Made by a program: the position numbers and the translations under genes. Under the pieces are notes generated by a model. That model was not told where the DNA came from, did no database searches, and saw only the letters and a program-made list of their open reading frames with translations. DNA of 64,000 nt from Sinohyriopsis cumingii (lineage: Eukaryota; Mollusca; Bivalvia; Unionida; Unionidae). Numbering within the stretch: position 1 is the stretch's first letter; each line of letters starts with the position of its first letter. The stretch covers positions 55,977,219 through 56,041,218 of the forward strand of contig CM068835.1 of NCBI GenBank assembly GCA_028554795.2. Reading direction: 5' to 3'. Positions 1-64,000 of the stretch are shown one piece after another.

Positions 1-1669
1 GTTAAAGTCTTCAAAGCTTATTGTTTTTCAATCTTTCTTTTGTTATTGTATATTCGAGCCTAAACACGTAATATAAGGGTTTGTAGTACAACATTATCCC
101 TACCGCAGGCGCGTTCCCTTTATGCAATAGCGCACAACGAAACTGGTTTAAACGAAATCACCCCTCTTGCTATACTATGCCTAAAAATGCCGATGTACGT
201 TATCCCTGAATTTGACGTTACGCAATTTTGAGGAATTTATACATCACTCTTTAATGGAATTTGGATGGACAAGACGCGGAATAACTTCAATAAACGCCAT
301 GTTATGGTATGTGTAATCCAATTCTCCAAAATGACACTTGTAGCTGCCAAAAGTGACTTAGACTGCGTACATGACCTATGTGACTTCTGTCTATATCAGT
401 CTTCTGTTTTCTGTCTTTCCATGGAATTGAATGAAACCCAAAACTTGGGCCTGGAAGCAAACTACCGCAAAATCACTAAGACCACTTTCAAAAAGCACAT
501 AAAAAAACACAAAGAAAGCGAAACATCAGCAATTGAAAATATTGTACATGATGATGAGGGAATGTCCTAATCCAGATTCATATTTGTGTAACGATACCAA
601 ACTCTTCGTAGTATCTCGACATTCCCATTGATTATATTCAATATTGTCATTGATTACTGAATGCATAATTGATTCTACTATTATCTCCCGCTCTATTTGT
701 GTTAATCAATTTGTACAAGATTACAAGGGTATTGTAATGGCCAGTATTATTTGCTTTTCATTAAAGGAGTGTGTTTATCATATATCTTCAGGGTGAATTA
801 CTGCTCCAGTGTTCATTTCAACTCTTTCAACCGTCACATCTGTTTAAAGTGTTATTCATCTTGCTATGCTGAAAACAAATTTGCACAGCATCAAATGAAT
901 AGCGAAGTGACTAAGAGCATCACTATACTGTAACTTCCAAAACATGTAAGTTACAGTTCGGTTTCGAGGCTACTCCACCTAATTTATTATAACTTAAGCA
1001 ATTTAAAGCTGACTCATCACCAATAAAATGTAAACAGCCCGCAAATTTCAACTTGGTCTTGCAATGATTTTCAAACATAATATGGAAGACAGGCTTCATG
1101 ACAGTCACCAGAACAGACCAAAGGTTCATGAAGGAATTAGCAAAACATAGAAGAAAAGAGAGGTTCCAAAACAAAAACTTGGGGAATAAACAGACAAACA
1201 CTAATTTAAAAGTCAATTACAGAGACACCATTTATTTTGTTAAAAAATACACTAAAATCAATCTTTACGTAATAAATACGAATTCCTAGCCGATAAACTA
1301 AATCTCAAACATCAGATAACAATCTAGATAAAATCCGACGCAGCAACTACACATGTTGAGCACAAATACACATGTGAATAAGCCGCAAACGTGTACTTAG
1401 AGCTATCAAACTTCATCCTAAAGCCACATATACATATTTAACACAGAACAACACAAATAACTCGACAACAGTATACTCAAAAGGGCTATGTAAATTGCTA
1501 TGATCTAGTTCGTTGGAATATTAGTCTCGTAACTCCTGGATGCATGCAACTGCAAAGTGGCTAATGTGCATCATTATCAAAATATAAAATATAGCACTTA
1601 AAATAAATAGAAATAGTAGGTCTTCTGTACTCAGTGAATACTTACTCGCATACTTATAATGAACTTACA

Positions 1670-1765
<96 letters not shown>

Positions 1766-2398
1766 TAAAGATGTATAGCAACAGTGAAATTAAATTTTGC
1801 CTTCATTAATTTAATATAACTTCTTTATTCAGTTTCATTGAATTTAATTTAGTTTAATATTATTAAACTTTTTAGTTACTTTCAAGTAGTTTAGTATACT
1901 CTGGCGTTAATTTTCAAAAACAATTCCAAGAACCAAAGACCAACAAAATGCACTATTATCATTAATAACACGGCAATCTTAGAGAACTTAAATTTCGCTC
2001 ATATTTGATCGTGCACCTCACCCCCACCACCAAAAAAAAAAAACATTTCATATTTCGCAAGACTAAAGTAGAGTTTGAATCTCGGGATGTCAGGGGTAAT
2101 GTGCTGGTAATCATTTAATGTCATAGAGGCGTCTTCACCGATTGAATACATTGCAGCAGCTGATTCTACGTAAAGAAGCACTTAAAGCCCGTTATTTACA
2201 TAAAATACAAGGTATACCTAATCTGACTGATTTATTTATTGGTAGAACACTTCGTCCTCCATCCAGGTAACAGAAGGAATAACTACTACTTGACTAACCA
2301 AGGCAATTAAGATCCCATGTCACAATGCTAATTTATAATCTTGGCCCCATTTAATTCATTTCACGTGAATTTAAGACATCTTTATAAAAGTTATAACG

Positions 2399-2431
<33 letters not shown>

Positions 2432-2861
2432 GTACCACACGTATACATGTAGCCATTTTAGGATCAGCGATGAGATATTTTAAGAATAAGAAAATATGTT
2501 GATCAGCCAGAGATAAACCATGACATATTAAGACAATATATTTCTATTTGGATTCTGAGGAATCACAATTTTGGAGATGGGTACATACAACAACAAAAAA
2601 GTTCTATATTAGACAAACATTTAATAAAATTACTTGTAAGTATTCAAGGGTATAGTCTGATTTATAATTAAATATATCACTGAAATAAAAATCAGGCTAG
2701 TAAAATATTACTGTTTCTTGATCGACATTGAATTCAAAGGTAAAACGTAACAGTTGATTTGAAATGACTTATACCTGAAATGGTCTATATAAAACTGTGA
2801 AATATGTTTCAATTATTTTACTGCAATCTTCAATAAAGTTGTTAAACTGCACCACTAAAAC
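1..2861. other. AT-rich flank, no supported gene
   Basis: Only short ORFs (up to about 100 codons) occur, with no recognisable domain and no convincing splice structure. The stretch holds a long TA microsatellite and a short ATT run near 2400-2431. It ends at the left target-site copy of the Polinton. Confidence 0.6.
1672..1764. repeat. (TA)n microsatellite
   Basis: About 46 uninterrupted TA units. Similar TA tracts recur at 34031-34060, 39954-40094, 47253-47317, 51182-51261, 52456-52538 and 57606-57683, so this is a genome-wide habit of the host. Confidence 0.97.
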
Positions 2862-2867
2862 AAGGTG
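2862..2867. repeat. Left target-site duplication AAGGTG of the Polinton
   Basis: The six bases AAGGTG directly precede the left TIR and are repeated exactly after the right TIR at 21770-21775. Six-base duplications are the hallmark of Polinton integration by their retrovirus-like integrase. The duplication fixes the element borders to the base. Confidence 0.95.
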
Positions 2868-2922
2868 AGTAGTGAAGGGGGATACTCTACGGACAATGGG
2901 AATTAGCATTACAGAACCCCTT

Positions 2923-3094
2923 GGGACAATCTACGGACAATGGAAATTTAACATGGCGAAAAATCGTGGGACAATCTACGGACAAGGGGAATTTAACATG
3001 GGAATAAATCGTGGGACAATCTACGGACAAGGGGAATTTAACATGGGAATAAATCGTGGGACAATCTACGGACAAGGGGAATTTAACATGGGAT
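2923..3094 (+). repeat. 45-bp tandem repeat inside the TIR, nearly four units
   Basis: Units begin at 2923, 2968, 3013 and 3058, each starting GGGACAATCTACGGACAA and followed by an AATTTAACATGG-type segment. The period of 45 is a multiple of three, which creates spurious open frames on both strands. The same array is inverted in the right TIR, and a diverged version (GGGACTGTCTAGGGACAA) is in the TIRs of the older copy. Subterminal arrays of this kind may bind integrase or replication proteins; that is inference. Confidence 0.93.
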
Positions 3095-3145
3095 TTTTTA
3101 AAAAAAAAATTTTTTAAAACAAAAGGGGTAGGCAATTCAAAGACT

Positions 3146-3184
3146 ATCTCTTTTCGAGAAATATGGCTGGCCCTGAAAAGGGCC
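3146..3184 (-). terminator. Histone-type 3' stem-loop plus purine HDE (left TIR)
   Basis: On the minus strand 3184-3169 reads GGCCCTTTTCAGGGCC: a 6-bp stem with a 4-nt loop, preceded by CCCAAA and followed by AGCCA. This is the consensus of the metazoan replication-dependent histone mRNA 3' end. Fourteen bases further, 3155-3146 reads GAAAAGAGAT, matching the U7-pairing histone downstream element. It lies 25 nt beyond the stop codon of the gene at 3590-3210. Confidence 0.85.
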
Positions 3185-3209
3185 TTTGGGTTTTCTTCTT
3201 CTTCTGCTT

Positions 3210-3590
3210 CTAATTTCTTCTTTTCCTCCACCAACTTCTTATTTTCTCACCTACACTCTTTTTCTTCTTTTTTTTCTCCTCCTCTTCTTTCTTCTCTTCC
3301 TCCTCTTCTTCTTTCTTCCTCTTCTCATTTTCTTCTTCTTTTTCAATTTTTTCATTCCATGCTCTCATCCTTGTCCTTTCTTCTTCATCCTCCTTCTCCT
3401 CCTTTATTTCCTTCATTACAGCACTTATCATATCCTTTGCTTTTCTTAAATTATTAATTTCCATTTTTACTCTATGCGGACTATAAGAATAGTGATCTTC
3501 AACTAGTCGTACGAGCATTTGTTCTATCATTCCCAAATTGTCAAGGACGTCTTGCAATGATTGAAATTTATCCAGGTGGTTTGAAGCCAT
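3210..3590 (-). CDS. Small accessory protein, helical with charged single-helix tail (126 aa)
   Basis: Family not recognised. Residues 1-60 look like a small helical domain (MASNHLDKFQSLQDVLDNLG and on). Residues 60-115 are almost entirely Glu, Lys and Arg, as in a stable single alpha-helix or coiled coil, and the end is basic with a WW pair. A diverged relative at 34113-34624 keeps the N-terminal pattern (MLVRL, YS.HR.K.EI), which supports a real gene. A TATA-like TATAAG lies near 3636 and the shared upstream motif at 3651-3670. The mRNA would end at the histone-type stem-loop. It is the outermost left gene and is transcribed toward the terminus. Function unknown. Confidence 0.7.
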   Translation of the reverse strand: MASNHLDKFQSLQDVLDNLGMIEQMLVRLVEDHYSYSPHRVKMEINNLRKAKDMISAVMKEIKEEKEDEEERTRMRAWNEKIEKEEENEKRKKEEEEEEKKEEEEKKKKKKSVGEKIRSWWRKRRN

Positions 3591-3630
3591 CTTCTATGAA
3601 GAATGGTTTGAACGACGAATACTGTGGGTT

Positions 3631-3739
3631 CTTATACGAAAAGCGCGAACGTGAAGGAAAACATCCCCCTAAAACATAAAATGGATCTTACCTAGATCAT
3701 GGCCCAACATCGCGCGTACGTGAAGGAAAACATCCCCCT
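3631..3739 (-). promoter_or_regulatory. Promoter with TATA box and two copies of the shared accessory-gene motif
   Basis: Reading toward the 3210-3590 gene, the motif GTGAAGGAAAACATCCCC (in + orientation) occurs at 3651-3670 and 3720-3739, each preceded by a GCG-rich CGCGNACGTG-like end. A TATAAG box follows at 3631-3636. The same motif sits next to TATA boxes at 4455, 34656 and 36896, so it is probably the binding site of one activator. I could not assign it to a known factor. Confidence 0.6.
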
Positions 3740-3944
3740 ACTTTCTCATTTTATATAATATAACCCTAACTATACTCTCCACATTTGCTAAGAAACCCAT
3801 AATCTACTATTCACACTAACATACCTGAGCTCTTACAAACACAAACACACTAACACACAAACGCATACCCTCACACTATCTTAAAAAAGAGTTAGTGTTT
3901 ATATACACACTACTCTACCTACACACATTGGCAAATCTATCGTT
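3740..3944. other. Non-coding spacer between accessory genes
   Basis: The stretch is AC-rich and AT-rich (ACACACTAAC-type runs) with no ORF. It carries the end of the upstream motif block on one side and the histone downstream element of the next gene on the other. A comparable AC-rich spacer lies at 4560-4670 and in the older copy near 34900-35000 and 36985-37140. Confidence 0.5.
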
Positions 3945-3983
3945 ATTTCTTTTCTAGAGTATTGGGTAGCCCTGAAAAGGGCT
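3945..3983 (-). terminator. Histone-type 3' stem-loop plus HDE of the 122-aa gene
   Basis: The minus strand 3983-3968 reads AGCCCTTTTCAGGGCT followed directly by ACCCA, a perfect histone-class stem, loop and 3' flank. AGAAAAGAAAT at 3955-3945 is the purine-rich downstream element. It lies 30 nt after the stop codon at 4014. The stem sequence differs from the TIR copy by a compensated end pair (A-T for G-C), so pairing rather than base identity is conserved. Confidence 0.85.
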
Positions 3984-4013
3984 GTTTTTTTTTGGAACTT
4001 CATGGGCACCTGG

Positions 4014-4382
4014 TTAATGGTGGCACCTTCCAGGCCTGGCGCCACATACACATCTTATCCCCCAATTACTTTTTACCTTTTGGGGGGAGAGAGCAGAGGC
4101 AGGATATGTCGCTTCAGAATCCCAATTTTCACTCTCTGGGATTCTGAAATTTTTTCTTCTCTCCTTTTCCTCCTCCTCTTCTTTGTATCTTCTCTCCTCC
4201 TCTTTATATCTTCTTTCCTCTTCTTCTTTATATCTTCTCTCCTCCTCTTCTTTGTTTCTTCTTTCCTCCTCTCTTATCCTTCCCTCCTCGACAATGGCTT
4301 CAGCGGCCAGTTCATTTAATATGCGCCTGGCATATTCCAGATGCACATGAAGTTCCAACAGTTTCTCCAGTCTCGTGTTCAT
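4014..4382 (-). CDS. Accessory protein with ER/K-rich single-helix repeats (122 aa)
   Basis: Family not recognised. The N-terminus (MNTRLEKLLELHVHLEYARR) is predicted helical. Residues about 33-76 form repeats of the type EEERRYKE, expected to be a single alpha-helix or coiled coil. The C-terminal 40 residues are Cys/Gly-containing and less regular. A degraded relative with the same N-terminal pattern is at 35060-35617. The promoter has TATAAAAT at 4434-4441 and the shared upstream motif at 4455-4473, and the transcript would end at the stem-loop 3983-3968. Function unknown. Confidence 0.65.
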   Translation of the reverse strand: MNTRLEKLLELHVHLEYARRILNELAAEAIVEEGRIREEERRNKEEEERRYKEEEERRYKEEERRYKEEEEEKERRKNFRIPESENWDSEATYPASALSPQKVKSNWGIRCVCGARPGRCHH

Positions 4383-4433
4383 TTTTGGTGTTGATCAATC
4401 AACAAGGGTAGCTGGACTGCCGAACGAGTTTCA

Positions 4434-4473
4434 TTTTATACTGAAAGCGCGTACGTGAAGGAAAACATCCCCT
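4434..4473 (-). promoter_or_regulatory. TATA box and shared upstream motif of the 122-aa gene
   Basis: Read on the minus strand, TATAAAAT at 4441-4434 lies about 50 nt before the start codon. The conserved motif (GTGAAGGAAAACATCCCC on the plus strand, 4455-4473) lies just upstream, with a GCGCGTACGTG edge. A further conserved element GCGCGGACCTAAA near 4525 recurs at 36958 in the older copy. Confidence 0.6.
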
Positions 4474-4672
4474 AAAAACATAAAATTCATCTTACCTAGA
4501 TCATGACAAAAAAACAACAACAACGCGCGGACCTAAAAGAAACACTCACTCACGTTTTTATGCTACCCATCACTTCAATAGACTATCCACATACGCAAGG
4601 CAATCCAATCTAACCCCAAATATACACCTCAAACAGCCAAAAAACTAACATCATTTTAATCTACTATACACA

Positions 4673-4993
4673 TCAATCTATTTTTTCACTTACAAACACA
4701 ATTACACAAACACACAAACTCATACCCTCACATTCTTGACTCAACATCAGGCATTTATCGTGTTGAATTTGACTGGGATGATCGTTTTGACATCCATAGC
4801 AATTTTTCTTGATCAATTCCGTTATTTTGTCGACCAAGTGTTTGGCAAAACAGGAGACTAAATGGGCTTCTTGTTCTGGCCATCTCGACTTCATCATGAC
4901 AATTTCTTCGTCTTGGGATTCTCCTTCCACGGTCTCCTTACATTCCATCTCCAAAGTTTCTTCACTAGGTAAAGAGGGACAACAGTCTTCCAT
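4673..4993 (-). CDS. Small acidic protein directly downstream of the capsid gene (106 aa)
   Basis: Unrecognised. The start (4993) lies 5 nt after the capsid gene's stop codon and sits in a good CCATGG context. The N-terminal 40 residues are acidic (MEDCCPSLPSEETLEMECKE). The middle is probably helical (about residues 45-65) and holds a CYGC pair; the end is hydrophobic and cysteine-containing. It could be a virion or accessory protein co-expressed with the capsid. No histone-type stem-loop follows it. Confidence 0.5.
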   Translation of the reverse strand: MEDCCPSLPSEETLEMECKETVEGESQDEEIVMMKSRWPEQEAHLVSCFAKHLVDKITELIKKNCYGCQNDHPSQIQHDKCLMLSQECEGMSLCVCVIVFVSEKID

Positions 4994-4998
4994 GGCTT

Positions 4999-6312
4999 CT
5001 AATAATCTAGAATGACTTCTCTCAAACTGTTGATTTCTATGGTATTATCGAATTCTGCATACAGGATGACGTTCACCGTTACATCAGGGTCTCGGTTTGC
5101 AAACTGAATTTCCACACGAATCTGGCCTGATTTTATAGGGTGAAAATGTCCCTCGTCGCTGCCTTGGTCTGGAGTGAAATCGAAAGCCCACAAAGCGTAG
5201 CCTCCTGCATAATCTTCGTACGTAATACCGTGACTGGTGTTGGTTCCTAACTGGCCGGTGGCTTCGTACAGGGACAAGTACGATCTCAAGTAATTCTTAT
5301 TCTCAAAGTCAGGCTCAAAGGGTCGGGTACACAAGGTCTTGCCATCGCGACTGACTTCGATTTTGGACACGCCAAAGTGTTGAAAGTAGAAAGGATTTTT
5401 TTCGGCAGCTCCGTTGAAGGCTGTATTCTCGACCATACCAACGATCAAACGTTTGGGTAACTGTCCTTGAAACAGATGATCTTCGATCATGGATCGCTGT
5501 CCCTTGGGAATGGTGAAGGTTTTCACTTCCACGCGTCGTATGGGATACTTGGCGGTCGTTCTACTCAACGTCTGACTGATGTCGTTTCCCACTTTAGGTA
5601 ACACTTCCACACGGCGTACGTAGAGTCTGGCTTCTAGGATTTTGGTTTTGTACTCGTCAGCATTACCCAATAAATGGAAAGCGGTACTGCTCCGATTCAG
5701 TCTCAGGCGAACATTCACTCCGTTTAGCAAATATTTCTCTTGCAACCACATGTCCAAATGCAAACGGTCCATCAGTTCTAAACTCTGTCCATCTTTGATT
5801 CTGTCTCTTCGTTCTATAAATCCCGCATTGTTTTTTTTGGCTGATGGATCAGTATCGAATGTTTCAAACTCGCCTGTTTCGTCAGCTTCCCATACTACAC
5901 AGGAATTGAGATGAGTGTTCTTGGCATCTATTCCGTACGTCAAGAGATTTTCCAGGTAGGCACGATAAGGGTAAGTATCCATGCTGCTACTGACCAGTTT
6001 GTTATTCAAGTACAAGTCCACTCCACTGAACAAGGAATGCATGAAATTGTTGACGGGAGCTACTGCTTCAGTGTCTATAGGACCTCCAGTCTTATCTAGA
6101 ATTTTGACTTTCAGGTACAAGTAACTGCTATTCAGATCGATGTAATCTTCGGGTTGTCCTTTGATGTCAAACTCGATGGGAGCAGAATCGGCCAATGAGG
6201 AGACGGGGTGAAATTCCACCCATTGGGATTCTTGCATGGTCATCATGGTGGGGGGCATGGCAAACAGATCCAGTTCCGTCTTGGAACAGGCGCAAGATTC
6301 TCGGTGCATCAT
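4999..6312 (-). CDS. Major capsid protein, double-jelly-roll hexon-like (437 aa)
   Basis: Forms the icosahedral shell in Polinton/adintovirus-type particles. The length and the N-terminal layout (a cysteine pair CAC then SKTELDLF, a WVEFHPVSSL strand, and DYIDLNSSYLYLKVKI) are typical of Polinton major capsid proteins. SLFSGVDLYLNNKLV and YPYRAYLENLLTYG at about residues 93-127 are family signatures. The ORF is uninterrupted. The gene is followed by the basic pX-like gene and the penton gene upstream on the same strand, with gaps of only 8-15 nt, so the three are probably co-regulated late genes. Met1 and Met2 are adjacent, so the exact start is ambiguous by one codon. Confidence 0.93.
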   Translation of the reverse strand: MMHRESCACSKTELDLFAMPPTMMTMQESQWVEFHPVSSLADSAPIEFDIKGQPEDYIDLNSSYLYLKVKILDKTGGPIDTEAVAPVNNFMHSLFSGVDLYLNNKLVSSSMDTYPYRAYLENLLTYGIDAKNTHLNSCVVWEADETGEFETFDTDPSAKKNNAGFIERRDRIKDGQSLELMDRLHLDMWLQEKYLLNGVNVRLRLNRSSTAFHLLGNADEYKTKILEARLYVRRVEVLPKVGNDISQTLSRTTAKYPIRRVEVKTFTIPKGQRSMIEDHLFQGQLPKRLIVGMVENTAFNGAAEKNPFYFQHFGVSKIEVSRDGKTLCTRPFEPDFENKNYLRSYLSLYEATGQLGTNTSHGITYEDYAGGYALWAFDFTPDQGSDEGHFHPIKSGQIRVEIQFANRDPDVTVNVILYAEFDNTIEINSLREVILDY

Positions 6313-6327
6313 TTTTTGTCTCTTTTC

Positions 6328-6744
6328 TCAATAATCGAAAACGTCTAAGTCTCGTACGGTTCTTCTTTTCTTGGCCTTTCTCGCTTGAAGTCTGGTGAAG
6401 GGGTGTTTTCTTCTTCGTCTCTTTCTGCCTTGTCCTTGCTGAATGCTTGACTCGGTATCGTGCAGGGCATTTATAGGTGTGTCTCGTCGGCCCAAAATGT
6501 CTTTACCCGTTTGCAGCAAGACATTTTTGCCTGCCCTCATGAAGGCTTCTTTAGGGTTTTGTTTGTCGATGATGACATTTTGGAGAAATTCTTTGCCTTG
6601 CGTCAGTGCCGCATCTTTCAAGGCGTGCAATCCGCGTGTCACCATCGGTTTCAACACCGGGGCCACCGAACGAAAGGCCGATTTTAACATGTCTCCTAAA
6701 CCGTGTCCTCGCTGTCGAGCCACCCCTCGGTACACTGGATACAT
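6328..6744 (-). CDS. Basic virion core / membrane-lytic-like protein (138 aa)
   Basis: The N-terminus is a Gly-containing amphipathic helix region (GHGLGDMLKSAFRSVAPVL, residues about 13-31), like membrane-active or core proteins of adeno-/adintovirus-type particles. The C-terminus holds strong basic clusters (RKRRRRKH and ARKAKKRR). It sits between the penton and major capsid genes. Assignment to a pVI- or pX-like role rests on position and composition, not on a firm homology. A TATAAAAGG-type box lies at 6837-6846. Confidence 0.65.
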   Translation of the reverse strand: MYPVYRGVARQRGHGLGDMLKSAFRSVAPVLKPMVTRGLHALKDAALTQGKEFLQNVIIDKQNPKEAFMRAGKNVLLQTGKDILGRRDTPINALHDTESSIQQGQGRKRRRRKHPFTRLQARKAKKRRTVRDLDVFDY

Positions 6745-6751
6745 GACTTAC

Positions 6752-7690
6752 TTACGAATCGTGAGAGAACCGTTTTCGAAAATGGAGTTTCACCGTGACT
6801 TTTCCTTTGGTGAATGGAATATTTTGTCCCAAATCTCCTTTTATAGTAATGTTGACCGTGTCCAAATACGACTTGCTGACCGGCAAATAGTGAGGATGGA
6901 CAAATTCGCGGTGGACGTGGTAAGTGTTTCCACCTTCCTCGTCAGCGTTTGCGGCAGAATCCACTTTGAAAGGAATGACACGCAGTAACGGTACGGAGGT
7001 GTGTCCCACCACGTTGTATTCCACCAGATCGGAGTACACGAACATCAAATTTAGTCCTTGGTTCAGTTCTACCGGGGTACGAAAATACTTGGCAAAAGTA
7101 TCGTTGTCAGAAATGACTAGTAATTCGCCTTTTTGTTGTTCTACTTTCTTCTTCATCTCCATGTCCCCGCCCAACATGTCAAACAATTCAGGACAAAATA
7201 AGAAAGACATGATTTTGGGCCCCTCAGGAAATTTTATCAGGAAGCGACGAGCTGTTTTGTGGTACTCCAGGGTGACACTTTTTTTGACACTTTCCAAAGC
7301 TTTCAGAAACACACCATTAAACCTGGTGGCTATGGTGCTGACCAAATGTTGACCACTAAAATAATAGCCTGGGGGAATGAACAAGTGATAGGTGGTCCAC
7401 TTTGGATTTTGTGTGTTACGGGTTTTCTTGTCATATTTGCCATGGGTATCCAAGTACTGTTGCATTTGTTCGTCATGAACTTCCACATCAAATTTATTTT
7501 GATTGGGAAGGACATTGAGGACTTGGGTCGGGTGAATCATTTCTACTAAAGCCACTTCCCAATGGGCTTCGTGATCTAAGGGGATGGCTTGAGGTAATTT
7601 GGCCGTGTAACAGCACAACGTGTTGTTGGGAAACACCTCCATGGAACTGTCACTGGGTAAGGTTAAGTAAAATTGGTTTTGGTGACTCAT
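6752..7690 (-). CDS. Minor capsid (penton-like, single jelly roll) protein (312 aa)
   Basis: The size, the gene order next to the major capsid gene and the beta-rich pattern match the Polinton minor capsid protein that forms the vertices. Seen features are an N-terminal FYLTLPSDSSMEVFPNNTLC segment, HWEVALVEMIHP at about residues 42-53, a central PPGYYFSGQHLV loop, and a C-terminal strand pair around VNITIKGDLGQ and KVTVKLHFRKR. Its stop codon is 7 nt from the next start. Its own start codon overlaps the stop of the upstream membrane-protein gene by four bases. Confidence 0.88.
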   Translation of the reverse strand: MSHQNQFYLTLPSDSSMEVFPNNTLCCYTAKLPQAIPLDHEAHWEVALVEMIHPTQVLNVLPNQNKFDVEVHDEQMQQYLDTHGKYDKKTRNTQNPKWTTYHLFIPPGYYFSGQHLVSTIATRFNGVFLKALESVKKSVTLEYHKTARRFLIKFPEGPKIMSFLFCPELFDMLGGDMEMKKKVEQQKGELLVISDNDTFAKYFRTPVELNQGLNLMFVYSDLVEYNVVGHTSVPLLRVIPFKVDSAANADEEGGNTYHVHREFVHPHYLPVSKSYLDTVNITIKGDLGQNIPFTKGKVTVKLHFRKRFSHDS

Positions 7691-8109
7691 AATTCCAGAG
7701 TTCTGTGGCTGTCCGAGGGAATATTAGTGGATGTCAGAGGTGTGTCTCCGCCCAAAATGGGGTTCTGATTGTGGTTGGACTGGTGACTGGCACTGGCACT
7801 GGACACAACGTTCCCGTTCGAGGAGAATTTCAGGGAGGGATTGGGAAGTAGGTAACCGATGCAACTGCTCAATAAAATGGTCCACAATTGTTTGTCTCCT
7901 TGTTGCAAACTCAAATTGGCGATGGCTGCCCCGATGACACAATACACCACGAAGATTTGGCAGAAAAAGACGATTTGCGTTTTAGGCACACGTTCTCCAC
8001 ACCACACCCACAAGGGTTGTTTTTGTAAATCTTGCACAGAAGAACTAGGGGAAGAAGGACTGGTCGACGTAGCTGCGTCTGCTGCTGTGTGAAAGGGCAT
8101 GATGGTCAC
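7687..8109 (-). CDS. Two-span membrane protein of the virion gene block (140 aa)
   Basis: After a Ser/Thr-rich N-terminus there is a conserved-looking core: VPKTQIVFFCQIFVVYCVIG (first membrane span, about 41-66) and WTILLSSCIGYLLPNP (second, about 76-91), followed by a Ser/Asn-rich tail. Short two-span proteins of this pattern are common in Polintons and may be virion membrane proteins. It overlaps the genes on both sides by 4 nt. The exact role is unknown to me. Confidence 0.7.
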   Translation of the reverse strand: MTIMPFHTAADAATSTSPSSPSSSVQDLQKQPLWVWCGERVPKTQIVFFCQIFVVYCVIGAAIANLSLQQGDKQLWTILLSSCIGYLLPNPSLKFSSNGNVVSSASASHQSNHNQNPILGGDTPLTSTNIPSDSHRTLEL

Positions 8110-9218
8110 TTCTTCTTTTTATAGTCGATGACTTGCGAAGCGTCGATCCAAGAATCGAAACTGGGTGGATATCCTTTCCAACGTACTTTGACTTCTTTGA
8201 CACGTCGTTTGCCCACTTTACGGGTTCTGCGTTCCAGAATGCTTTCGATGTCGTACACGTCGTCTTCTTTTTTGGTGACACGTTGTAACTCGGGCAAATA
8301 AAACGTTCCTTTGAGTACTTCTCCGTTCATGTCTTCCAATTTATAGACGGCAGGATGACGGCCATGCACTCGTCCAGTGACGCGAAACAATTCGGTCGTC
8401 CAGTTAGGTAAGTAACCTTTGTCGAAAGTGCGTTTGGTTTTGCCAATGCGCACCCAATCTCCTACGGTCAACTCTCCACTTTTCTTGGGGACAGCCCTCG
8501 TCGGGGACGTACCAAACAGGCGCTCAAACACCAGCACTTCGTTCTCGGGAGTCACGTCTTGCGGGGCACGTCCGATGCTTCGATGGTAAGATTGGTTGTA
8601 CGCTTGCACCAGGTGAGGTAAGATGTCGATGTACTTCAGAGTGTGGTGATGCGTAAAATATTTCCACATACGTTCTTTCAAAGTGCGTTGAAAACGTTCC
8701 ACGATGCTGGCTTTGGTTTCGGGATTCTCGGTGGTAAAAAAATGAATGTCACGTTTCTTTAATTCTTTTTGGAAAGCTTGGTTCAGAAATTCGGTGCCTT
8801 TGTCCATTTGCCATCGAAGAGGGTGACGGCCGCTTTGTTTCAATACCCGTTGCAGGGCTCGCACTAACTCGCTGCTGGATTTGGAAGTCAAAGGCACGAC
8901 CCAGGCAAATTTGGAAAAGACGTCGATGACACAAAACAAATATTTGTAGCCACGATTGTAGCTGGCTAAATGAGAGACATCGGCTAAATCGGCTTGCCAT
9001 TGATGATCGATGCCTTCCACTCGGGTGCGACTTCTGGCAAACTTGCGTCGAATGGGTTTGTGTAAAGTGTAGGTAGCTTGTTCTTGTAACCATCGTTGCA
9101 CTTGAGGTAAACGGAGACTTTTCAGTCGCGTTTTGGCAGCACGATACAATTTTTGAACTCCTGCGTAACCTGCAGGATGGGAGGGATCGTAGTAAATGCT
9201 GGCTAAGACTTTTTCCAT
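8106..9218 (-). CDS. Retrovirus-like integrase with C-terminal chromodomain (370 aa)
   Basis: Joins the linear element DNA to the host chromosome and creates the 6-bp duplication. The RVE catalytic core has D77 (HQWQADL), D139 (RWQMDKGTEF) and E174 (IVERFQRTLKE); the last two are 35 residues apart, a DD35E-like arrangement. An SH3-like DNA-binding part follows at about 240-300. A chromodomain fills the C-terminus at about 312-366 (YDIESILERR, VRWKGY, DSWIDASQVI), which would direct integration to methylated-histone chromatin. The N-terminal zinc-binding HHCC module is not evident. The ORF is intact. Confidence 0.96.
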   Translation of the reverse strand: MEKVLASIYYDPSHPAGYAGVQKLYRAAKTRLKSLRLPQVQRWLQEQATYTLHKPIRRKFARSRTRVEGIDHQWQADLADVSHLASYNRGYKYLFCVIDVFSKFAWVVPLTSKSSSELVRALQRVLKQSGRHPLRWQMDKGTEFLNQAFQKELKKRDIHFFTTENPETKASIVERFQRTLKERMWKYFTHHHTLKYIDILPHLVQAYNQSYHRSIGRAPQDVTPENEVLVFERLFGTSPTRAVPKKSGELTVGDWVRIGKTKRTFDKGYLPNWTTELFRVTGRVHGRHPAVYKLEDMNGEVLKGTFYLPELQRVTKKEDDVYDIESILERRTRKVGKRRVKEVKVRWKGYPPSFDSWIDASQVIDYKKKK

Positions 9219-9220
9219 TT

Positions 9221-9226
9221 TTTATT
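9221..9226 (-). terminator. Poly(A) signal AATAAA after the 211-aa gene
   Basis: AATAAA on the minus strand lies 14 nt beyond the stop at 9240 and just before the integrase start codon. It would serve conventional polyadenylation of the upstream late genes. No histone-type stem-loop is seen in this block, in contrast to the terminal genes. Confidence 0.5.
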
Positions 9227-9239
9227 TTGTGTTGGTGTG

Positions 9240-9875
9240 TTAATAAGGCACCCACTCTTGGAAGAGGCTACTCTTTTTCTCTTGGGGTATTTTCTTGGAT
9301 TGCAAGGCTTTGCGTGTGCGGCCAGCAATAGGTGTCGAAGAGGAGGATGTCTGAGCGGGGGATATCGGTTCTTGTTTCACTTCTGTCTTCACTTTCTTTT
9401 TCTCTTGTGAGGAAGAAGGGGTCGCCATCATCTTTTTAATCCATCCAATTCTGGAGGTAGGTGGTGTTGTTAACTTGCGTACTTTTTCTGGTGGAGTTTG
9501 AAACCCTTCTTCTTCTTCTTCTTTTCCTTTTTCTGTCTTGGTCACGGGTACTGGTGGTACTGGTACTGGTACTGGTACTGGTGATGGTGCTGGACTTTTC
9601 ATCAAGGTCTTAAAATCTTTCAGAGTGGGTAAAGCTGTTTCGTCTAAAGCTTTCTGGTGAAAGAGTTGCAGTCTTTGCAAGAGTTGACCGTACTTTTGCG
9701 ATTTTTCTGTTTCGGACAAATCTTGGCGATCCAGCAAGGATTGCAATTCGTGTTGCAACTGGGACATTTCGCTCAAATTGGGATTGGGAGGTAAATGCGG
9801 GGTGCGTTGTTCTTGCCACCGATGGTATTCCATCCATCGTTTGTAAGGCACTAAAGCTAGTTTTCGTCCTTCCAT
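9240..9875 (-). CDS. Virion-block protein with coiled coil, Pro-rich linker and basic tail (211 aa)
   Basis: The N-terminus (KLALVPYKRWMEYHRWQEQ) is followed by a probable coiled coil at about 35-75, a Pro/Val repeat linker (PVPVPVPVPP, about 100-112), an acidic run and a Lys/Thr/Ser-rich C-terminus ending in FQEWVPY. I recognise the general style of a Polinton structural or scaffold protein but not a named family. A minus-strand ATAAAAAGG box at 9921-9930 lies about 50 nt upstream, and a poly(A) signal follows the stop. Confidence 0.6.
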   Translation of the reverse strand: MEGRKLALVPYKRWMEYHRWQEQRTPHLPPNPNLSEMSQLQHELQSLLDRQDLSETEKSQKYGQLLQRLQLFHQKALDETALPTLKDFKTLMKSPAPSPVPVPVPVPPVPVTKTEKGKEEEEEGFQTPPEKVRKLTTPPTSRIGWIKKMMATPSSSQEKKKVKTEVKQEPISPAQTSSSSTPIAGRTRKALQSKKIPQEKKSSLFQEWVPY

Positions 9876-9920
9876 GGGGTTGTCAGGGGTGAATTCTGAG
9901 ATCTTGGGACTTCCGAAGGC

Positions 9921-9930
9921 CTTTTTATCT
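9921..9930 (-). promoter_or_regulatory. TATA-type box of the 211-aa gene
   Basis: The minus strand reads AGATAAAAAG followed by GCC. The same style (TATAAAAA plus a GG-rich edge) precedes other late genes, at 10366-10374, 11360-11366 and 14973-14980. Confidence 0.5.
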
Positions 9931-10341
9931 TGCTCCCATCAGTCCTCCCAACATGGTTCCCAAGACTCCTTTCAGTATGGGGCCTAACAAGAGAGGTAAA
10001 ATGCCTCCACGTTGGACCAACATCTTCTTTTTTTGACGAATGGGAATTTTCTTTTGAACCATTTTCCGAAGAACGTGACGATGTTTGCCTAAGCATTGTT
10101 TCTGGTGTTTGGACAATGGGATCGTGCCTTTCAAAACGTTCAAACAACATTCGCACACGGTATCGATGACCTCTTTGGAGGCCGTTTGAATGAGTTTTTT
10201 TCGTAGGGGTGGAGAAGCTTTGGACAGGACAGATAACAGGTCCCCATGTTTGGCTAAACGTGGTGGTAGTCCTTTTCTTTTCTTTCCTTGGGGTTTTCTG
10301 GAGGGTGACATCTTTGAGTCTTTAGGAGCACCTAAAAACAC
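9925..10341 (-). CDS. Conserved Polinton core protein, pX-like with hydrophobic Gly-rich tail (138 aa)
   Basis: A helical, very basic protein: VIDTVCECCLNVLKGTIPLS at about 58-77, then KHRHVLRKMVQKK and RQKKKMLVQRGG, and a C-terminal hydrophobic tail ILPLLLGPILKGVLGTMLGG. This layout (helical module, basic stretch, GG, hydrophobic end) is typical of a widespread Polinton/adintovirus protein thought to be a core or membrane-active component. The same module recurs in the 318-aa protein. Met11 (10311) may be the real start because the TATA box at 10366-10374 is only 25-30 nt before Met1. Confidence 0.72.
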   Translation of the reverse strand: MFLGAPKDSKMSPSRKPQGKKRKGLPPRLAKHGDLLSVLSKASPPLRKKLIQTASKEVIDTVCECCLNVLKGTIPLSKHQKQCLGKHRHVLRKMVQKKIPIRQKKKMLVQRGGILPLLLGPILKGVLGTMLGGLMGAR

Positions 10342-10360
10342 TGATACCCTACTCGGTCAC

Positions 10361-10377
10361 AGGCCTTTTTTATACTG
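10361..10377 (-). promoter_or_regulatory. TATA box of the 138-aa core gene
   Basis: The minus strand reads CAGTATAAAAAAGGCCT. It lies within the last codons of the upstream 318-aa gene, showing how tightly the late genes are packed. Confidence 0.6.
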
Positions 10378-11326
10378 GAACGCGTCGCCACTGATTGTCT
10401 TTACGTTTTATCAGTTTGAGGACAGGCATGACACGTCGTGCAGGGGTACGTAACGGACTAAATCGAGCCAGTTCTTGCTTGGACAAATCCAGTAAACTTT
10501 GTAACATGCCCGATCTTTCTTGAACTTTGATTTTGGGAGAAGGTACTTTGTGAGCAGCAGCCACTGCCGCTAAATGGGAAGGTCCTGCCACTGGGGAAGT
10601 TCTTTTGGGGGTCATCAACGGAGAAGTTCTTGGTGTAATCAACGTCTCCAAGTACTCTTCAGTTCCTGGTGACATCAACGGAGAAGTGGACAAACGTGAG
10701 GCTGCCGGAGACGTTGTGGCAGGTCGTGGCTTGCGAGTGTAAGGTTGCGTCCTGGCCGAAGTGCCTCTCTTGCGACTAGTTTTCTTCTGTGGACTTTTCT
10801 TTTTCTGAGGACTTTTTCTCTGTTTCTTTTTCTTGGGGCTTCTTTTCTTTTTCCGGGGTGATGGTGGTGGTGTCTGGTAAGAGGAGGGTCCCGCCACTGG
10901 AGAAGTTCTTCTTGGGGACTTGGTCTTTTTCTTTTTCTTCTTGGGGCTTCGTTGGACTTTTGTCTTGGGGATAACTTTGGGGGCATTAGGATCCCATCTT
11001 AAGAGTGAGCGAATGATGACCCCTCCTAGAGTACCGCTCCCTCCAGGTTTCAAAATGATTTGTTTTTTGGTTTGAGTGTCGATGCGGGGATCGGCCAGTT
11101 GGACCAAAGCGACTTTGTTTCGATCGAAAAAGCGTTGGGTTTGATGAGGAATCTGAATGATTCCTTGGAGTAATTGACGTGCCGTCACCGTGAACCATCG
11201 TAAGACTTCTTTGAGACTAGCTTCTAAGACACGGGCTCGTGTTTGTGGATCTTTTTCTCGACTGATGCCATACAAGGCACGAATCAATTTGACGGGAAGA
11301 TGAGACTGAAGGGACGTCATGTTCAC
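10370..11326 (-). CDS. Core-module protein with long basic repetitive domain (318 aa)
   Basis: Residues about 30-110 resemble the module of the neighbouring 138-aa protein: a helix, an LLQGIIQIPHQTQ loop, a second helix LVQLADPRIDTQTKKQ and a conserved KPGGSG turn. From about 120 on it is dominated by PKKKKKK-type basic clusters and repeated TSPVAGPS and TSPLM-S/T-P segments, as expected of a DNA-condensing core protein or a phosphorylated linker. A relic of the KPGGSG region survives at 35766-35789 in the older copy. TATA box at 11360-11366. Confidence 0.68.
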   Translation of the reverse strand: MNMTSLQSHLPVKLIRALYGISREKDPQTRARVLEASLKEVLRWFTVTARQLLQGIIQIPHQTQRFFDRNKVALVQLADPRIDTQTKKQIILKPGGSGTLGGVIIRSLLRWDPNAPKVIPKTKVQRSPKKKKKKTKSPRRTSPVAGPSSYQTPPPSPRKKKRSPKKKKQRKSPQKKKSPQKKTSRKRGTSARTQPYTRKPRPATTSPAASRLSTSPLMSPGTEEYLETLITPRTSPLMTPKRTSPVAGPSHLAAVAAAHKVPSPKIKVQERSGMLQSLLDLSKQELARFSPLRTPARRVMPVLKLIKRKDNQWRRVPV

Positions 11327-11357
11327 ACTGTGTGAGACAGACGAAAAAGGGTCTGAG

Positions 11358-11370
11358 GTTTTTATAGATT
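11358..11370 (-). promoter_or_regulatory. TATA box of the 318-aa gene
   Basis: The minus strand reads AATCTATAAAAAC about 35-40 nt before the start codon at 11326. It is immediately downstream of the ATPase stop codon. Confidence 0.6.
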
Positions 11371-11374
11371 TTTT

Positions 11375-12118
11375 TCATGGGGAGTGAAATGAAGTCGAGG
11401 ACGGAGACGTGTACAGGACAGGCCCTCCGTCTTGGCACCAGTGGTGAAACAAGTGGGTACGAAATCGCAAATCCTCGGGGGTCGTAGGTTTCAAATCGAC
11501 GAGTAAATAGGCGTGTGGAGTTTGAGTGGCATCGTCGTACGCCTGAGTCAGCCAAGGCGTTCCTAACTGTTTGGCTAAGACTTGCACTTGCGATTTATCT
11601 CGAGGGCTTTTAAACAAGACCACGTAATGCGCATTGAGACTGATGGTGCGATGGGCTTTACTTTGTTGAAACAAATTTTGGGTGATGTAAACGACACTGG
11701 CATTACGGTGATGCCCTTTGCGCGTGAACCACAATTTAATTTCTTCTTCGTCTTCTCCTAACATGTCGTCGAAAATGACCAAATGGGTTAGACGGGAGTC
11801 AGAGACGATGCCATCGTCTTCTTTAGGAATGCCTTCCACAAACACGATGGAATCGCCTTGACTTTCTCGCAAGAGGTTGTACGCCGATTGCCACTCTTTG
11901 TAACACCACACGATCCGTTGAGGGGGCCGATCGATCAAATGATGTTTATGTTCGATCAAACGTTTGACGAATTCGGTTTTGCCTGAACCGCTAGGTCCAG
12001 CAATGAGCATGTTAAAGGGATGGCGAAGATACAAAGCCTCCCAACTGGCACGATCTAAGTGTTCGTCGATGACTTTGACAGTAGAGGAAGAGGGAGCAGA
12101 GACAGCAGAGGTAGCCAT
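11375..12118 (-). CDS. FtsK/HerA-type genome-packaging ATPase (247 aa from Met16)
   Basis: Pumps DNA into preformed capsids in this virus class. Numbering from the first Met of the longer 262-aa frame (12163), Walker A GPSGSGKT is at 56-63, Walker B LVIFDDML at 128-135, and a sensor-like YITQNLF at about 159-165 follows. I prefer Met16 at 12118: it has a near-perfect ACCATGG context, and the TATA box at 12167-12174 puts the likely transcription start after the first Met. The ORF is intact and the length is normal for the family. Confidence 0.93.
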   Translation of the reverse strand: MATSAVSAPSSSTVKVIDEHLDRASWEALYLRHPFNMLIAGPSGSGKTEFVKRLIEHKHHLIDRPPQRIVWCYKEWQSAYNLLRESQGDSIVFVEGIPKEDDGIVSDSRLTHLVIFDDMLGEDEEEIKLWFTRKGHHRNASVVYITQNLFQQSKAHRTISLNAHYVVLFKSPRDKSQVQVLAKQLGTPWLTQAYDDATQTPHAYLLVDLKPTTPEDLRFRTHLFHHWCQDGGPVLYTSPSSTSFHSP

Positions 12119-12166
12119 GGTATGAGAAATGTCACTTGTGACACGAAAAAACAAACAAGACAAGAG

Positions 12167-12174
12167 TTTATATA
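12167..12174 (-). promoter_or_regulatory. TATA box of the packaging ATPase gene
   Basis: The minus strand reads TATATAAA about 50 nt before the preferred start codon at 12118. Confidence 0.6.
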
Positions 12175-12189
12175 CTTTTTCAGAACACG

Positions 12190-12195
12190 TTTATT
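12190..12195 (-). terminator. Poly(A) signal AATAAA after the 12207 ORF
   Basis: AATAAA on the minus strand, 12 nt beyond the stop codon at 12207, just upstream of the ATPase promoter. It probably ends the transcript of the small-gene cluster 12207-13xxx. Confidence 0.5.
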
Positions 12196-12206
12196 GAATG
12201 TTTTTT

Positions 12207-12536
12207 TCAAATATGAACACGAAAGACAAAAATACATACAACCCAAATAGTGATGTACAGGAATATAAAACACAGCAAAGCGATCAAAGTGGAATATAAA
12301 CAAGTGTCTGTACAACATGTTTTGGTTAACCAAGATGTCCTAGGGACAGTGTGTAATGTTCTTACAGTCTCTACATGAGGTATTGTCACACAAGTGTCCT
12401 CCCGGAATGACCTTTCAGGCATGTCCATGACAGTCCTGTCCTGAAGCGAGTGGTTGTTCTCGGTGACGGGTTCTTCTGGCACCGTCACTAACACGGGTTG
12501 AAAAGTAACTTTTTTCCTTGAACAACTCTTGTGCAT
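12207..12536 (-). CDS. Small C-tail-anchored membrane protein (about 109 aa)
   Basis: An open frame runs from 12617; the Met at 12536 (MHKSCSRKKVTFQP) gives 109 aa. Near the C-terminus a strongly hydrophobic segment (STLIALLCFIFLYITIWVVC) predicts one membrane span with a short tail. The preceding part is Thr/Val-rich with several Cys. It overlaps the end of the 113-aa ORF in another frame. Family not recognised. Confidence 0.45.
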   Translation of the reverse strand: MHKSCSRKKVTFQPVLVTVPEEPVTENNHSLQDRTVMDMPERSFREDTCVTIPHVETVRTLHTVPRTSWLTKTCCTDTCLYSTLIALLCFIFLYITIWVVCIFVFRVHI

Positions 12537-12756
12537 ACTGGGCCACTTCTTGGGTCCAAGCCTCAAAACCCCCCTTTTTCCAATCACGAACATCTGTCCA
12601 ATGAGGGTGTAAGTCACAAGCTACACACACATCGTCATACACGTCTTGGGTCGCTAAAAGTTGACGAATCTTTTTTTCCTGTTGAGGTCGAGAAGTATCC
12701 AGATGAAACCGCAAGGCTTTGAGCAAAAGGAGTTTTTCGTGACCATTTAAGGCCAT
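12415..12756 (-). CDS. Helical protein of unknown function (113 aa from internal Met)
   Basis: The preferred start is the Met at 12756 (MALNGHEKLLLLKALRFHLD, CCATGG context). The longer frame begins at 12840. The N-terminal half is helical, with a CVACDLHPHW segment in the middle that contains Cys/His; the end is basic. It overlaps the genes on both sides, as elsewhere in this cluster. No family recognised. Confidence 0.45.
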   Translation of the reverse strand: MALNGHEKLLLLKALRFHLDTSRPQQEKKIRQLLATQDVYDDVCVACDLHPHWTDVRDWKKGGFEAWTQEVAQYAQELFKEKSYFSTRVSDGARRTRHREQPLASGQDCHGHA

Positions 12757-12959
12757 GGAGGTGGTAAGTACTGATCGTAAAGAGTCCACAAAGAATCGGC
12801 TGGTAAACGAAATCCCAGAAAACAAGTCACTAAGACACACACCACTTGTCGTCCCAAATTGAACGGATACAATTCTTGTAATAATCGACGGTAATGATCC
12901 ACGGTTTGAATATGGTCATTGAGTTCCTTCCACGGAATCTGTTGAATGATATGTGACAT
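12747..12959 (-). CDS. Small ORF of unknown function (about 70 aa)
   Basis: MSHIIQQIPWKELNDHIQTV begins at Met5 of a 74-aa frame that opens at 12971. A minus-strand ACTATAAAAT box at 12981-12990 supports a separate transcript. The sequence has a hydrophobic stretch (VVCVLVTCFLGF) and ends PPPWP. It overlaps the next ORF by 10 nt. Unrecognised. Confidence 0.4.
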   Translation of the reverse strand: MSHIIQQIPWKELNDHIQTVDHYRRLLQELYPFNLGRQVVCVLVTCFLGFRLPADSLWTLYDQYLPPPWP

Positions 12960-13440
12960 AATCCGTGGCATGGCAACTTGATTTTATAGTGTCTTTGTTT
13001 CGGAAGCAATAAAGGTAATTTCTAACCAAACACGTTCGTTCTCCAGTAGGGAATTTAAATGTTACACACTGTAACTGAAACGTCAGAGTTTGTCTAGATG
13101 TTTCGTCTTTTTCTAAGCAGATTCCATGTAACAAATGTTGGTAATCCTTTAACTCGTCTTCCTCAATACGTTGCAGTAAGTGAATCTCCAAGTAACCAAA
13201 ATTACGAACGTCTAGCCCATCATCATTCATATACTGAAAGTATTCAACAAGGTCTGACCAGTGAAAAAATTTCTGACGAATCAGTCCTCTTATACCATTC
13301 AGGTACCAGTGGTTAAAGATCTGGTGACGTAACGGAAGCAATTGTTCTTTACATTTCACTTGTATTTTCACCAGCTCTCGATAAATCCTTTCTCTCAACT
13401 CCTCAGGCAAGCCCAAAATGTACTCTTGTAAAGTATCCAT
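12916..13440 (-). CDS. F-box-like tandem family protein A (174 aa)
   Basis: The N-terminus MDTLQEYILGLPEELRERIY followed by RELVKIQVK resembles an F-box-like start (LP.ELR..IY). The rest is a Trp/Tyr/Leu-rich helical domain of about 130 residues. It is clearly paralogous to the proteins at 13688-14143 (nearly identical first 35 residues and similar HWYL.GI.GLI and HW.D blocks) and 13403-13675. The open frame extends upstream to 13518, but the start at 13440 aligns with the paralogues. A ubiquitin-ligase adaptor role is possible but unproven. Confidence 0.6.
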   Translation of the reverse strand: MDTLQEYILGLPEELRERIYRELVKIQVKCKEQLLPLRHQIFNHWYLNGIRGLIRQKFFHWSDLVEYFQYMNDDGLDVRNFGYLEIHLLQRIEEDELKDYQHLLHGICLEKDETSRQTLTFQLQCVTFKFPTGERTCLVRNYLYCFRNKDTIKSSCHATDYVTYHSTDSVEGTQ

Positions 13441-13675
13441 AAGTATATACACTGTTTTTGGAATCGCTGGGTGGTAGCCAATAGCCTCGTTTAACTTTGT
13501 GCCTAATGTAATATCCACTCATAATCAGTCTTCTTGTACTTTGGAACAGAGCATAATTTAAAAACGGATGAATCACTTTGAGTTTGCGTTTCACTTGTAT
13601 TTTGATCAGTTCTCGGTAAATGCGTTCTCTCAACTCCACAGGCAAAGCACGAATGTTCTCTAGCAAAGTATCCAT
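13403..13675 (-). pseudogene. F-box-like family protein B, truncated copy (90 aa)
   Basis: It begins MDTLLENIRALPVELRERIY like its two neighbours, but only about the first 60 residues align. The tail then runs through the upstream region and start of gene A in another frame. I read it as a 3'-truncated duplicate; a short functional protein is possible. Confidence 0.5.
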
Positions 13676-13687
13676 GAATAGGTCATA

Positions 13688-14143
13688 CTAAATCCTCTTT
13701 GGTCTGACACAAGAAATGTACTCTTTGCACAAACATAGTTTCACTTCAGTGTCGAATTTAAATCGTTGAGTCACTAATCTACACATTACAATTCGTTCAG
13801 AAGTTTCCTCTTTCACCAAGTTGACATTGTGTTCAAAAAGTTTGTAATTCGTTAACTCTTCCTCTGGAATTCGATGCAGTACGTTTACAATGTAGTAACT
13901 ACAATCGTCCATACCAAACCATTCCTTTTTATAACCAGAAGGTCGTTGATCAATGTCTGTCCAATGGAACACTTTCAATTGAATCAGTCCTTGTATAGCC
14001 TTCAGGTACCAGTGGTTCAAACACCGGTGACGTATCGGATGCAATTGTTCTTTACGTTTCACTTGTATTTTGACCAGCTCTCGGTAAATGCGTTCTCTCA
14101 ACTCCACAGGCAAAGCACGAATGTTCTCTTGTAAAGTATCCAT
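13688..14143 (-). CDS. F-box-like tandem family protein C (151 aa)
   Basis: The first 20 residues, MDTLQENIRALPVELRERIY, and then RELVKIQVKRKEQL give the family signature. A helical HWYLKAIQGLIQLKVFHW block (about 46-63) and a C-terminal beta-like segment with several Cys follow. It lies upstream of B and A on the same strand, so the three form a tandem array next to the BIR genes. This could be a host-interaction gene cluster. Confidence 0.6.
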   Translation of the reverse strand: MDTLQENIRALPVELRERIYRELVKIQVKRKEQLHPIRHRCLNHWYLKAIQGLIQLKVFHWTDIDQRPSGYKKEWFGMDDCSYYIVNVLHRIPEEELTNYKLFEHNVNLVKEETSERIVMCRLVTQRFKFDTEVKLCLCKEYISCVRPKRI

Positions 14144-14171
14144 GAACAGATGATTATGGTAAGAAGTTACT

Positions 14172-14915
14172 TCAATGTCTCGGTCCCACTAAAGGTAAGT
14201 AATGACAATTCGGTGACCATCGAGCATGTTCAACGTAGGCCGAATCTTGCGGTTCCCAGTGGTGAAGTGACACACCGCAACTGAAGCACTTGACTTTATC
14301 TCCTTCGCCCAAGTAGAAAAATCCGGCTCTGGCTAATTCTTCGGGGGTCGGTCCTCCCAGATACTTTGGCCATTTTCCTTTGAACGATTGAAGACGATTT
14401 TCAAAGTCGCAGTATTCCGACAAACGCACAGGAAACGAATATTCGTCTTTCACAGGTTCGTTTCGATGAGGGTTGGGTGACATGAACAGGAGTTTGCTCA
14501 GGGCTGGATGACATCCGTAGGGGGGTAGACGTGAAGGTGAACATTCCCCTTTAAAACGAAACCCAGTAAAATGTCCAAGAGGACGAGCAGCATCGCTTTC
14601 GCACCCCACAGGTTTGACACGCACAGCATCACTTTCCATGATAGGGGTAGGGGCACTAAAGTTCCCATGATGCTTTACGGCATCGCTCAGGTCACAACGT
14701 ACAGCATCGGTCCCATCGCAAGGCTCACAATCGCACTCGTCTGCAAACTCCGTTACGCAATTACAATGGTAACCACATGGACAATCGCAGTTTCCTTCCG
14801 GACATTTTCCGTCGCAATGCCTGGGTCTTATCCATCCAGTATTAGTCACACTAGAGAAAGATACAGCTTTTTTACAATCCCCAAACTGGAACGATGTCTC
14901 TTTCAAAGTATTCAT
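14172..14915 (-). CDS. BIR-domain protein with N-terminal Cys-rich region (247 aa)
   Basis: One baculoviral-IAP-repeat domain at about 160-240 has zinc ligands C210-x2-C213-x16-H230-x6-C237, the classic BIR spacing, inside CFSCGVSLHHWEPQDSAYVE and HARWSPNC. BIR proteins bind caspases or IBM peptides and block apoptosis. There is no RING, so E3 activity is unlikely. Unusually, residues 34-74 contain eleven cysteines in CPEGNCDCPCGYHCNC-like spacing, possibly a metal-binding module. TATAAAAAGG box at 14973-14980, about 55 nt upstream. Probably acquired from an IAP gene of the host lineage. Confidence 0.88.
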   Translation of the reverse strand: MNTLKETSFQFGDCKKAVSFSSVTNTGWIRPRHCDGKCPEGNCDCPCGYHCNCVTEFADECDCEPCDGTDAVRCDLSDAVKHHGNFSAPTPIMESDAVRVKPVGCESDAARPLGHFTGFRFKGECSPSRLPPYGCHPALSKLLFMSPNPHRNEPVKDEYSFPVRLSEYCDFENRLQSFKGKWPKYLGGPTPEELARAGFFYLGEGDKVKCFSCGVSLHHWEPQDSAYVEHARWSPNCHYLPLVGPRH

Positions 14916-14970
14916 CTTGTTCGCTCGGTCTTGGTAGTCACAATGAACTATCGATCTTGACCATAGCCCC

Positions 14971-14980
14971 CTTTTTATAC
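14971..14980 (-). promoter_or_regulatory. TATA box of the 247-aa BIR gene
   Basis: The minus strand reads GTATAAAAAG followed by GGGG. It lies directly downstream of the stop codon region of the second BIR gene (14975). Confidence 0.6.
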
Positions 14981-15433
14981 TAGTCGCAATGCAGTCTCCA
15001 GCTTGTACATCTTTCCTTTTTTACGTTTTTTATGTCTTGTTTCGGAAGGTACCGTCTCTAAGGTACCGTCAACATTGTACCGTAGTGTGATGGGTGGAAA
15101 GGCCATAGAAAGGTAAGGGCAGTGCGGAGACCATCGAGTATGTTCCAGAATAGCTGAATCTTTATAGATACATAGATCCATTCGTAACTTCAGTCCGCAA
15201 GCGAAACACTGCACCTCGTATCCCAATCCTGACTCAGGTCCCAAGTAGACAAATCCTGTTCTAGCTAAAACATGCGAAGAAGGTAATCCTTCCCTATCCG
15301 TAGGCCATTTCTGAAACGTGTCCAATCGACGGGCACAATCACAATAGTCAGGTAAGAAGACTGGAAAATGGTAGGGTTTGAACTTGGAGTTCTCATCGGG
15401 TTTCTCACTCGATTCTTGCTGTGGCGAAGTCAT
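14975..15433 (-). CDS. Single-BIR protein with basic tail (152 aa)
   Basis: BIR domain at about 22-110 with ligands C76-x2-C79-x18-H98-x6-C105 (QCFACGLKLRM, LEHTRWSPHC). The loop is two residues longer than usual. The N-terminus is hydrophilic; the C-terminal 30 residues are basic (HKKRKKGK). No RING. It is paralogous to the 247-aa protein only in the BIR. Its TATA box (15477-15471) lies inside the 3' end of the polymerase gene. Likely role: inhibition of host apoptosis. Confidence 0.87.
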   Translation of the reverse strand: MTSPQQESSEKPDENSKFKPYHFPVFLPDYCDCARRLDTFQKWPTDREGLPSSHVLARTGFVYLGPESGLGYEVQCFACGLKLRMDLCIYKDSAILEHTRWSPHCPYLSMAFPPITLRYNVDGTLETVPSETRHKKRKKGKMYKLETALRLV

Positions 15434-15457
15434 CTTTCTGGTGGGGTAACTATCCTC

Positions 15458-18400
15458 TTACAACCAATGTTTTATACCAACGTGTCCATACGGTAAGGTG
15501 AAATGATTGGGAAGTCGAACTCGCTTCTGGTACACGATTTGATAAACTTTTTCCAAAGGTCGACTGACGATGTGGTGAGTGGGTAAACGTACAATCTTGT
15601 TCGGTTGGTGAGTGGTCACTTTAAAGTTTCCATCCTCTCCCGATTGCAAGGCTTCTTTCAATACCCCAAAGTTGACCACTCGACTGGTACGATAATTCAG
15701 AGTCAGTCCTTTCACTTTGCACGTCGTGTGCACTTCTCCTTGTTTGTCCCGGTATTCGTAGCCGTAATTTTTGGGACCGCCACTGACGAAACTTAGAATC
15801 TTGTCGTCGGGATGTTCGTCTGTCCAGGCTCCTAAACGGTCTCCTTCGATGTTAGGGTGATGTTGAATCGGGTGATGGATGTAAATGCAACTGTCCGTGT
15901 CAAAGTACAGGACGCGTTCTTCTAACAGTTCTAAAGCTTCGTACAATTTTAAGCGAGCATGGGCTGTCACGTAAGCCGCAATGATGACATTTCCAAAAGG
16001 GTCGTCTTGCACAAAGTCCAGATCTTCTTCGTAATTGACCAAGATCAAATTCTCTCGAACGACGTCCACGTGTTTCATGTATTTGGTTTTGTCGTGAATC
16101 ATCTGGAAGTAGCGGGAAGGTTCTGTCAAATATTCCGTCTTGGGTAAACACGGTCGTTGTGCCATTTTGCCCCACAAGCAATTTAACATCACTTTGGCAA
16201 ACGATCGCCTGCCTTCGTTTTTCTCGATGTGGTCTAAAGTGATGCCTTCTTGTTCGTAGTATTTCTCTTTGAATTGTATTTGGTCTTCGGGAGTGTGACA
16301 CCAGGAAGGATAGCCGCTGGCTTCTTGCTTCAGTTTCAAAAAGGCATCCACGTAGTCGGCGAAAATGCCTTTCTGCGTGGGGTCACCCTTGCGGTATTGT
16401 TGTGTCTTGGGAAAGTGGCAAATTTCGTACACTTCTAACAGTTGGTATCCCATGTCCATAGCTTTGAACAATTCTACGCTGACCCAGGTTCCCGTCAAGG
16501 CCCGTTCTTCCTGGCTGTGCTGACAAGCTTGGTCTTGGTTGCACGTTTCGGCACAAGTACGGCACAAGGGAAACATCAATTTGCCTTGACAATGGTGAGG
16601 TAAGACGGGATGGTAGAGGTTCGTGGGAGGCAAAACTTTGCACTTGATCAAGCCTTCGTATTGTCGAATGTTTTTCAGGTCGATGTGTTCCGTTAACAAT
16701 TGCGGGTGCCCTACAGGAAAGCGACAATATTTGCACACGTAGGGATACAGCGAACACACGTCCAAGTATTTGATTTCTTCTCCGTTCTCTTCGTCGACTT
16801 GGTACAGCAAACAGGTGGCATTGGTCCTTCCTCCGTACAAACTATCCCTCGGGTTCAGCGGGTCCACGAACTGGTAACTTTCCACGAGGCGTTTAAACTC
16901 GGGATCGGTTTTCAAACGGTGATCGTATTCGTGTTCCCACATTTCCACCACTTGGTATCCTTGCTGTTCTAACTTTAGGCGTCGCTGACAAGTGTCCTGG
17001 TACAAGTCTTCCATGGTTCGTTGTAAAAACTGATTTTTAGTGCTACGATCAGGGTAACAGACGGGACATCCGTGAAATAAGCAACCGTTAAATTCGTACA
17101 CGATCTTGGGGTTTTCTAAGTCCCAGCCATCGACCGAATACGTTCCGATGGTCTTTTCGCCCCCTCCGTTGCGGGCATGCTGAATCCATTTGTCTTCCTT
17201 GTCGCACAAGTAATGTAACCAGCGTAGGGCTTTGACCGAGTATTGACGTTTGACAAAGTGGGTCGTTTGAGGACTGATGACAGCCACGGTGTTTTCAGGC
17301 ATGAATCGTTGTCGATACACTAAGGAACACGCTTTGGCAATGGTGCAAGCTTCTTTCAAAGGATCCACCCCTCCGTGTTCCATGAACAGTTCTCGAAATT
17401 TTCCACAGCAACGCCGTAAAATGTCCACGTCGGAACGACAATACTTTAGCATTTCTTCCTGAAAGTCGAAAGGGTCCGAGGCGTGAGCCTGGTACCAAGC
17501 GTAAAAAGCTTCTCGTTGTTCGGTACGCATGTTGTCGGGGTCGTAATAGTGAGCCTCAGGCAAATGGGGTAGAACGGCGTGTTGATTGGCTTCCGTATTG
17601 AAAAAGTGTGGAAAGTACCCTTTAGCCATTTCTGTCATTCCAAACGTTTTAGGCATTCGACTCAAAGGCATGGCCAAGTAACTCATCGAATCTTTAAACT
17701 GCACTTGTCCCACTTGCATGAAAATGATTTTGGCTCCGTTCAAAGTCACTTTAGGACGCTCGGTGCCTTGTTCTGTATAGTACCTCAAAAGAAACTGTCC
17801 ATCGTATCCGGAGAAATTGTGAGCCATCACCGTGGCATGACGATGACAATCTCCGTAACGTTCGATGTCCTCTTGGCTCCACGTCTTGTCGACGGGGTCT
17901 AAGACCCATTGGGCAAAATCGGCTAGCGTGTTGGGTCCCCGAAAGATTTTTTCACGCCCTCCGGGAATCTTGCTGCAGTGAGGGCAATGACTGAAGATAG
18001 GTTCTTGAATGCACTTCTCGCACGCTCGATGAGCCACGCAGAAATTAGGAATGTGAATGCCGGTTTCTTGCATGCATTCGAAATCGAAAAAGATGAAATT
18101 GCCTTTCTTCTTGTGACCGTCCTCTTTCTCTGGTGGGGGCTGGTATTTTTGCACGTAACATTGGTGTTCCAAGTCCACGATGTGGTGACAAATGTGACAT
18201 TTTTTCTTTCCTGAACATACGTGTGCCTTGGTATTATTGATACGTATGACTTGTTCACACGTAGGGCACAATCTCAGGAGTTGACAAGCACATTTCTTCT
18301 GTGAACCTTGCGTTTTCAGATGTTGTTGGTAACAGGTAGGGCTGACAAACGTACGCAGACAAGTGGAACAAGGCACTGGTTCTTCGCTCAGACAGGGTGA

Positions 18401-19495
18401 AGAGGCCAAACATCCTGAGCATTTCGATCCACAATGCTTGTGTTGCTCTCGATTATTATAACCATGGTCACATTTCTCACAGTAATAACCGTATCCCAGG
18501 AATCCGGTGATACTGGTAATGGTATCAAAATGGTCATCGTGATGATAAACGTGAATGTATTTTCCGTCCTTAAAATCTTGCCCTCGAAACAACAGAGACC
18601 CGCGCACTTCTTGAGGGTACACTTTCAAGGTGTATCGTGGAGCTAGGGCATCTTGCAATTTTTGCATCTCAGGAATGCCACAGGGTGTGTCTTTGGACAG
18701 TCCGGCTTGTCGTAACAGGAGTTCTGCTTCGTTTCGTTGTTTGGCTCGGTCGGAACGTTGAATAGTGTCCCAGGTTCTTTTCCATTCTACCGTGTCGTTC
18801 TTGTTGGCATAGGTTCGTCCCACCACGATGGCACGGGCTAAACACATCTGGTCATGAGGGTTCTTAATTCGGACGAGACTTGTTTTGGTGTTGCGAAGGT
18901 CGTCCACCAATAACATCTTTTTGCGCCCTGTCCCTTGAGGAGGAGAGACGTGGGTCATGTCCAGTGTGGCTTTACCATCGGTGATGTCAAACTGATCATT
19001 AGATTGTTGTACGTGTTGAATCTTGTCCATGACTTTGGAAGCAGTTAATTCTGCAGGGGTGCTAAACTCGATCCAAACAGGGGATTTCAAACCGTCGTGT
19101 TGTATGGAAAGTCTCAAGCGATCGTCTTCTTTGGGTTGACATTGTCGCTTGAGTGCAGTGAGCAAAGAATCCCACACCTCGGTGATGAACACTTCTGCTT
19201 TCTCTAACGGCACTTCAGCCTTGAAATCTTTAAACTTCACCGTGTATTTGTAAGCCGTAGTTCTAAATTTTCTAGAGGAGCGCTTTTCCGTCTCTCGAAT
19301 GGAATAGTAATTTTCAGGGTTAACTAAGGGTGATGAACTTGGTTTAGAGGGTTCGGATTCTGGTTCACTCATGTCCTCTTCAAAATCACTGGCATGAATT
19401 TGTGCCAAGATTTCAGCCCTGGTACGAGGCGATAGATCACGTTTCTGCCTCTTACTTTCTTCTTCTTTCTTCTCGAATGAATGGGATCGTTTCAT
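15458..19495 (-). CDS. polB: Protein-primed family B DNA polymerase (1345 aa)
   Basis: Replicates the linear element, presumably by protein priming at the TIRs. The N-terminal 300 residues are poorly conserved. A Cys/His-rich zone at about 339-445 suggests several zinc fingers. The exonuclease has Exo I FFDFEC (D471, E473), Exo II HNFSGYDG (about 559-566) and Exo III YCRSDVD (685-691). The insert EFNGCLFHGCPVCY at 801-814 precedes the palm. Motif A is YLDVCSLYP (910-918), motif B KVMLNCLWGK (1101-1110) and motif C YFDTDSC (1197-1203); DTD is intact. The ORF is full length. The gene shares a divergent promoter with the CCHC gene. A truncated relative is at 37550-39702. Confidence 0.97.
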   Translation of the reverse strand: MKRSHSFEKKEEESKRQKRDLSPRTRAEILAQIHASDFEEDMSEPESEPSKPSSSPLVNPENYYSIRETEKRSSRKFRTTAYKYTVKFKDFKAEVPLEKAEVFITEVWDSLLTALKRQCQPKEDDRLRLSIQHDGLKSPVWIEFSTPAELTASKVMDKIQHVQQSNDQFDITDGKATLDMTHVSPPQGTGRKKMLLVDDLRNTKTSLVRIKNPHDQMCLARAIVVGRTYANKNDTVEWKRTWDTIQRSDRAKQRNEAELLLRQAGLSKDTPCGIPEMQKLQDALAPRYTLKVYPQEVRGSLLFRGQDFKDGKYIHVYHHDDHFDTITSITGFLGYGYYCEKCDHGYNNREQHKHCGSKCSGCLASSPCLSEEPVPCSTCLRTFVSPTCYQQHLKTQGSQKKCACQLLRLCPTCEQVIRINNTKAHVCSGKKKCHICHHIVDLEHQCYVQKYQPPPEKEDGHKKKGNFIFFDFECMQETGIHIPNFCVAHRACEKCIQEPIFSHCPHCSKIPGGREKIFRGPNTLADFAQWVLDPVDKTWSQEDIERYGDCHRHATVMAHNFSGYDGQFLLRYYTEQGTERPKVTLNGAKIIFMQVGQVQFKDSMSYLAMPLSRMPKTFGMTEMAKGYFPHFFNTEANQHAVLPHLPEAHYYDPDNMRTEQREAFYAWYQAHASDPFDFQEEMLKYCRSDVDILRRCCGKFRELFMEHGGVDPLKEACTIAKACSLVYRQRFMPENTVAVISPQTTHFVKRQYSVKALRWLHYLCDKEDKWIQHARNGGGEKTIGTYSVDGWDLENPKIVYEFNGCLFHGCPVCYPDRSTKNQFLQRTMEDLYQDTCQRRLKLEQQGYQVVEMWEHEYDHRLKTDPEFKRLVESYQFVDPLNPRDSLYGGRTNATCLLYQVDEENGEEIKYLDVCSLYPYVCKYCRFPVGHPQLLTEHIDLKNIRQYEGLIKCKVLPPTNLYHPVLPHHCQGKLMFPLCRTCAETCNQDQACQHSQEERALTGTWVSVELFKAMDMGYQLLEVYEICHFPKTQQYRKGDPTQKGIFADYVDAFLKLKQEASGYPSWCHTPEDQIQFKEKYYEQEGITLDHIEKNEGRRSFAKVMLNCLWGKMAQRPCLPKTEYLTEPSRYFQMIHDKTKYMKHVDVVRENLILVNYEEDLDFVQDDPFGNVIIAAYVTAHARLKLYEALELLEERVLYFDTDSCIYIHHPIQHHPNIEGDRLGAWTDEHPDDKILSFVSGGPKNYGYEYRDKQGEVHTTCKVKGLTLNYRTSRVVNFGVLKEALQSGEDGNFKVTTHQPNKIVRLPTHHIVSRPLEKVYQIVYQKRVRLPNHFTLPYGHVGIKHWL
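15471..15477 (-). promoter_or_regulatory. TATA box of the 152-aa BIR gene, inside polB
   Basis: The minus strand reads GGTATAAAAC within the last codons of polB, about 40 nt before the BIR gene start at 15433. Confidence 0.5.
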
Positions 19496-19629
19496 CTTGA
19501 AAGCAAAAAGTCAAATGACTCAAGTTCAAACACCATAAACTACTTTATAGTCATAGCAGACCAGCGTATATAAAAGGGTGTGTGTCTTGTCCTTTCACTA
19601 TTCATTTCACTCTCAAGCCGAGCACAACG
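19496..19629. promoter_or_regulatory. Divergent promoter between polB and the CCHC gene
   Basis: A minus-strand CTATAAAG box (19542-19552) points to polB and a plus-strand TATATAAAAG box (19567-19576) points to the CCHC gene. The two boxes are about 20 nt apart, so the two genes are probably coordinately expressed early. Confidence 0.65.
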
Positions 19630-20100
19630 ATGGAAGAGACTGACCAGATGGAACGTTTCGTCAGAGCTTTGCGAGGGGTCATTAGAAAATTCTCTTCAGA
19701 CCAGCCTACGGACTATTCTCCTTCCTTTAGAGATAAAAGTCAAGATACTTGCTATATCTGTCAGAAGAAAGGGCATTGGTCTTCAGAGTGTCCAGACCGT
19801 CAAAAAAGAAAAAAAACAGGGGATAAAAAAGACAAAAGTCAAGATACCTGTTATTATTGTAAAGAAAAAGGACATTGGTCTCCAGATTGCCCAAAAAAGA
19901 AACAAGAGGAGTCAGAAGAAAAGAGGAATTCTTCAGAAGAAGAGAGGGATTCTTCAGAGGAAGAGAGGGATTCTTCTGAGGAAGAAAGAAGACAGGTGAA
20001 GAAAAAGAAACAGGAGAAAAAAAGAAGAAGGGAAGAAAGCGAGGAGGAAGAAGAGGAAAAGAGTGTGACGGTGAAGAAATTAAAAAAACAGAGAGACTAA
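19630..20100 (+). CDS. Twin CCHC zinc-knuckle protein with Ser/Glu repeats (156 aa)
   Basis: Two zinc knuckles C-x2-C-x4-H-x4-C: CYICQKKGHWSSEC and CYYCKEKGHWSPDC. They are followed by SSEEERD repeats and a mixed acidic/basic tail. Knuckles of this type bind single-stranded nucleic acid, so a role in replication or genome handling is plausible. The open frame begins at 19582, but the TATA box at 19567 implies transcription starts near 19600, so I chose the Met at 19630 (MEETDQMERF). A poly(A) signal lies at 20188. The decayed relative at 39843 has a TA microsatellite in the first knuckle. CCHC genes are not part of the usual Polinton core set. Confidence 0.75.
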   Translation: MEETDQMERFVRALRGVIRKFSSDQPTDYSPSFRDKSQDTCYICQKKGHWSSECPDRQKRKKTGDKKDKSQDTCYYCKEKGHWSPDCPKKKQEESEEKRNSSEEERDSSEEERDSSEEERRQVKKKKQEKKRRREESEEEEEEKSVTVKKLKKQRD

Positions 20101-20187
20101 ACAAGGAGAAAAGAAGAAATTAATGAACTTTTTTATTAAAGTGTTGTGTTATAAATTGTGAATTGGATTGTAAAAAATGGAGAAAAG

Positions 20188-20193
20188 AATAAA
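20188..20193 (+). terminator. Poly(A) signal AATAAA of the CCHC gene
   Basis: AATAAA lies 87 nt after the stop codon on the plus strand. This gene therefore seems polyadenylated, unlike the stem-loop genes around it. Confidence 0.45.
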
Positions 20194-20326
20194 TGAATGA
20201 TATAAGGTAAGTGTCTTTGAGTTGTGATTTTAAAATAAGAAGCTACACTCACGCACTCATACACAGACACGTACTAAAAAGGTAACATGGGTGAGTTTTT
20301 TTGAGTTATTGGCAAATTGAAATTGT

Positions 20327-20365
20327 ATTTCTTTTCGAGAAATGTGGGTGGCCCTGAAAAGGGCC
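20327..20365 (-). terminator. Histone-type 3' stem-loop plus HDE of the 193-aa gene
   Basis: The minus strand 20365-20350 reads GGCCCTTTTCAGGGCC followed by ACCCA, identical to the histone consensus. GAAAAGAAAT at 20336-20327 is the downstream purine element. It begins 27 nt after the stop codon at 20393. The stem and flanks match the TIR copies, but this site is outside the TIR. Confidence 0.88.
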
Positions 20366-20392
20366 TTTTTTAATTAAGGTGTAGGGGTGAGT

Positions 20393-20974
20393 TTAAGCAA
20401 TCAATTTTAACTGCCTTAAGCCTTTGCCACGGCCAAGGCCTACTTCTGGACTGCGTAATGTTGATGATGATAATGATTGGGTTGAAATCACTAAGGGTGG
20501 TACGGTAGGCTTAGTCACAGGGTTGACATGTTTGGCTCGGGAAGGTCGTATTCTCTTCGGTCGTGATAAAGAAGTCTGATACATTTGTTTCAGACTTCTT
20601 AACTCCGCTAAAATGTCCAACAGTACCGTGACCGTTTGATTTTCACCCTCTTGTTTCTTTGCTGCTACTTCTTCTTGCTGTTGTTGCTGTTGTTTTTTTC
20701 TTACCTCTTCTTCTTGTTGCTGTTGCTGTAGGAGAAAAGCCTGTTCCGCTTCCTTTTGTCGTTGTATAAATTTCTCCAATTCTTCTTTCTGTCTCTGTCT
20801 AAAATTATCCACTTGCGGTAATGAAGAAAGTAACGAAGGTTCCGGAACAAATTCTTGCGAGGAGAGAAAATCCACAAAATCCCAATTCACCTCTTCTGAA
20901 AGTAAGTCCGGGTTCCCTTGGGCAGTCTCCCCTGCTGGTGCACCCCACTGGATCGTTTTCTGAGTTTCCGTCAT
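20393..20974 (-). CDS. Gln/Glu-rich coiled-coil accessory protein (193 aa)
   Basis: An acidic N-terminus with Trp/Phe residues (NWDFVDFLSSQEF) is followed by a coiled coil at about 55-105 with Gln runs. A conserved LRSLKQMYQTSL segment comes next at about 127-138, then a basic PKRIRPSRAKH stretch and a C-terminal GLGRGKG. The last three blocks are retained in the older copy (40699-41331), which suggests they are functional. The acidic W/F region could be a transactivation domain and the basic part nuclear localisation, but that is inference. Promoter with a CRE-like TGACGTCA; the transcript ends at a histone-type stem-loop. Confidence 0.7.
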   Translation of the reverse strand: MTETQKTIQWGAPAGETAQGNPDLLSEEVNWDFVDFLSSQEFVPEPSLLSSLPQVDNFRQRQKEELEKFIQRQKEAEQAFLLQQQQQEEEVRKKQQQQQQEEVAAKKQEGENQTVTVLLDILAELRSLKQMYQTSLSRPKRIRPSRAKHVNPVTKPTVPPLVISTQSLSSSTLRSPEVGLGRGKGLRQLKLIA

Positions 20975-21020
20975 GTTGAATCACTGTCGCATAGATTGAC
21001 TGCACACAAGCGCTAGCGAA

Positions 21021-21149
21021 TCTATATTGACTACGTGACGTCACAGACTGCTCTCTTCGGATTGGATGCGAGCTGACTGAATTCTGTAACGCGTGTTCGG
21101 ATTGGTAAATGAACTCAATCCGTTTCAATCCTTCCTCCGCCTATAAATA
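21021..21149. promoter_or_regulatory. Divergent promoter with CRE palindrome TGACGTCA and TATA boxes
   Basis: Between two accessory genes. TGACGTCA at 21036-21043 lies just upstream of a minus-strand TATA-like ATATAG (about 21022-21028) for the 193-aa gene. A plus-strand TATAAATA at 21142-21149 precedes the 21194 gene. The older copy keeps TGACGTCACAG at 41368-41378 next to TATATAGG. TGACGTCA is the ATF/CREB consensus. A GCTCTCTTCG-ATTGG block is also shared, including a CCAAT-box complement. Confidence 0.65.
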
Positions 21150-21193
21150 AGCGCCGTTCACTGCATTGATTCACCTGTTCTCGTCGCTTCAAG

Positions 21194-21427
21194 ATGTGGA
21201 CTACAGTTGAGTCATCCACCCTTGTGTCTTCCATGATGTTTCGGACAGACTTGCTCATGTATGTCCGATCGAAGTGGACCGTTGTCCACAGGACAAACAC
21301 CAGCCTGTGGATACGTAGGATCTACGTCGAAAGACAAGGATGCCTGAAAAGAGTGCTGATGTACGGACCAACAGTAAGACGCAGCCTAAGGACAAGAAGA
21401 AGACCAATGCGGTGCCATTTATGTTAA
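21194..21427 (+). CDS. Conserved small basic accessory protein (77 aa)
   Basis: Unrecognised family. A relative at 41534-41848 matches over most of its length (MWT.V.SS.L.SSM.F..D, then LW..R.YVE.QG.LKR.L.YGP.VRRSL). This protein-level conservation between diverged elements makes it a real gene. It is mostly helical with a basic end (RRSLRTRRRP). TATA box at 21142, and a histone-type stem-loop 25 nt after the stop. It is the outermost right gene, transcribed toward the terminus. Confidence 0.7.
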   Translation: MWTTVESSTLVSSMMFRTDLLMYVRSKWTVVHRTNTSLWIRRIYVERQGCLKRVLMYGPTVRRSLRTRRRPMRCHLC

Positions 21428-21442
21428 TGAATACATTAACAT

Positions 21443-21769
21443 AAAACCCAAAGGCCCTTTTCAGGGCCAGCCATATTTCTCGAAAAGAGATAGTCTTTGA
21501 ATTGCCTACCCCTTTTGTTTTAAAAAAATTTTTTTTAAAAAAATCCCATGTTAAATTCCCCTTGTCCGTAGATTGTCCCACGATTTATTCCCATGTTAAA
21601 TTCCCCTTGTCCGTAGATTGTCCCACGATTTATTCCCATGTTAAATTCCCCTTGTCCGTAGATTGTCCCACGATTTTTCGCCATGTTAAATTTCCATTGT
21701 CCGTAGATTGTCCCAAGGGGTTCTGTAATGCTAATTCCCATTGTCCGTAGAGTATCCCCCTTCACTACT
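21443..21769 (-). repeat. Right terminal inverted repeat, 327 bp
   Basis: The inverse of 2868-3194. It ends ...TTCACTACT directly before the AAGGTG duplication at 21770-21775. Identity with the left TIR apart from the AT core argues for recent integration or gene conversion. Confidence 0.97.
21453..21491 (+). terminator. Histone-type 3' stem-loop plus HDE (right TIR)
   Basis: GGCCCTTTTCAGGGCC at 21453-21468 is preceded by CCCAAA and followed by AGCCA. GAAAAGAGAT follows at 21482-21491. It is the inverted partner of the site at 3184-3146, so each TIR carries the 3' processing signal for the gene that runs into it. Confidence 0.85.
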
Positions 21770-21775
21770 AAGGTG
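21770..21775. repeat. Right target-site duplication AAGGTG
   Basis: Exact copy of 2862-2867. Confidence 0.95.
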
Positions 21776-22189
21776 TAACAATTAAATGTAGTACTCCTAG
21801 TAAGGAAATGGTGATGGTTAATTTTTGCAAATCTTTGAATCGGGTAAGATGAACATTTACCATAGAATACACTTATGAACATCTGAGACTCAATTGTCTT
21901 TTTCACTATTACTACTACTACAACTGCCACTAATACTAGTACTACTACTAATACTACTACTACTACTACTGTACAACTAATTCGGCAACTTTACAGACGC
22001 ACTTTAAGTCGCATCCTTTTGTATGTATTTTACGATTAAATATTAGGACATAGGAAACATAGGACGATAGAGTGCCCACGTGTACACTAGTCAACACTGT
22101 CATTATTTCTATAATATGCAACGCCATGCTAAATGTAAATTGAGCAGTATTAGTTGCTCATCATACTATCCATCCATATAGTTCTGTCA

Positions 22190-22612
22190 TAATCCTATCA
22201 CCGAATTGTAGTGCGTTATTTTCATACATACTACCATAAACCATAAACACTTTCATAACTTTATCACTGAATTGTAGTGCGTTATTTTCATAGATACTAC
22301 CATGAACAATATACACTATCATAACTTTAAACTAAATTGTAGTGCGTTATTTTCATAGATACTACCATAAACCATAGACACTGTCATAACTTTATCACTG
22401 AATTGTAGTGCGTTATTTTCATTGATACTACCATAAACCATAGACACTATCGTAACTCTATCACTGAATTGTAGTGCGTTATTTTCATAGATACTATCAT
22501 AAACCATAAACACTATCATAACTTTGTCACTGAATTGTAGTGCGGTTTTTTCATCGATACTACCATAAACAAGAGACACTGACATAACTCTATAACTGAA
22601 TTGCAGTACATC
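22190..22612 (+). repeat. 66-bp minisatellite, about 6.5 units
   Basis: Units start near 22203, 22269, 22334, 22400, 22466, 22532 and 22598, each with GAATTGTAGTGCGTTATTTT and a TACCATAAACCATA segment. The period of 66 is divisible by three, which explains the open minus frame of repeated 22-residue peptides. I do not treat that as a gene. Confidence 0.9.
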
Positions 22613-24049
22613 TATTCACACCTGGTAAATCTGCACAACCCTATTGTCTATATTGCTGAAATTGCTGCACTACGGTCCACTACATGGTGTAAATGTAGTG
22701 CACTGCTCCTGCACGATTAGTAATGTTTCGTTGAGGTCGTCCATCAGACCGTAGCAAATTTGAGATTCGTATAGGAATTTCTCTTTTTCTTGGGTATACA
22801 CCATCTTGTAATATGCACACAATTCAAGTCACTTCAAGGTATCACTAAGTGTATAGCCCGTAAACCCGTTTCAGTCGCATTCATGTAGAGTTCGCTAGTT
22901 TTGTTTTATCCAAACCTGTATCATCACTATTTCGAAACTGTTCCACGCCTTGCACTCACGTTTCTTCTGACCTTTTATCTTTAGTATGTTACAAAGTAAG
23001 CATGTGTATATAACTGAGGGGCAGCACTTATTTGATAATCGGATGCTTTTCATATGAAAGGTCACCAAAGCCTGTGATCGAACAGCATCAACGTGGAACT
23101 GATGGCCAAGACATTTAACAATAGAAATAGGATTATCTTTTGGAACTTTCCGATTTGACATGCGTGTATATCTATGAAGCCATAGATTGATTGATTGATG
23201 TCCAATACCTGTATGCAATAACTTGTATTTATACTTACAAACAGAGGATTCATACCGATTTTAAATTTTTATTTATACATTTACAGGTTTTGAAACATTT
23301 TTTACCTACGGCCTGTTTGACATAATATAAATGTACTGGCCAAACGACTGTGCAAATGAAAATGTAGTATATAATTACATATCATAATGCAATTAAAACA
23401 CTTGTTGCAACGTGATTAAGGGTTGTCGTATGGGAAATTGGGGATGTAACTCTAATTTACATTGTGATATACATATCAACTCAGATGCGAAGTCATACTT
23501 TCTTTAATTTTGAGATTATCAATCACATTACAACTTTCATTTTTCTGAAAGTTAAAAACGTCATTCTATCGTCACAAACGAAGACTGTTAAAAACACACC
23601 AAGGAGATTATTGTTTAATAGGCTACCAAATATAAGTGGACCAGAAGTTATACAGGTCACCAGAATAGGAAGTTATTTCAGTGCCAGTTAAATGTCCGTA
23701 ATGTTGGGGATCAGGATTTTAATCAGATTGTGAATCAGAATGAAACAACCTGCATTTGGATGGATAGAGTAGATACAATGAAAAATAAAATGGTTTTAAT
23801 AGAGACCATAAATATAGCTGTTTTTTATAAAGAGTTTGTCTTCTAAGTTAGTAAAGACTGCCACAAAATTTAAATAAAATAGAAAATGAAGGAACTGATC
23901 ACAGATAATATTCAATTATGCGTGTGCATATCCAAAATTTTTATGTCTCTTGATTTTAATTTTTTCTTCACGATATTTAGTGGGGAAAAATACAAAATAT
24001 CTTTGTTTCTAACACTTCGGTCTCCATTTATTTATTTATATTGCCTCGT

Positions 24050-24180
24050 CTCGTGGCATAATTAGTTGACCCTGCATCTGAACCCTGATTGACCACACTG
24101 GTGTATCTCTGGGCAATATACTTTACCGCAATTGCTTCATTACGATGCGTTGATCTCCGGTTAAACTCTAACTAACCAAT
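24050..24180 (+). repeat. Probable decayed SINE tail
   Basis: Contains CTGGGCAATATACTTTACCGC and CAATTGCTT, which resemble the common metazoan SINE 3' domain with a GGGCAAGGCACTTTACC-like core. No tRNA head is readable. Confidence 0.35.
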
Positions 24181-24344
24181 CACATGCTATTTGATTTCGT
24201 ACACGCAATCAAGGTAATGCAAGACCGAATTTGTAAGCACTCAACTTCATCTAGGTAATGCACCGACTTAGCAATTAAATTATTGACGAATTATACTGCA
24301 GTTGTTGTTGGCGTAACGCCACTTTTTATAGCATAATAGACTGA

Positions 24345-24549
24345 CTATACATGGCGGTCAGTATAACTAGTGGAAGAAGAACCCAGAAAAAAAAAGCCCA
24401 TACGAACGACCGACCCACAGGGAGCTACTGACAAGTTCAATCGCGCACCACATTGGCCGAGCCTGAACTCTAACCACGCAGACAGAGGTGAGATGGCATA
24501 CCTCGGTGAAGGAGGGAGCTTTAAACCATTCGGAGGCCCGGGGCCCTGA
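24345..24549 (-). repeat. tRNA-Leu/Ser-like SINE, family B copy 1
   Basis: Read on the minus strand it starts GGGCCCCGGGCCTCCGAATG, then a box-A-like TGGTTTAAAGC and a box-B-like GGTTAGAGTTC. It aligns along its length with 30196-29988 and 53994-53793. It directly abuts the second IAP RING exon on its downstream side. Confidence 0.75.
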
Positions 24550-24567
24550 TGAAGTCAATGATGTATT

Positions 24568-24767
24568 TCAAATTACGTATGTTTTAATTTTTTCTCTGAT
24601 CTTCTTATAACAAAGAGGACAGATAAATGCTTTGTTGGAGCAATTCGAACACAGGCAGAGGTGCGTGCATGGTAACAACAAAATACCTCTTTTGGCCACT
24701 CTACACTCAACACATTGCATACTTTGCCGAAGTCGTTCATTCTCTTGGATGAGACTTTGCACAGGAT
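24568..24767 (-). CDS. Terminal RING exon of a second IAP gene
   Basis: A 200-nt exon after a strong acceptor (CCTTTACAG). In phase 1 it encodes DPVQSLIQENERLRQSM and then a C3HC4 RING (CVECRVAKRGILLLPCTHLC, then CSNC and CPLC) and ends IKTYVI plus stop. Length, phase and C-terminus are identical in plan to the RING exon at 47016-47215. The RING of IAPs recruits E2 enzymes and dimerises. I found no upstream exons for it, so it is either the 3' end of a tandem gene with distant exons or an orphan duplicate. Confidence 0.82.
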
Positions 24768-25743
24768 CTGTAAAGGACAAGTCAAACTTATGTTACAATC
24801 TGAAATGGCAGATCAGGTCTAAGCAATTCGTAATTTTGAATGAACATCAAGTGTTTCCTCCTTCTCTTTGAGAAAATAATTGTCATCAGACTGTTTCTTA
24901 TTTTAAAACATATATGTTAAAGTGATGAGGAGTAAACCAAAAATCAATGGAAGTTGAATGTCAATCCAATACTGGTCCATTGAATGGTATCAGAACCCAA
25001 TGAAAAATGGCGTGTGTTTTAATGGATACTTAACCATATCCAATTATTTTTTGCAGTCATACAGTAATCTGAGTATTCAATTACCATTTAAAAAAGACTA
25101 ATCAAGTTTCTATACCACAGTAAGAGAATAAATTCGATCCCATGAATAAATATAGCAAATATTCATCTAGAAAAACTAAAATAATTATCAAGTTGACGTA
25201 ATTTGTAATTATGTATCTGTATGGTTTACTGTAAAACAGAACAGTAAAACTTAACTAGTAATTAAATGCACTGTTCATTGTTTAATTGTGTCATTTTTGA
25301 AAGCAGAAATTTGTCACTTTGTACACTGACACGTGCATTAAAAGCATGCTATAATAGTAAAACAAGAGTCCAAAGTGGCGGGAAAGTAATCGCATGACTA
25401 ATTATCGCCTATTAGCCAAATTGAAGAGCAATAGGCCAGGTAATCTCAGTTACTAGGAAGTAGTCCGACAAATTGGCTGTAAAAAAATTAACAGTTTGAT
25501 ATATAAACTTTTCTTTGCAAAATACCATTTAGCAGAATTTGATTCATAGCATCCAACTAAGTTTAAAACGTGGCTCATGAAAAAACTTTAACGTTTAAGA
25601 TGTCTGATCTGATGATTGACGTCGCTACATCGCCAAAACCTCAACTCTGTATTTCTAATATACAATATACGGATTTATGCACCGCATATAAGAAAAATAA
25701 ACATTGCATCTTTCTTGACAGTTTAAAATTTTAACAAATAGGG
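24768..25743. other. AT-rich, nothing recognised
   Basis: No ORF or exon could be supported. If the RING exon at 24568 belongs to a functional gene, this would be intron. Confidence 0.4.
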
Positions 25744-25754
25744 ACAAAGTTCCA

Positions 25755-26062
25755 AACCGCTCCATTGACATAGTGGTTAGAGCGTCCGCCTCAGATGTGG
25801 GAGGTCGTGGGTTCTATCCCCGACCGGGTAATACCAAAGACTTACAAAAATGGTACTAACATGTGCCTCGCTTGGCGCTCAGCATTAAGAGGTTAGCGTT
25901 AGGACTGGTCGGCCTTGTGTCAGGATAATGTGACTGGGTGGGACATCATGCTACATGTCTGCTGCATGATGCCACAGTGTTAGACAACACTATAAACTGC
26001 CACACTGCAGACATCGTAGCGATATGACTGAAAAAGTTTGAACGCTACGTTAAAAATCTAAA

Positions 26063-26090
<28 letters not shown>
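25755..26090 (+). repeat. Complete tRNA-derived SINE with perfect 11-bp TSD
   Basis: The tRNA-like head has box A TAGTGGTTAGAGCG and box B GTGGGTTCTATCC. A roughly 180-bp body and a (CA)n tail at 26064-26090 follow. ACAAAGTTCCA flanks it on both sides (25744-25754 and 26091-26101), so the borders are exact and the copy is fairly recent. Confidence 0.9.
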
Positions 26091-26095
<5 letters not shown>

Positions 26096-26101
26096 GTTCC
26101 A

Positions 26102-27100
26102 CATTTTTCAGATTTATTTTGTCCCAGTCGACCAATGAGATTAAAAGTTAATAAGAGTGCCAGCAAGACGACCTATGTCGACTAAAATGGAAGATGCCTG
26201 ACAAATGATTTTTTTTTTAAAAATGAATAATGAAATAGGTAGGGACCTTTATATCCTGCATAGACAATATATCAATACATAGTTTTCACTTTACATCTCG
26301 GGAATACAAGAGGAAACAGTAAGAAACAAATAACGTTGACAACTTGCGATTTTGTGTATGTGACGACGTTAGACGTCATAACAACAATCCTAAACAGCAA
26401 CAATTTGTGATGACCCACCTGTCAAACCTAGTGGGATGCTGACAATCAAGGGGTGACAAGAATTGCCAAATAGCTTCTCAAAATATGTTGTTTAAAGGTT
26501 TCTCTTTTTTATTGCAGTGTGCTGTAATTTGTACGAATCTGATAGACGTAGAAAATAGAATCTTTCCTGGTTTTAACGTATTTTGTTTGCTAAATTATAT
26601 AAAAGTAGTGTGGCTACGAGATCTCACTTAAGCCATTTGTATGCCTCAAGTTTAGTCCGATATTATTGCACAGTGTTTGAGAAGGATTGATTTAAAGGTG
26701 CTTCTGCCTTCTGCAAGAGCTGGCATACCTGACAGCAAAATGATATAATTTAAATAAGGAATTTTGACATTTTTAAGGCCAATATGTATTAAGTAGAGCC
26801 ATAATATATAATAGCTTTCTGAGGTCCCTTTATGCCAGTTCTTTTTTAATGGCGTCACCTTTGTGTGTATAAATGTCAAGTGACTAAATGCAGGGCTGAA
26901 GGCTGTGACATTTAGTGAAACTTGATCAAATGGCTGTTGAAAACAAATGAGGCTAAAGATTTATTTGCAAACCTCAAACAACTTCCTTGTCTGTCGGTGA
27001 TTAGGTAACAATTATTTACGTCCGAAATGATTGATACCATATGTTTGCAATGTGGTTAAAGCCTGTTGAAATATCTTTTCGAAAGTAATTAAAATAGGAT
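26102..27100. other. AT-rich intergenic DNA
   Basis: No supported gene. A short open minus frame near 26652-26879 has no recognisable feature. Confidence 0.45.
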
Positions 27101-27120
27101 TCTGCTATACAGGAGGCATC

Positions 27121-27677
27121 TGTATAGGATCGATAGCCTACGCTGACGATTCGGTGCTCCTGAACGGAGGTCCAAAAGTGTTGCAGAAGAACTTAAACAT
27201 GATCGAGGGATTCAGCAGAGACATTGGCCTCATGGTGAATGCCAAGAAATCATGTGCATTCTCGATAAACCCTAGCGGAAAAAACACGTACACCGTGAAC
27301 ACTGGCGACGTATTCAGGATCAAGGGTGTAACGATCCCATGGGTGGCGCCAGGCGAGATCACACGATATATGGGTCGCATGTTTGACCCGTGGACAGGGC
27401 TTCTGTGATTGACACCAGTGATGAGCCTCTGCGGAAGGTGTAATTCACTGCCGACACGATCCAAATGGTCTTCAGTTGGGTTTGGAATCGACGCACTGTA
27501 AAATCTTATGTCCGGAAGTACTACTAACAATTCTGGCCAAAGGCGGGATGGGCTTAGTGCCAAGCCGCCCTGCCGCAGGCCGTTGCCAATACGTCCCGGA
27601 GACGGATAGGATAGTGAACAGAGACACGACGTTACCGGACGTAAACCGGAAAAGAGACGCAAGGTCTCCCCCGCTAA

Positions 27678-27700
<23 letters not shown>
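27121..27700 (+). pseudogene. Non-LTR retrotransposon fragment, R2-like reverse transcriptase
   Basis: The frame through 27408 contains the catalytic IAYADDSVLL (YADD at 27139-27150) and then a thumb-proximal pattern GLMVNAKKSCAFSI. GGVTIPW-like spacing and a YMGR-F-P-G block follow, as in R2/NeSL-type elements. After a stop at 27406-27408 a second frame continues (LAKGGMGLVPSRPAAGR). Palm motifs upstream of YADD and all other domains are missing, so it is a 5'- and 3'-truncated relic. It is less AT-rich than its surroundings. Confidence 0.75.
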
Positions 27701-27709
<9 letters not shown>

Positions 27710-28443
27710 TGCATGAATGGATTAACGAGATTCCCACTGTCCCTATCTACTATCTAGCGAAACCTCAGCCAAGGGAACGGTCTTGGCACAAATGGCGGGG
27801 AAAGAAGAGTGAACATTTGTAACTATTTATTTAATGTTTTATGTCATCAAAATAATTATGATACAACAATTATTTTATCTGTAACTTCTACTTTTGAAGT
27901 TAGATAACTCTGTCAAGCTTAAAGCTCTCTCTCCGGCAGGTTACCTCGCTTGTTGCTACGTTATTGATCTCAAGAAGGAAGACAACTATGTAATATATCT
28001 ATCTCCGTAAATCGTAATTAATTTTTGTCATCGGAATTAAGTAACCATCTATGTCATAATTAATATCAGAGAAGTAGCGTAATTGTATAATAGTTCAAAT
28101 GAGCAGAAGGAAAATTTATGGTTTCTAACTTACAAACAAAATCAAGACAGAAAAACACGCGGTTACATGTACAGTATAACAGATATGAAAGACAGAAATC
28201 AGATCGTGAAAATGAAAACTTTGTCACTTATGAAAGTGATTGTAGTAAAGACGTCACTTTTGGGAGTAGTGACTAAAATGAAAGTTATGGCAACTGGGCT
28301 CCCTGTAGTGACTAGTGATTAGCGAGAATCAGTATAAAAATATTATGTTATAATGTTTTTATTATCTTTTAGTATATACCCATCAATTTAATGAAATCAG
28401 AATTTATATTCAGAATTAGACAATATTTGTTAATTTGATCAAA
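27701..28443. other. AT-rich intergenic DNA
   Basis: Holds a plus-strand open frame at 28083-28322 (79 codons, Lys-rich) without recognisable features. Otherwise nothing. Confidence 0.4.
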
Positions 28444-28689
28444 TTAAATGCAGGAATGTGCATAATTCAGAATCTGATCTCTTTCACACGTAATCCTAGA
28501 AGTATGCTCTCGCCGCAGTTGATGTAATTGTTCCTGCGTCAATAAAAGGTCATCATTACCGTATTCGTCGATAATTATATCAGCCCTAAATTGTTCTGTG
28601 TTGACTGCAGACTGTGTCATTATTGTTCTGATGGCGTTTTCAAGTACCTCCTCCTTGTCGTGTAAGAAAAATCTCCCATGGTGGTACAT
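28444..28689 (-). CDS. Unrecognised 81-aa frame of the relic element
   Basis: MYHHGRFFLHDKEEVLENAI and a C-terminal LTQEQLHQLRREH helix. It may be the 3' end of a longer gene, since it is followed by no other minus-strand frame. Family unknown. Confidence 0.3.
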   Translation of the reverse strand: MYHHGRFFLHDKEEVLENAIRTIMTQSAVNTEQFRADIIIDEYGNDDLLLTQEQLHQLRREHTSRITCERDQILNYAHSCI

Positions 28690-28781
28690 TATATAATATA
28701 GCTCTTGATTAAATAATTAATTGCAAATTACTCTATAAAATTATCTCTTTAAGATCTTACGTATGAATTTATATTTAAAAA

Positions 28782-29195
28782 TTATCCAAGCAAGTCAATT
28801 AAGTGTCCTCTCTGTTTAGTAAGTTTGAAATGTATTATTGATAATAACGGATTATGACAATGTAGATAAACCGGATTGATTGATTCTTGTACGATTAAAT
28901 ATCCAGGAGGTACTTGCGGAGTAAAAGTATAAAGAATATATCCATGCTGAGTTTGATTTAATTTTTCAAGATCTATTTGGTAGCTGCCATCAATTACATC
29001 ACATACAAGATTTACCGCGATTGTTGAAGTTACATTTACAATTCCTGGTGAAATATAACGGTCTTCACCGTAAGGATTATTTTTACGTCTTACAAGAGAT
29101 GCTGGCGGGGCTATTTTTCTCCATGACTCGCGAATTTTGGGAAAGTTTTCGTTGATAATATCTTTAAGTCTTCTTTTTAGATCCTGGTAGTACAA
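28782..29195 (-). CDS. Penton/minor-capsid-like fragment (137 aa)
   Basis: A helical N-terminus (YYQDLKRRLKDIINENFPKI) precedes a beta-rich region. The C-terminal SIIHFKLTKQRGHLIDLLG resembles the closing strands of jelly-roll minor capsid proteins of Polinton/adintovirus type. It overlaps the preceding frame (29427-29164) and may be one gene with it after a frameshift. Assignment is tentative. Confidence 0.35.
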   Translation of the reverse strand: MYYQDLKRRLKDIINENFPKIRESWRKIAPPASLVRRKNNPYGEDRYISPGIVNVTSTIAVNLVCDVIDGSYQIDLEKLNQTQHGYILYTFTPQVPPGYLIVQESINPVYLHCHNPLLSIIHFKLTKQRGHLIDLLG

Positions 29196-29427
29196 ATTTT
29201 AAGAAATTTGCTTCAGCTATTTTATAGTGATTAATATATAGCTGCCTGATACTTGTTATTTTTCTACTTCCTATATCATAATTACTAGCATTTATTATTT
29301 CGATAATAACTCGATTAGTAAAATCAAGATCTGATGCAATTTGATTTAAATGTTGTATCGTTTCAATACTTTTCTTCTCTAGGTGGTTATTAGGATACTC
29401 CAGGATATACCTTTTAAATAATTGCAC
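29164..29427 (-). CDS. Unrecognised 87-aa frame of the relic element
   Basis: Ile/Asn-rich and probably helical, with no motif recognised. It overlaps the 137-aa frame by 32 nt, a plausible frameshift site or a native overlap. Confidence 0.3.
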   Translation of the reverse strand: MQLFKRYILEYPNNHLEKKSIETIQHLNQIASDLDFTNRVIIEIINASNYDIGSRKITSIRQLYINHYKIAEANFLKFVLPGSKKKT

Positions 29428-29529
29428 TAATGTCTGGAATGTAGTTATTAGGTTTAGGTTTAATTTAATCAGCCAATGATCTGAAATCTCTTAAATAAAG
29501 AATATAATCGTAAGTGTTATCAAAATCTA

Positions 29530-29976
29530 TTATTGAAAACCGTGGTTTAGGAAATATTCTAACATAGAAAGTTTAATACGATGATCTTTATAATGACGCC
29601 ACGGATATCCATCTCGATATTCTCGAGTTGTTATAAAACAATTCTCATTTAAATTTGGTTTTAGTGTTCCATGATACTCTGGTGGAATTTCAAGCCAAGC
29701 TAAAACAGATCTAACTGATCAATGATAAATATCTACAACTTCAGCCGATAATATTGGTTTGTGAACTGTTATAGCTATTTTTGCTTCTCTTCCGCTTATA
29801 GATTTTATTCTGCGCTGAAATTCATCATTGATTTATTCAATCTAATAGCTTCCTGTAGAAATAGAAACAACTAACCAGTTGTGGGTTCCATCTGGTTTAT
29901 TTTTATTTGCAAGTACAAGCGATATATTCGCCTGTAATACACCAAATGATGTTGTTGTTGTAGGGTTTAACGACAT
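29530..29976 (-). pseudogene. Broken gene of about 148 codons with three internal stops
   Basis: From the ATG at 29976 a single frame runs 149 codons and is interrupted by stops at codons 45, 48 and 86. The remaining text is protein-like, with hydrophobic periodicity and a FITTREYRDGYPW segment. The three different stop types (TAG, TAA, TGA) point to mutation rather than recoding. Family unknown. Confidence 0.45.
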
Positions 29977-29987
29977 TTTTCAGCACA

Positions 29988-30196
29988 CGATAGGCTACAC
30001 ATGGCGGCTAGTATTAATAGTGGAGAAATGAACCCGTAAAACCCCCCGGAAAGAACCACCGACCCACTAAAAGCGACCAGCAATCTTTCTCACATACCCA
30101 CATTGGCCGAATCCGATACTCGAACCCACGCAGACAGAGGTGAGATGGCAGTGATCCGTAACGGAAAGCGCTTTAGACCACTGGGCACTCGGGGCC
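29988..30196 (-). repeat. tRNA-Leu/Ser-like SINE, family B copy 2
   Basis: The minus strand begins AGGCCCCGAGTGCCCAGTGG with box A CCAGTGGTCTAAAGCGC and box B GTGGGTTCGAGT, the best preserved of the three copies. It is inserted in the virus-like relic, so it post-dates that element. Confidence 0.85.
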
Positions 30197-30713
30197 TACC
30201 ACTAAATGATTTTGATCTGATATTCGGACAACTATAATATACTAGTAATAGTGCAAGCGCTATTTGGTTCGCTGGAATTGCAGTTGGAAAGTGATACACT
30301 AAATTCCGGATTAGTTGAGGTTACCGATATCATTGTAGTTTTTGAGGAAGTTGTGTTCGTTACGATTTGCTGAAATAGCTCGTTCGAAGTTGACATTATT
30401 ATTTAAATCCCGATTTTCTAAATCACTCACATTTATTGCTTCTTTTTAAATTTTGATCATATCCGTGAACTCACAATCTGATAGTTTTCCATCACTAAGA
30501 CTTGCTGATAATATGGAGGTACGACTATTGCTACTAATTCAAGGCACCAGTAATAAATCAAGCCGAGTTTTTTCCTTCGGGTTCCACAGTAAATATTACC
30601 TTTTCGTTTTGATCTAACATCACTAACATAGATCCAAGAGATCCAGTCAGTTGGTAACGCCGTGAAATCGTGGTAGATATTATAAATGTTACAACACCAA
30701 GTGCTGATAGCCT

Positions 30714-31047
30714 TTATATTCCGGTAACCACGGCGCCATGTTTAATGGATTTAATGACTGGTGACCATGATGCTTGGTCACACGCTATTGAATATACCAG
30801 GTTCATAATCTGCTTGTGGGGAATTTTAGTCAGTTCAATTTGTTTAACGATATCAGGAATTCCACTTATAACATCTTCTAGTTTTTTTTTTCTTTCTAGT
30901 CGTTTCAATGTCTGACATAGCTATCTTAATATCGCAGGGTTTTGTCTTAATATTAACGAGTTTCACGTCAACAGTCAAAGGTGTGCCAAAGAAATCATCT
31001 GCGATTTTATTGACTTTTTGAAAATTTCTACGAGTATTTAAAAACAT
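30714..31047 (-). pseudogene. Relic gene split at a poly(A) run
   Basis: Two frames of 64 codons (31047-30853 and 30908-30714) overlap at a run of ten A residues on the minus strand (near 30885). The frame switches there, as expected from a homopolymer indel. The second part contains PHKQIMNLVYSIACDQASW. Family unknown. Programmed slippage cannot be excluded, but the neighbouring genes are also broken. Confidence 0.4.
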
Positions 31048-31111
31048 ACTTACGTGAACGTCATAATCAGTTCGTAGTGTGGATAATTTAGTATCTACAC
31101 TATTATAGCTA

Positions 31112-31468
31112 TTATATTGTCATTGTATCACCGATGGTCAGCAAACGATTAGCAACACTTTTTGCAATTTCATCTCTGATAGCTCCAATTGATATATTTG
31201 AGTCTCTGATTTTACCGCCGTTAGTAAATACCGGAATGTTATCCGTAGTAGCACCAAGAACTATACGAACTATATCATTCCACTTAATATTACCCGTCTT
31301 TAAAACACCGTATTTATCCTGAAAAATAACAACTGTATCTCGTTCAACTCCAGAGAGGTTCATAATATCAGCGAGGTCATCTTTAGTTGCGTAATTTGAT
31401 AAATCAATATCATCTTTTATTCTTGCCCTTAGTGGTACCACTAAGGGAAGATCTTCCGTAAATATCAA
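31112..31468 (-). CDS. Tail-fibre-like repeat protein fragment (118 aa)
   Basis: DLSNYATKDDLADI and two related segments of the type TVVIFQDKYGVLKTGNI and IPVFTNGGKIRDSNI resemble repeat units of fibre or attachment proteins of double-stranded DNA viruses and phages. Similarity was judged by eye only. The open frame is complete here but lies between broken genes. Confidence 0.35.
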   Translation of the reverse strand: MIFTEDLPLVVPLRARIKDDIDLSNYATKDDLADIMNLSGVERDTVVIFQDKYGVLKTGNIKWNDIVRIVLGATTDNIPVFTNGGKIRDSNISIGAIRDEIAKSVANRLLTIGDTMTI

Positions 31469-31478
31469 CCATTATATA

Positions 31479-31899
31479 TTAAGATCTGTTTAAAACGACG
31501 CTGTTACTTGTATAATCGTGCACAACGTTATGAGGTGCAACAGAGGATTTTGATATAGCGTCGAGTACAGCAATTACTTCACGGCCACATATCGGTAGAT
31601 CTGTCATTCTTTGTGTTGGTAATGTTGAATACCAGACTGGAATATTTTGTATTGTGTTTGTATATTTTAACAATTCAATTAGTGTTGCCAACCCATACGA
31701 ATAAAAAAACAATTTCCATATGGATCAATTGCGTATGCAACCCAGTAAGTTCTTGGACAAGAACCGTTATCAAGATTAATAATTCCTGTTTCAATATTGT
31801 TTGGTTGTTTAGGTAACTGATCACGTATAAAACACCTCGGAAGTTTGTTATATTTGATTTCTTAGCATCATCGAGTAAATCAAAATTTGATATAGGCAA
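31479..31899 (-). pseudogene. Adenain-like (C5-type) cysteine protease relic
   Basis: Pieces in two frames match the order of an adenovirus/Polinton maturation protease: an FRGV-type start, a substrate-loop block ending in TYWVAYA, a YGLATLIELLKY block and a late Q...CG block (TQRMTDLPICGRE). The catalytic His before Trp is Tyr, the Asp before the SYG block is Tyr, and a frameshift lies between them, so it cannot be active as it stands. The Cys-Gly remains. No stand-alone copy exists elsewhere in the window. Confidence 0.6.
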
Positions 31900-31929
31900 A
31901 ATTAGCGAAGAGTTCCTGGAAGTCGCAGA

Positions 31930-33695
31930 CCTTTTATCGTAACTTTAGTTTAAAAGTGTTGTCATGTTGTTGCAAGTTATGAACAAGAGCAACATTACGC
32001 ATCTTCTCAGGATGATAGTACTCACAATGACATCATCATAATGACAGAAGAGTAAGATAAGGCCTCATAGAGCTAGAGGTGGTAAATGGTCATCCACGCG
32101 CAGCCTGAACAGCATTTAAGTTAATATTCAATGTTCTAAAACACATATTTGTTCCTACTTTTCGTCCTCAAAATATGCTCATAAGTCACTGTATTTACAA
32201 GTCCATCAAAACAACTATGCATTCGTGTCTGTCTGCTAGTATAGTGTTGAAGACCCTATACTATATAAAGCCATTGCTTTACTTTGTATGTATGTATGTA
32301 TGTATGTATGTATGTATGTATGTATGTATGTGTGTGTGTGTGTTTGTGTGTATGTATGTATGTATGTATGTATGTATGTATGTATGTATGTATGTATGTC
32401 TAAAAGAGACTAAAGTAAATAAGAGTTACCTCGCAAGTTATCCCCATTTGTATCTCTACATTTTAGGACTGAAATACTTTATCCTCGTTCTCATAATATG
32501 CAATAAATGAGCAAAACGACATTGTGACCAACTATACGTACTTGCGTTAACTCGATAATACGAATTTACCTGTCGGAAAGTTTACAGAATTCCGCTAGAC
32601 CAAATATAATTTTAAGCTAATGTAACGAAGGTACAATCCAGTGTAAATGCAAAGTGTGAGTCCCAAAACATTCCATGGATGAAATTGAGGGCACCAAAAT
32701 TACAGGGGTGACAAGCATAAATAATGTTGTAAAGAAACTGATGTGATCAGAGGGAAAGCATGATGTTTCAAAACATAAGAACGAAACACGATATAAGCGA
32801 TACTACTTAGCCAATAAATGGTAAATTTTATACACTTAAAATATTTGATTGAATGGATATTAGCCACAATATAAAAATGCCCATCTAATCTAGATAAACA
32901 CACCCAAATAAATGTGACCTATCTGAAAGTAAAAATATTTTATAGGTAGACAGACGGTAATGAAGATGCTTCTTATCGTCAATGGATCCAGACAACTGCA
33001 TAGATAGCCAAACTGTAAACGCAAATGTAGAACCACTCATAGTACTAATTCAATTCCTTTACTAAACCTATAGAAACACAGCTGTTTCACAGTGCTGACT
33101 GTGTAAGGCCGACGCTGACACGTGAACCTAAACTATTGGAGGGAAAATCTTGTAGCTTTCCTTAACATTCTTCCCTTTTATTTTTCTTTATGCTTGCTGT
33201 GTATTGTCCTTACATTCATCTTTAGGTTTGAATCTCCTACGTTACACCTACTTTCTATGGCAGTTTCAGTGTTGATCAGCAAAGGCATAACGGCAAAATA
33301 TTATCGTCTACATGTTATTCAGGCTACATTCTGCTCACTGACATTCACAAAAAGCGGCTAAATATTGTGTAACCGAGGTATAGAGAGAATAGCACTTATT
33401 TGCAGTTATATTATTGTAATTATATTATCTTGACCTTTAAATGTACTCGACGTGAGTACTTTACACTTGCTGTGCATGCATAATAATTAGATGCTAGTCC
33501 ATTTGTCACTGTATTGTCATGGTTTCCAATGTAGAATATTATACTGTATTGTATTGTTATATAGACTTCAAAGATGTACATTATACCATTTCATTCTTAC
33601 ATTGGCGATTTCCGTGGGTTTTGTATGCTGATCATTTCTCATATTTTAATGTTAGAAGACGAATTAGGTCTCTAACATCAATATAGAATACAAAG
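31930..33695. other. AT-rich intergenic DNA with (TATG)n
   Basis: No supported gene. The TATG repeat at 32286-32399 creates an artificial MYVC open frame. Confidence 0.5.
32286..32399 (+). repeat. (TATG)n microsatellite
   Basis: Two blocks of TATG units separated by a short TG run. The complementary motif (CATA)n recurs at 43371-43513. Confidence 0.97.
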
Positions 33696-33701
33696 TATGT
33701 G

Positions 33702-34028
33702 AGTACTTAATGGGGATACCCTAATGACAATGGGGGACTTAATGTTAAAACAGGGGCTTGTACCCTGTGGACAAAGGGGAATTTATCTGCGTGGGACTGT
33801 CTAGGGACAATGGGAATTTAACATAGAGAATGTATAGCCATAATGTATTGGGACTGTATAGGGACAAGGAGAATAGGAGAACGGTGACGTCACAGTACTG
33901 GACACTGGGGAAACATTGGTAACAATGTTGCAAGTGGCTGACCTCAAATCGGGCTGATCAGTGAGGAACAGTGTTGCAAGTGGCGGACCTGAATATGCCT
34001 TACTCTAGGTAGGAACAAACACAATATA

Positions 34029-34063
<35 letters not shown>

Positions 34064-34216
34064 ATAGAGACTTGTATAGAGACATAGATCTATCACACGA
34101 ACATAGATTTATCTACATAAATATGTCACACAAACAAACATACATTGAACTAAAAAAAATTAGGTAAGAGAGAATATATATCTTTTGGGAACATATGAGC
34201 GGCCCTGAAAAGGACC
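33702..34216 (+). repeat. Left TIR of the older element
   Basis: Aligns with the reverse complement of 41780-42262, with scattered mismatches and indels and a private TA tract at 34031-34060. Repeated GGGACTGTCTAGGGACAA-type units correspond to the 45-bp array of the complete element. A TGACGTCA palindrome is at 33895-33902. The inner end is the histone-type stem-loop. Confidence 0.85.
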
Positions 34217-34624
34217 GTTGAACTTTCTTCTCTTTTCTCTCTTCCCGTCGTTTCCAAAAACACCTCATTTTTTGCAGAACATTTTTCGTCTTCTTCTTTT
34301 TATCATCTTTGTCCTCCTTTTCCTCCTCCTTCTCAATCCATTGTTTCCTCTTTTCATTCTCCTCATCTTTCATTAATTGTTCATTATATCTTCTCATCTG
34401 TTCATTTTTTCTGCTTTGATCATGTATCTTGATCTTTCCTTGGCCTTCATCAAATCAATAATTTCAATCTTGAATCTGTGGTGGCTATACGAATCATACT
34501 CCAACCTGACTAACATCTCTTCCACCATTCCTACACCATCCACTACTTCTTGTGACGTCTGCATTTTCTCTAAGATTTTGGTAGCCATCTTGGATAATTC
34601 AATGTTGAATGGCGCGAGTGACAA
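34113..34624 (-). pseudogene. Relative of the 126-aa accessory gene, frameshifted
   Basis: The N-terminal frame (34624-34394) holds MVEEMLVRLEYDSYSHHRFK, matching the MIEQMLVRL...YSYSPHR.K block of the 126-aa protein. The charged helical tail continues in another frame (34397-34113) and runs through the stem-loop, so the original stop is lost. The promoter has TATATAAAG near 34634-34642 and the shared motif at 34656-34674. Confidence 0.6.
34181..34216 (-). terminator. Histone-type stem-loop, older element left end
   Basis: The minus strand 34216-34201 reads GGTCCTTTTCAGGGCC; one stem pair has become U-G but still pairs. CCCAAAAGA follows at 34189-34181 as a weak downstream element. Confidence 0.75.
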
Positions 34625-35016
34625 ACGCTACACTTTATATACCTCAACCATGGATGTGAAGGAAAACATCCCCTTTCGCCAACAAGGCATATCACATACC
34701 TATAAACTACAAGAAATAAAAGTGTCTACTGAAAGAAGCTATTCTTTTCATTCTTTTTATACAAACCAGCACACTAATACGAACAAAATCAACAATATTC
34801 ATATCATCACATAGTGGAGAAGGAACGTTTTTGTTGAAAAAACACACCATCATCTACAATCCCACCAGCAAAGTGAGTCAGTGTTTATAGTCACAGTACT
34901 CCACTTTCACAAAAAAAACAAACACTCATCAGGGTAGGGACAAGAGTTTTGTTATGGAAAAAAGACACACACACACACACACACACACACTACCAACACA
35001 CACTAATATTTTTTGG

Positions 35017-35617
35017 CACCCTGATCAATATCTCTTTTCTAGAGATCTGGTTAGCTTTGGGAACGGCTCTTTTTCGAACTCCAAGTGCACCTGGTTAATG
35101 CCTACACTCTTAGGTCTGGCACCACACACACAACGGCAACTAGTATATTGCTCCCAGTTTAGGCGTGTGGCTGGGAGCACAGAGGCAGCTTGATTGGCTT
35201 CACTATCCCATTCCTAAGTTTGTGGGATACTGAAGACGTATCTCTTTCGTCTATTCCACGCCCGTTGATCCTGTGTCCTCCTTACCTCCTGTTGGCGCTA
35301 AGGCTCCCATTCTTTCCGCTGCCTCTTCAAATCATCGGCCCAGCTTTCTATCTGGGGGACAGCGGCTCTCGATACTGGTTGTGGCAGTGGTTGACGCTGT
35401 GGTGGTGATGGAGTTTACACCTCACAACTTTGCCTTATAATGAGGTGAGGAAAAATTAGGCTTCTCTTTTCCTCTTCTTCTTTCTTTTTCTTCTTCTCCT
35501 CCTCTTCTTCAATACTTGCACTTTCGTCTATCGCCTCCATGGCCAGCTCATCCAGAAGGCGACATGCATACTCTAGGTGCATTTGGAGTTCCAGTTAGTT
35601 GGTGATTCTGCTCATTT
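35017..35617 (-). pseudogene. Relative of the 122-aa accessory gene, degraded
   Basis: 35060-35240 aligns with 3976-4145 at the DNA level. Near 35490-35617 the minus strand still encodes the LELQMHLEYACRLLDELA-type N-terminus and a Glu/Lys run. About 200 bp around 35245-35450 have no counterpart. The stem-loop (35040-35065) is decayed. Confidence 0.55.
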
Positions 35618-35621
35618 ACTT

Positions 35622-35864
35622 CTACTTTGTCACGCTGAGAATAGGTAGCGAGAGTGTTTGTTGTTGTTGCTGAGTTGGATTAAAGTGGTGTGCGCTCGCA
35701 TTGAGCATGTACCACTGATTTATGATGCCACAGGCACCTTTTTGATTACTCCTGGGGTAAAGAATGGTGCCACTTCCTCCAGGCTTTAATGTGTTCACAG
35801 AACACTTATTGATTGTAAGGCCTAAGTTGAGTAGGATTGGACCCAGCCAACACTCAGTTTTCAT
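35622..35864 (-). pseudogene. Scrap of the 318-aa core-protein gene
   Basis: The frame contains LKPGGSGT (35766-35789), as in the 318-aa protein, and little else recognisable. It marks the left edge of the large internal deletion. Confidence 0.45.
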
Positions 35865-36840
35865 TGCATTTTGCTGTGACTAGTGGGATTGGACCCCATT
35901 TAAGTTCGCTTTTTCAGCTAATATATGATGCGTGCACTGCACGTATGGGGTTTGGTGTCTGTCCATGGAAAAGGGTGAAAGTTGTTAGGCTCGGGAGGTG
36001 GTGTCTTGCCGCATGTCAGTAGTGCTCTTCTAATCCAGGATATTTTTTATGCTAAATTCCGTCTTTGAAATTGCTATAATAAACTTTGTCCTGTGTTTTT
36101 TTTTGAGAGAGAGCCTATCGAGGTTATGAGGTCAAGGTTAGTTTCTAGGTGACAGCAGTGGAATCTATTTTGGTATTTGTTTTGCAGCCTTGTGCTGCGG
36201 GCCCTGGATGGAGTTTGTGTTTTGTCCATCTTTTTGTTTTAAGTTGGGATCCTTCTTTCCTAGGTTCGATTTTGGTTGCATCCATGTGGGTTGCAACCTT
36301 GTGCTGCTGGACCTGATAGTCATTGGGTATTTGACTACCTTATATAATTTTTAGGGTATTATTCTATGTGGTTGTTACTTTGCAGCATTGTGCCGCCAGG
36401 CCTGATAGTCGTTGGGTTTTTTCGACTACCTTATGCGTATTAATTTGGGGTCCTATTTTGGGTGTCCCTGATGGACTTGTCTTGCGACCACCTTATACGT
36501 TCTATTTTGGGATTCGATGGTTATGTCTAGGTTTGTTGTAGCTGTCACCTAGGTAGAGATGGTATATGTTTTTAGCTGTTAGGATAGGATGTTGTAGAAG
36601 AGTGGTATGATAGGAGTAGTAGAGTACAGGTTGTTAATTTCTTCCCCCCCCCCCCGCATATTCCTTCCTGATTATTGGTCTAGTCGAGTTACTTATAGTG
36701 TAAACGTTTTAATTTATGCTTGGTATTTGTTTAGTTTTATCATCAGTCTGTAAAAATATAATCCTTATTATTTGTCCTAGAATGTTTTTTAAAAATCTAT
36801 TTTTTAAAATCTACTTGGGTTAATATAGCTAGGTCCAGAT
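35865..36840. other. Unexplained segment inside the older element
   Basis: No ORF of note. Internal repeats occur: a block with TTGTGCTGC and CCTGATAGTC.TTGGGT followed by GACTACCTTAT appears near 36295-36340 and again near 36385-36435, with a weaker copy near 36185. It also has a poly-C run at 36643-36655. It may be a foreign insertion or scrambled element DNA. Confidence 0.4.
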
Positions 36841-36859
36841 AGTATTCCTTGGTGGGAGT

Positions 36860-36975
36860 GACGAACACTCTTCTTTATATACCTGAAGCACGACCGTGAA
36901 GGAAAACATCCCATTCACACAAAAACTAACAATACCCACCCCACAACCAAAACATGGACCGCGCGGACCTAAAGG
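36860..36975 (-). promoter_or_regulatory. Accessory-gene promoter, detached copy
   Basis: TATATAAAG (minus strand, about 36871-36879), the shared motif GTGAAGGAAAACATCCC at 36896-36912 and GCGCGGACCTAAA at 36960-36972 occur in the same order as at 4434-4535. It would drive transcription leftward into 36840 and below, where no gene survives. Confidence 0.55.
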
Positions 36976-37148
36976 AAACACTTACGTTCACTTTTTCATA
37001 CAATCACACTCTGCTAAACCATATTCATATAACCCTAAAACAAACACACACTCTCTTACAAAGTCATGGAAAACAAATGATTATAGACACACTTCTATCC
37101 TAACAGATCAACACACAAGTACAGATACATTTGGCAATAGAGTAGTAT

Positions 37149-37186
37149 GTCTTTTCTAGCGATTTGGAGTAGCCCTGAAAAGGGCT
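37149..37186 (-). terminator. Histone-type stem-loop, older element internal
   Basis: The minus strand 37186-37171 reads AGCCCTTTTCAGGGCT followed by ACTCC. AGAAAAGAC is at 37157-37149. The stem is perfect although the gene upstream is broken. Confidence 0.8.
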
Positions 37187-37189
37187 GTT

Positions 37190-37470
37190 GTGTTTGTTAA
37201 GAGTTTTGGCAATCTCTTATCGCCTACGATTGCGTCACCGTCCCGATGCTGGCTTTCAGACGGGATACATCCTGCTTCTGCGGAAGGAGAAGGAGAACTC
37301 CTTAGTGTCCACTCTACAGTCGACAAAACCTGTCTCTGGTTCCTTCTGATGTTGTTGGTGCTGCTGCTGCTGTTGCTTCTCAAGTCTATACTTCACTGTC
37401 TACTCTTCTTGCTCCTTTTTAATTTCTTCTCTAACGACCACTACTATGAGGTCTTGTGCAACTTTAATCA
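37190..37470 (-). pseudogene. Third accessory-type gene remnant before a stem-loop
   Basis: The minus strand near 37460-37190 shows short blocks of Glu/Lys/Gln-rich helical coding (REEIKKEQEE-like) and a Ser-rich frame, without an intact ORF. By position it is the gene served by the stem-loop at 37186. It has no direct equivalent in the complete element. Confidence 0.35.
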
Positions 37471-37549
37471 TCCTCATATTTTATATTGTTCAGGCTTTGG
37501 CATCATGTTTTCTAAGTCCCAAACTTCGTCGTCCGAGAGCGTTTGACAG

Positions 37550-39702
37550 CCAGGGTGTTCTCAGGCATGAATCGTTTTGCTGTACACTAAGGAATGCGCT
37601 TTGGCGATGGTGCAGGCTTTTTTCTAAGGATCAAACTCGCCGTGTTCCATGAACAATTCCTCTAAATTTTCCACAGCGACGATGTTAAATGTATACGTCA
37701 GAACGTCAGTTCTTTAACATTTCTTCCTGAAAGTCGAAGGGTTCTGAGGCATAAGTTTGGTTCTTAGCCTCAAAAGCTTCTCGTCGTTAGGTATGCATGT
37801 TGACGGGCCATAGTAGTGATCATCAGGCAAAATGTAGAACGGTGTGTTGATTTGATTCGGTATTGCAAAAGTGTGGCAAATACCTTTTGGCCATTTCTGT
37901 CATTCCAAACATTTCAAGTTTTCGGCTCAAAGGCAAGTCCAAGTAACTCTTTAAACTGTCATTGTCCCACTTACTTGGAAATGATTTTGGTTCCGTTCAA
38001 AGTGACTTTAGGGCGCTCGGCGCTTTGTTCCGTATAGTATTTCAGAAGAAATTCTCCATCGTAACCCGAGAGATTGTGAGCCATCACCGTGGGATAGCGA
38101 TGGCAATCTCCGTAACGTTCGATGTCCTCTTTACTGCACGTCTTGTCGATGGGGTTTAAGATCCAATGGGCAAAATCGGTCAGCGTGTTAAGTCCACGAA
38201 AGATTTTTTCACGACCTCCAAGAATCTTACTACAGTGAGGGCAATGGCTAAAGACAGGTTCTGGGATGCACTTCTAGCCCACTCGATGAGCCGCGCTGAA
38301 ATTAGGAATGTGAATACCAGTTTCTTGCATGCATTTGAAATCGAAACAAATGAAATTCCTTTACTTGTGGTCATCTTCCTCCTCCTGCTGTTGGGGTTAG
38401 TATTTTTAATGCAGCATTCGTGTTTCAAGTCCACGATTTGGTGATAAATGTGACATGGTTTCTTTCCTGAACATCCGTGCGCCTTGGTACTATTGGTACA
38501 TATGACTTGTCAACAAGTAGAACACCATTTCTGAGTTGGCAAGTACTTTTCTGCTCTGAACCTTGCGCCTCCAGATATTGCTGATAACAAGTTGGGCTGA
38601 CAAATGCTCGCTGAAAAGCTGGGCAATGCACTCGTTCATGTCCTTTGTCAGGACAGGGTTTAAAAGACAAACATTCTGGACACTTCGATCCACACTGTGT
38701 TGCTCTCGATTGTTATACCCATATCCACATTTCTCACAATAAAAACCGTATCCCAGAATCCGGAAATACTGGTAATGGAAATGTTCATCGTGAATGTATT
38801 TTCCGTCTTTGTAATCGTTACCTCGAACCAACAGTTTTCCACGTACTTCTTGAGGGTGCATTTGCAATGTATAGCGTGGAGCTACGACATCTTGCAGTTT
38901 TTGCATTTCAGGAATGCCACAGGGTGTGTCTTTAGATAGGTCAGCTTGCTGTAACAGGAGTTCTGCTTCTCTTCGTTGTTGGGCTCGGTTCGATTTTCGA
39001 ACGTTGTCCCAGGTTCTTATCGGCATACATTCGTTTCACCACGATAGCACGGGCTAAACACAACTTTTCCTGAGGGTTGTTAATTCGGACGATGCTCGTT
39101 TTGGTTCTATGATGGACGTCCACCAATAACACGGTTTTGCGTCCGCTCCCTTTGGAAAGAGAAACGTGGGCCATGTACAGTGTCACCTTTCCATCGGTGA
39201 TGTGAAACTTGTCGTTGGACTGTTGAACGTGTTCAATCTTGTCGATGACTTTGGAAGGTGTCAAGTCTGATGGCCTACTAAACTCGATCCAAACGGGTGA
39301 CTTCAGATTGTCCTGATAAATGGAAAGTGCCAAGCGATTGTCTTTGTTGGCGCGACATTGCCGTTTCAATGTGGTTAACAAAGTCGGTGATGAACGCCTC
39401 TGTTGTTTCAAGCGGTCCGTCTGACTTAAAATCTTTAAATGTCACCGTGTAGGTCGTGGTTCTAAATTTTCTAGAGGAGCGTTTATCCGTCTCTCAAATG
39501 TGTAGTAGTTTTCAGGTGTTACTGGTGGTGGACTTTGGGTAGACGCAGACTTTCTGGGTCTGGATTCTGGCTCACAAGTGTCATCTTCAAAATCGCTGGC
39601 GTGGACTTGAGCCAAGATTTCAGCTACTGTGCGAGGTGATATGTCACTTTTCTGCCTATTATTTTCGTCTCCTTTCTCCACGAAATGGTGCGATCGTTTC
39701 AT
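37550..39702 (-). pseudogene. Truncated polB: N-terminal and exonuclease half only
   Basis: Aligns with 17285-19495 of the complete polB (residues 1 to about 740), including the Cys-rich region and the exonuclease part. Frameshifts break it into frames at 39702-39442, 39411-38941, 39026-38490 and 38434-38180. The entire palm (motifs A-C) is absent, so no polymerase could be made. The start region MKRSHHFVEKGDENNRQK is still recognisable. Confidence 0.88.
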
Positions 39703-39842
39703 CTTGATTGCAAGATGTCAAATGACTACAATTTAATCGCCATGGTACCTTATATATAAATGTAAGGTCAGTGTCTTCCCTAAATAAGGGTCAGTGTCCT
39801 CCCGCAAAATATTCATTTCACTCTCAATCCTACCACAGATAG

Positions 39843-40385
<543 letters not shown>

Positions 40386-40633
40386 GTGACAGTGAAAATA
40401 AAAACAAATCAAAAAGGAGATAGTGAAAGGACAAGAAGTTAATGAACCTTTTAAAGTAATGTGTCGTGAAATGTGATTGTAATTTGTACAAGAGAATATA
40501 CCAGAAAGAAAAACTGAAGTGTCTCTTGGTTTTGATTTTTATAATAATAAGGACCTACACTCACGCACTCACACACATAATTAATGGGGAAAAAGGGCTT
40601 TCCGTTTTATTTGAATTTGGCAAACGTTGAGTA

Positions 40634-40672
40634 GCCTCTTTTCGAGAGAGGTGGGTGGCCCTGAAAAGGACC
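40634..40672 (-). terminator. Histone-type stem-loop of the older Gln-rich gene
   Basis: The minus strand 40672-40657 reads GGTCCTTTTCAGGGCC then ACCCACC; GAAAAGAGGC is at 40643-40634. It is equivalent to 20365-20327. Confidence 0.82.
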
Positions 40673-40698
40673 GTTGGGTGTTTGTTTATTTCACAAAC

Positions 40699-41331
40699 TC
40701 AGGAAAAGGAGGTAAAGCGCTTTAACTGTATTTTCCCATTGCCACGACCAAGTCCTACATCTTGACCTGATACTGTCGATGATTTGGTAGAAATCACTAG
40801 TGTTGGTATCTCAGGCGTAGCAGGAGTGTTGACGGGGTTAAACTGTTTGGCCCTTGAAGGTCTTTTTCTCTTGGGTCCTATTAACGAAGTTTGATACATT
40901 TGTTTCAGACTCCTTAACTCTGCCAAAATGTCTAAGTGTACCGTGACTGTTTGATTTCACCGTCCTCATTCCCTCCTAGATCATGTTTCTTCTCTGTTTC
41001 CTTTCGTCATGTCATTTTCTTCTAGCCTTTTCTTCTTCTTGCTGTTGCTGTTGAATGAGGAAGGCTTGTTCTGCTTTTTTTATGCTGTTTCAAAAACTTC
41101 TCCATTTCTTTGTTTAAAATGCTCTATGTACGGTAAGGAAAGAGAAGGCGGCGAAGGTGCTGGTACAGGAACAAAATCTTGTGAAGTAGAGAGAAAATCC
41201 ACTAAATCCCAATTAAAATCATTCTCTTATAGATGTAGGACTTTGTTTGCTCTGGTAGCCGCTGATATGCCATCACTCCTAGTCTCCACAGCCGGAGTAC
41301 CCCAATTCATCGTCTTCGTTGTTTCCGTCAT
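40699..41331 (-). pseudogene. Relative of the 193-aa Gln-rich accessory gene
   Basis: Starts at 41331 (MTETTKTMNWGTPAV) and ends with ELRSLKQMYQTSL, PKRKRPSRAK and GLGRGNG in the open frame 40926-40699. The coiled-coil middle is shortened and out of frame. Confidence 0.65.
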
Positions 41332-41349
41332 TTTCACACAGACGTTAGG

Positions 41350-41378
41350 GCACCTATATAGGGAATGTGACGTCACAG
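41350..41378 (-). promoter_or_regulatory. CRE palindrome and TATA of the older Gln-rich gene
   Basis: TGACGTCA at 41368-41375 followed on the minus strand by TATATAGG (41352-41361). The arrangement matches 21022-21043 of the complete element. Confidence 0.6.
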
Positions 41379-41533
41379 GTAGCTCTCTTCGCATTGGAAG
41401 ACAGACTCCAGGCTGTGACCGAACTTTGTAACGCGTGTTAGGAGTGGTGAAAGAACTCAATCCGTTTCGAGCCGCTCTTCCACTATAAATTCTTGCGGTT
41501 CACCTCATTCCTTTCAAATGTTCTCGTCACAAG

Positions 41534-41848
41534 ATGTGGACTAACGTGGACTCGTCTTCCCTCATATCGTCGATGCTGTTCAACCCGGACTATTACATGT
41601 GTGTCAAATCATCATGGGCTATCACCAAGATCACCGATACGGCCCTTTGGAAACAAAGATTCTATGTGGAGAGTCAAGGCTATCTGAAGCGAATGCTAAT
41701 CTACGGTCCAGATGTCAGACGAAGTTTGTGGAAGAGAATAAGATCTATGTTATCAGAATGGTGTTTAAAAAGATCCAAACCCCCTTTTCAGGGCCACTCG
41801 TATGTCTCGAAACGATATCTGTTCTCTAGTGCAGAAATCATTTTTTAG
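41534..41848 (+). CDS. Relative of the 77-aa accessory protein, stop lost (104 aa)
   Basis: The first 70 residues align with the 21194-21427 protein (MWTNVDSSSLISSML, LWKQRFYVESQGYLKRMLIY). The original stop is gone and the frame runs through the eroded stem-loop at 41780-41795 (CCCCCTTTTCAGGGCC, two 5' stem bases changed). A TATAAATT box is near 41484. The long open frame in an otherwise broken element hints at past selection. Confidence 0.6.
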   Translation: MWTNVDSSSLISSMLFNPDYYMCVKSSWAITKITDTALWKQRFYVESQGYLKRMLIYGPDVRRSLWKRIRSMLSEWCLKRSKPPFQGHSYVSKRYLFSSAEIIF

Positions 41849-42262
41849 TCGATTGTAGAGTTGTTTTGTAATAGATTTATGTAGATAAATCTGTTTGTCT
41901 ATGTCTATGTCTCTAACCATATCTCAATGTCTATGTCTCTGTTGTGTTTGTTCCTACCTAGAGTGACGCATATTCAGGTCCGCCACTTGCAACACTCTTA
42001 TTCACTGATCAGCCCGATTTAGATCAGCCACTTGCAACATTGTTGTCATTGTTTCCCCAGTGTCCAGTACCGTGATATCACCCCCTTTTAATTGCCCTTG
42101 TCCCTAGACAGTCCGGATACATTGTCGCTATACATTATCTATGTTAAATTCCCATTGCTCTAGACAGTCCGACAATGATAAATTCCCCTTTGTCCCCAGG
42201 GTACAAACCCCCTGTTTTAACATTAAGTCCCCATTATCCCTAGGGTATCCCCATTAACTACT
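41780..42262 (-). repeat. Right TIR of the older element
   Basis: Inverse of 33702-34216 with about 10-15% visible differences. It ends CCATTAACTACT. Confidence 0.85.
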
Positions 42263-43264
42263 AATGTTACATCTACTTACATTGATGAATGGTTTATATC
42301 AAAACATTTCAAAGATTGTAACCAAAAAAGAAGGAAGTGAGTGCCTCAGAGAATGTAGCATTCAAACGTACAAAGCTCTCTTTGCAAAGTCATTGTCCTA
42401 CAGTTAGGACAATTTAACGTCTCGCTAACGACAACAAAAACCTTGTATCTCCTTATGAGCCTTTATTGTGTATTTTGTTCTTTTCAAATTTGGATAAATC
42501 GCATATATTTCCGTTTTGAACAATTGTCCTGAAGGATTGGTTTATTAATTCCTTTGACCGATCTCCAGTCGTAGGAAGTGTCAATGTTAGAAGTGCCACA
42601 AAACCAGTAGAGCCCCGTTTTATGCCTCGGATATTCGTGGTTGCCCTGAAATTATTCATACTGCCCAGCTCAGCTGATTCTGTTTAAATACATCACCATA
42701 TTTGATTATCATTTTCTCGTCCCGTGTTTGTGACATCGCCGACCAATAAATGGCTTGTAATAATTGTGTCAATGAAATATGTTATAGCCCATTCGTAGAT
42801 CAGATTGAAAAAAGGAAACCGATGCAAAGATGAAATGGTCCAGATGTAGTGTTTTTATATAACAGAACAAAACTAAAACATTGGCAACGTTGAGATACAA
42901 AATGCAACTCAAGTACTATCTTTCACCGTCGAACCATTCAATTGTAATTAGTTCACACATGTTATAAATTTTCTTGACGATGTACGATCACATTCTTAAT
43001 CTTCTAATAATCGTTATAATTCAACACGAACGATGTGTCGATTTGACAGTATATTATACTGGGTATTTAGCCGTACTCAACTTTTGCTTTAATATTAGTG
43101 TCTATCCATGCACCATAAGTGCTGGATGTGCATCAGATATGTCCTCCATATCATACAGATTAAGATCCATTCACACTAAGATACATTTTGGGAACTTATA
43201 AGATCCGTATGATCCTTATGAATACTCCACTGTTAGTAAAATGGAAACATCATTCTTGTTAAGC

Positions 43265-43298
<34 letters not shown>

Positions 43299-43370
43299 TT
43301 ATTCTTATTAATAATGTTATAGTAGATGTTGTTATAGTTAATACTATTAATAATGGAAACTGTACACACA

Positions 43371-43513
43371 TACGTACATACATACATACATACATACACA
43401 CACTCACACACACACACATACACACACATACATACATAGATACATACATAGATACATACATACATACATACATACATACATACATACATACATACATACA
43501 TACATACATACAT
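43371..43513. repeat. (TACA)n microsatellite
   Basis: TACA units with GATA and CACA interruptions, which explains an artificial minus-strand MYVC frame. Confidence 0.95.
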
Positions 43514-44911
43514 AGGTCCATACATTGCAATGGTCCTCCTCATGATTTGTATTACTTTCTTATACATCAGAATTAGTTACTTCGATCGTAATATCTGAAG
43601 TAGAATGTTTCTTTTAGTTGTGTTCCGTTTTGATTTGAAAGTAGCTATTTATTTAAATATGCATTGGAATTACAAAGTGCTCAATGATCCTTATCGGACT
43701 AAATAGCTACTTTAGGTTTATTTTGAATTCCTTATGAGTTGGTCGCAGAGTCGCCGACTGGGTCGTAGAGTGGCCGACTGGTCTTCCTCTGGTCGCCGAC
43801 TTGGTCGCAGAGTTGTGTCGTAATCCGATCTAGATCGACATAGAGAAATGACAGTGCGAAATGATAAAAGAAGTGTTATCCTCAGCCAAAACGCGTATAA
43901 CCACAAGAGCTCTGCGTTTCCTGGACGAGCCTTGTAGCGCCGATCTTTTGGTCGACGAATGACCGTGTCCCTACACTTTTCCGATTCCCTGGCCTGACTC
44001 TCTCCTGTCCAATGAACTACAACCCAATGTGCTTGCTCTAGCGGATTGGTTATGCTTTAGATAATGTAAAGCTGACTTGCCTTTGCTATGTAATTTAGAA
44101 GGAATGTGTTCAATATAACGAACATGTTTGAGCTGGAAGTGAGGGTAGACTGAAAGTTTAGGATATAGAAGAAAGTATGTTTAGATGACAAATATTTATC
44201 CTGTCTAGAAAACAGCTTCCATTTGGTTCATGTGATAAGTATTCACTTGAATTGAATGTGTTATACTGTACATTTGTACATATTTCTCAATTGTTCTATT
44301 TAAATAGGAAAGAAGTTTTATATTTGGATAATGTAGCGACCTTTGAATATCATTTTCGATTATACGAATCTTGTAGACTTTGGATATTTTTAGGATTTGT
44401 TAATTTTTTTAAGGATCGATTTTTCTAGCAAAAATCAATTATACGTATATCCCGTGCCTTATAAAATCAAAGATTTGAATTATCAACCAATTACAATGTG
44501 AATATTTCACAATTCAACAAAATGTTGCTAATCCTTTTGTGTATGGTGTACCACCATCCTAAGAATTATGTTGCTTTTGTCGAACTAAAATTTAGCGTGA
44601 GATGTAAATTGGCCTAGCGAAATGTTATGATTGTGAAACTCGACAAATTGTTTAGAAACTAGATTTCCCAGACTAGATCAATAGTTCACTCATACTGAGC
44701 AAGATAGATATAAAACAAACTTATCAGAAAGAAAATTGGAATGAAAGAGAAACTAATTTCAGAAACATTTACTGAATATACTGTTTTTAATTGTATCTGA
44801 AATGAACAAAGAGATGGTTATAAAAATAAATATAATGAGATTATCACATGAAATAGATCAGAGATGTATGTATGCATGTTTGTATGTGTGTATGTATGTA
44901 TGTATGTCTAT

Positions 44912-45027
<116 letters not shown>

Positions 45028-45331
45028 CATAAATGACAATAGAATATAAATATTATCAATATAAATATTATCATATCACAATATAAGCAAAGTTTTCCAT
45101 GAAATCATGACAGTAGTGTATACGTAATATTGATTTCTAGCTTACATTGACAACCGATTCATTAGAAGAGCATTAAATTATTTGTAGTGCAACTTTAGTG
45201 TTGCGATTTTACAAAGAGATTTAATGTACGATGTTAGAAAATTATTGGTATATAAATGAAACCGTAAAGAAACAGAATATTATACATCTGTATTACATTT
45301 AATTTCTTTTATTCTATTCTAATATTCCCTC

Positions 45332-45332
<1 letters not shown>

Positions 45333-45364
<32 letters not shown>

Positions 45365-45379
45365 CAAATTATAATTTTG

Positions 45380-45427
<48 letters not shown>

Positions 45428-45520
45428 TTGTTATTAGTATTATTATTATTATTATTATTATTTTCCTTATTATTATTCCTTATTATTATAATATTATTAT
45501 TATTTTTTCTGCCACTACTA
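45333..45520. repeat. Cluster of trinucleotide repeats (TAG, AAT, TTA)
   Basis: Three adjacent arrays of different phase and motif, separated by under 20 bp. Confidence 0.9.
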
Positions 45521-46789
45521 CTACTAATAACAACAAAGAATACTTTCATTATTGAATCTGAGTATTGTTGTATGTTATAATGAGTTTTATATTCATTTGA
45601 TGTTAAGCATCTGACGATATGATACAATTAATCAAGTGGAGAAAATAGACTCTGTAAATTATTTGACAAGAATATTTTACACACTCACACATGTTCAATT
45701 AAACATAAGTAGTAATCATTATTATCACAGATGCAATGCGATTTTACATTATATGCATCAAGATGTGAAAAATTAAAAGAAAACAACACAATTAATAACG
45801 AAGACTAGCAGTTAAATCTATTGTAAGATGAAGCCTATTCAAGTTTGATAGAACTTTGGCTTCGTACCCTTTGTTAGTGTTCTATTGTAATATAATTTGT
45901 GAACACAAGAACATTCTGGTCCTTAGATACACATAAATACCAGTCTCACAATTATTATCACGAATCTGTAGATCCACAATTAATGCAAAGAACATATATA
46001 TGCACGGTAAATACTTCATAAGACTAGCTTATCCGAGATCATTCTTATAAGTTCATGAATTCGCTGATATAATGAAGCACATTTAACACATGCAGTTAAA
46101 TTGTCAGAAATCGCCATTGTAAAAAATGTGCGTAAACTCAATAGTTCGTTTTTCCAAAGGTGGGAACAATCGCTACTCCAACACTGCATGTCCCTTTTGG
46201 GTTGCTCGAAACATATTTGTCAGCTTAAACTGTATTTTTTAAAACTGGATTACGTCTTTTTTCGTTATATCACTAGAGTACCTCTCATTTAACACTACAT
46301 AACCAAATTGTTATTGACTACTGGTTCCTGTGATGGGACAAGTCCTGGCCACTTACTTGCTGATTGAATGTTTCCCCCTTCTCAACATATGTCTCTTCTC
46401 GCGTTTGAGAAGCAAGGGAGTGAACACTGATAACATAATCAATTAACATCATGTCTTGTCACTAAAGTCATTTACAATATACACAACTGCTCCGTTGACC
46501 ATTAGTTCTCAATCAGGTCAAACGGTTAATTATCTGTATTGGGGACTGACTAAGTCATTGTCTGTAAATTGCTACCATAGAGATCATGTTTATTATTGCT
46601 CAGACGTTTACTCCGACGGTCATCTGCATCTAAAATTAATGGAGTTCATTCTCTTATCTCATCTATCATTTATGCCGTTCAGCATTTTAATATCTCAATA
46701 TAACCTGGATCTGGTTAATGTTTTTTGAAGGAACGCTTGGTTATGTTTATCGGCACAGCAACACAGTAATGTTCTAAAGCGCGGAAAGA

Positions 46790-46925
46790 ATATTAGTAAG
46801 GTGCCTTGTCCTAGGACGCACCACCGTGGTCGATCCACACAAATCTGAGGGTAGGATTCAAAACGACTACCTTTTGATCACAAGTCCGGCGCACTAATCG
46901 CTAAACCAATGCGCCTAAAATCTCC
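46790..46925 (-). repeat. tRNA-derived SINE, third family
   Basis: The minus strand starts GGCGCATTGGTTTAGCGATT with a box-A-like region and then box-B-like GTTTTGAATCC. The 3' part has GTCCTAGGACAAGGCACC, resembling the conserved GGGCAAGGCAC domain of many metazoan SINEs. Borders are approximate. Confidence 0.6.
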
Positions 46926-47015
46926 TTCAGCTGCCTCTCTCGACTCGAAGGAGATCGTCACGGGGCGTATTCATCTTCCCCCGGCACTACGAAGGGTCCA
47001 GTTCTGCAATAATAT

Positions 47016-47215
47016 CTATATCACGTAGGTTTTAATTTTTTCTCTAGTCCTTTTGAAACAGAGAGGACATATGTTTGCTGTTTTTGAACATATCGAGCAT
47101 AGACATATATGCGTACAGGGTAGGAGTAAAATATCTCTCTTCTCATTTCTGCAATTGACGCATCGCATGCTGCGCCGTAACCTTTCGTTTTCTTGCTGAA
47201 GGGCCAGAACCGAAC
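47016..47215 (-). CDS. RING exon of the IAP gene
   Basis: After the acceptor TTTTCACAG a phase-1 frame reads SVLALQQENERLRRSMRCVN and on through CRNEKRDILLLPCTHICLC, CSIC and CPLC, ending IKTYVI and stop at 47018-47016. This C3HC4 RING is complete. The frame is masked by a longer artificial ORF in another frame, so it is easily missed. Confidence 0.88.
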
Positions 47216-47251
47216 CTGTGAAAATATGTTATAATAGTAAATATATGTAAT

Positions 47252-47318
<67 letters not shown>

Positions 47319-50300
47319 CATTGCAAATCTTAGCAGGACGAACGGTACATTCTGATCAATAAGTTTAGTAACTACTGCACAATATATATATAACATTGCC
47401 AGGGCATGTTATTTAATCAGAAAGAACTGCATCGCTCCATACCAGCCTGTACCACACTTGTCTCGATTACTGGAAAAGGATTTCAGTGATACAGAGGAAG
47501 ATTATTTTAGCGGCATACATATTATATTTTCATGCGTTTTTACTGACTTGAGTCAAATTTGCACCCATTTATATGACGCGGAAGATTTCATGGATGATTA
47601 TGACAATGAAAGGATATATGTGTATAAATCATTTATATTCCACATAGGAACGGCGATCTTACTGAACATTTACAACAATATTTTAAGATGTTATACAATT
47701 TCGTTTTTAAAATTACTTCATTCACACATGGTGAGTAGGCCAATAAGATTTATTTTCCGTATTAATTTTACTTACACCACATCCAGAAAATAAATTTAAA
47801 CATTTTTTTCAGAAAACATGTGCAAGTCTACTTTGAAATATATGAGAAACAAAACACGATCTCTCAAATACAAATCTAATTTAAGTGACACTCTTTCTCT
47901 GAGAAAACAAAAAAACAGAATTGAATTCACGGATATTTACACCGTGGGTGCGGAATACGATTTTTTTGCTGTTCAGCGCAACATAAGGAATACAATAATC
48001 ATTGCTCTTTCTTTAGCATCAGTGTCATAGATGTACGTTTATGTAAAGTCACCTGCACAGAAATTACTCACTTACCAGTATTAGTTTCTCCACCATTTTC
48101 TGATGACAATGGATCTGAAATTATTTGAAACGTTCATGTAACACATCATTGTAAAAGCAACATAATGTTTGATACTTTTTAGTAGTCGTGATTTGGAGCA
48201 CTTAAGGAAAACGAATACATCACCACTCATTTACCTATTGCCAGAGTGAAACAATCCTTCGCATGGTCAGCAAGATGTTATTTTAGAAATTATTGCATCG
48301 TTGTGATAAACATACAACAAAGAAACGTAACATTCCAGAGAACCACAAAATTAAAATACGCACAGTTACTCAAATATTAAAATCGAGAACATAAGATAAA
48401 CGAAGATTTAATAACAAACTACTGCATTTAGCATCTGGCTTTTTACGATTCGATGACAGTATGGTTTGTTGAAATTATTTTTTAATCAAGATGTCATAAT
48501 ATATGCAAATAAATAAATAACAACAAAAATCAAAACGCAGATTTCTATTCAAACTGGAAAACCACTTCATTTATCCGGCTCTGAAGTTTAATCGTGCCTA
48601 TATTCAATAAGTGAAATAAATTAGACACTGTTAATAAGATTTAAGTGCGAAACAGTTATACAGTACACGACAAAAAATGCAGAATCGAAGATGTTCATAT
48701 TCATTAGAGAAAACTAGAGAGTTCCTCAATTTATGGTGGATAATGTATCCACATGGGATCTCAATGGCATTGTAATGTCTTGTTTATGTATATCCCTTTA
48801 GTAAACGGCACGCTGAGGAAACAACATCACGATCTACATAAATATCAAAAGATATCTGGCATCAATTTGTGAGAAATCAAGTGTTTTAAGCGTAGATTTT
48901 GAAATTAAATTTCTCCATTATAATAGAGAACAATGATTCACACATAATACAGTTTAAAGAGCCGCTTTGAAGGAAATTCAAGGAAGGAATCTGTATTATA
49001 TTTGTAAAGCCTATTCAAATAAAATTAGTTCTCTTAAATCCACAAATGGTTTACATAATAAAAGTTAGGTATTTAATAAAAGAAAAACCAAAGCGATACA
49101 TGTCTTAAACTTTATATGTGCTTCATGCGCCATGAATATACAATTTTAAATCGTTTCGTGCAAAAGTTATCAGATAAACTAAAGCACTAGATCTGTCAGC
49201 AAATTAACACATGCACACAGAAATACATACACTGAACACACACATACACACGCACTCTCAACTAAAATGTGTGCACCGTAACAGACCTAGATATTTCTCA
49301 ACGTACTGCGATAAGTATCATGATATACGGCATTTATAGTTGGGTCGAAGAAGTCAGTGTTCCTGGGGCAGGAGCCTGACACTTTTTTTTTGTCAATGAC
49401 TGGAAAAAATCTTGCTCCATTTATAGCAAAATAACACCATATTATATCCATGGTATTATTAGGAAAATATATTATTTACCTTGAGGTAAAAGAAAGAAAA
49501 TATTTTAGCTCAAAATAAAATAACAGCACCCACCCCTAATTAGATGGCTCGTACTTTACAAAAGATGAATTTGTTCTGGGTTTCTTAATAGTTATACAAG
49601 TTGCAATTTAAAAGTGTAACTAAAGAGTAGAATAATTAAGCTTACACTATAGCTGATACTGTGAAAAGCATAGCGCTGACATCAGCGGGCCTATTGATAA
49701 TGATCTGATGTCCAGATACTTAAGCTTGCAATGTTATAGCCACACTATTAATATAATATGCAGGGAAAAATCGAGTGGGATGCAATCAACCAGGTAAGAT
49801 ATTTATCAGAGATGGCCAGTAAACATTAAAAACACTTACTGAACAAGCGAGAAAATGTGGTGTTGAGTTGAGAAATTATGTACATGTATATTTCAGACAA
49901 AACGACCCCGCCAAAAATAACACATTTTTAACCCAACAAAAAGCAAATGCGTTCTTGAAAACTATAGAATGATCTGCAGTATATGTCTTTCCTTATCTCA
50001 TATTCAATTGGTTTAAATCCCAATGAGAAGAAGTGCCACTAGTTAAACAAAAACGAGCCTTTTAGAAAATTTAACAAAAAGTTGTTTTTTTTTTGTCTCT
50101 GTAGCTGAGCCATCGTCAATAATATAAAGGCTCAACTTCTCCAGTCGTCGTCTTTTCAGATGTCATTTTATAAACACTTATTTGTCGTTTGTTTAAACAT
50201 ATATTGATGTCACAAAGGGATTAGGCTCAAGTTCTAACAAAATTAATTTGTCCTCTCTATACATGATACAAGTAATGCAACATATTCAATAAGAAAACAT

Positions 50301-51179
50301 AATTATGAAAACTGATTGGAGAGAGAGAGAGAGAGACAGAGAGCGAGAGAGAGACAGAGAGAGACAGAGACAGAGAGAGAGAGAGAGAGGCACAATGACA
50401 TAAATCACAACTTGAGAAAGTTATTGAAACCATCGGGTAGCGGTTAAATATTCGCCTCCAGGATGTAAAATTCTATATTTTTATTTTGCATCGCCCTTTC
50501 CTTAAGACATTGATTTAAGCTAATATTTGCATATGACACTGAAAGTAATTTTCTTATCAACTCAGTTCGTTGTCTACTGTACTTAATACAGAAATTAAAA
50601 AGTGCATATTAAAGCTATCGACTTTTATTGACTATTTCAGTATTGAATGCAACTTAACGGAATATAAATTTGTTTAAATTATTTTAATGTAAATAAGAAA
50701 CCTCACCATTTATTGGATTGCCAGGTACAGGTCGAGAAATTTCATCCTCAGCTAGATGACTGAGTTGGCCACTGTCTTCCATTTGAAAGATGATGTTCAT
50801 TATATCATCAGCCGTGTACTCAGCTTGGCCTGGAATAACACAGTTACTAAGTCGGTCAAATATCACTATCAACTCCCCCTCCAATAATTTGCTTTACATT
50901 TACAAACTTGAATTTGTTTTTAATAATTCATCTATATCAATAGCATTTAATGATTACCTCAATTAGTAAATAATTTCTTAACACTACAATCACACACTTC
51001 TTCCATTTACATATATTTTATTAATAATACCAATATCGCATAAGAATAATACCATATTCCTTTGATTGTACATTGCAATGTGTATAGCGGCCTTGCTCAC
51101 TTTATAATTAAGGCATTTTAATAACCATACCATGTTTCGTGCTGGATGCGTACACGATAATTAGTATATATTATGCAAG

Positions 51180-51263
<84 letters not shown>

Positions 51264-51343
51264 TTACCAATATCTAGTTCACTAGACCCTTTCAAATATT
51301 TCATTAAATGTCACACTGAAATCATCATTGTTGCCGAGCTGCT

Positions 51344-51381
<38 letters not shown>

Positions 51382-52453
51382 ATGTTGTTGTTGTTGTCAA
51401 TGATAATGATGGTTGTTATCGTTTAACGTCTTTTTAAAATCTATATACAAAATCACAAAAGTAAACTCGATTCCATGCCAAACCAATCAATATCGACCAA
51501 TTTTAAGAACGAGTGTTGATAGTTAAAACTCTGTTAAACAAGATGAACAAGTCTTCCTGCTTCATATTATGAAACTAGAAATGTACACTATATCAACTTA
51601 CATAGTATATGTTAAATGTAACTAAACACCGTAAATACTACCAATACATCGGTATTCTGCTTGCCGTCTTATGTTTATATGCATGTATATCAAAATCAAG
51701 ATGCAAAGATGATTAAATGAAGCATGTGGGAAACAAACTCATTGCCGGTAAATCTGGAGTGTAAATAATACTAAGGTATTCCATGAACTATACTATTCAT
51801 ATTGAACCACAAATGCCGTTTGCAGGTTTTCATCAGGAACCAACTCCGATGAATGGTGCGCGAAAGCGTCCATATTAGATGGCCGGACATATTTTTTTGC
51901 ATTGAAGGGACGGATAGGGGTTCAGAGAAATGTATTGTACAATCTTTGCAGTATGTATACTTTCTTGTCTCCAGCGTAATGGTTTATCTTGTATGAGCAT
52001 CTTCTGTTTAAGACTTCAGATATTATACGATCAGTCTTCTCTTCATGTTATCTGGTAAAGCCTCGCTGTAATACAGGGTCATACACAATTACACAGTTGA
52101 TCAATTCGACATTTATAAATAGAAGTTTATAAATCGGTCTATTCCTATGTGAAATAAAACTGCTTCAATTGAATAGCGTATATGAGGGTAGTTAGTACAA
52201 AGTAATGTTACACTTGATGTTTGAAAGAACACCAATATCATATTTTTGCAAGAACAAAATTCATACATCAGTGTTAAAGTAGAGAGATGACAAACATTCC
52301 TATAACCAAGCACTGAGTAATGTTTCAGGTTTCTATTGTAATAAAGACAAAAGATGGAATAAGAATAGGACAACACTTCCTCGACTTGACACCGACGCTA
52401 TATTACTAAAATATAATATATAAAATATAATATAATAATATAAAATATAATAT

Positions 52454-52541
<88 letters not shown>

Positions 52542-55500
52542 CTTATCATTTATCGGTTTCAGTGAGTAGGCTCATGATGTCAAGAGAAAAAGCGGAACAA
52601 TGTTACCCAAGACGTAAATATATTCTTCCAAATATAAAAATCTACCTTTGGTAAGCAGCTCATTGATCGCTTTAGCAACAGCGACACGAGAGTAGCCCGT
52701 TTCTATCACACTTATTGCAGCGACATTTTCAAGCACACTTGATTCATTTACTGCAAATATTTCAACAGTTGCGAACGTCAAGAATATCATATATTTATTG
52801 AATATCTTGGCAATGTTGAATGGATAGTGGATATAAAGATAATATTTGGATACTACATACAATGTTATTAAAATGTGAAACATCGTCTTGTAATGTAACT
52901 TCTGAATAAAAATGTGCTCTTTGAAAGGGCAAATAGCATGTAAAAATTATTAAAACGTTTCATTCTAGAATGGAAATACTAAATTATGTTACAAATATTC
53001 TTATATGAATATATCTTGAATGGTCACATGCGGTCTTTATCTGACGTAAGTATTGGTTTAAATGTGCACCTAGAAAACAATAATCGGAGAACTATTTGAT
53101 TATTAGTTCTCTTCCATAAACCTTCCTTTGAATACTTTAAACACTAGTCATATCCGAAATAAGAAATCAACTATTTGGTTCACTCAATAAACTGTTTTGT
53201 AAGTTGCTGCGTCTACTATTACTGCTACCACCATTACTGTTTCTGCATCTACAACTACATTGTACTGCTGTTTCTGCTTCTACTATTACCAATACTACTA
53301 ATTCCACAAAAACGACTGCCTACTATAAATCAATGTAAATTGGAAATAAATATTTCGTGACATCTATTGATACATCATTATTCTTTGCAAACTTCCTTTC
53401 ACTTATACCTTGATCTATATGTAAATTGATTTCATTCTTCAAAGCGGGTGCATCAGCCATTGGATTGCTCGGTTGGAAGGTTGAGTGAACTACCGCATCC
53501 TCTTCCTTCAAGTATGTTATGTTCACATTAAAGATAGATAATGCAAATTTTGTTTAAAGTGTCCATGTGCATTTATATTATGTAATATGTCATTATTTCA
53601 TATAAGCTGTATTGTATCTCATACTGAGTACTATTTTTTAAATGCTTTAGCTGATTTCCCATGTTTTCATGATCTATGAAATCGTATTATATGTGTTTAT
53701 CTTAGATTCATGAAAAGGCGTGTGCAATAATAATATAAGTAACATGAATTTTGTTTGGTTTTGTCCGGTGTAATACTATGTTTATGTGCATTATTGGCTA
53801 TACAAGGTGGCTAGTATGTTTGGTGAAGGAGGAACTTGGAAAGACCATGGGATGAACCACCGACCAACTTCGGCTATTGGCAAGCATTCTCACATACGTT
53901 GGTTGAGCTAAGACTAAAACTCATGCGGATAGAGGTGAAATATGGGAATGATCTACAAAGGTGAGCGACTTAAGGCACGTGGCCACCTAGGGCCCTATAC
54001 AAAATAAAGTCTCCATCATTGAGAATATTTTAATAAAGAGTCCTTCCAATGCACACTATCAGTAACACTGATCCTATTTGATGATATAGTCAGTATATGT
54101 GCAGCAGTTTTCTTTAAATATTATCCTATCCTTAATATGTTTTCTGAATATTTTAGCATAAATGACGCCATTCTGCGTATTGAACCGAATCAACGTTAGA
54201 CCTAGTGCAGCGTCCATTAATGAAGCCCACTGGATTGCCTTTTCAGCTCGAGCATGAGTTCTGTCTGGGATAAACCACAGGTGAAGTAGTAATCTAAAAT
54301 TTACTACAGTACATGTTTAAAAGCAAAGGCTCGTCGGTCCACTTCGTCAGACGTAGGTCTGTAGCGAATTGGATGGACATACCTTGATTGGCATAGACAT
54401 ATACACGCATAAGGAGAATTGTTGCACTTACTCCATTACAATTTGCATGAAAAATTCACTAATCATGGCCATAGCGTGAGAAGAATTGTGAGAAATATTT
54501 TGATAGCTTGTGTACAGCTTTTAAGACCCACACATGCAAATGTATTCTGTTTTCTTCTTAACGACCAATTAAGAAAGTTTGTTTTCTTCTTAACGACCAA
54601 TTAAGAACTTATTAACAGAACACGTAAAGTCTTCACAAAGCACTAGATTGTAGGGGTTGTGGGTGCAACTAGGTGAATCAACCAGAAGCAAAAATATAAA
54701 ATGACATGCTGAAGTTGGAATTAGTCGTTCAATATCCATTATTTACACGCATTCGCTTTATTCAGGGGTTGGAATGGCACAGTTTCCAAGTGAATCAGAA
54801 ATAACACTTGATTACACGCCTGTGGGATCAAACATTCTGATCTTAAAGTGACCTTCAACTAACTACGGGTTTGCACAAACATATATAGGAAAGAGTATAC
54901 TCAAGACCTGTATCGTTGCAATTTTGAGTTAATTGGAATGTCGTAATTATCATCAAGATAATGCAATACTGGTATATAGATAAATATAATAGTTTATTTT
55001 AATTATTTCTAAACAAACACCTTCTAATATACGTAAGTATTACGAATCATACCTTTCTTTAAAGGAGACTGTATAATTAAAAAGATCAATACACAACTTT
55101 TTATGGGAACAGTAATTCAAAGAATTAGATTGGGATACGTTGAGTAAAATAAAATTGATAATCGCCCTAATAAATCGGACACAACACTCAAAAGCGTAAA
55201 CTACTCATAACTTTATATAAATACAGACAGATCATTGTGAAAGTCTCTCTCTTAAATAAATGTAATGCAATGTTTCGAGTACGAGATATAAATGTAATAA
55301 GAAAATATTCTACTTTCTTTAATCTGAGAAAAGTACCTCGTCTGATTCTTCCGTCATTCGTCGCACAAGGTCGATGAAATCTTGACCTTTTACACGTCTA
55401 ACAAAAGGACATTGTGCAAACCAGCGCGCATGCTCAATCCAGGGCTCATCATCAGGATCCCAGTTTTTTAACCCACCATCACAGGCGAAACAACGGACCA

Positions 55501-55542
55501 CATCTTGTAAACCTAGGTTCATGTAAAAAGCACAACATGTAC
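47016..55542 (-). CDS. Host inhibitor-of-apoptosis (BIRC2/3-like) gene, six 3' exons
   Basis: Six exons with GT/AG borders: 55542-55337 (BIR), 53505-53409, 52750-52646 (UBA), 50829-50707 (UBA continuation), 48114-48076 (39-nt microexon) and 47215-47016 (RING and stop). Phases match at every junction (0 at the first, 1 at the rest), which chance exons would not do. The domain order BIR-UBA-RING is that of cIAP-type E3 ligases, which ubiquitinate caspases and signalling proteins. The BIR begins in mid-domain, so at least one 5' exon lies further upstream and was not found. Introns carry SINEs and TA tracts. Whether the gene is functional is likely but unproven. Confidence 0.85.
47253..47317. 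repeat. (TA)n microsatellite in the last IAP intron
   Basis: About 32 TA units, 38 bp upstream of the RING exon on the minus strand. Confidence 0.97.
47421..47730 (+). CDS. Possible exon of an unknown plus-strand gene inside an IAP intron
   Basis: The open segment is bordered by an acceptor (TTTAATCAG before 47421) and a strong donor (CACATG followed by GTGAGT at 47731). A candidate acceptor TTTTTTTCAG is at 47803-47812, giving an 82-bp intron. The frame is Phe/Ile/Leu/Tyr-rich (IHIIFSCVFTDLSQICTHLY). Continuing in phase into 47813 gives only seven more codons before a stop, whereas a long open frame there (47818-48030) is in another phase. No family recognised; it may be a decayed or chance structure. 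Confidence 0.28.
48076..48114 (-). CDS. 39-nt microexon of the IAP gene
   Basis: Acceptor AATTTCAG and donor ACTG/GTAAGT flank 39 nt coding DPLSSENGGETNT in the phase required by both neighbours. Confidence 0.75.
48115..50706 (-). other. Large IAP intron
   Basis: AT-rich, with a GA-rich tract at 50321-50390. No other exon or gene supported. Confidence 0.5.
50707..50829 (-). CDS. IAP exon following the UBA exon
   Basis: 123 nt, acceptor TGTTATTCCAG, donor AATG/GTGAGG. It encodes QAEYTADDIMNIIFQMEDSG and a polar linker, consistent with the last UBA helix. Confidence 0.8.
51182..51261. repeat. (TA)n microsatellite in an IAP intron
   Basis: About 40 TA units. A GAT array follows at 51343-51380. 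Confidence 0.97.
52456..52538. repeat. (TA)n microsatellite in an IAP intron
   Basis: About 41 TA units preceded by AATATAAAATAT-type imperfect repeats from 52407. Confidence 0.95.
52646..52750 (-). CDS. IAP UBA-domain exon
   Basis: 105 nt, acceptor ATATTTGCAG, donor CCAAAG/GTAGAT. It encodes AAISVIETGYSRVAVAKAIN, a typical ubiquitin-associated helix pattern with a GYSR loop; UBA domains of cIAPs bind polyubiquitin. Confidence 0.85.
53409..53505 (-). CDS. IAP linker exon between BIR and UBA
   Basis: 97 nt, donor ATCAAG/GTATAAGT. The acceptor TTGAAG is weak, without a good pyrimidine tract, but gives the phase required by the BIR exon. It encodes EEDAVVHSTFQPSNPMADAP, a polar linker. Confidence 0.6.
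53793..53994 (-). repeat. tRNA-Leu/Ser-like SINE, family B copy 3
   Basis: More diverged than copies at 24345 and 29988. It keeps the GGGCCCTAGGTGGCC head and the GGCTATACAAGGTGGCTAG 3' end. It lies in the intron between the BIR exon and the linker exon. Confidence 0.75.
55337..55542 (-). CDS. IAP BIR exon
   Basis: 206 nt, acceptor AACATCAG, donor GACGAG/GTACTT. It encodes FYMNLGLQDVVRCFACDGGL and WIEHARWFAQC: the C-x2-C-x16-H-x6-C zinc core of a type II BIR with a DGG-LKNW groove. The conserved first helix of the domain is missing and must lie in an earlier exon. Confidence 0.88.
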
Positions 55543-57599
55543 CTGATGTTATATCAATATAGTCCTACGAACAGAAAAGGTGGATGAAGTTCAGTCAGCA
55601 CAAATGCATATACAAGGGAACATTTCAGTTTGGTTGGTTTAAACAGGCTTAACGTGTTTTGCTTGAGGTGTTAAACATTTTGTTTTTGTCTATAAAAATA
55701 GTTTATCTGACCCGCTCCGTGGAGGAAGTTGAGCATGTCTGATCTAGCCCAAAGGACACAACAAAGAAAGGACTACAACGCAGCAACTTCATGTATTCTG
55801 TAATAATGATTCGTTTATGGCCGTGTGAGTTCAATTTTAGTTACAGTTCTTTCAGTTTCTTGCTTCATTTTTAAATCATTTTGGCATGATTACGTCCACT
55901 TTCGATCGTTTTCTTCTCTTTTTGGTGATGTCATGTCTGCTTCAAATATTTACCTTTTGAATTCAAATAATATTCAATCATGTACAATATACCCTTATGA
56001 ATGCAAATAATAATAAGTCTTGCACACTTATGAATTGACTAATAATTCGTCATGGATCCGTATGATTTAACTATCTTAGCGAGAAATGCAGGAGCACAGT
56101 AAGAGAATAAAACAAGAACATCAAGTGACCCAGCAAGTTTTAAAATAAAGTTATATGGGCTGCCTTCATTTTATGATGTGACACAAAATGTAAAAAAGCG
56201 TTTAAATTCCCCGGATATGAAGTAGTAGTCAGACTGTCAATTTAGCAATGGAGCTACCAACTCATATACAATTTCAAAACAAGGCTATACTAGCCAAAGT
56301 GTCGTTTATCCACTAATCTTTGAAAGTTGTACAGTTTAAGTTATCTCTCTTGATATATGCTTGAAGTAATTGTTTTAAATTTGTAACCTGAGGGAAAACA
56401 TTGTATTTAAGAAAAATTATAGACCGTGCTAATGTTAAATTATTAAACGTAATCTCCTCGAAAAAATGTCCTTGACAGGAGGTCAAATAACGAGTCGTAC
56501 ACACAGCAAATAATGGTTTACAGATATTGATATAGAGATCTTTACTTCCTTCCTGAGCACAAAGTTAATAATTGTATACCAGTTCGTCTTTATTGCATTG
56601 ATTCATAGTGCTGCATTTCATAGTGAGGACAACTAACCCTGGAAACGTTATGGCCTGAGTTTTAATTAGTAAAGTAACTAAGTTTATTAACCCTGATTCA
56701 CGGATTAAAACATACTATATTTCGAAATGACAATTACACATTTCTGAGAGAACGTTTATGTTTTCGTGTTGTATATGTAGCGCAGAAAATAAGGTACAAC
56801 TTCGCAGAGACCTAAAGATTTATGAACTAAGCTTTACCGTGTGTCACGGCTGTAACAAGACAAATATATGACAGCTGATGTACGTCACAATTTGAACATA
56901 CATGCGATATAGATAAGAACTTCTGAATTGGAAACTCAGGAAAACACTAATGATGTAGAGAGTCTACTGATAATCATCTAATTCGACAGAAACCTTTCCA
57001 GATAACCAGCCATTCACACCATCATCGATCTCACTCTCTTCATTTTTGACAAATATGTGCCTGGCTTATGCAAAAGGAACAAGTGGCATTTTATTCAAAT
57101 ATCGTTCGCCAGAACAAACAAAATGAATTGGGATGCTGTGGAGCAATAGGCAGCAAAGATGTATTAACGCTCTGAATAATCTGTAATACCAGGAGCAACA
57201 ATAACTAAGTTCGTAGTGTGTCGACGTCGTACTCGACGAGTCGCCGGCTCCATAGCCTCCCAGACCATCCAGTGTCAGCTGCCTCTTTGTAATTGGTAAC
57301 GGCACTTAGATCCGATTTCCTCGTATTGATGTAGCCAATAATGTGTACATAAAACATATGCACTACCTGTATAATAAAAGCCAGCATCTGCCACTTGTTC
57401 CGGTCTTTGCCTGATATCACTCGGCCAGCGGGCAAACGAAGCTAATCGGATACTGTATGCCTGATACTGCGGGCTTCGGATATGGTCCGATGCACTCCAT
57501 GGTCCCGAATTACTGAAGCACGCGCTAGGCTGGTTTGCAGCATTATCTAATCATAGGAAATCAAGAAATATAATAATTTTCAATTATGGTACATATAAC

Positions 57600-57686
<87 letters not shown>

Positions 57687-60600
57687 TTCAATAACGGAAA
57701 TTTAAGCTCTCTGATATTAAATCTATTTAACCTTTCAAAATATTAACTGTTAACATCAATTGAATGTAACAATAGTTTTCAATTTTATTTTTGTTAAAAA
57801 TATTGAAAAAGAAACTGATTTATCATTCAGGTATAAATAATGGCGGTTATAACAACGATCTACTGTGCAGTACCTTTTGTAGGAATTAAATTGCTATAAT
57901 GCCATATATTTCCGCATATGACAGTTGGAATATTTGTAGAACCTAAATTTAACTCAGATATTGGTATTAAAACCGCATCGCAAAGCCTTACAGTCAAACA
58001 TAAGCTAACATTCAACAAACACAGGTAGCATTTTCGTAACAATCGAAGTTAGTGGCTGACAATCAATACAAATGCAATAACAGGACGTTTGAGTCTCTTA
58101 ATTGGCACTGGCGAATAAAAGGTATAAATGTCACGAATAAAATGTATGGATTAATCATCTGAATTAAATGCACATCAACATAACAAGATGTATAAAACTT
58201 TGACAAACTACACAATTCAGAAATGACATTCCGAACATTTTTTACTTTCTCACTTTTAAAACAAACTTTCTATATATAGAGCAACATTTTCGAAATTACT
58301 TTAAATCTTATAACAAATCGTTCTATCTATAGAGCAACATATTCGAAATTACTTTAACTATTATTACAACTTTTTCTATCTATAAAGAAACCTTTTAGAA
58401 CTTATTTTAAATATCGCAGTCCTGATTCCGACTTTTAGTATGGATTTTAAGGTTGACATTTATATATATTTCCAAAGCCATTCTTGTCCAAAGGAGCCGA
58501 TATGCATACATATAGTGATACTTATTTCATAAACAGGTAGTGATCAAAGCTTCACATATTGTATCTTTCTGCAAATAAAAGATCAAAGAAAGTAACTAAA
58601 ACGACTACCTATTCCATTAAGTTATTTGATGTGGTTCAATTTCTGATTGCATTATAATTAGCACACATATTGACTTTCATGAATGATTGTATCTTATAAC
58701 TTTACCAATTCTGTGACGATTCTTCTCTTTTTTATATTGTATGTTTTACTTTGAATGTAAAATGTTTCTCTCTCTCTTTTATTATAAAATGAAGAAAACA
58801 AACTGTAACGCATCTTGTATTTTAATTTCAGCAGACACATATATTGTATTATTGTTGTAATACATGATTCACCAGCTTATGTAATAAATTTGAAACACGT
58901 CCTTGATACTAGTCATTCCGCCTCCGCCTAATTTTGGTACAGTTTTGCTACTTTTTCAATTAAACTGTGTATGTGTGGAATACGGCAATATTATAAGTTC
59001 TTCGTACTAGTTATCCTCAAATGCTTCGTTCCCTGCCACTGTTGATGAATATTTTCATGTAAGTTTAGATTAATTTTAAGATAAGTATTTATTGTTCCAA
59101 TTTCTACTGTTTTTGAAAATAGAGTTCGTGTTAGTCAATATGCTGATCGTAGCATTTATTAATTAAATTTTTTACACAATTACTAAAGAATAAAGGGTAC
59201 ATTTATATTGGAGTTCTTCATAAACTCTTTGCTAATTGTTGGGTTATGAGGAAATATTATATTATTAATTATATTGATGTTAATTCATATATGTACGGTC
59301 ACTATTGCATGTGTAAAGCGGTGTGTGGATTATGGACATAAGTTTGAGAAGTATTTGTTCAATTCGGTTTATTTTCTTTTATGTTATAAATATCATTTTA
59401 GCTGCCGGAGTTTCCTGTCTTTAACTGTGAATGTTTTTGACATTATTTATTGTAAAGACTTATATAGGTTTTGAACAAAGTGAGTCCCTTTCTACAACAG
59501 TGGCTTTTGTATTTAATGAAGTTCCGATATATAGGGCTTTAGGCTACGCTATTATAATTGTAAGTGGAATGTTATGTTTAACGTTCAGCTACATATATTT
59601 CTTAGTATCGTTATTTAAAAGTCAATACATATAAAAGATGATACAACTAATATTGATTACTTGTAAAATCAACATTAGGATTCTTCTCTGCCAATTTGTC
59701 TATTGATTTGAGTGCCTGATGGAATGGTCGTTACATCTAATCTTTTATGTTTAATTCGTATTAGGTGAATTAAAGTCTGATAAATGTTTATTTGTGTACT
59801 AAATCCTTGAATACTACTTTTGACCTCCATTTTCTTTACACAGGAGTTTTACCTACAGATTACCCCATTTTATTAATCCATATATTTCGCAATTTCAGAA
59901 GAACGTCAACAAAAAATTCTCAGCTCATTATGATTTTTTATATCCTCAGACGAATACACAGACAGTACTGAGGGATGGTAAGCCTCAGGTTCATTGTCTT
60001 TACAAATGTAGATCAAATGTGACAATTAATCAGAATTCAGCAATGTAAAAATGAGTTTATTGTGCAAATGAGAATACAAATTGGTCACATGGGATAATTG
60101 AAACATGCAAGACGGAAACAGAAATGAAATAAATAAAGAAGAAAGAAAAGACATGTTATTTGCTGTGGAAAAAGGAAAAACAAAACGATGCCATCTGATC
60201 AAATCAAGAAGTTTTTATTGCAACTAGGATAAATCATGTTTTTTGGAAATAATTTGTAATCATATAGATTGTCTCAATACTTTAAATCTTTCCCTTTAGA
60301 AAGGATACTATTTCTCTTGAGAAAAAAAAATCTGTCTTTCAACCTCCTGCCTGTAATTTAGGAAGCAAACAAAATCATCAACTCTTGAAAAAGTTTTTAT
60401 TTTCTGATATGTACGTATACAATGGATTGTGCATGTAAGTATATACTTCATAATTTGCATTATAGGTCTAAAAAATAGAGACATAATTTTCGAAGAACTT
60501 AAATGTAGCTATCCACTTCGTTAACAGTGTTGAATTTGACCCAGAATTCATTCCCCTTTCAAATTGACGTGACAAAAGCAAGTAGGTTTATTTTACTTCA

Positions 60601-63600
60601 TACATATCACATAGATAACAAATGGATGACACATTAATTTTATAGTTAAATAAAAATATGCACTAATATATTTTAATGAAAGTTTAAAACTGAATATCAA
60701 ATATACATTGAAAGAGTAAAACATGTTTATGCTTTTAGTTTATTGTTTTGCTTCGAAAAAGAATTAAATAGTTTGTACTTCGTATGAGCAATAGTTTTAA
60801 CTTCCAAGTTACTTATGAGACAATTATATTGAGACTGATTTTATAAGAAGTAGAATTCCAACGGTAGTTAAAATAGTTTTTGTCAACTAATCAATTGTAT
60901 TGGTATTTGAATTACTGTAATATTTCTTAAGAGTTGTGAGTCCCATCTTTTTCATCTGCCGAGGCAGTAATACAAATGATTTAACTTTGGGGGAAATCAG
61001 ATCTGATTCATCGTAAATAAGTACAAATACAAACTGGAGTACTTTCGCCGATTACGAATTCAATTGAAATAGTATTCCTGACATCACATATATGTACACA
61101 TCAGTTTTTGAAAGGATCATTTTTAAAACATTTTATGTCAGGTTATTCAATCTAAAATCTAAAATCTGATATTTATTTCATTTTCTTCAAACTTCATTAT
61201 AAGTCTTTAAGAAGTTCGTTCCTTATCATTCAATATAATTGTGGTATCATTCGCACAAAGCGTACTTTTAATTTCGTTATTATGAAATATACGAATCCTT
61301 TAAACAGTTATCTCTCAGAACTGGAAATGAAATAATTATTATTATGTTATAAACATGTATGGAGAAAACTGATATTCCAGAACTGTATTGTTATTATTTA
61401 GAAAGTTTATCTCGTACATTGAAATCTGTATATAATCGGCTCCTTTAAATTCGGTTCCACATACTTTGGTCCCATTCCAATAGTCATTTAACCTTTTAAA
61501 GCTGGCCACGTTTTAAAATGGACAAAGTTTTGGGATCCAAATGTGTCCGGTTTTTGGATGTGTTACTTCGTAGAGTGTATCTCTTATAGTTTAAACTACA
61601 ATTGTGCTAAACCAACGCCTAACGAAATTAGTTGTCTCCTGTTAAATCATGTTTACAAAATAGCAAAGAGATATACCTATCAATCAGCAGAAAAGGCAAG
61701 GTTCAATAGCAGCATATTTAATTATCAGGGTGTTGTATTACAGCAATATAATTTATATTTGAATAAACTATGTCGAAATGCTGGAATCGCAGCATGAAAA
61801 TAAAAATGAATGAGTACTAGCATTTTCATAAACTTCATTTGAAATTAGTTAAAAGATAAGGTTTGGGTTATCATATATCAATAATCAGCTCAGCAGTAGT
61901 GAAATTTCATTAAATGATCAATTCGAATAATTTATTTACCTTACATATATATGGATGTTATGGTGTTTGATCGTCTGTATTTCCTTTTTTCGACGCTGAC
62001 TCAGTTTCGAATACACACGTACGCTTTGTTTACATTTTACTACTTCTTTTCTATTTTGCTGTTTGCTTTGCGTGTAGAAAAAAACTTTTGGTATACATCA
62101 TGATCTGCGGTTTCAGTTTCATCGTATTAATCTAGTTTTAGTCATATTTAGATATAATGTTTCAGAAGGTTTCCAATCACACAATAATCACCTGCTATTC
62201 AATTTGTAAAAGGTGAGAGGGGCAATGTTTTTATTTAGAGAAGGTGATAAATCTTTGTAAAATATTCAGTCAACACTGTCGTCTATATTTTGTATATAAT
62301 ATTTCTACGAGAGCAAATGCTCTTTATCTGAATGATTGTGATATTTTGATGTTCTCACTGTCTGTAGTTTGAAAGTTGCACTATCCATCCATATCACCTG
62401 CTACGGAACAAATTAAGTTAAAATCACCTAACTGATTTTACTCTTTCAGACCATGAATGTTCTGAAGATATCGAAACTAACGGCTCATAACCATTTTTAA
62501 TTTCTGTCATAATCTTGCATGATAGCATTATTTTGTCACTGTTTATCTCCATAAATCACCATAAATCCGATGCCAGGTTTCGAAATTATATCCCTTATAA
62601 TTCTACATCAATTCAAATTTGTTTAACTATCAATCATTCGTCATTATATTTTATTGAAATTTCAAGACATTTAACATTTTGTTCTCAGAAATGTAAATTA
62701 AACTTGAAAAAAAATATTTGTTCAGTGCAATTTATACATTTTAGGAAATAATTAAATATAATCTTAAATTTAAATTTGGAAATGTTTAATCGCCATGTAA
62801 ACGTTTTAAGCTTGGTAGTTGATTTTTAATTTATCACATGAGATCAAAGATTTAAGTTTGATTAAAAAAAGTTGGGTTGTTATAGAAGCCATGGGATCTT
62901 TGGAATAAGGAACCCACTTTCTAAACATGGCTTACATACACTTTGAAAGGACACTTTGTCTATGATCCGTCTTAATAATAATAATAATAATCGCTTATTT
63001 TGATCACAGTCATAGGCATATAACTGTATTGTACTGATTATATCAATTAACCAGGTAACTATATTTGAAATTCATCAAATCCAATTTGTCGTTCCATTCT
63101 TAAGCTTGGTAAAATAGTTGCAGATATGTACAGCCGGACTTCATAAATACAGTGTTGATTGATTCTAAAATAACGTTTTTATTTTACAATATACGTAATT
63201 TATATGGCGAAAAATAGTCAAGCCAAGCACATATAATATTAAGTGAATCGTCTGTTTAAGACCACTATACATGTTCTGTATAATTCACGACATCATTTTG
63301 TTTATTATCGACGAATTGGTTTTTCTCTTTACCACATTATGATTTGATATTTTGCTTGAGGGGTGTAAATGGCCCGACATTTGATTTTAATAATAATTTA
63401 AAAGAATATATTTATAAGGTACATTTGTATCGTTTTCCCCATGTATGAAAATCATTCAGATTCATGGGTTTAGTCGTCCACGAGTTATTTAAAAAAATAT
63501 TCCATAAAAGTGCATGGTAATTTTGCTCTGTAATAAAACATGACACTGTAACAATACAAGTGAGAAATACAAACTCACTCAAGGATCTTCTAAACCTGTA

Positions 63601-64000
63601 TGCTTTATTTGCATACGTGTATAAAGCGAAGGTAGGCTGTTCATATCTACCATCATGTCATATTAAGTCAGATATTTTTCACACACTTTACCTATGGTAA
63701 CATTATTATTTTTATTCTTGTGTGGAAGTTTTTCTTCACACGTAATTTCCTAGTAAATCATCAGAGCTTGTAATATATTCTTCTTTACTTTGTTACATTT
63801 ACATTTGCATTAGCTAATTCTACTTCAGTTATCGGTAATAATTATTCGTGTCAAATGTTTTGTTTCTTAATCTTGTTCGTTTTAACTTACTTTAGGATAT
63901 GTCAATTAGATATTTCCTGTGCAAAATTGAATTTGAAATTTTGAAAATCTACTGATATTGATGTATTTTGATAATAAAAAACGACGAATTAAGACTGAAA
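55543..64000. other. AT-rich intronic or intergenic DNA
   Basis: I found no further IAP exon and no other supported gene. A TA tract is at 57606-57683 and an ATA run near 62974-62991. Several 60-80 codon open frames (for example 59274-59634 and 61543-61797) lack recognisable domains. The missing 5' IAP exons may be here in a form I could not recognise. Confidence 0.45.
57606..57683. repeat. (TA)n microsatellite
   Basis: About 39 TA units. Confidence 0.97.

Follow-up and report, generated by a model that had tools for sequence, protein, structure and literature searches.

Replication-dependent histone mRNAs are made in S phase, are not polyadenylated, and obtain their 3′ ends through SLBP and the U7 snRNP. 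To our knowledge, a terminal stem-loop in place of a poly(A) tail is, in animals, essentially confined to histone mRNAs. The signal is represented in Rfam by the family Histone3 (RF00032), which has a curated gathering score of 34 bits. Adintoviruses are defined by a PolB with an OTU-like N-terminus together with a hexon that BLASTP identifies by comparison with adintovirus references (PMC11071296). The same paper describes adomavirus ‘Histoid’ genes, which likewise link histones to an animal DNA virus; there, however, the link is a protein said to resemble histones, whereas in the element reviewed below it consists of RNA and promoter signals and not of the proteins. No description of histone-type 3′ ends or promoter motifs in Polintons or adintoviruses was found in the open-licence papers searched, passages of PMC11071296 among them, and the terms ‘stem-loop’, ‘histone’ and ‘polyadenyl’ are absent from PMC11071308. 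This article describes a Polinton of the bivalve Sinohyriopsis cumingii in which a class of four non-histone genes is probably transcribed and cut by the host histone mRNA machinery during DNA replication.

The element, E1, occupies positions 2868-21769 (18,902 bp) of the window, the 64,000-nucleotide stretch of DNA that was analysed. Its bounds are based on its terminal inverted repeats, the flanking letters and the Pfam gene set. The repeats (left, 2868-3194; right, 21443-21769) are 327 nt long and 99% complementary; on either side stands AAGGTG (2862-2867 and 21770-21775), a 6-bp target site duplication. Pfam identifies a DNA polymerase B (DNA_pol_B_2; 15458-19495), an rve integrase with a chromodomain (8106-9218) and an A32-like packaging ATPase (11375-12118), all on the minus strand. 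The minus-strand ORF at 4999-6312 has no Pfam match but, being 33% identical to an equal-sized ORF of the distant Polinton L018, likely encodes the major capsid protein, which would correspond to the double jelly-roll capsid protein of Polintons. In this gene content, the terminal repeats and the 6-bp duplication, E1 resembles Polintons/Mavericks and adintoviruses; it differs from them in that some of its genes have histone-type 3′ ends and two have promoter motifs shared with histone genes.

The genes concerned lie near the ends of the element. Those designated g1 (3210-3590, minus strand) and g2 (4014-4382, minus) encode Lys/Glu-rich products of 126 and 122 aa, the former likely a coiled coil. 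The product of g3 (20393-20974, minus; 193 aa; 20 relatives) has a Gln/Glu-rich middle and a basic C-terminal part, and that of g4 (21194-21427, plus; 77 aa) is basic, with a net charge of +13. None of the four contains a histone domain according to Pfam; g1 and g2 reach the cut-off of no Pfam family and g4 has no Pfam match. The original prediction of four histone-type stem-loops was confirmed by Histone3, which scores those behind g3 (20350-20365, minus) at 41.2 bits, g1 (3169-3184, minus) and g4 (21453-21468, plus) at 35.6 bits each, and g2 (3968-3983, minus) at 31.0 bits. Three of the four thus exceed the gathering score (matches at 20370-20326, minus; 3189-3144, minus; and 21448-21493, plus); the fourth (3988-3943, minus), in which A-T replaces G-C as the outermost pair, falls below it. 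The stem-loops stand 25, 30, 27 and 25 nt past the stop codons of g1, g2, g3 and g4, respectively, the predicted distance being 25-30 nt, and AAAAGA (at 3149-3154, 3948-3953, 20330-20335 and 21483-21488, in the same order) begins 14 nt after each, at the upper end of the anticipated 12-14 nt. All four sites are at the predicted coordinates, but those of g1 and g4 lie within the inner ends of the terminal inverted repeats and are therefore one site in two copies. The expectation that the capsid, ATPase and integrase genes would have no such site also held: behind these and the IAP and polymerase genes of E1, no match was obtained with Histone3 (E up to 0.1) or with R1, a model built from seven window sites only (E up to 1). 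Stem-loops followed by AAAAGA occur seven times in the window and not once in 200 dinucleotide shuffles of the whole of it, so that the outcome named as fatal to the prediction, matches no commoner than in shuffled sequence, was not observed. The sequence ATTAAA occurs 18 nt past the g3 stop codon, and a poly(A)-type signal is thus not absent from that gene.

The identification of these sites as histone-type 3′ ends is strongly supported by their conservation between diverged copies and by promoter motifs that the original prediction lacked, both described below, and by comparison with the host histone repeat unit, in which R1 finds exactly the five histone genes (38.5-59.8 bits) and nothing else; Histone3 scores the same genes at 35.0-39.4 bits. 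The stem, its spacing and the GAAAAG element agree between the window sites and the unit. The stem letters of the E1 sites are identical to those of H3, H4, H2B and H2A, the purine element is GAAAAGA in four of the five host genes and GAAAAGG in H2A, and the stop-to-loop gap is 27-38 nt in the host genes, compared with 25-30 nt in E1. The E1 sites thus share with RF00032 a 6-bp stem, a TTTC loop, an ACCCA-type flank, GAAAAGA and a position 25-30 nt past the stop codon. They differ in belonging to genes that are not recognisable histones (Lys/Glu-rich, Gln-rich or basic in E1, a zinc finger in L018) and that reside in a mobile element instead of a histone array. A histone gene is the probable source of the E1 signals, and of the five H2B is the closest to them. 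Searches of the host for U7 and SLBP gave no match, but the controls were silent too, so these searches have no bearing either way.

The promoters of two of the genes extend the resemblance. The motif GATGTTTTCNNTCACGTNCGCGC, also found in host H2B and H1, occurs twice upstream of g1 (3643-3665 and 3712-3734, minus) and once upstream of g2 (4447-4469, minus), where, in addition, a 21-mer (4522-4542, minus) recurs letter for letter in the promoter of host H4. Alignments of the g1 and g2 promoters with those of H2B and H1 yield common motifs of 24-26 nt, and the scores for g1-H2B, g1-H1, g2-H4, g2-H2B and g2-H1 are higher than those of all 1500 random host windows. Within 301,384 bp, the 23-mer GATGTTTTCNNTCACGTNCGCGC has nine occurrences, seven at promoters of genes belonging to this class (in E1 and in a further copy, E3) and two upstream of H2B and H1. 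The divergent g3/g4 promoter (20975-21193) has TGACGTCA at 21036, ATTGG at 21061 and 21101, and TATAAATA near 21142; it has no significant match to histone promoters, the best being equalled by 59 of 1500 random windows.

The window contains a second Polinton, E2, diverged, decayed and shortened, at about 33702-42262 (bounds approximate, from its terminal repeats); it is absent from the original prediction and carries four clear sites and a fifth that is decayed. Its stem-loops, behind counterparts of the E1 genes, are those of g1 (34201-34216, minus; one G-U pair; 24.0 bits with Histone3), g3 (40657-40672, minus; 26 nt past a stop codon; 28.0 bits) and g4 (41780-41795, plus; two outer pairs lost), the g4 counterpart itself matching at 54.5% over 77 aa. 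At the g2 site (35053-35068, minus; 28.5 bits with R1), just downstream of a g2-like stretch at 35112-35336, the stem-loop is decayed and the purine element intact. A fifth gene, g5, is present in E3 and not in E1; its counterpart in E2 (match at 37271-37486) is followed by a site at 37171-37186 (minus; 26.6 bits with Histone3). Three of the E2 sites are thus found by Histone3, at 24.0-28.0 bits, and the other two are not among its matches at E 0.1. When the five corresponding sites are compared between E1 (E3 for g5) and E2, with flanks aligned with gaps, the stem-loops are identical at 71 of 80 positions and the flanks at 135 of 226 (Fisher p 7.8e-7). Restriction to g1 and g3, which sidesteps both the sharing of a terminal repeat and the decayed site, gives 30/32 and 55/89, respectively (p 5e-4). 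Covariation is weak, with one pair changed on both sides (reached in 263 of 500 shuffles); the covariation score was reached in 21 of 500. In 220 kb of host flank, R1 finds seven sites above 59 bits, the next best scoring 19.5. These lie in E3 and another copy, E4, six behind relatives of g1-g4 and one behind g5; the stop-to-loop gap of g3 in E4 is 20 nt.

Across the 2.9-Gb genome, 75 of 589,472 first-look candidates were scored as Histone3 matches, and all 75, each above the gathering cut-off, were fetched. Relatives of g4 (29), g3 (23) and g1 (11) account for 63 of the 75, the other 12 being unassigned. A single stem-loop sequence makes up 69 of the matches, and in 72 the distance from the loop to AAAAGA is exactly 14 nt. 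The host histone sites are absent from the 75, despite scoring above the cut-off.

Since the 3′ ends of g1-g4, and the promoter motifs of two of them, match those of host histone genes, these genes likely use the host histone mRNA machinery. Established knowledge of SLBP/U7 processing suggests that their mRNAs would be tailless and bound to S phase. SLBP would bind the stem-loop, GAAAAGA would serve as the pairing site of the U7 snRNP, and the transcript would be cut a few nucleotides past the loop (ACCCA), giving an mRNA without a poly(A) tail that accumulates in S phase, when nucleotides and replication factors would be at hand for a DNA element encoding its own polymerase. Since the capsid, ATPase, integrase and polymerase genes do without these signals, E1 likely has two classes of gene expression. 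The signal of each terminal gene lies at the inner edge of a terminal repeat, so an outward transcript would end there.

The placement of those two sites, reading outwards, could also mean that, near the genome ends, the stem-loop serves only as a compact terminator or 3′-end signal, cleaved through SLBP/U7 with no meaningful link to S phase. The g3/g4 promoter, with its TGACGTCA, ATTGG and TATA elements and no histone-type motif, would suit such a role; nevertheless, the g2 and g3 sites are internal, the remaining E1 genes do without the signal, and the g1 and g2 promoters have motifs in common with H2B, H1 and H4, which make this reading unlikely. One pair of sites within the terminal repeats might similarly suggest that the repeats act as DNA, forming hairpins at the element ends or being bound there for replication or integration. 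That every E1 site, internal ones included, stands past a stop codon on the sense strand, and that the order of histone loop, flank (ACCCA-type) and purine element in the conserved block is that of host histone genes, leaves this idea with next to no credence.

The sites could instead be functionless remnants of captured histone gene fragments, given that their sequence is near that of the host H2B 3′ end. We regard this as highly improbable: at E up to 0.01, tblastn with the five host histones detects no remnant of a histone, either in the window or among the 75 fetched pieces; from E1 to E2 the stem-loop has changed less than the sequence flanking it; and the site lies close behind the stop codon in several different gene families. 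Transfer may also have run the other way, with abundant Polintons as donors of the promoter motif, or of the entire 3′ block, to the host histone genes; the function would be the same. Such a direction is favoured by the 37,481 places of the 23-mer in the genome, 93 of the first 100 falling into clusters whose spacing resembles that of Polintons, whereas the histone unit examined has two. However, the histone 3′ stem-loop dates far back in animal evolution, and the similarity to the H2B and H1 promoters is confined to 24-26 bp in alignments; we consider this direction improbable.

Use of the host histone mRNA machinery by g1-g4, if true, would mean that non-histone genes of a mobile DNA element naturally exploit the SLBP/U7 pathway from outside, would point to a way for Polintons to synchronise their activity with the replication of host DNA, and would explain why transcripts of the g1-g4 type should be missing from poly(A)-selected data. 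A broader proposal, on which we are evenly divided, is that the transposon counterfeits whole histone units, promoter and 3′ end, for dedicated genes with S-phase-restricted, tailless mRNAs, and that this strategy extends widely among animal Polintons, having escaped notice because RNA-seq after poly(A) selection does not capture such mRNAs. The distant element L018 hints at a wide distribution: it has one site, 29 nt past a terminal zinc-finger ORF (Histone3, 35.8 bits; R1, 46.9 bits). The other 13 of the 14 genome-contig loci have none with either model, nor do any of the 12 viral-contig loci with R1 (best 15.4 bits, E 0.77); many of these contig loci are fragments or very distant, and may thus lack such genes. 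Many natural sequence variants would be supplied for testing what the SLBP/U7 pathway tolerates, and across the fetched copies the stop-to-loop gap itself varies, from 21 to 27 nt for g3, from 7 to 23 nt for g4 and from 15 to 25 nt for g1, the last with additional values of 54 and 56 nt and one copy with a lost frame.

The Polinton in the window (E1, 2868-21769, with AAGGTG flanking both ends) encodes a DNA polymerase B, an integrase with a chromodomain, an A32-like ATPase, two BIR proteins, a zinc-knuckle protein and, likely, a capsid protein. The best relatives of its polymerase are about 47% identical, the best-scoring named ones being those of oysters, and a quick polymerase tree places it in a mollusc-rich part. 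The two BIR-domain (inhibitor of apoptosis) genes are adjacent (14172-14915 and 14975-15433, minus strand), two tandem duplicate genes that share an MDTLQE start and have no assigned function lie at 12916-13440 and 13688-14143 (minus strand), and the terminal repeats contain tandem 45-bp subrepeats (2868-3093 and 21544-21769).

Four genes of E1, g1 (3210-3590), g2 (4014-4382) and g3 (20393-20974) on the minus strand and g4 (21194-21427) on the plus strand, end in a stem-loop of the kind found at the 3' ends of histone mRNAs. The original prediction had located these stem-loops from the sequence alone, and all four are recovered by the Rfam Histone3 model (RF00032, gathering score 34 bits): behind g1 at 3189-3144 (minus, 35.6 bits), behind g3 at 20370-20326 (minus, 41.2 bits), behind g4 at 21448-21493 (plus, 35.6 bits) and, below the gathering score, behind g2 at 3988-3943 (minus, 31.0 bits). 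Read directly from the window, the stem-loop is GGCCCTTTTCAGGGCC in three cases and AGCCCTTTTCAGGGCT in one, followed by ACCCA or AGCCA and, 14 nt after, by AAAAGA. The distance from stop codon to loop, noted there as 25-30 nt, measures 25, 30, 27 and 25 nt for g1 to g4, respectively. The four sites are thus present, but they are not four independent cases, since two of them lie within the terminal inverted repeats and therefore count as one. The combination of stem-loop and AAAAGA occurs seven times in the window and not once in 200 dinucleotide shuffles, so that shuffled sequence is not as rich in such sites. A TTGCCAA-like stretch some 13-18 nt past AAAAGA is also conserved at most sites (near 3130, 3930 and 20310, and at their counterparts in the second, decayed copy).

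The signal is confined to this gene class within E1, as had been claimed for the capsid, ATPase and integrase genes: neither Histone3 nor R1, a model built from the seven stem-loop sites of the window, has a match downstream of any other E1 ORF. The argument gains little from poly(A) signals, because AATAAA or ATTAAA lies within 100 nt past the stop in four of the other ORFs listed (4673, 9240, 12207 and 19630) but not in most of them, and because g3 has an ATTAAA too, 18 nt from its stop. A protein that forces S phase is not claimed for E1, LXCXE-like motifs giving loose matches in four proteins and none in those of g1 to g4. In P0133, a relative of the g3 protein, the chain overruns its usual end, and the added stretch …QWPISGPPTSLEKR… would fit a translated stem-loop plus CTCGAAAAG, located about 28 nt past the lost stop; this reading is deduced from the protein alone and stands outside the evidence counted.

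The host's own histone genes offer a direct comparison. H3, H4, H2B, H2A and H1 are grouped in a tandemly arranged unit about 8.3 kb long. The best named relatives of this H1 are bivalve H1 proteins, which makes it probable that the host is a mollusc. Histone3 matches behind all five genes of one such unit (35.0-39.4 bits), and R1, made from Polinton sites only, picks out these five sites alone in the unit, at 38.5-59.8 bits, the 3' end of H2B being nearest (59.8 bits). The stem letters GGCCCT/AGGGCC are common to the Polinton sites and to host H3, H4, H2B and H2A; four of the five host genes have CTAGAAAAGA as their purine element and H2A has CCCGAAAAGG, and the host gaps from stop to loop are 28, 27, 34, 35 and 38 nt. 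In metazoans, histone mRNAs are formed by cleavage between the stem-loop, which is bound by SLBP, and a downstream purine element, with which U7 snRNP pairs, and mRNAs so processed are stable only in S phase. Because the Polinton sites match those of the host histones in stem, spacing and purine element, the mRNAs of g1 to g4 likely arise by this same SLBP/U7 route.

Conservation of the sites can be followed in E2, the decayed second copy (about 33.7-42.3 kb of the window), which shows 54% identity to E1 over the two longest pieces of its polymerase and retains four clear sites and one decayed one. Their assignment depends on a fifth gene of the class, g5 (121 aa, stop-to-loop 30 nt), which is absent from E1 and is found at L038:1462-1827 (plus) in E3, a further copy beside the window. 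Its match in E2 (37271-37486, 60% over 77 aa) lies just ahead of the site at 37171-37186, which is therefore that of g5, leaving the decayed site at 35053-35068 to g2. Over five site pairs aligned with gapped flanks, identity is 71/80 in the stem-loop versus 135/226 in the flanks (p 7.8e-7), and for the g1 and g3 pairs alone 30/32 versus 55/89 (p 5e-4); covariation within the stem-loop is limited to a single base pair. The E1 ORF at 4673-4993 (minus) has an E3 match split into two pieces about 1.6 kb apart with g5 between them, the pattern to be expected from a deletion at this place in E1.

In 220 kb of host sequence adjoining the window, R1 gave seven sites above 59 bits, the next best reaching 19.5; six lie behind relatives of g1 to g4 and one behind g5, within E3 and another copy, E4. 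The polymerase of E3 is 99.8% identical to that of E1 over 1326 residues, and E4 is decayed. These two copies, one nearly identical to E1, lie about 60 kb or less upstream of the window (G000:C12:55.92-55.98 Mb; L036-L040, L029), so that the region is rich in insertions. In an RF00032 search of the 2.90-Gb genome, 75 sites were scored among 589,472 first-look candidates, and all 75 passed the cut-off. By sense-strand blastx, 29 lie behind g4, 23 behind g3 and 11 behind g1; the remaining 12 had no assignment, most showing a g1-like end by eye, and host histones gave no tblastn match to any of the 75 pieces. One identical stem-loop sequence is present in 69 of the 75, and the sample therefore favours the commonest form; across it, stop-to-loop gaps vary more than in E1.

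A likeness to histone genes extends to the promoters of g1 and g2. The motif GGGGATGTTTTCCTTCACG lies upstream of g1 (twice) and g2, recurs with one mismatch at two places in E2 and, with three mismatches, at one more place in the window, inside a BIR gene. Its longer form, the 23-mer GATGTTTTCNNTCACGTNCGCGC, occurs nine times in 301,384 bp: three times in E1 and four in E3, at promoters of the stem-loop gene class, and twice upstream of H2B and H1. A 21-mer of the g2 promoter also recurs without change in that of H4, and five g1/g2-histone promoter pairs outscore all 1500 random host windows. Such motifs would likely add a second layer, transcription in step with the histone genes. The g3 and g4 promoters did not exceed all 1500 random host windows in their likeness to histone promoters, and a link to the H3 promoter was dropped (397 of 1500 windows scored at least as high and 58 shared as many 9-mers). 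The g3/g4 promoters of E1 and E2 account, together with one E2 terminal repeat, for the three occurrences of TGACGTCA in the window. Genome-wide, the 23-mer has 37,481 places and its reversed control none. Among the first 100 places, 93 are clustered, and many of the distances between them are close to 69, 660-750 or 820-910 bp, the distances also seen in E1 and E3. Most of the places are thus probably parts of Polintons; these would then run to thousands of copies, suggesting a very large expansion in this host.

No description of histone-type 3' ends in Polintons was found in searches of the open-licence literature that were judged by listed titles and extended to viruses and transposable elements, nor in the passages of PMC11071296 located by term; PMC11071308 contains none of the terms 'stem-loop', 'histone' and 'polyadenyl'. 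Among viral contigs, scans by polymerase, by alignments of the polymerase and of g3, and by three patterns for the stem-loop revealed no relative that bears the element, and 12 loci from one of these scans are very distant (best segments 24-38%). Genome contigs yielded 14 that bear a polymerase, most filed under bacterial MAGs, with polymerases of the animal-like Polinton type; 13 have neither a Histone3 nor an R1 site. The other, L018, which lies far from E1 in the quick polymerase tree, has a match at 8335-8380 (Rfam 35.8 bits, R1 46.9 bits). This site, with a TATC loop and the purine stretch CAAAAAAGAGA, starts 29 nt beyond a C2H2 zinc-finger ORF of 89 aa whose reading direction is towards the contig end; the promoter region of this gene carries TGACGTCA three times. 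As a single case, the site may reflect either old inheritance or a separate gain. A 24.6-bit match in the MAG of L026, below the cut-off, is put down to chance because Lactococcus lactis also gives sub-cut-off matches. L018 further carries a TATA-binding protein gene (7189-7695, minus; Pfam TBP, 96 bits), unexpected in a Polinton, and its end holds CATTGTCC-rich repeats comparable to the terminal 45-bp subrepeats of E1.
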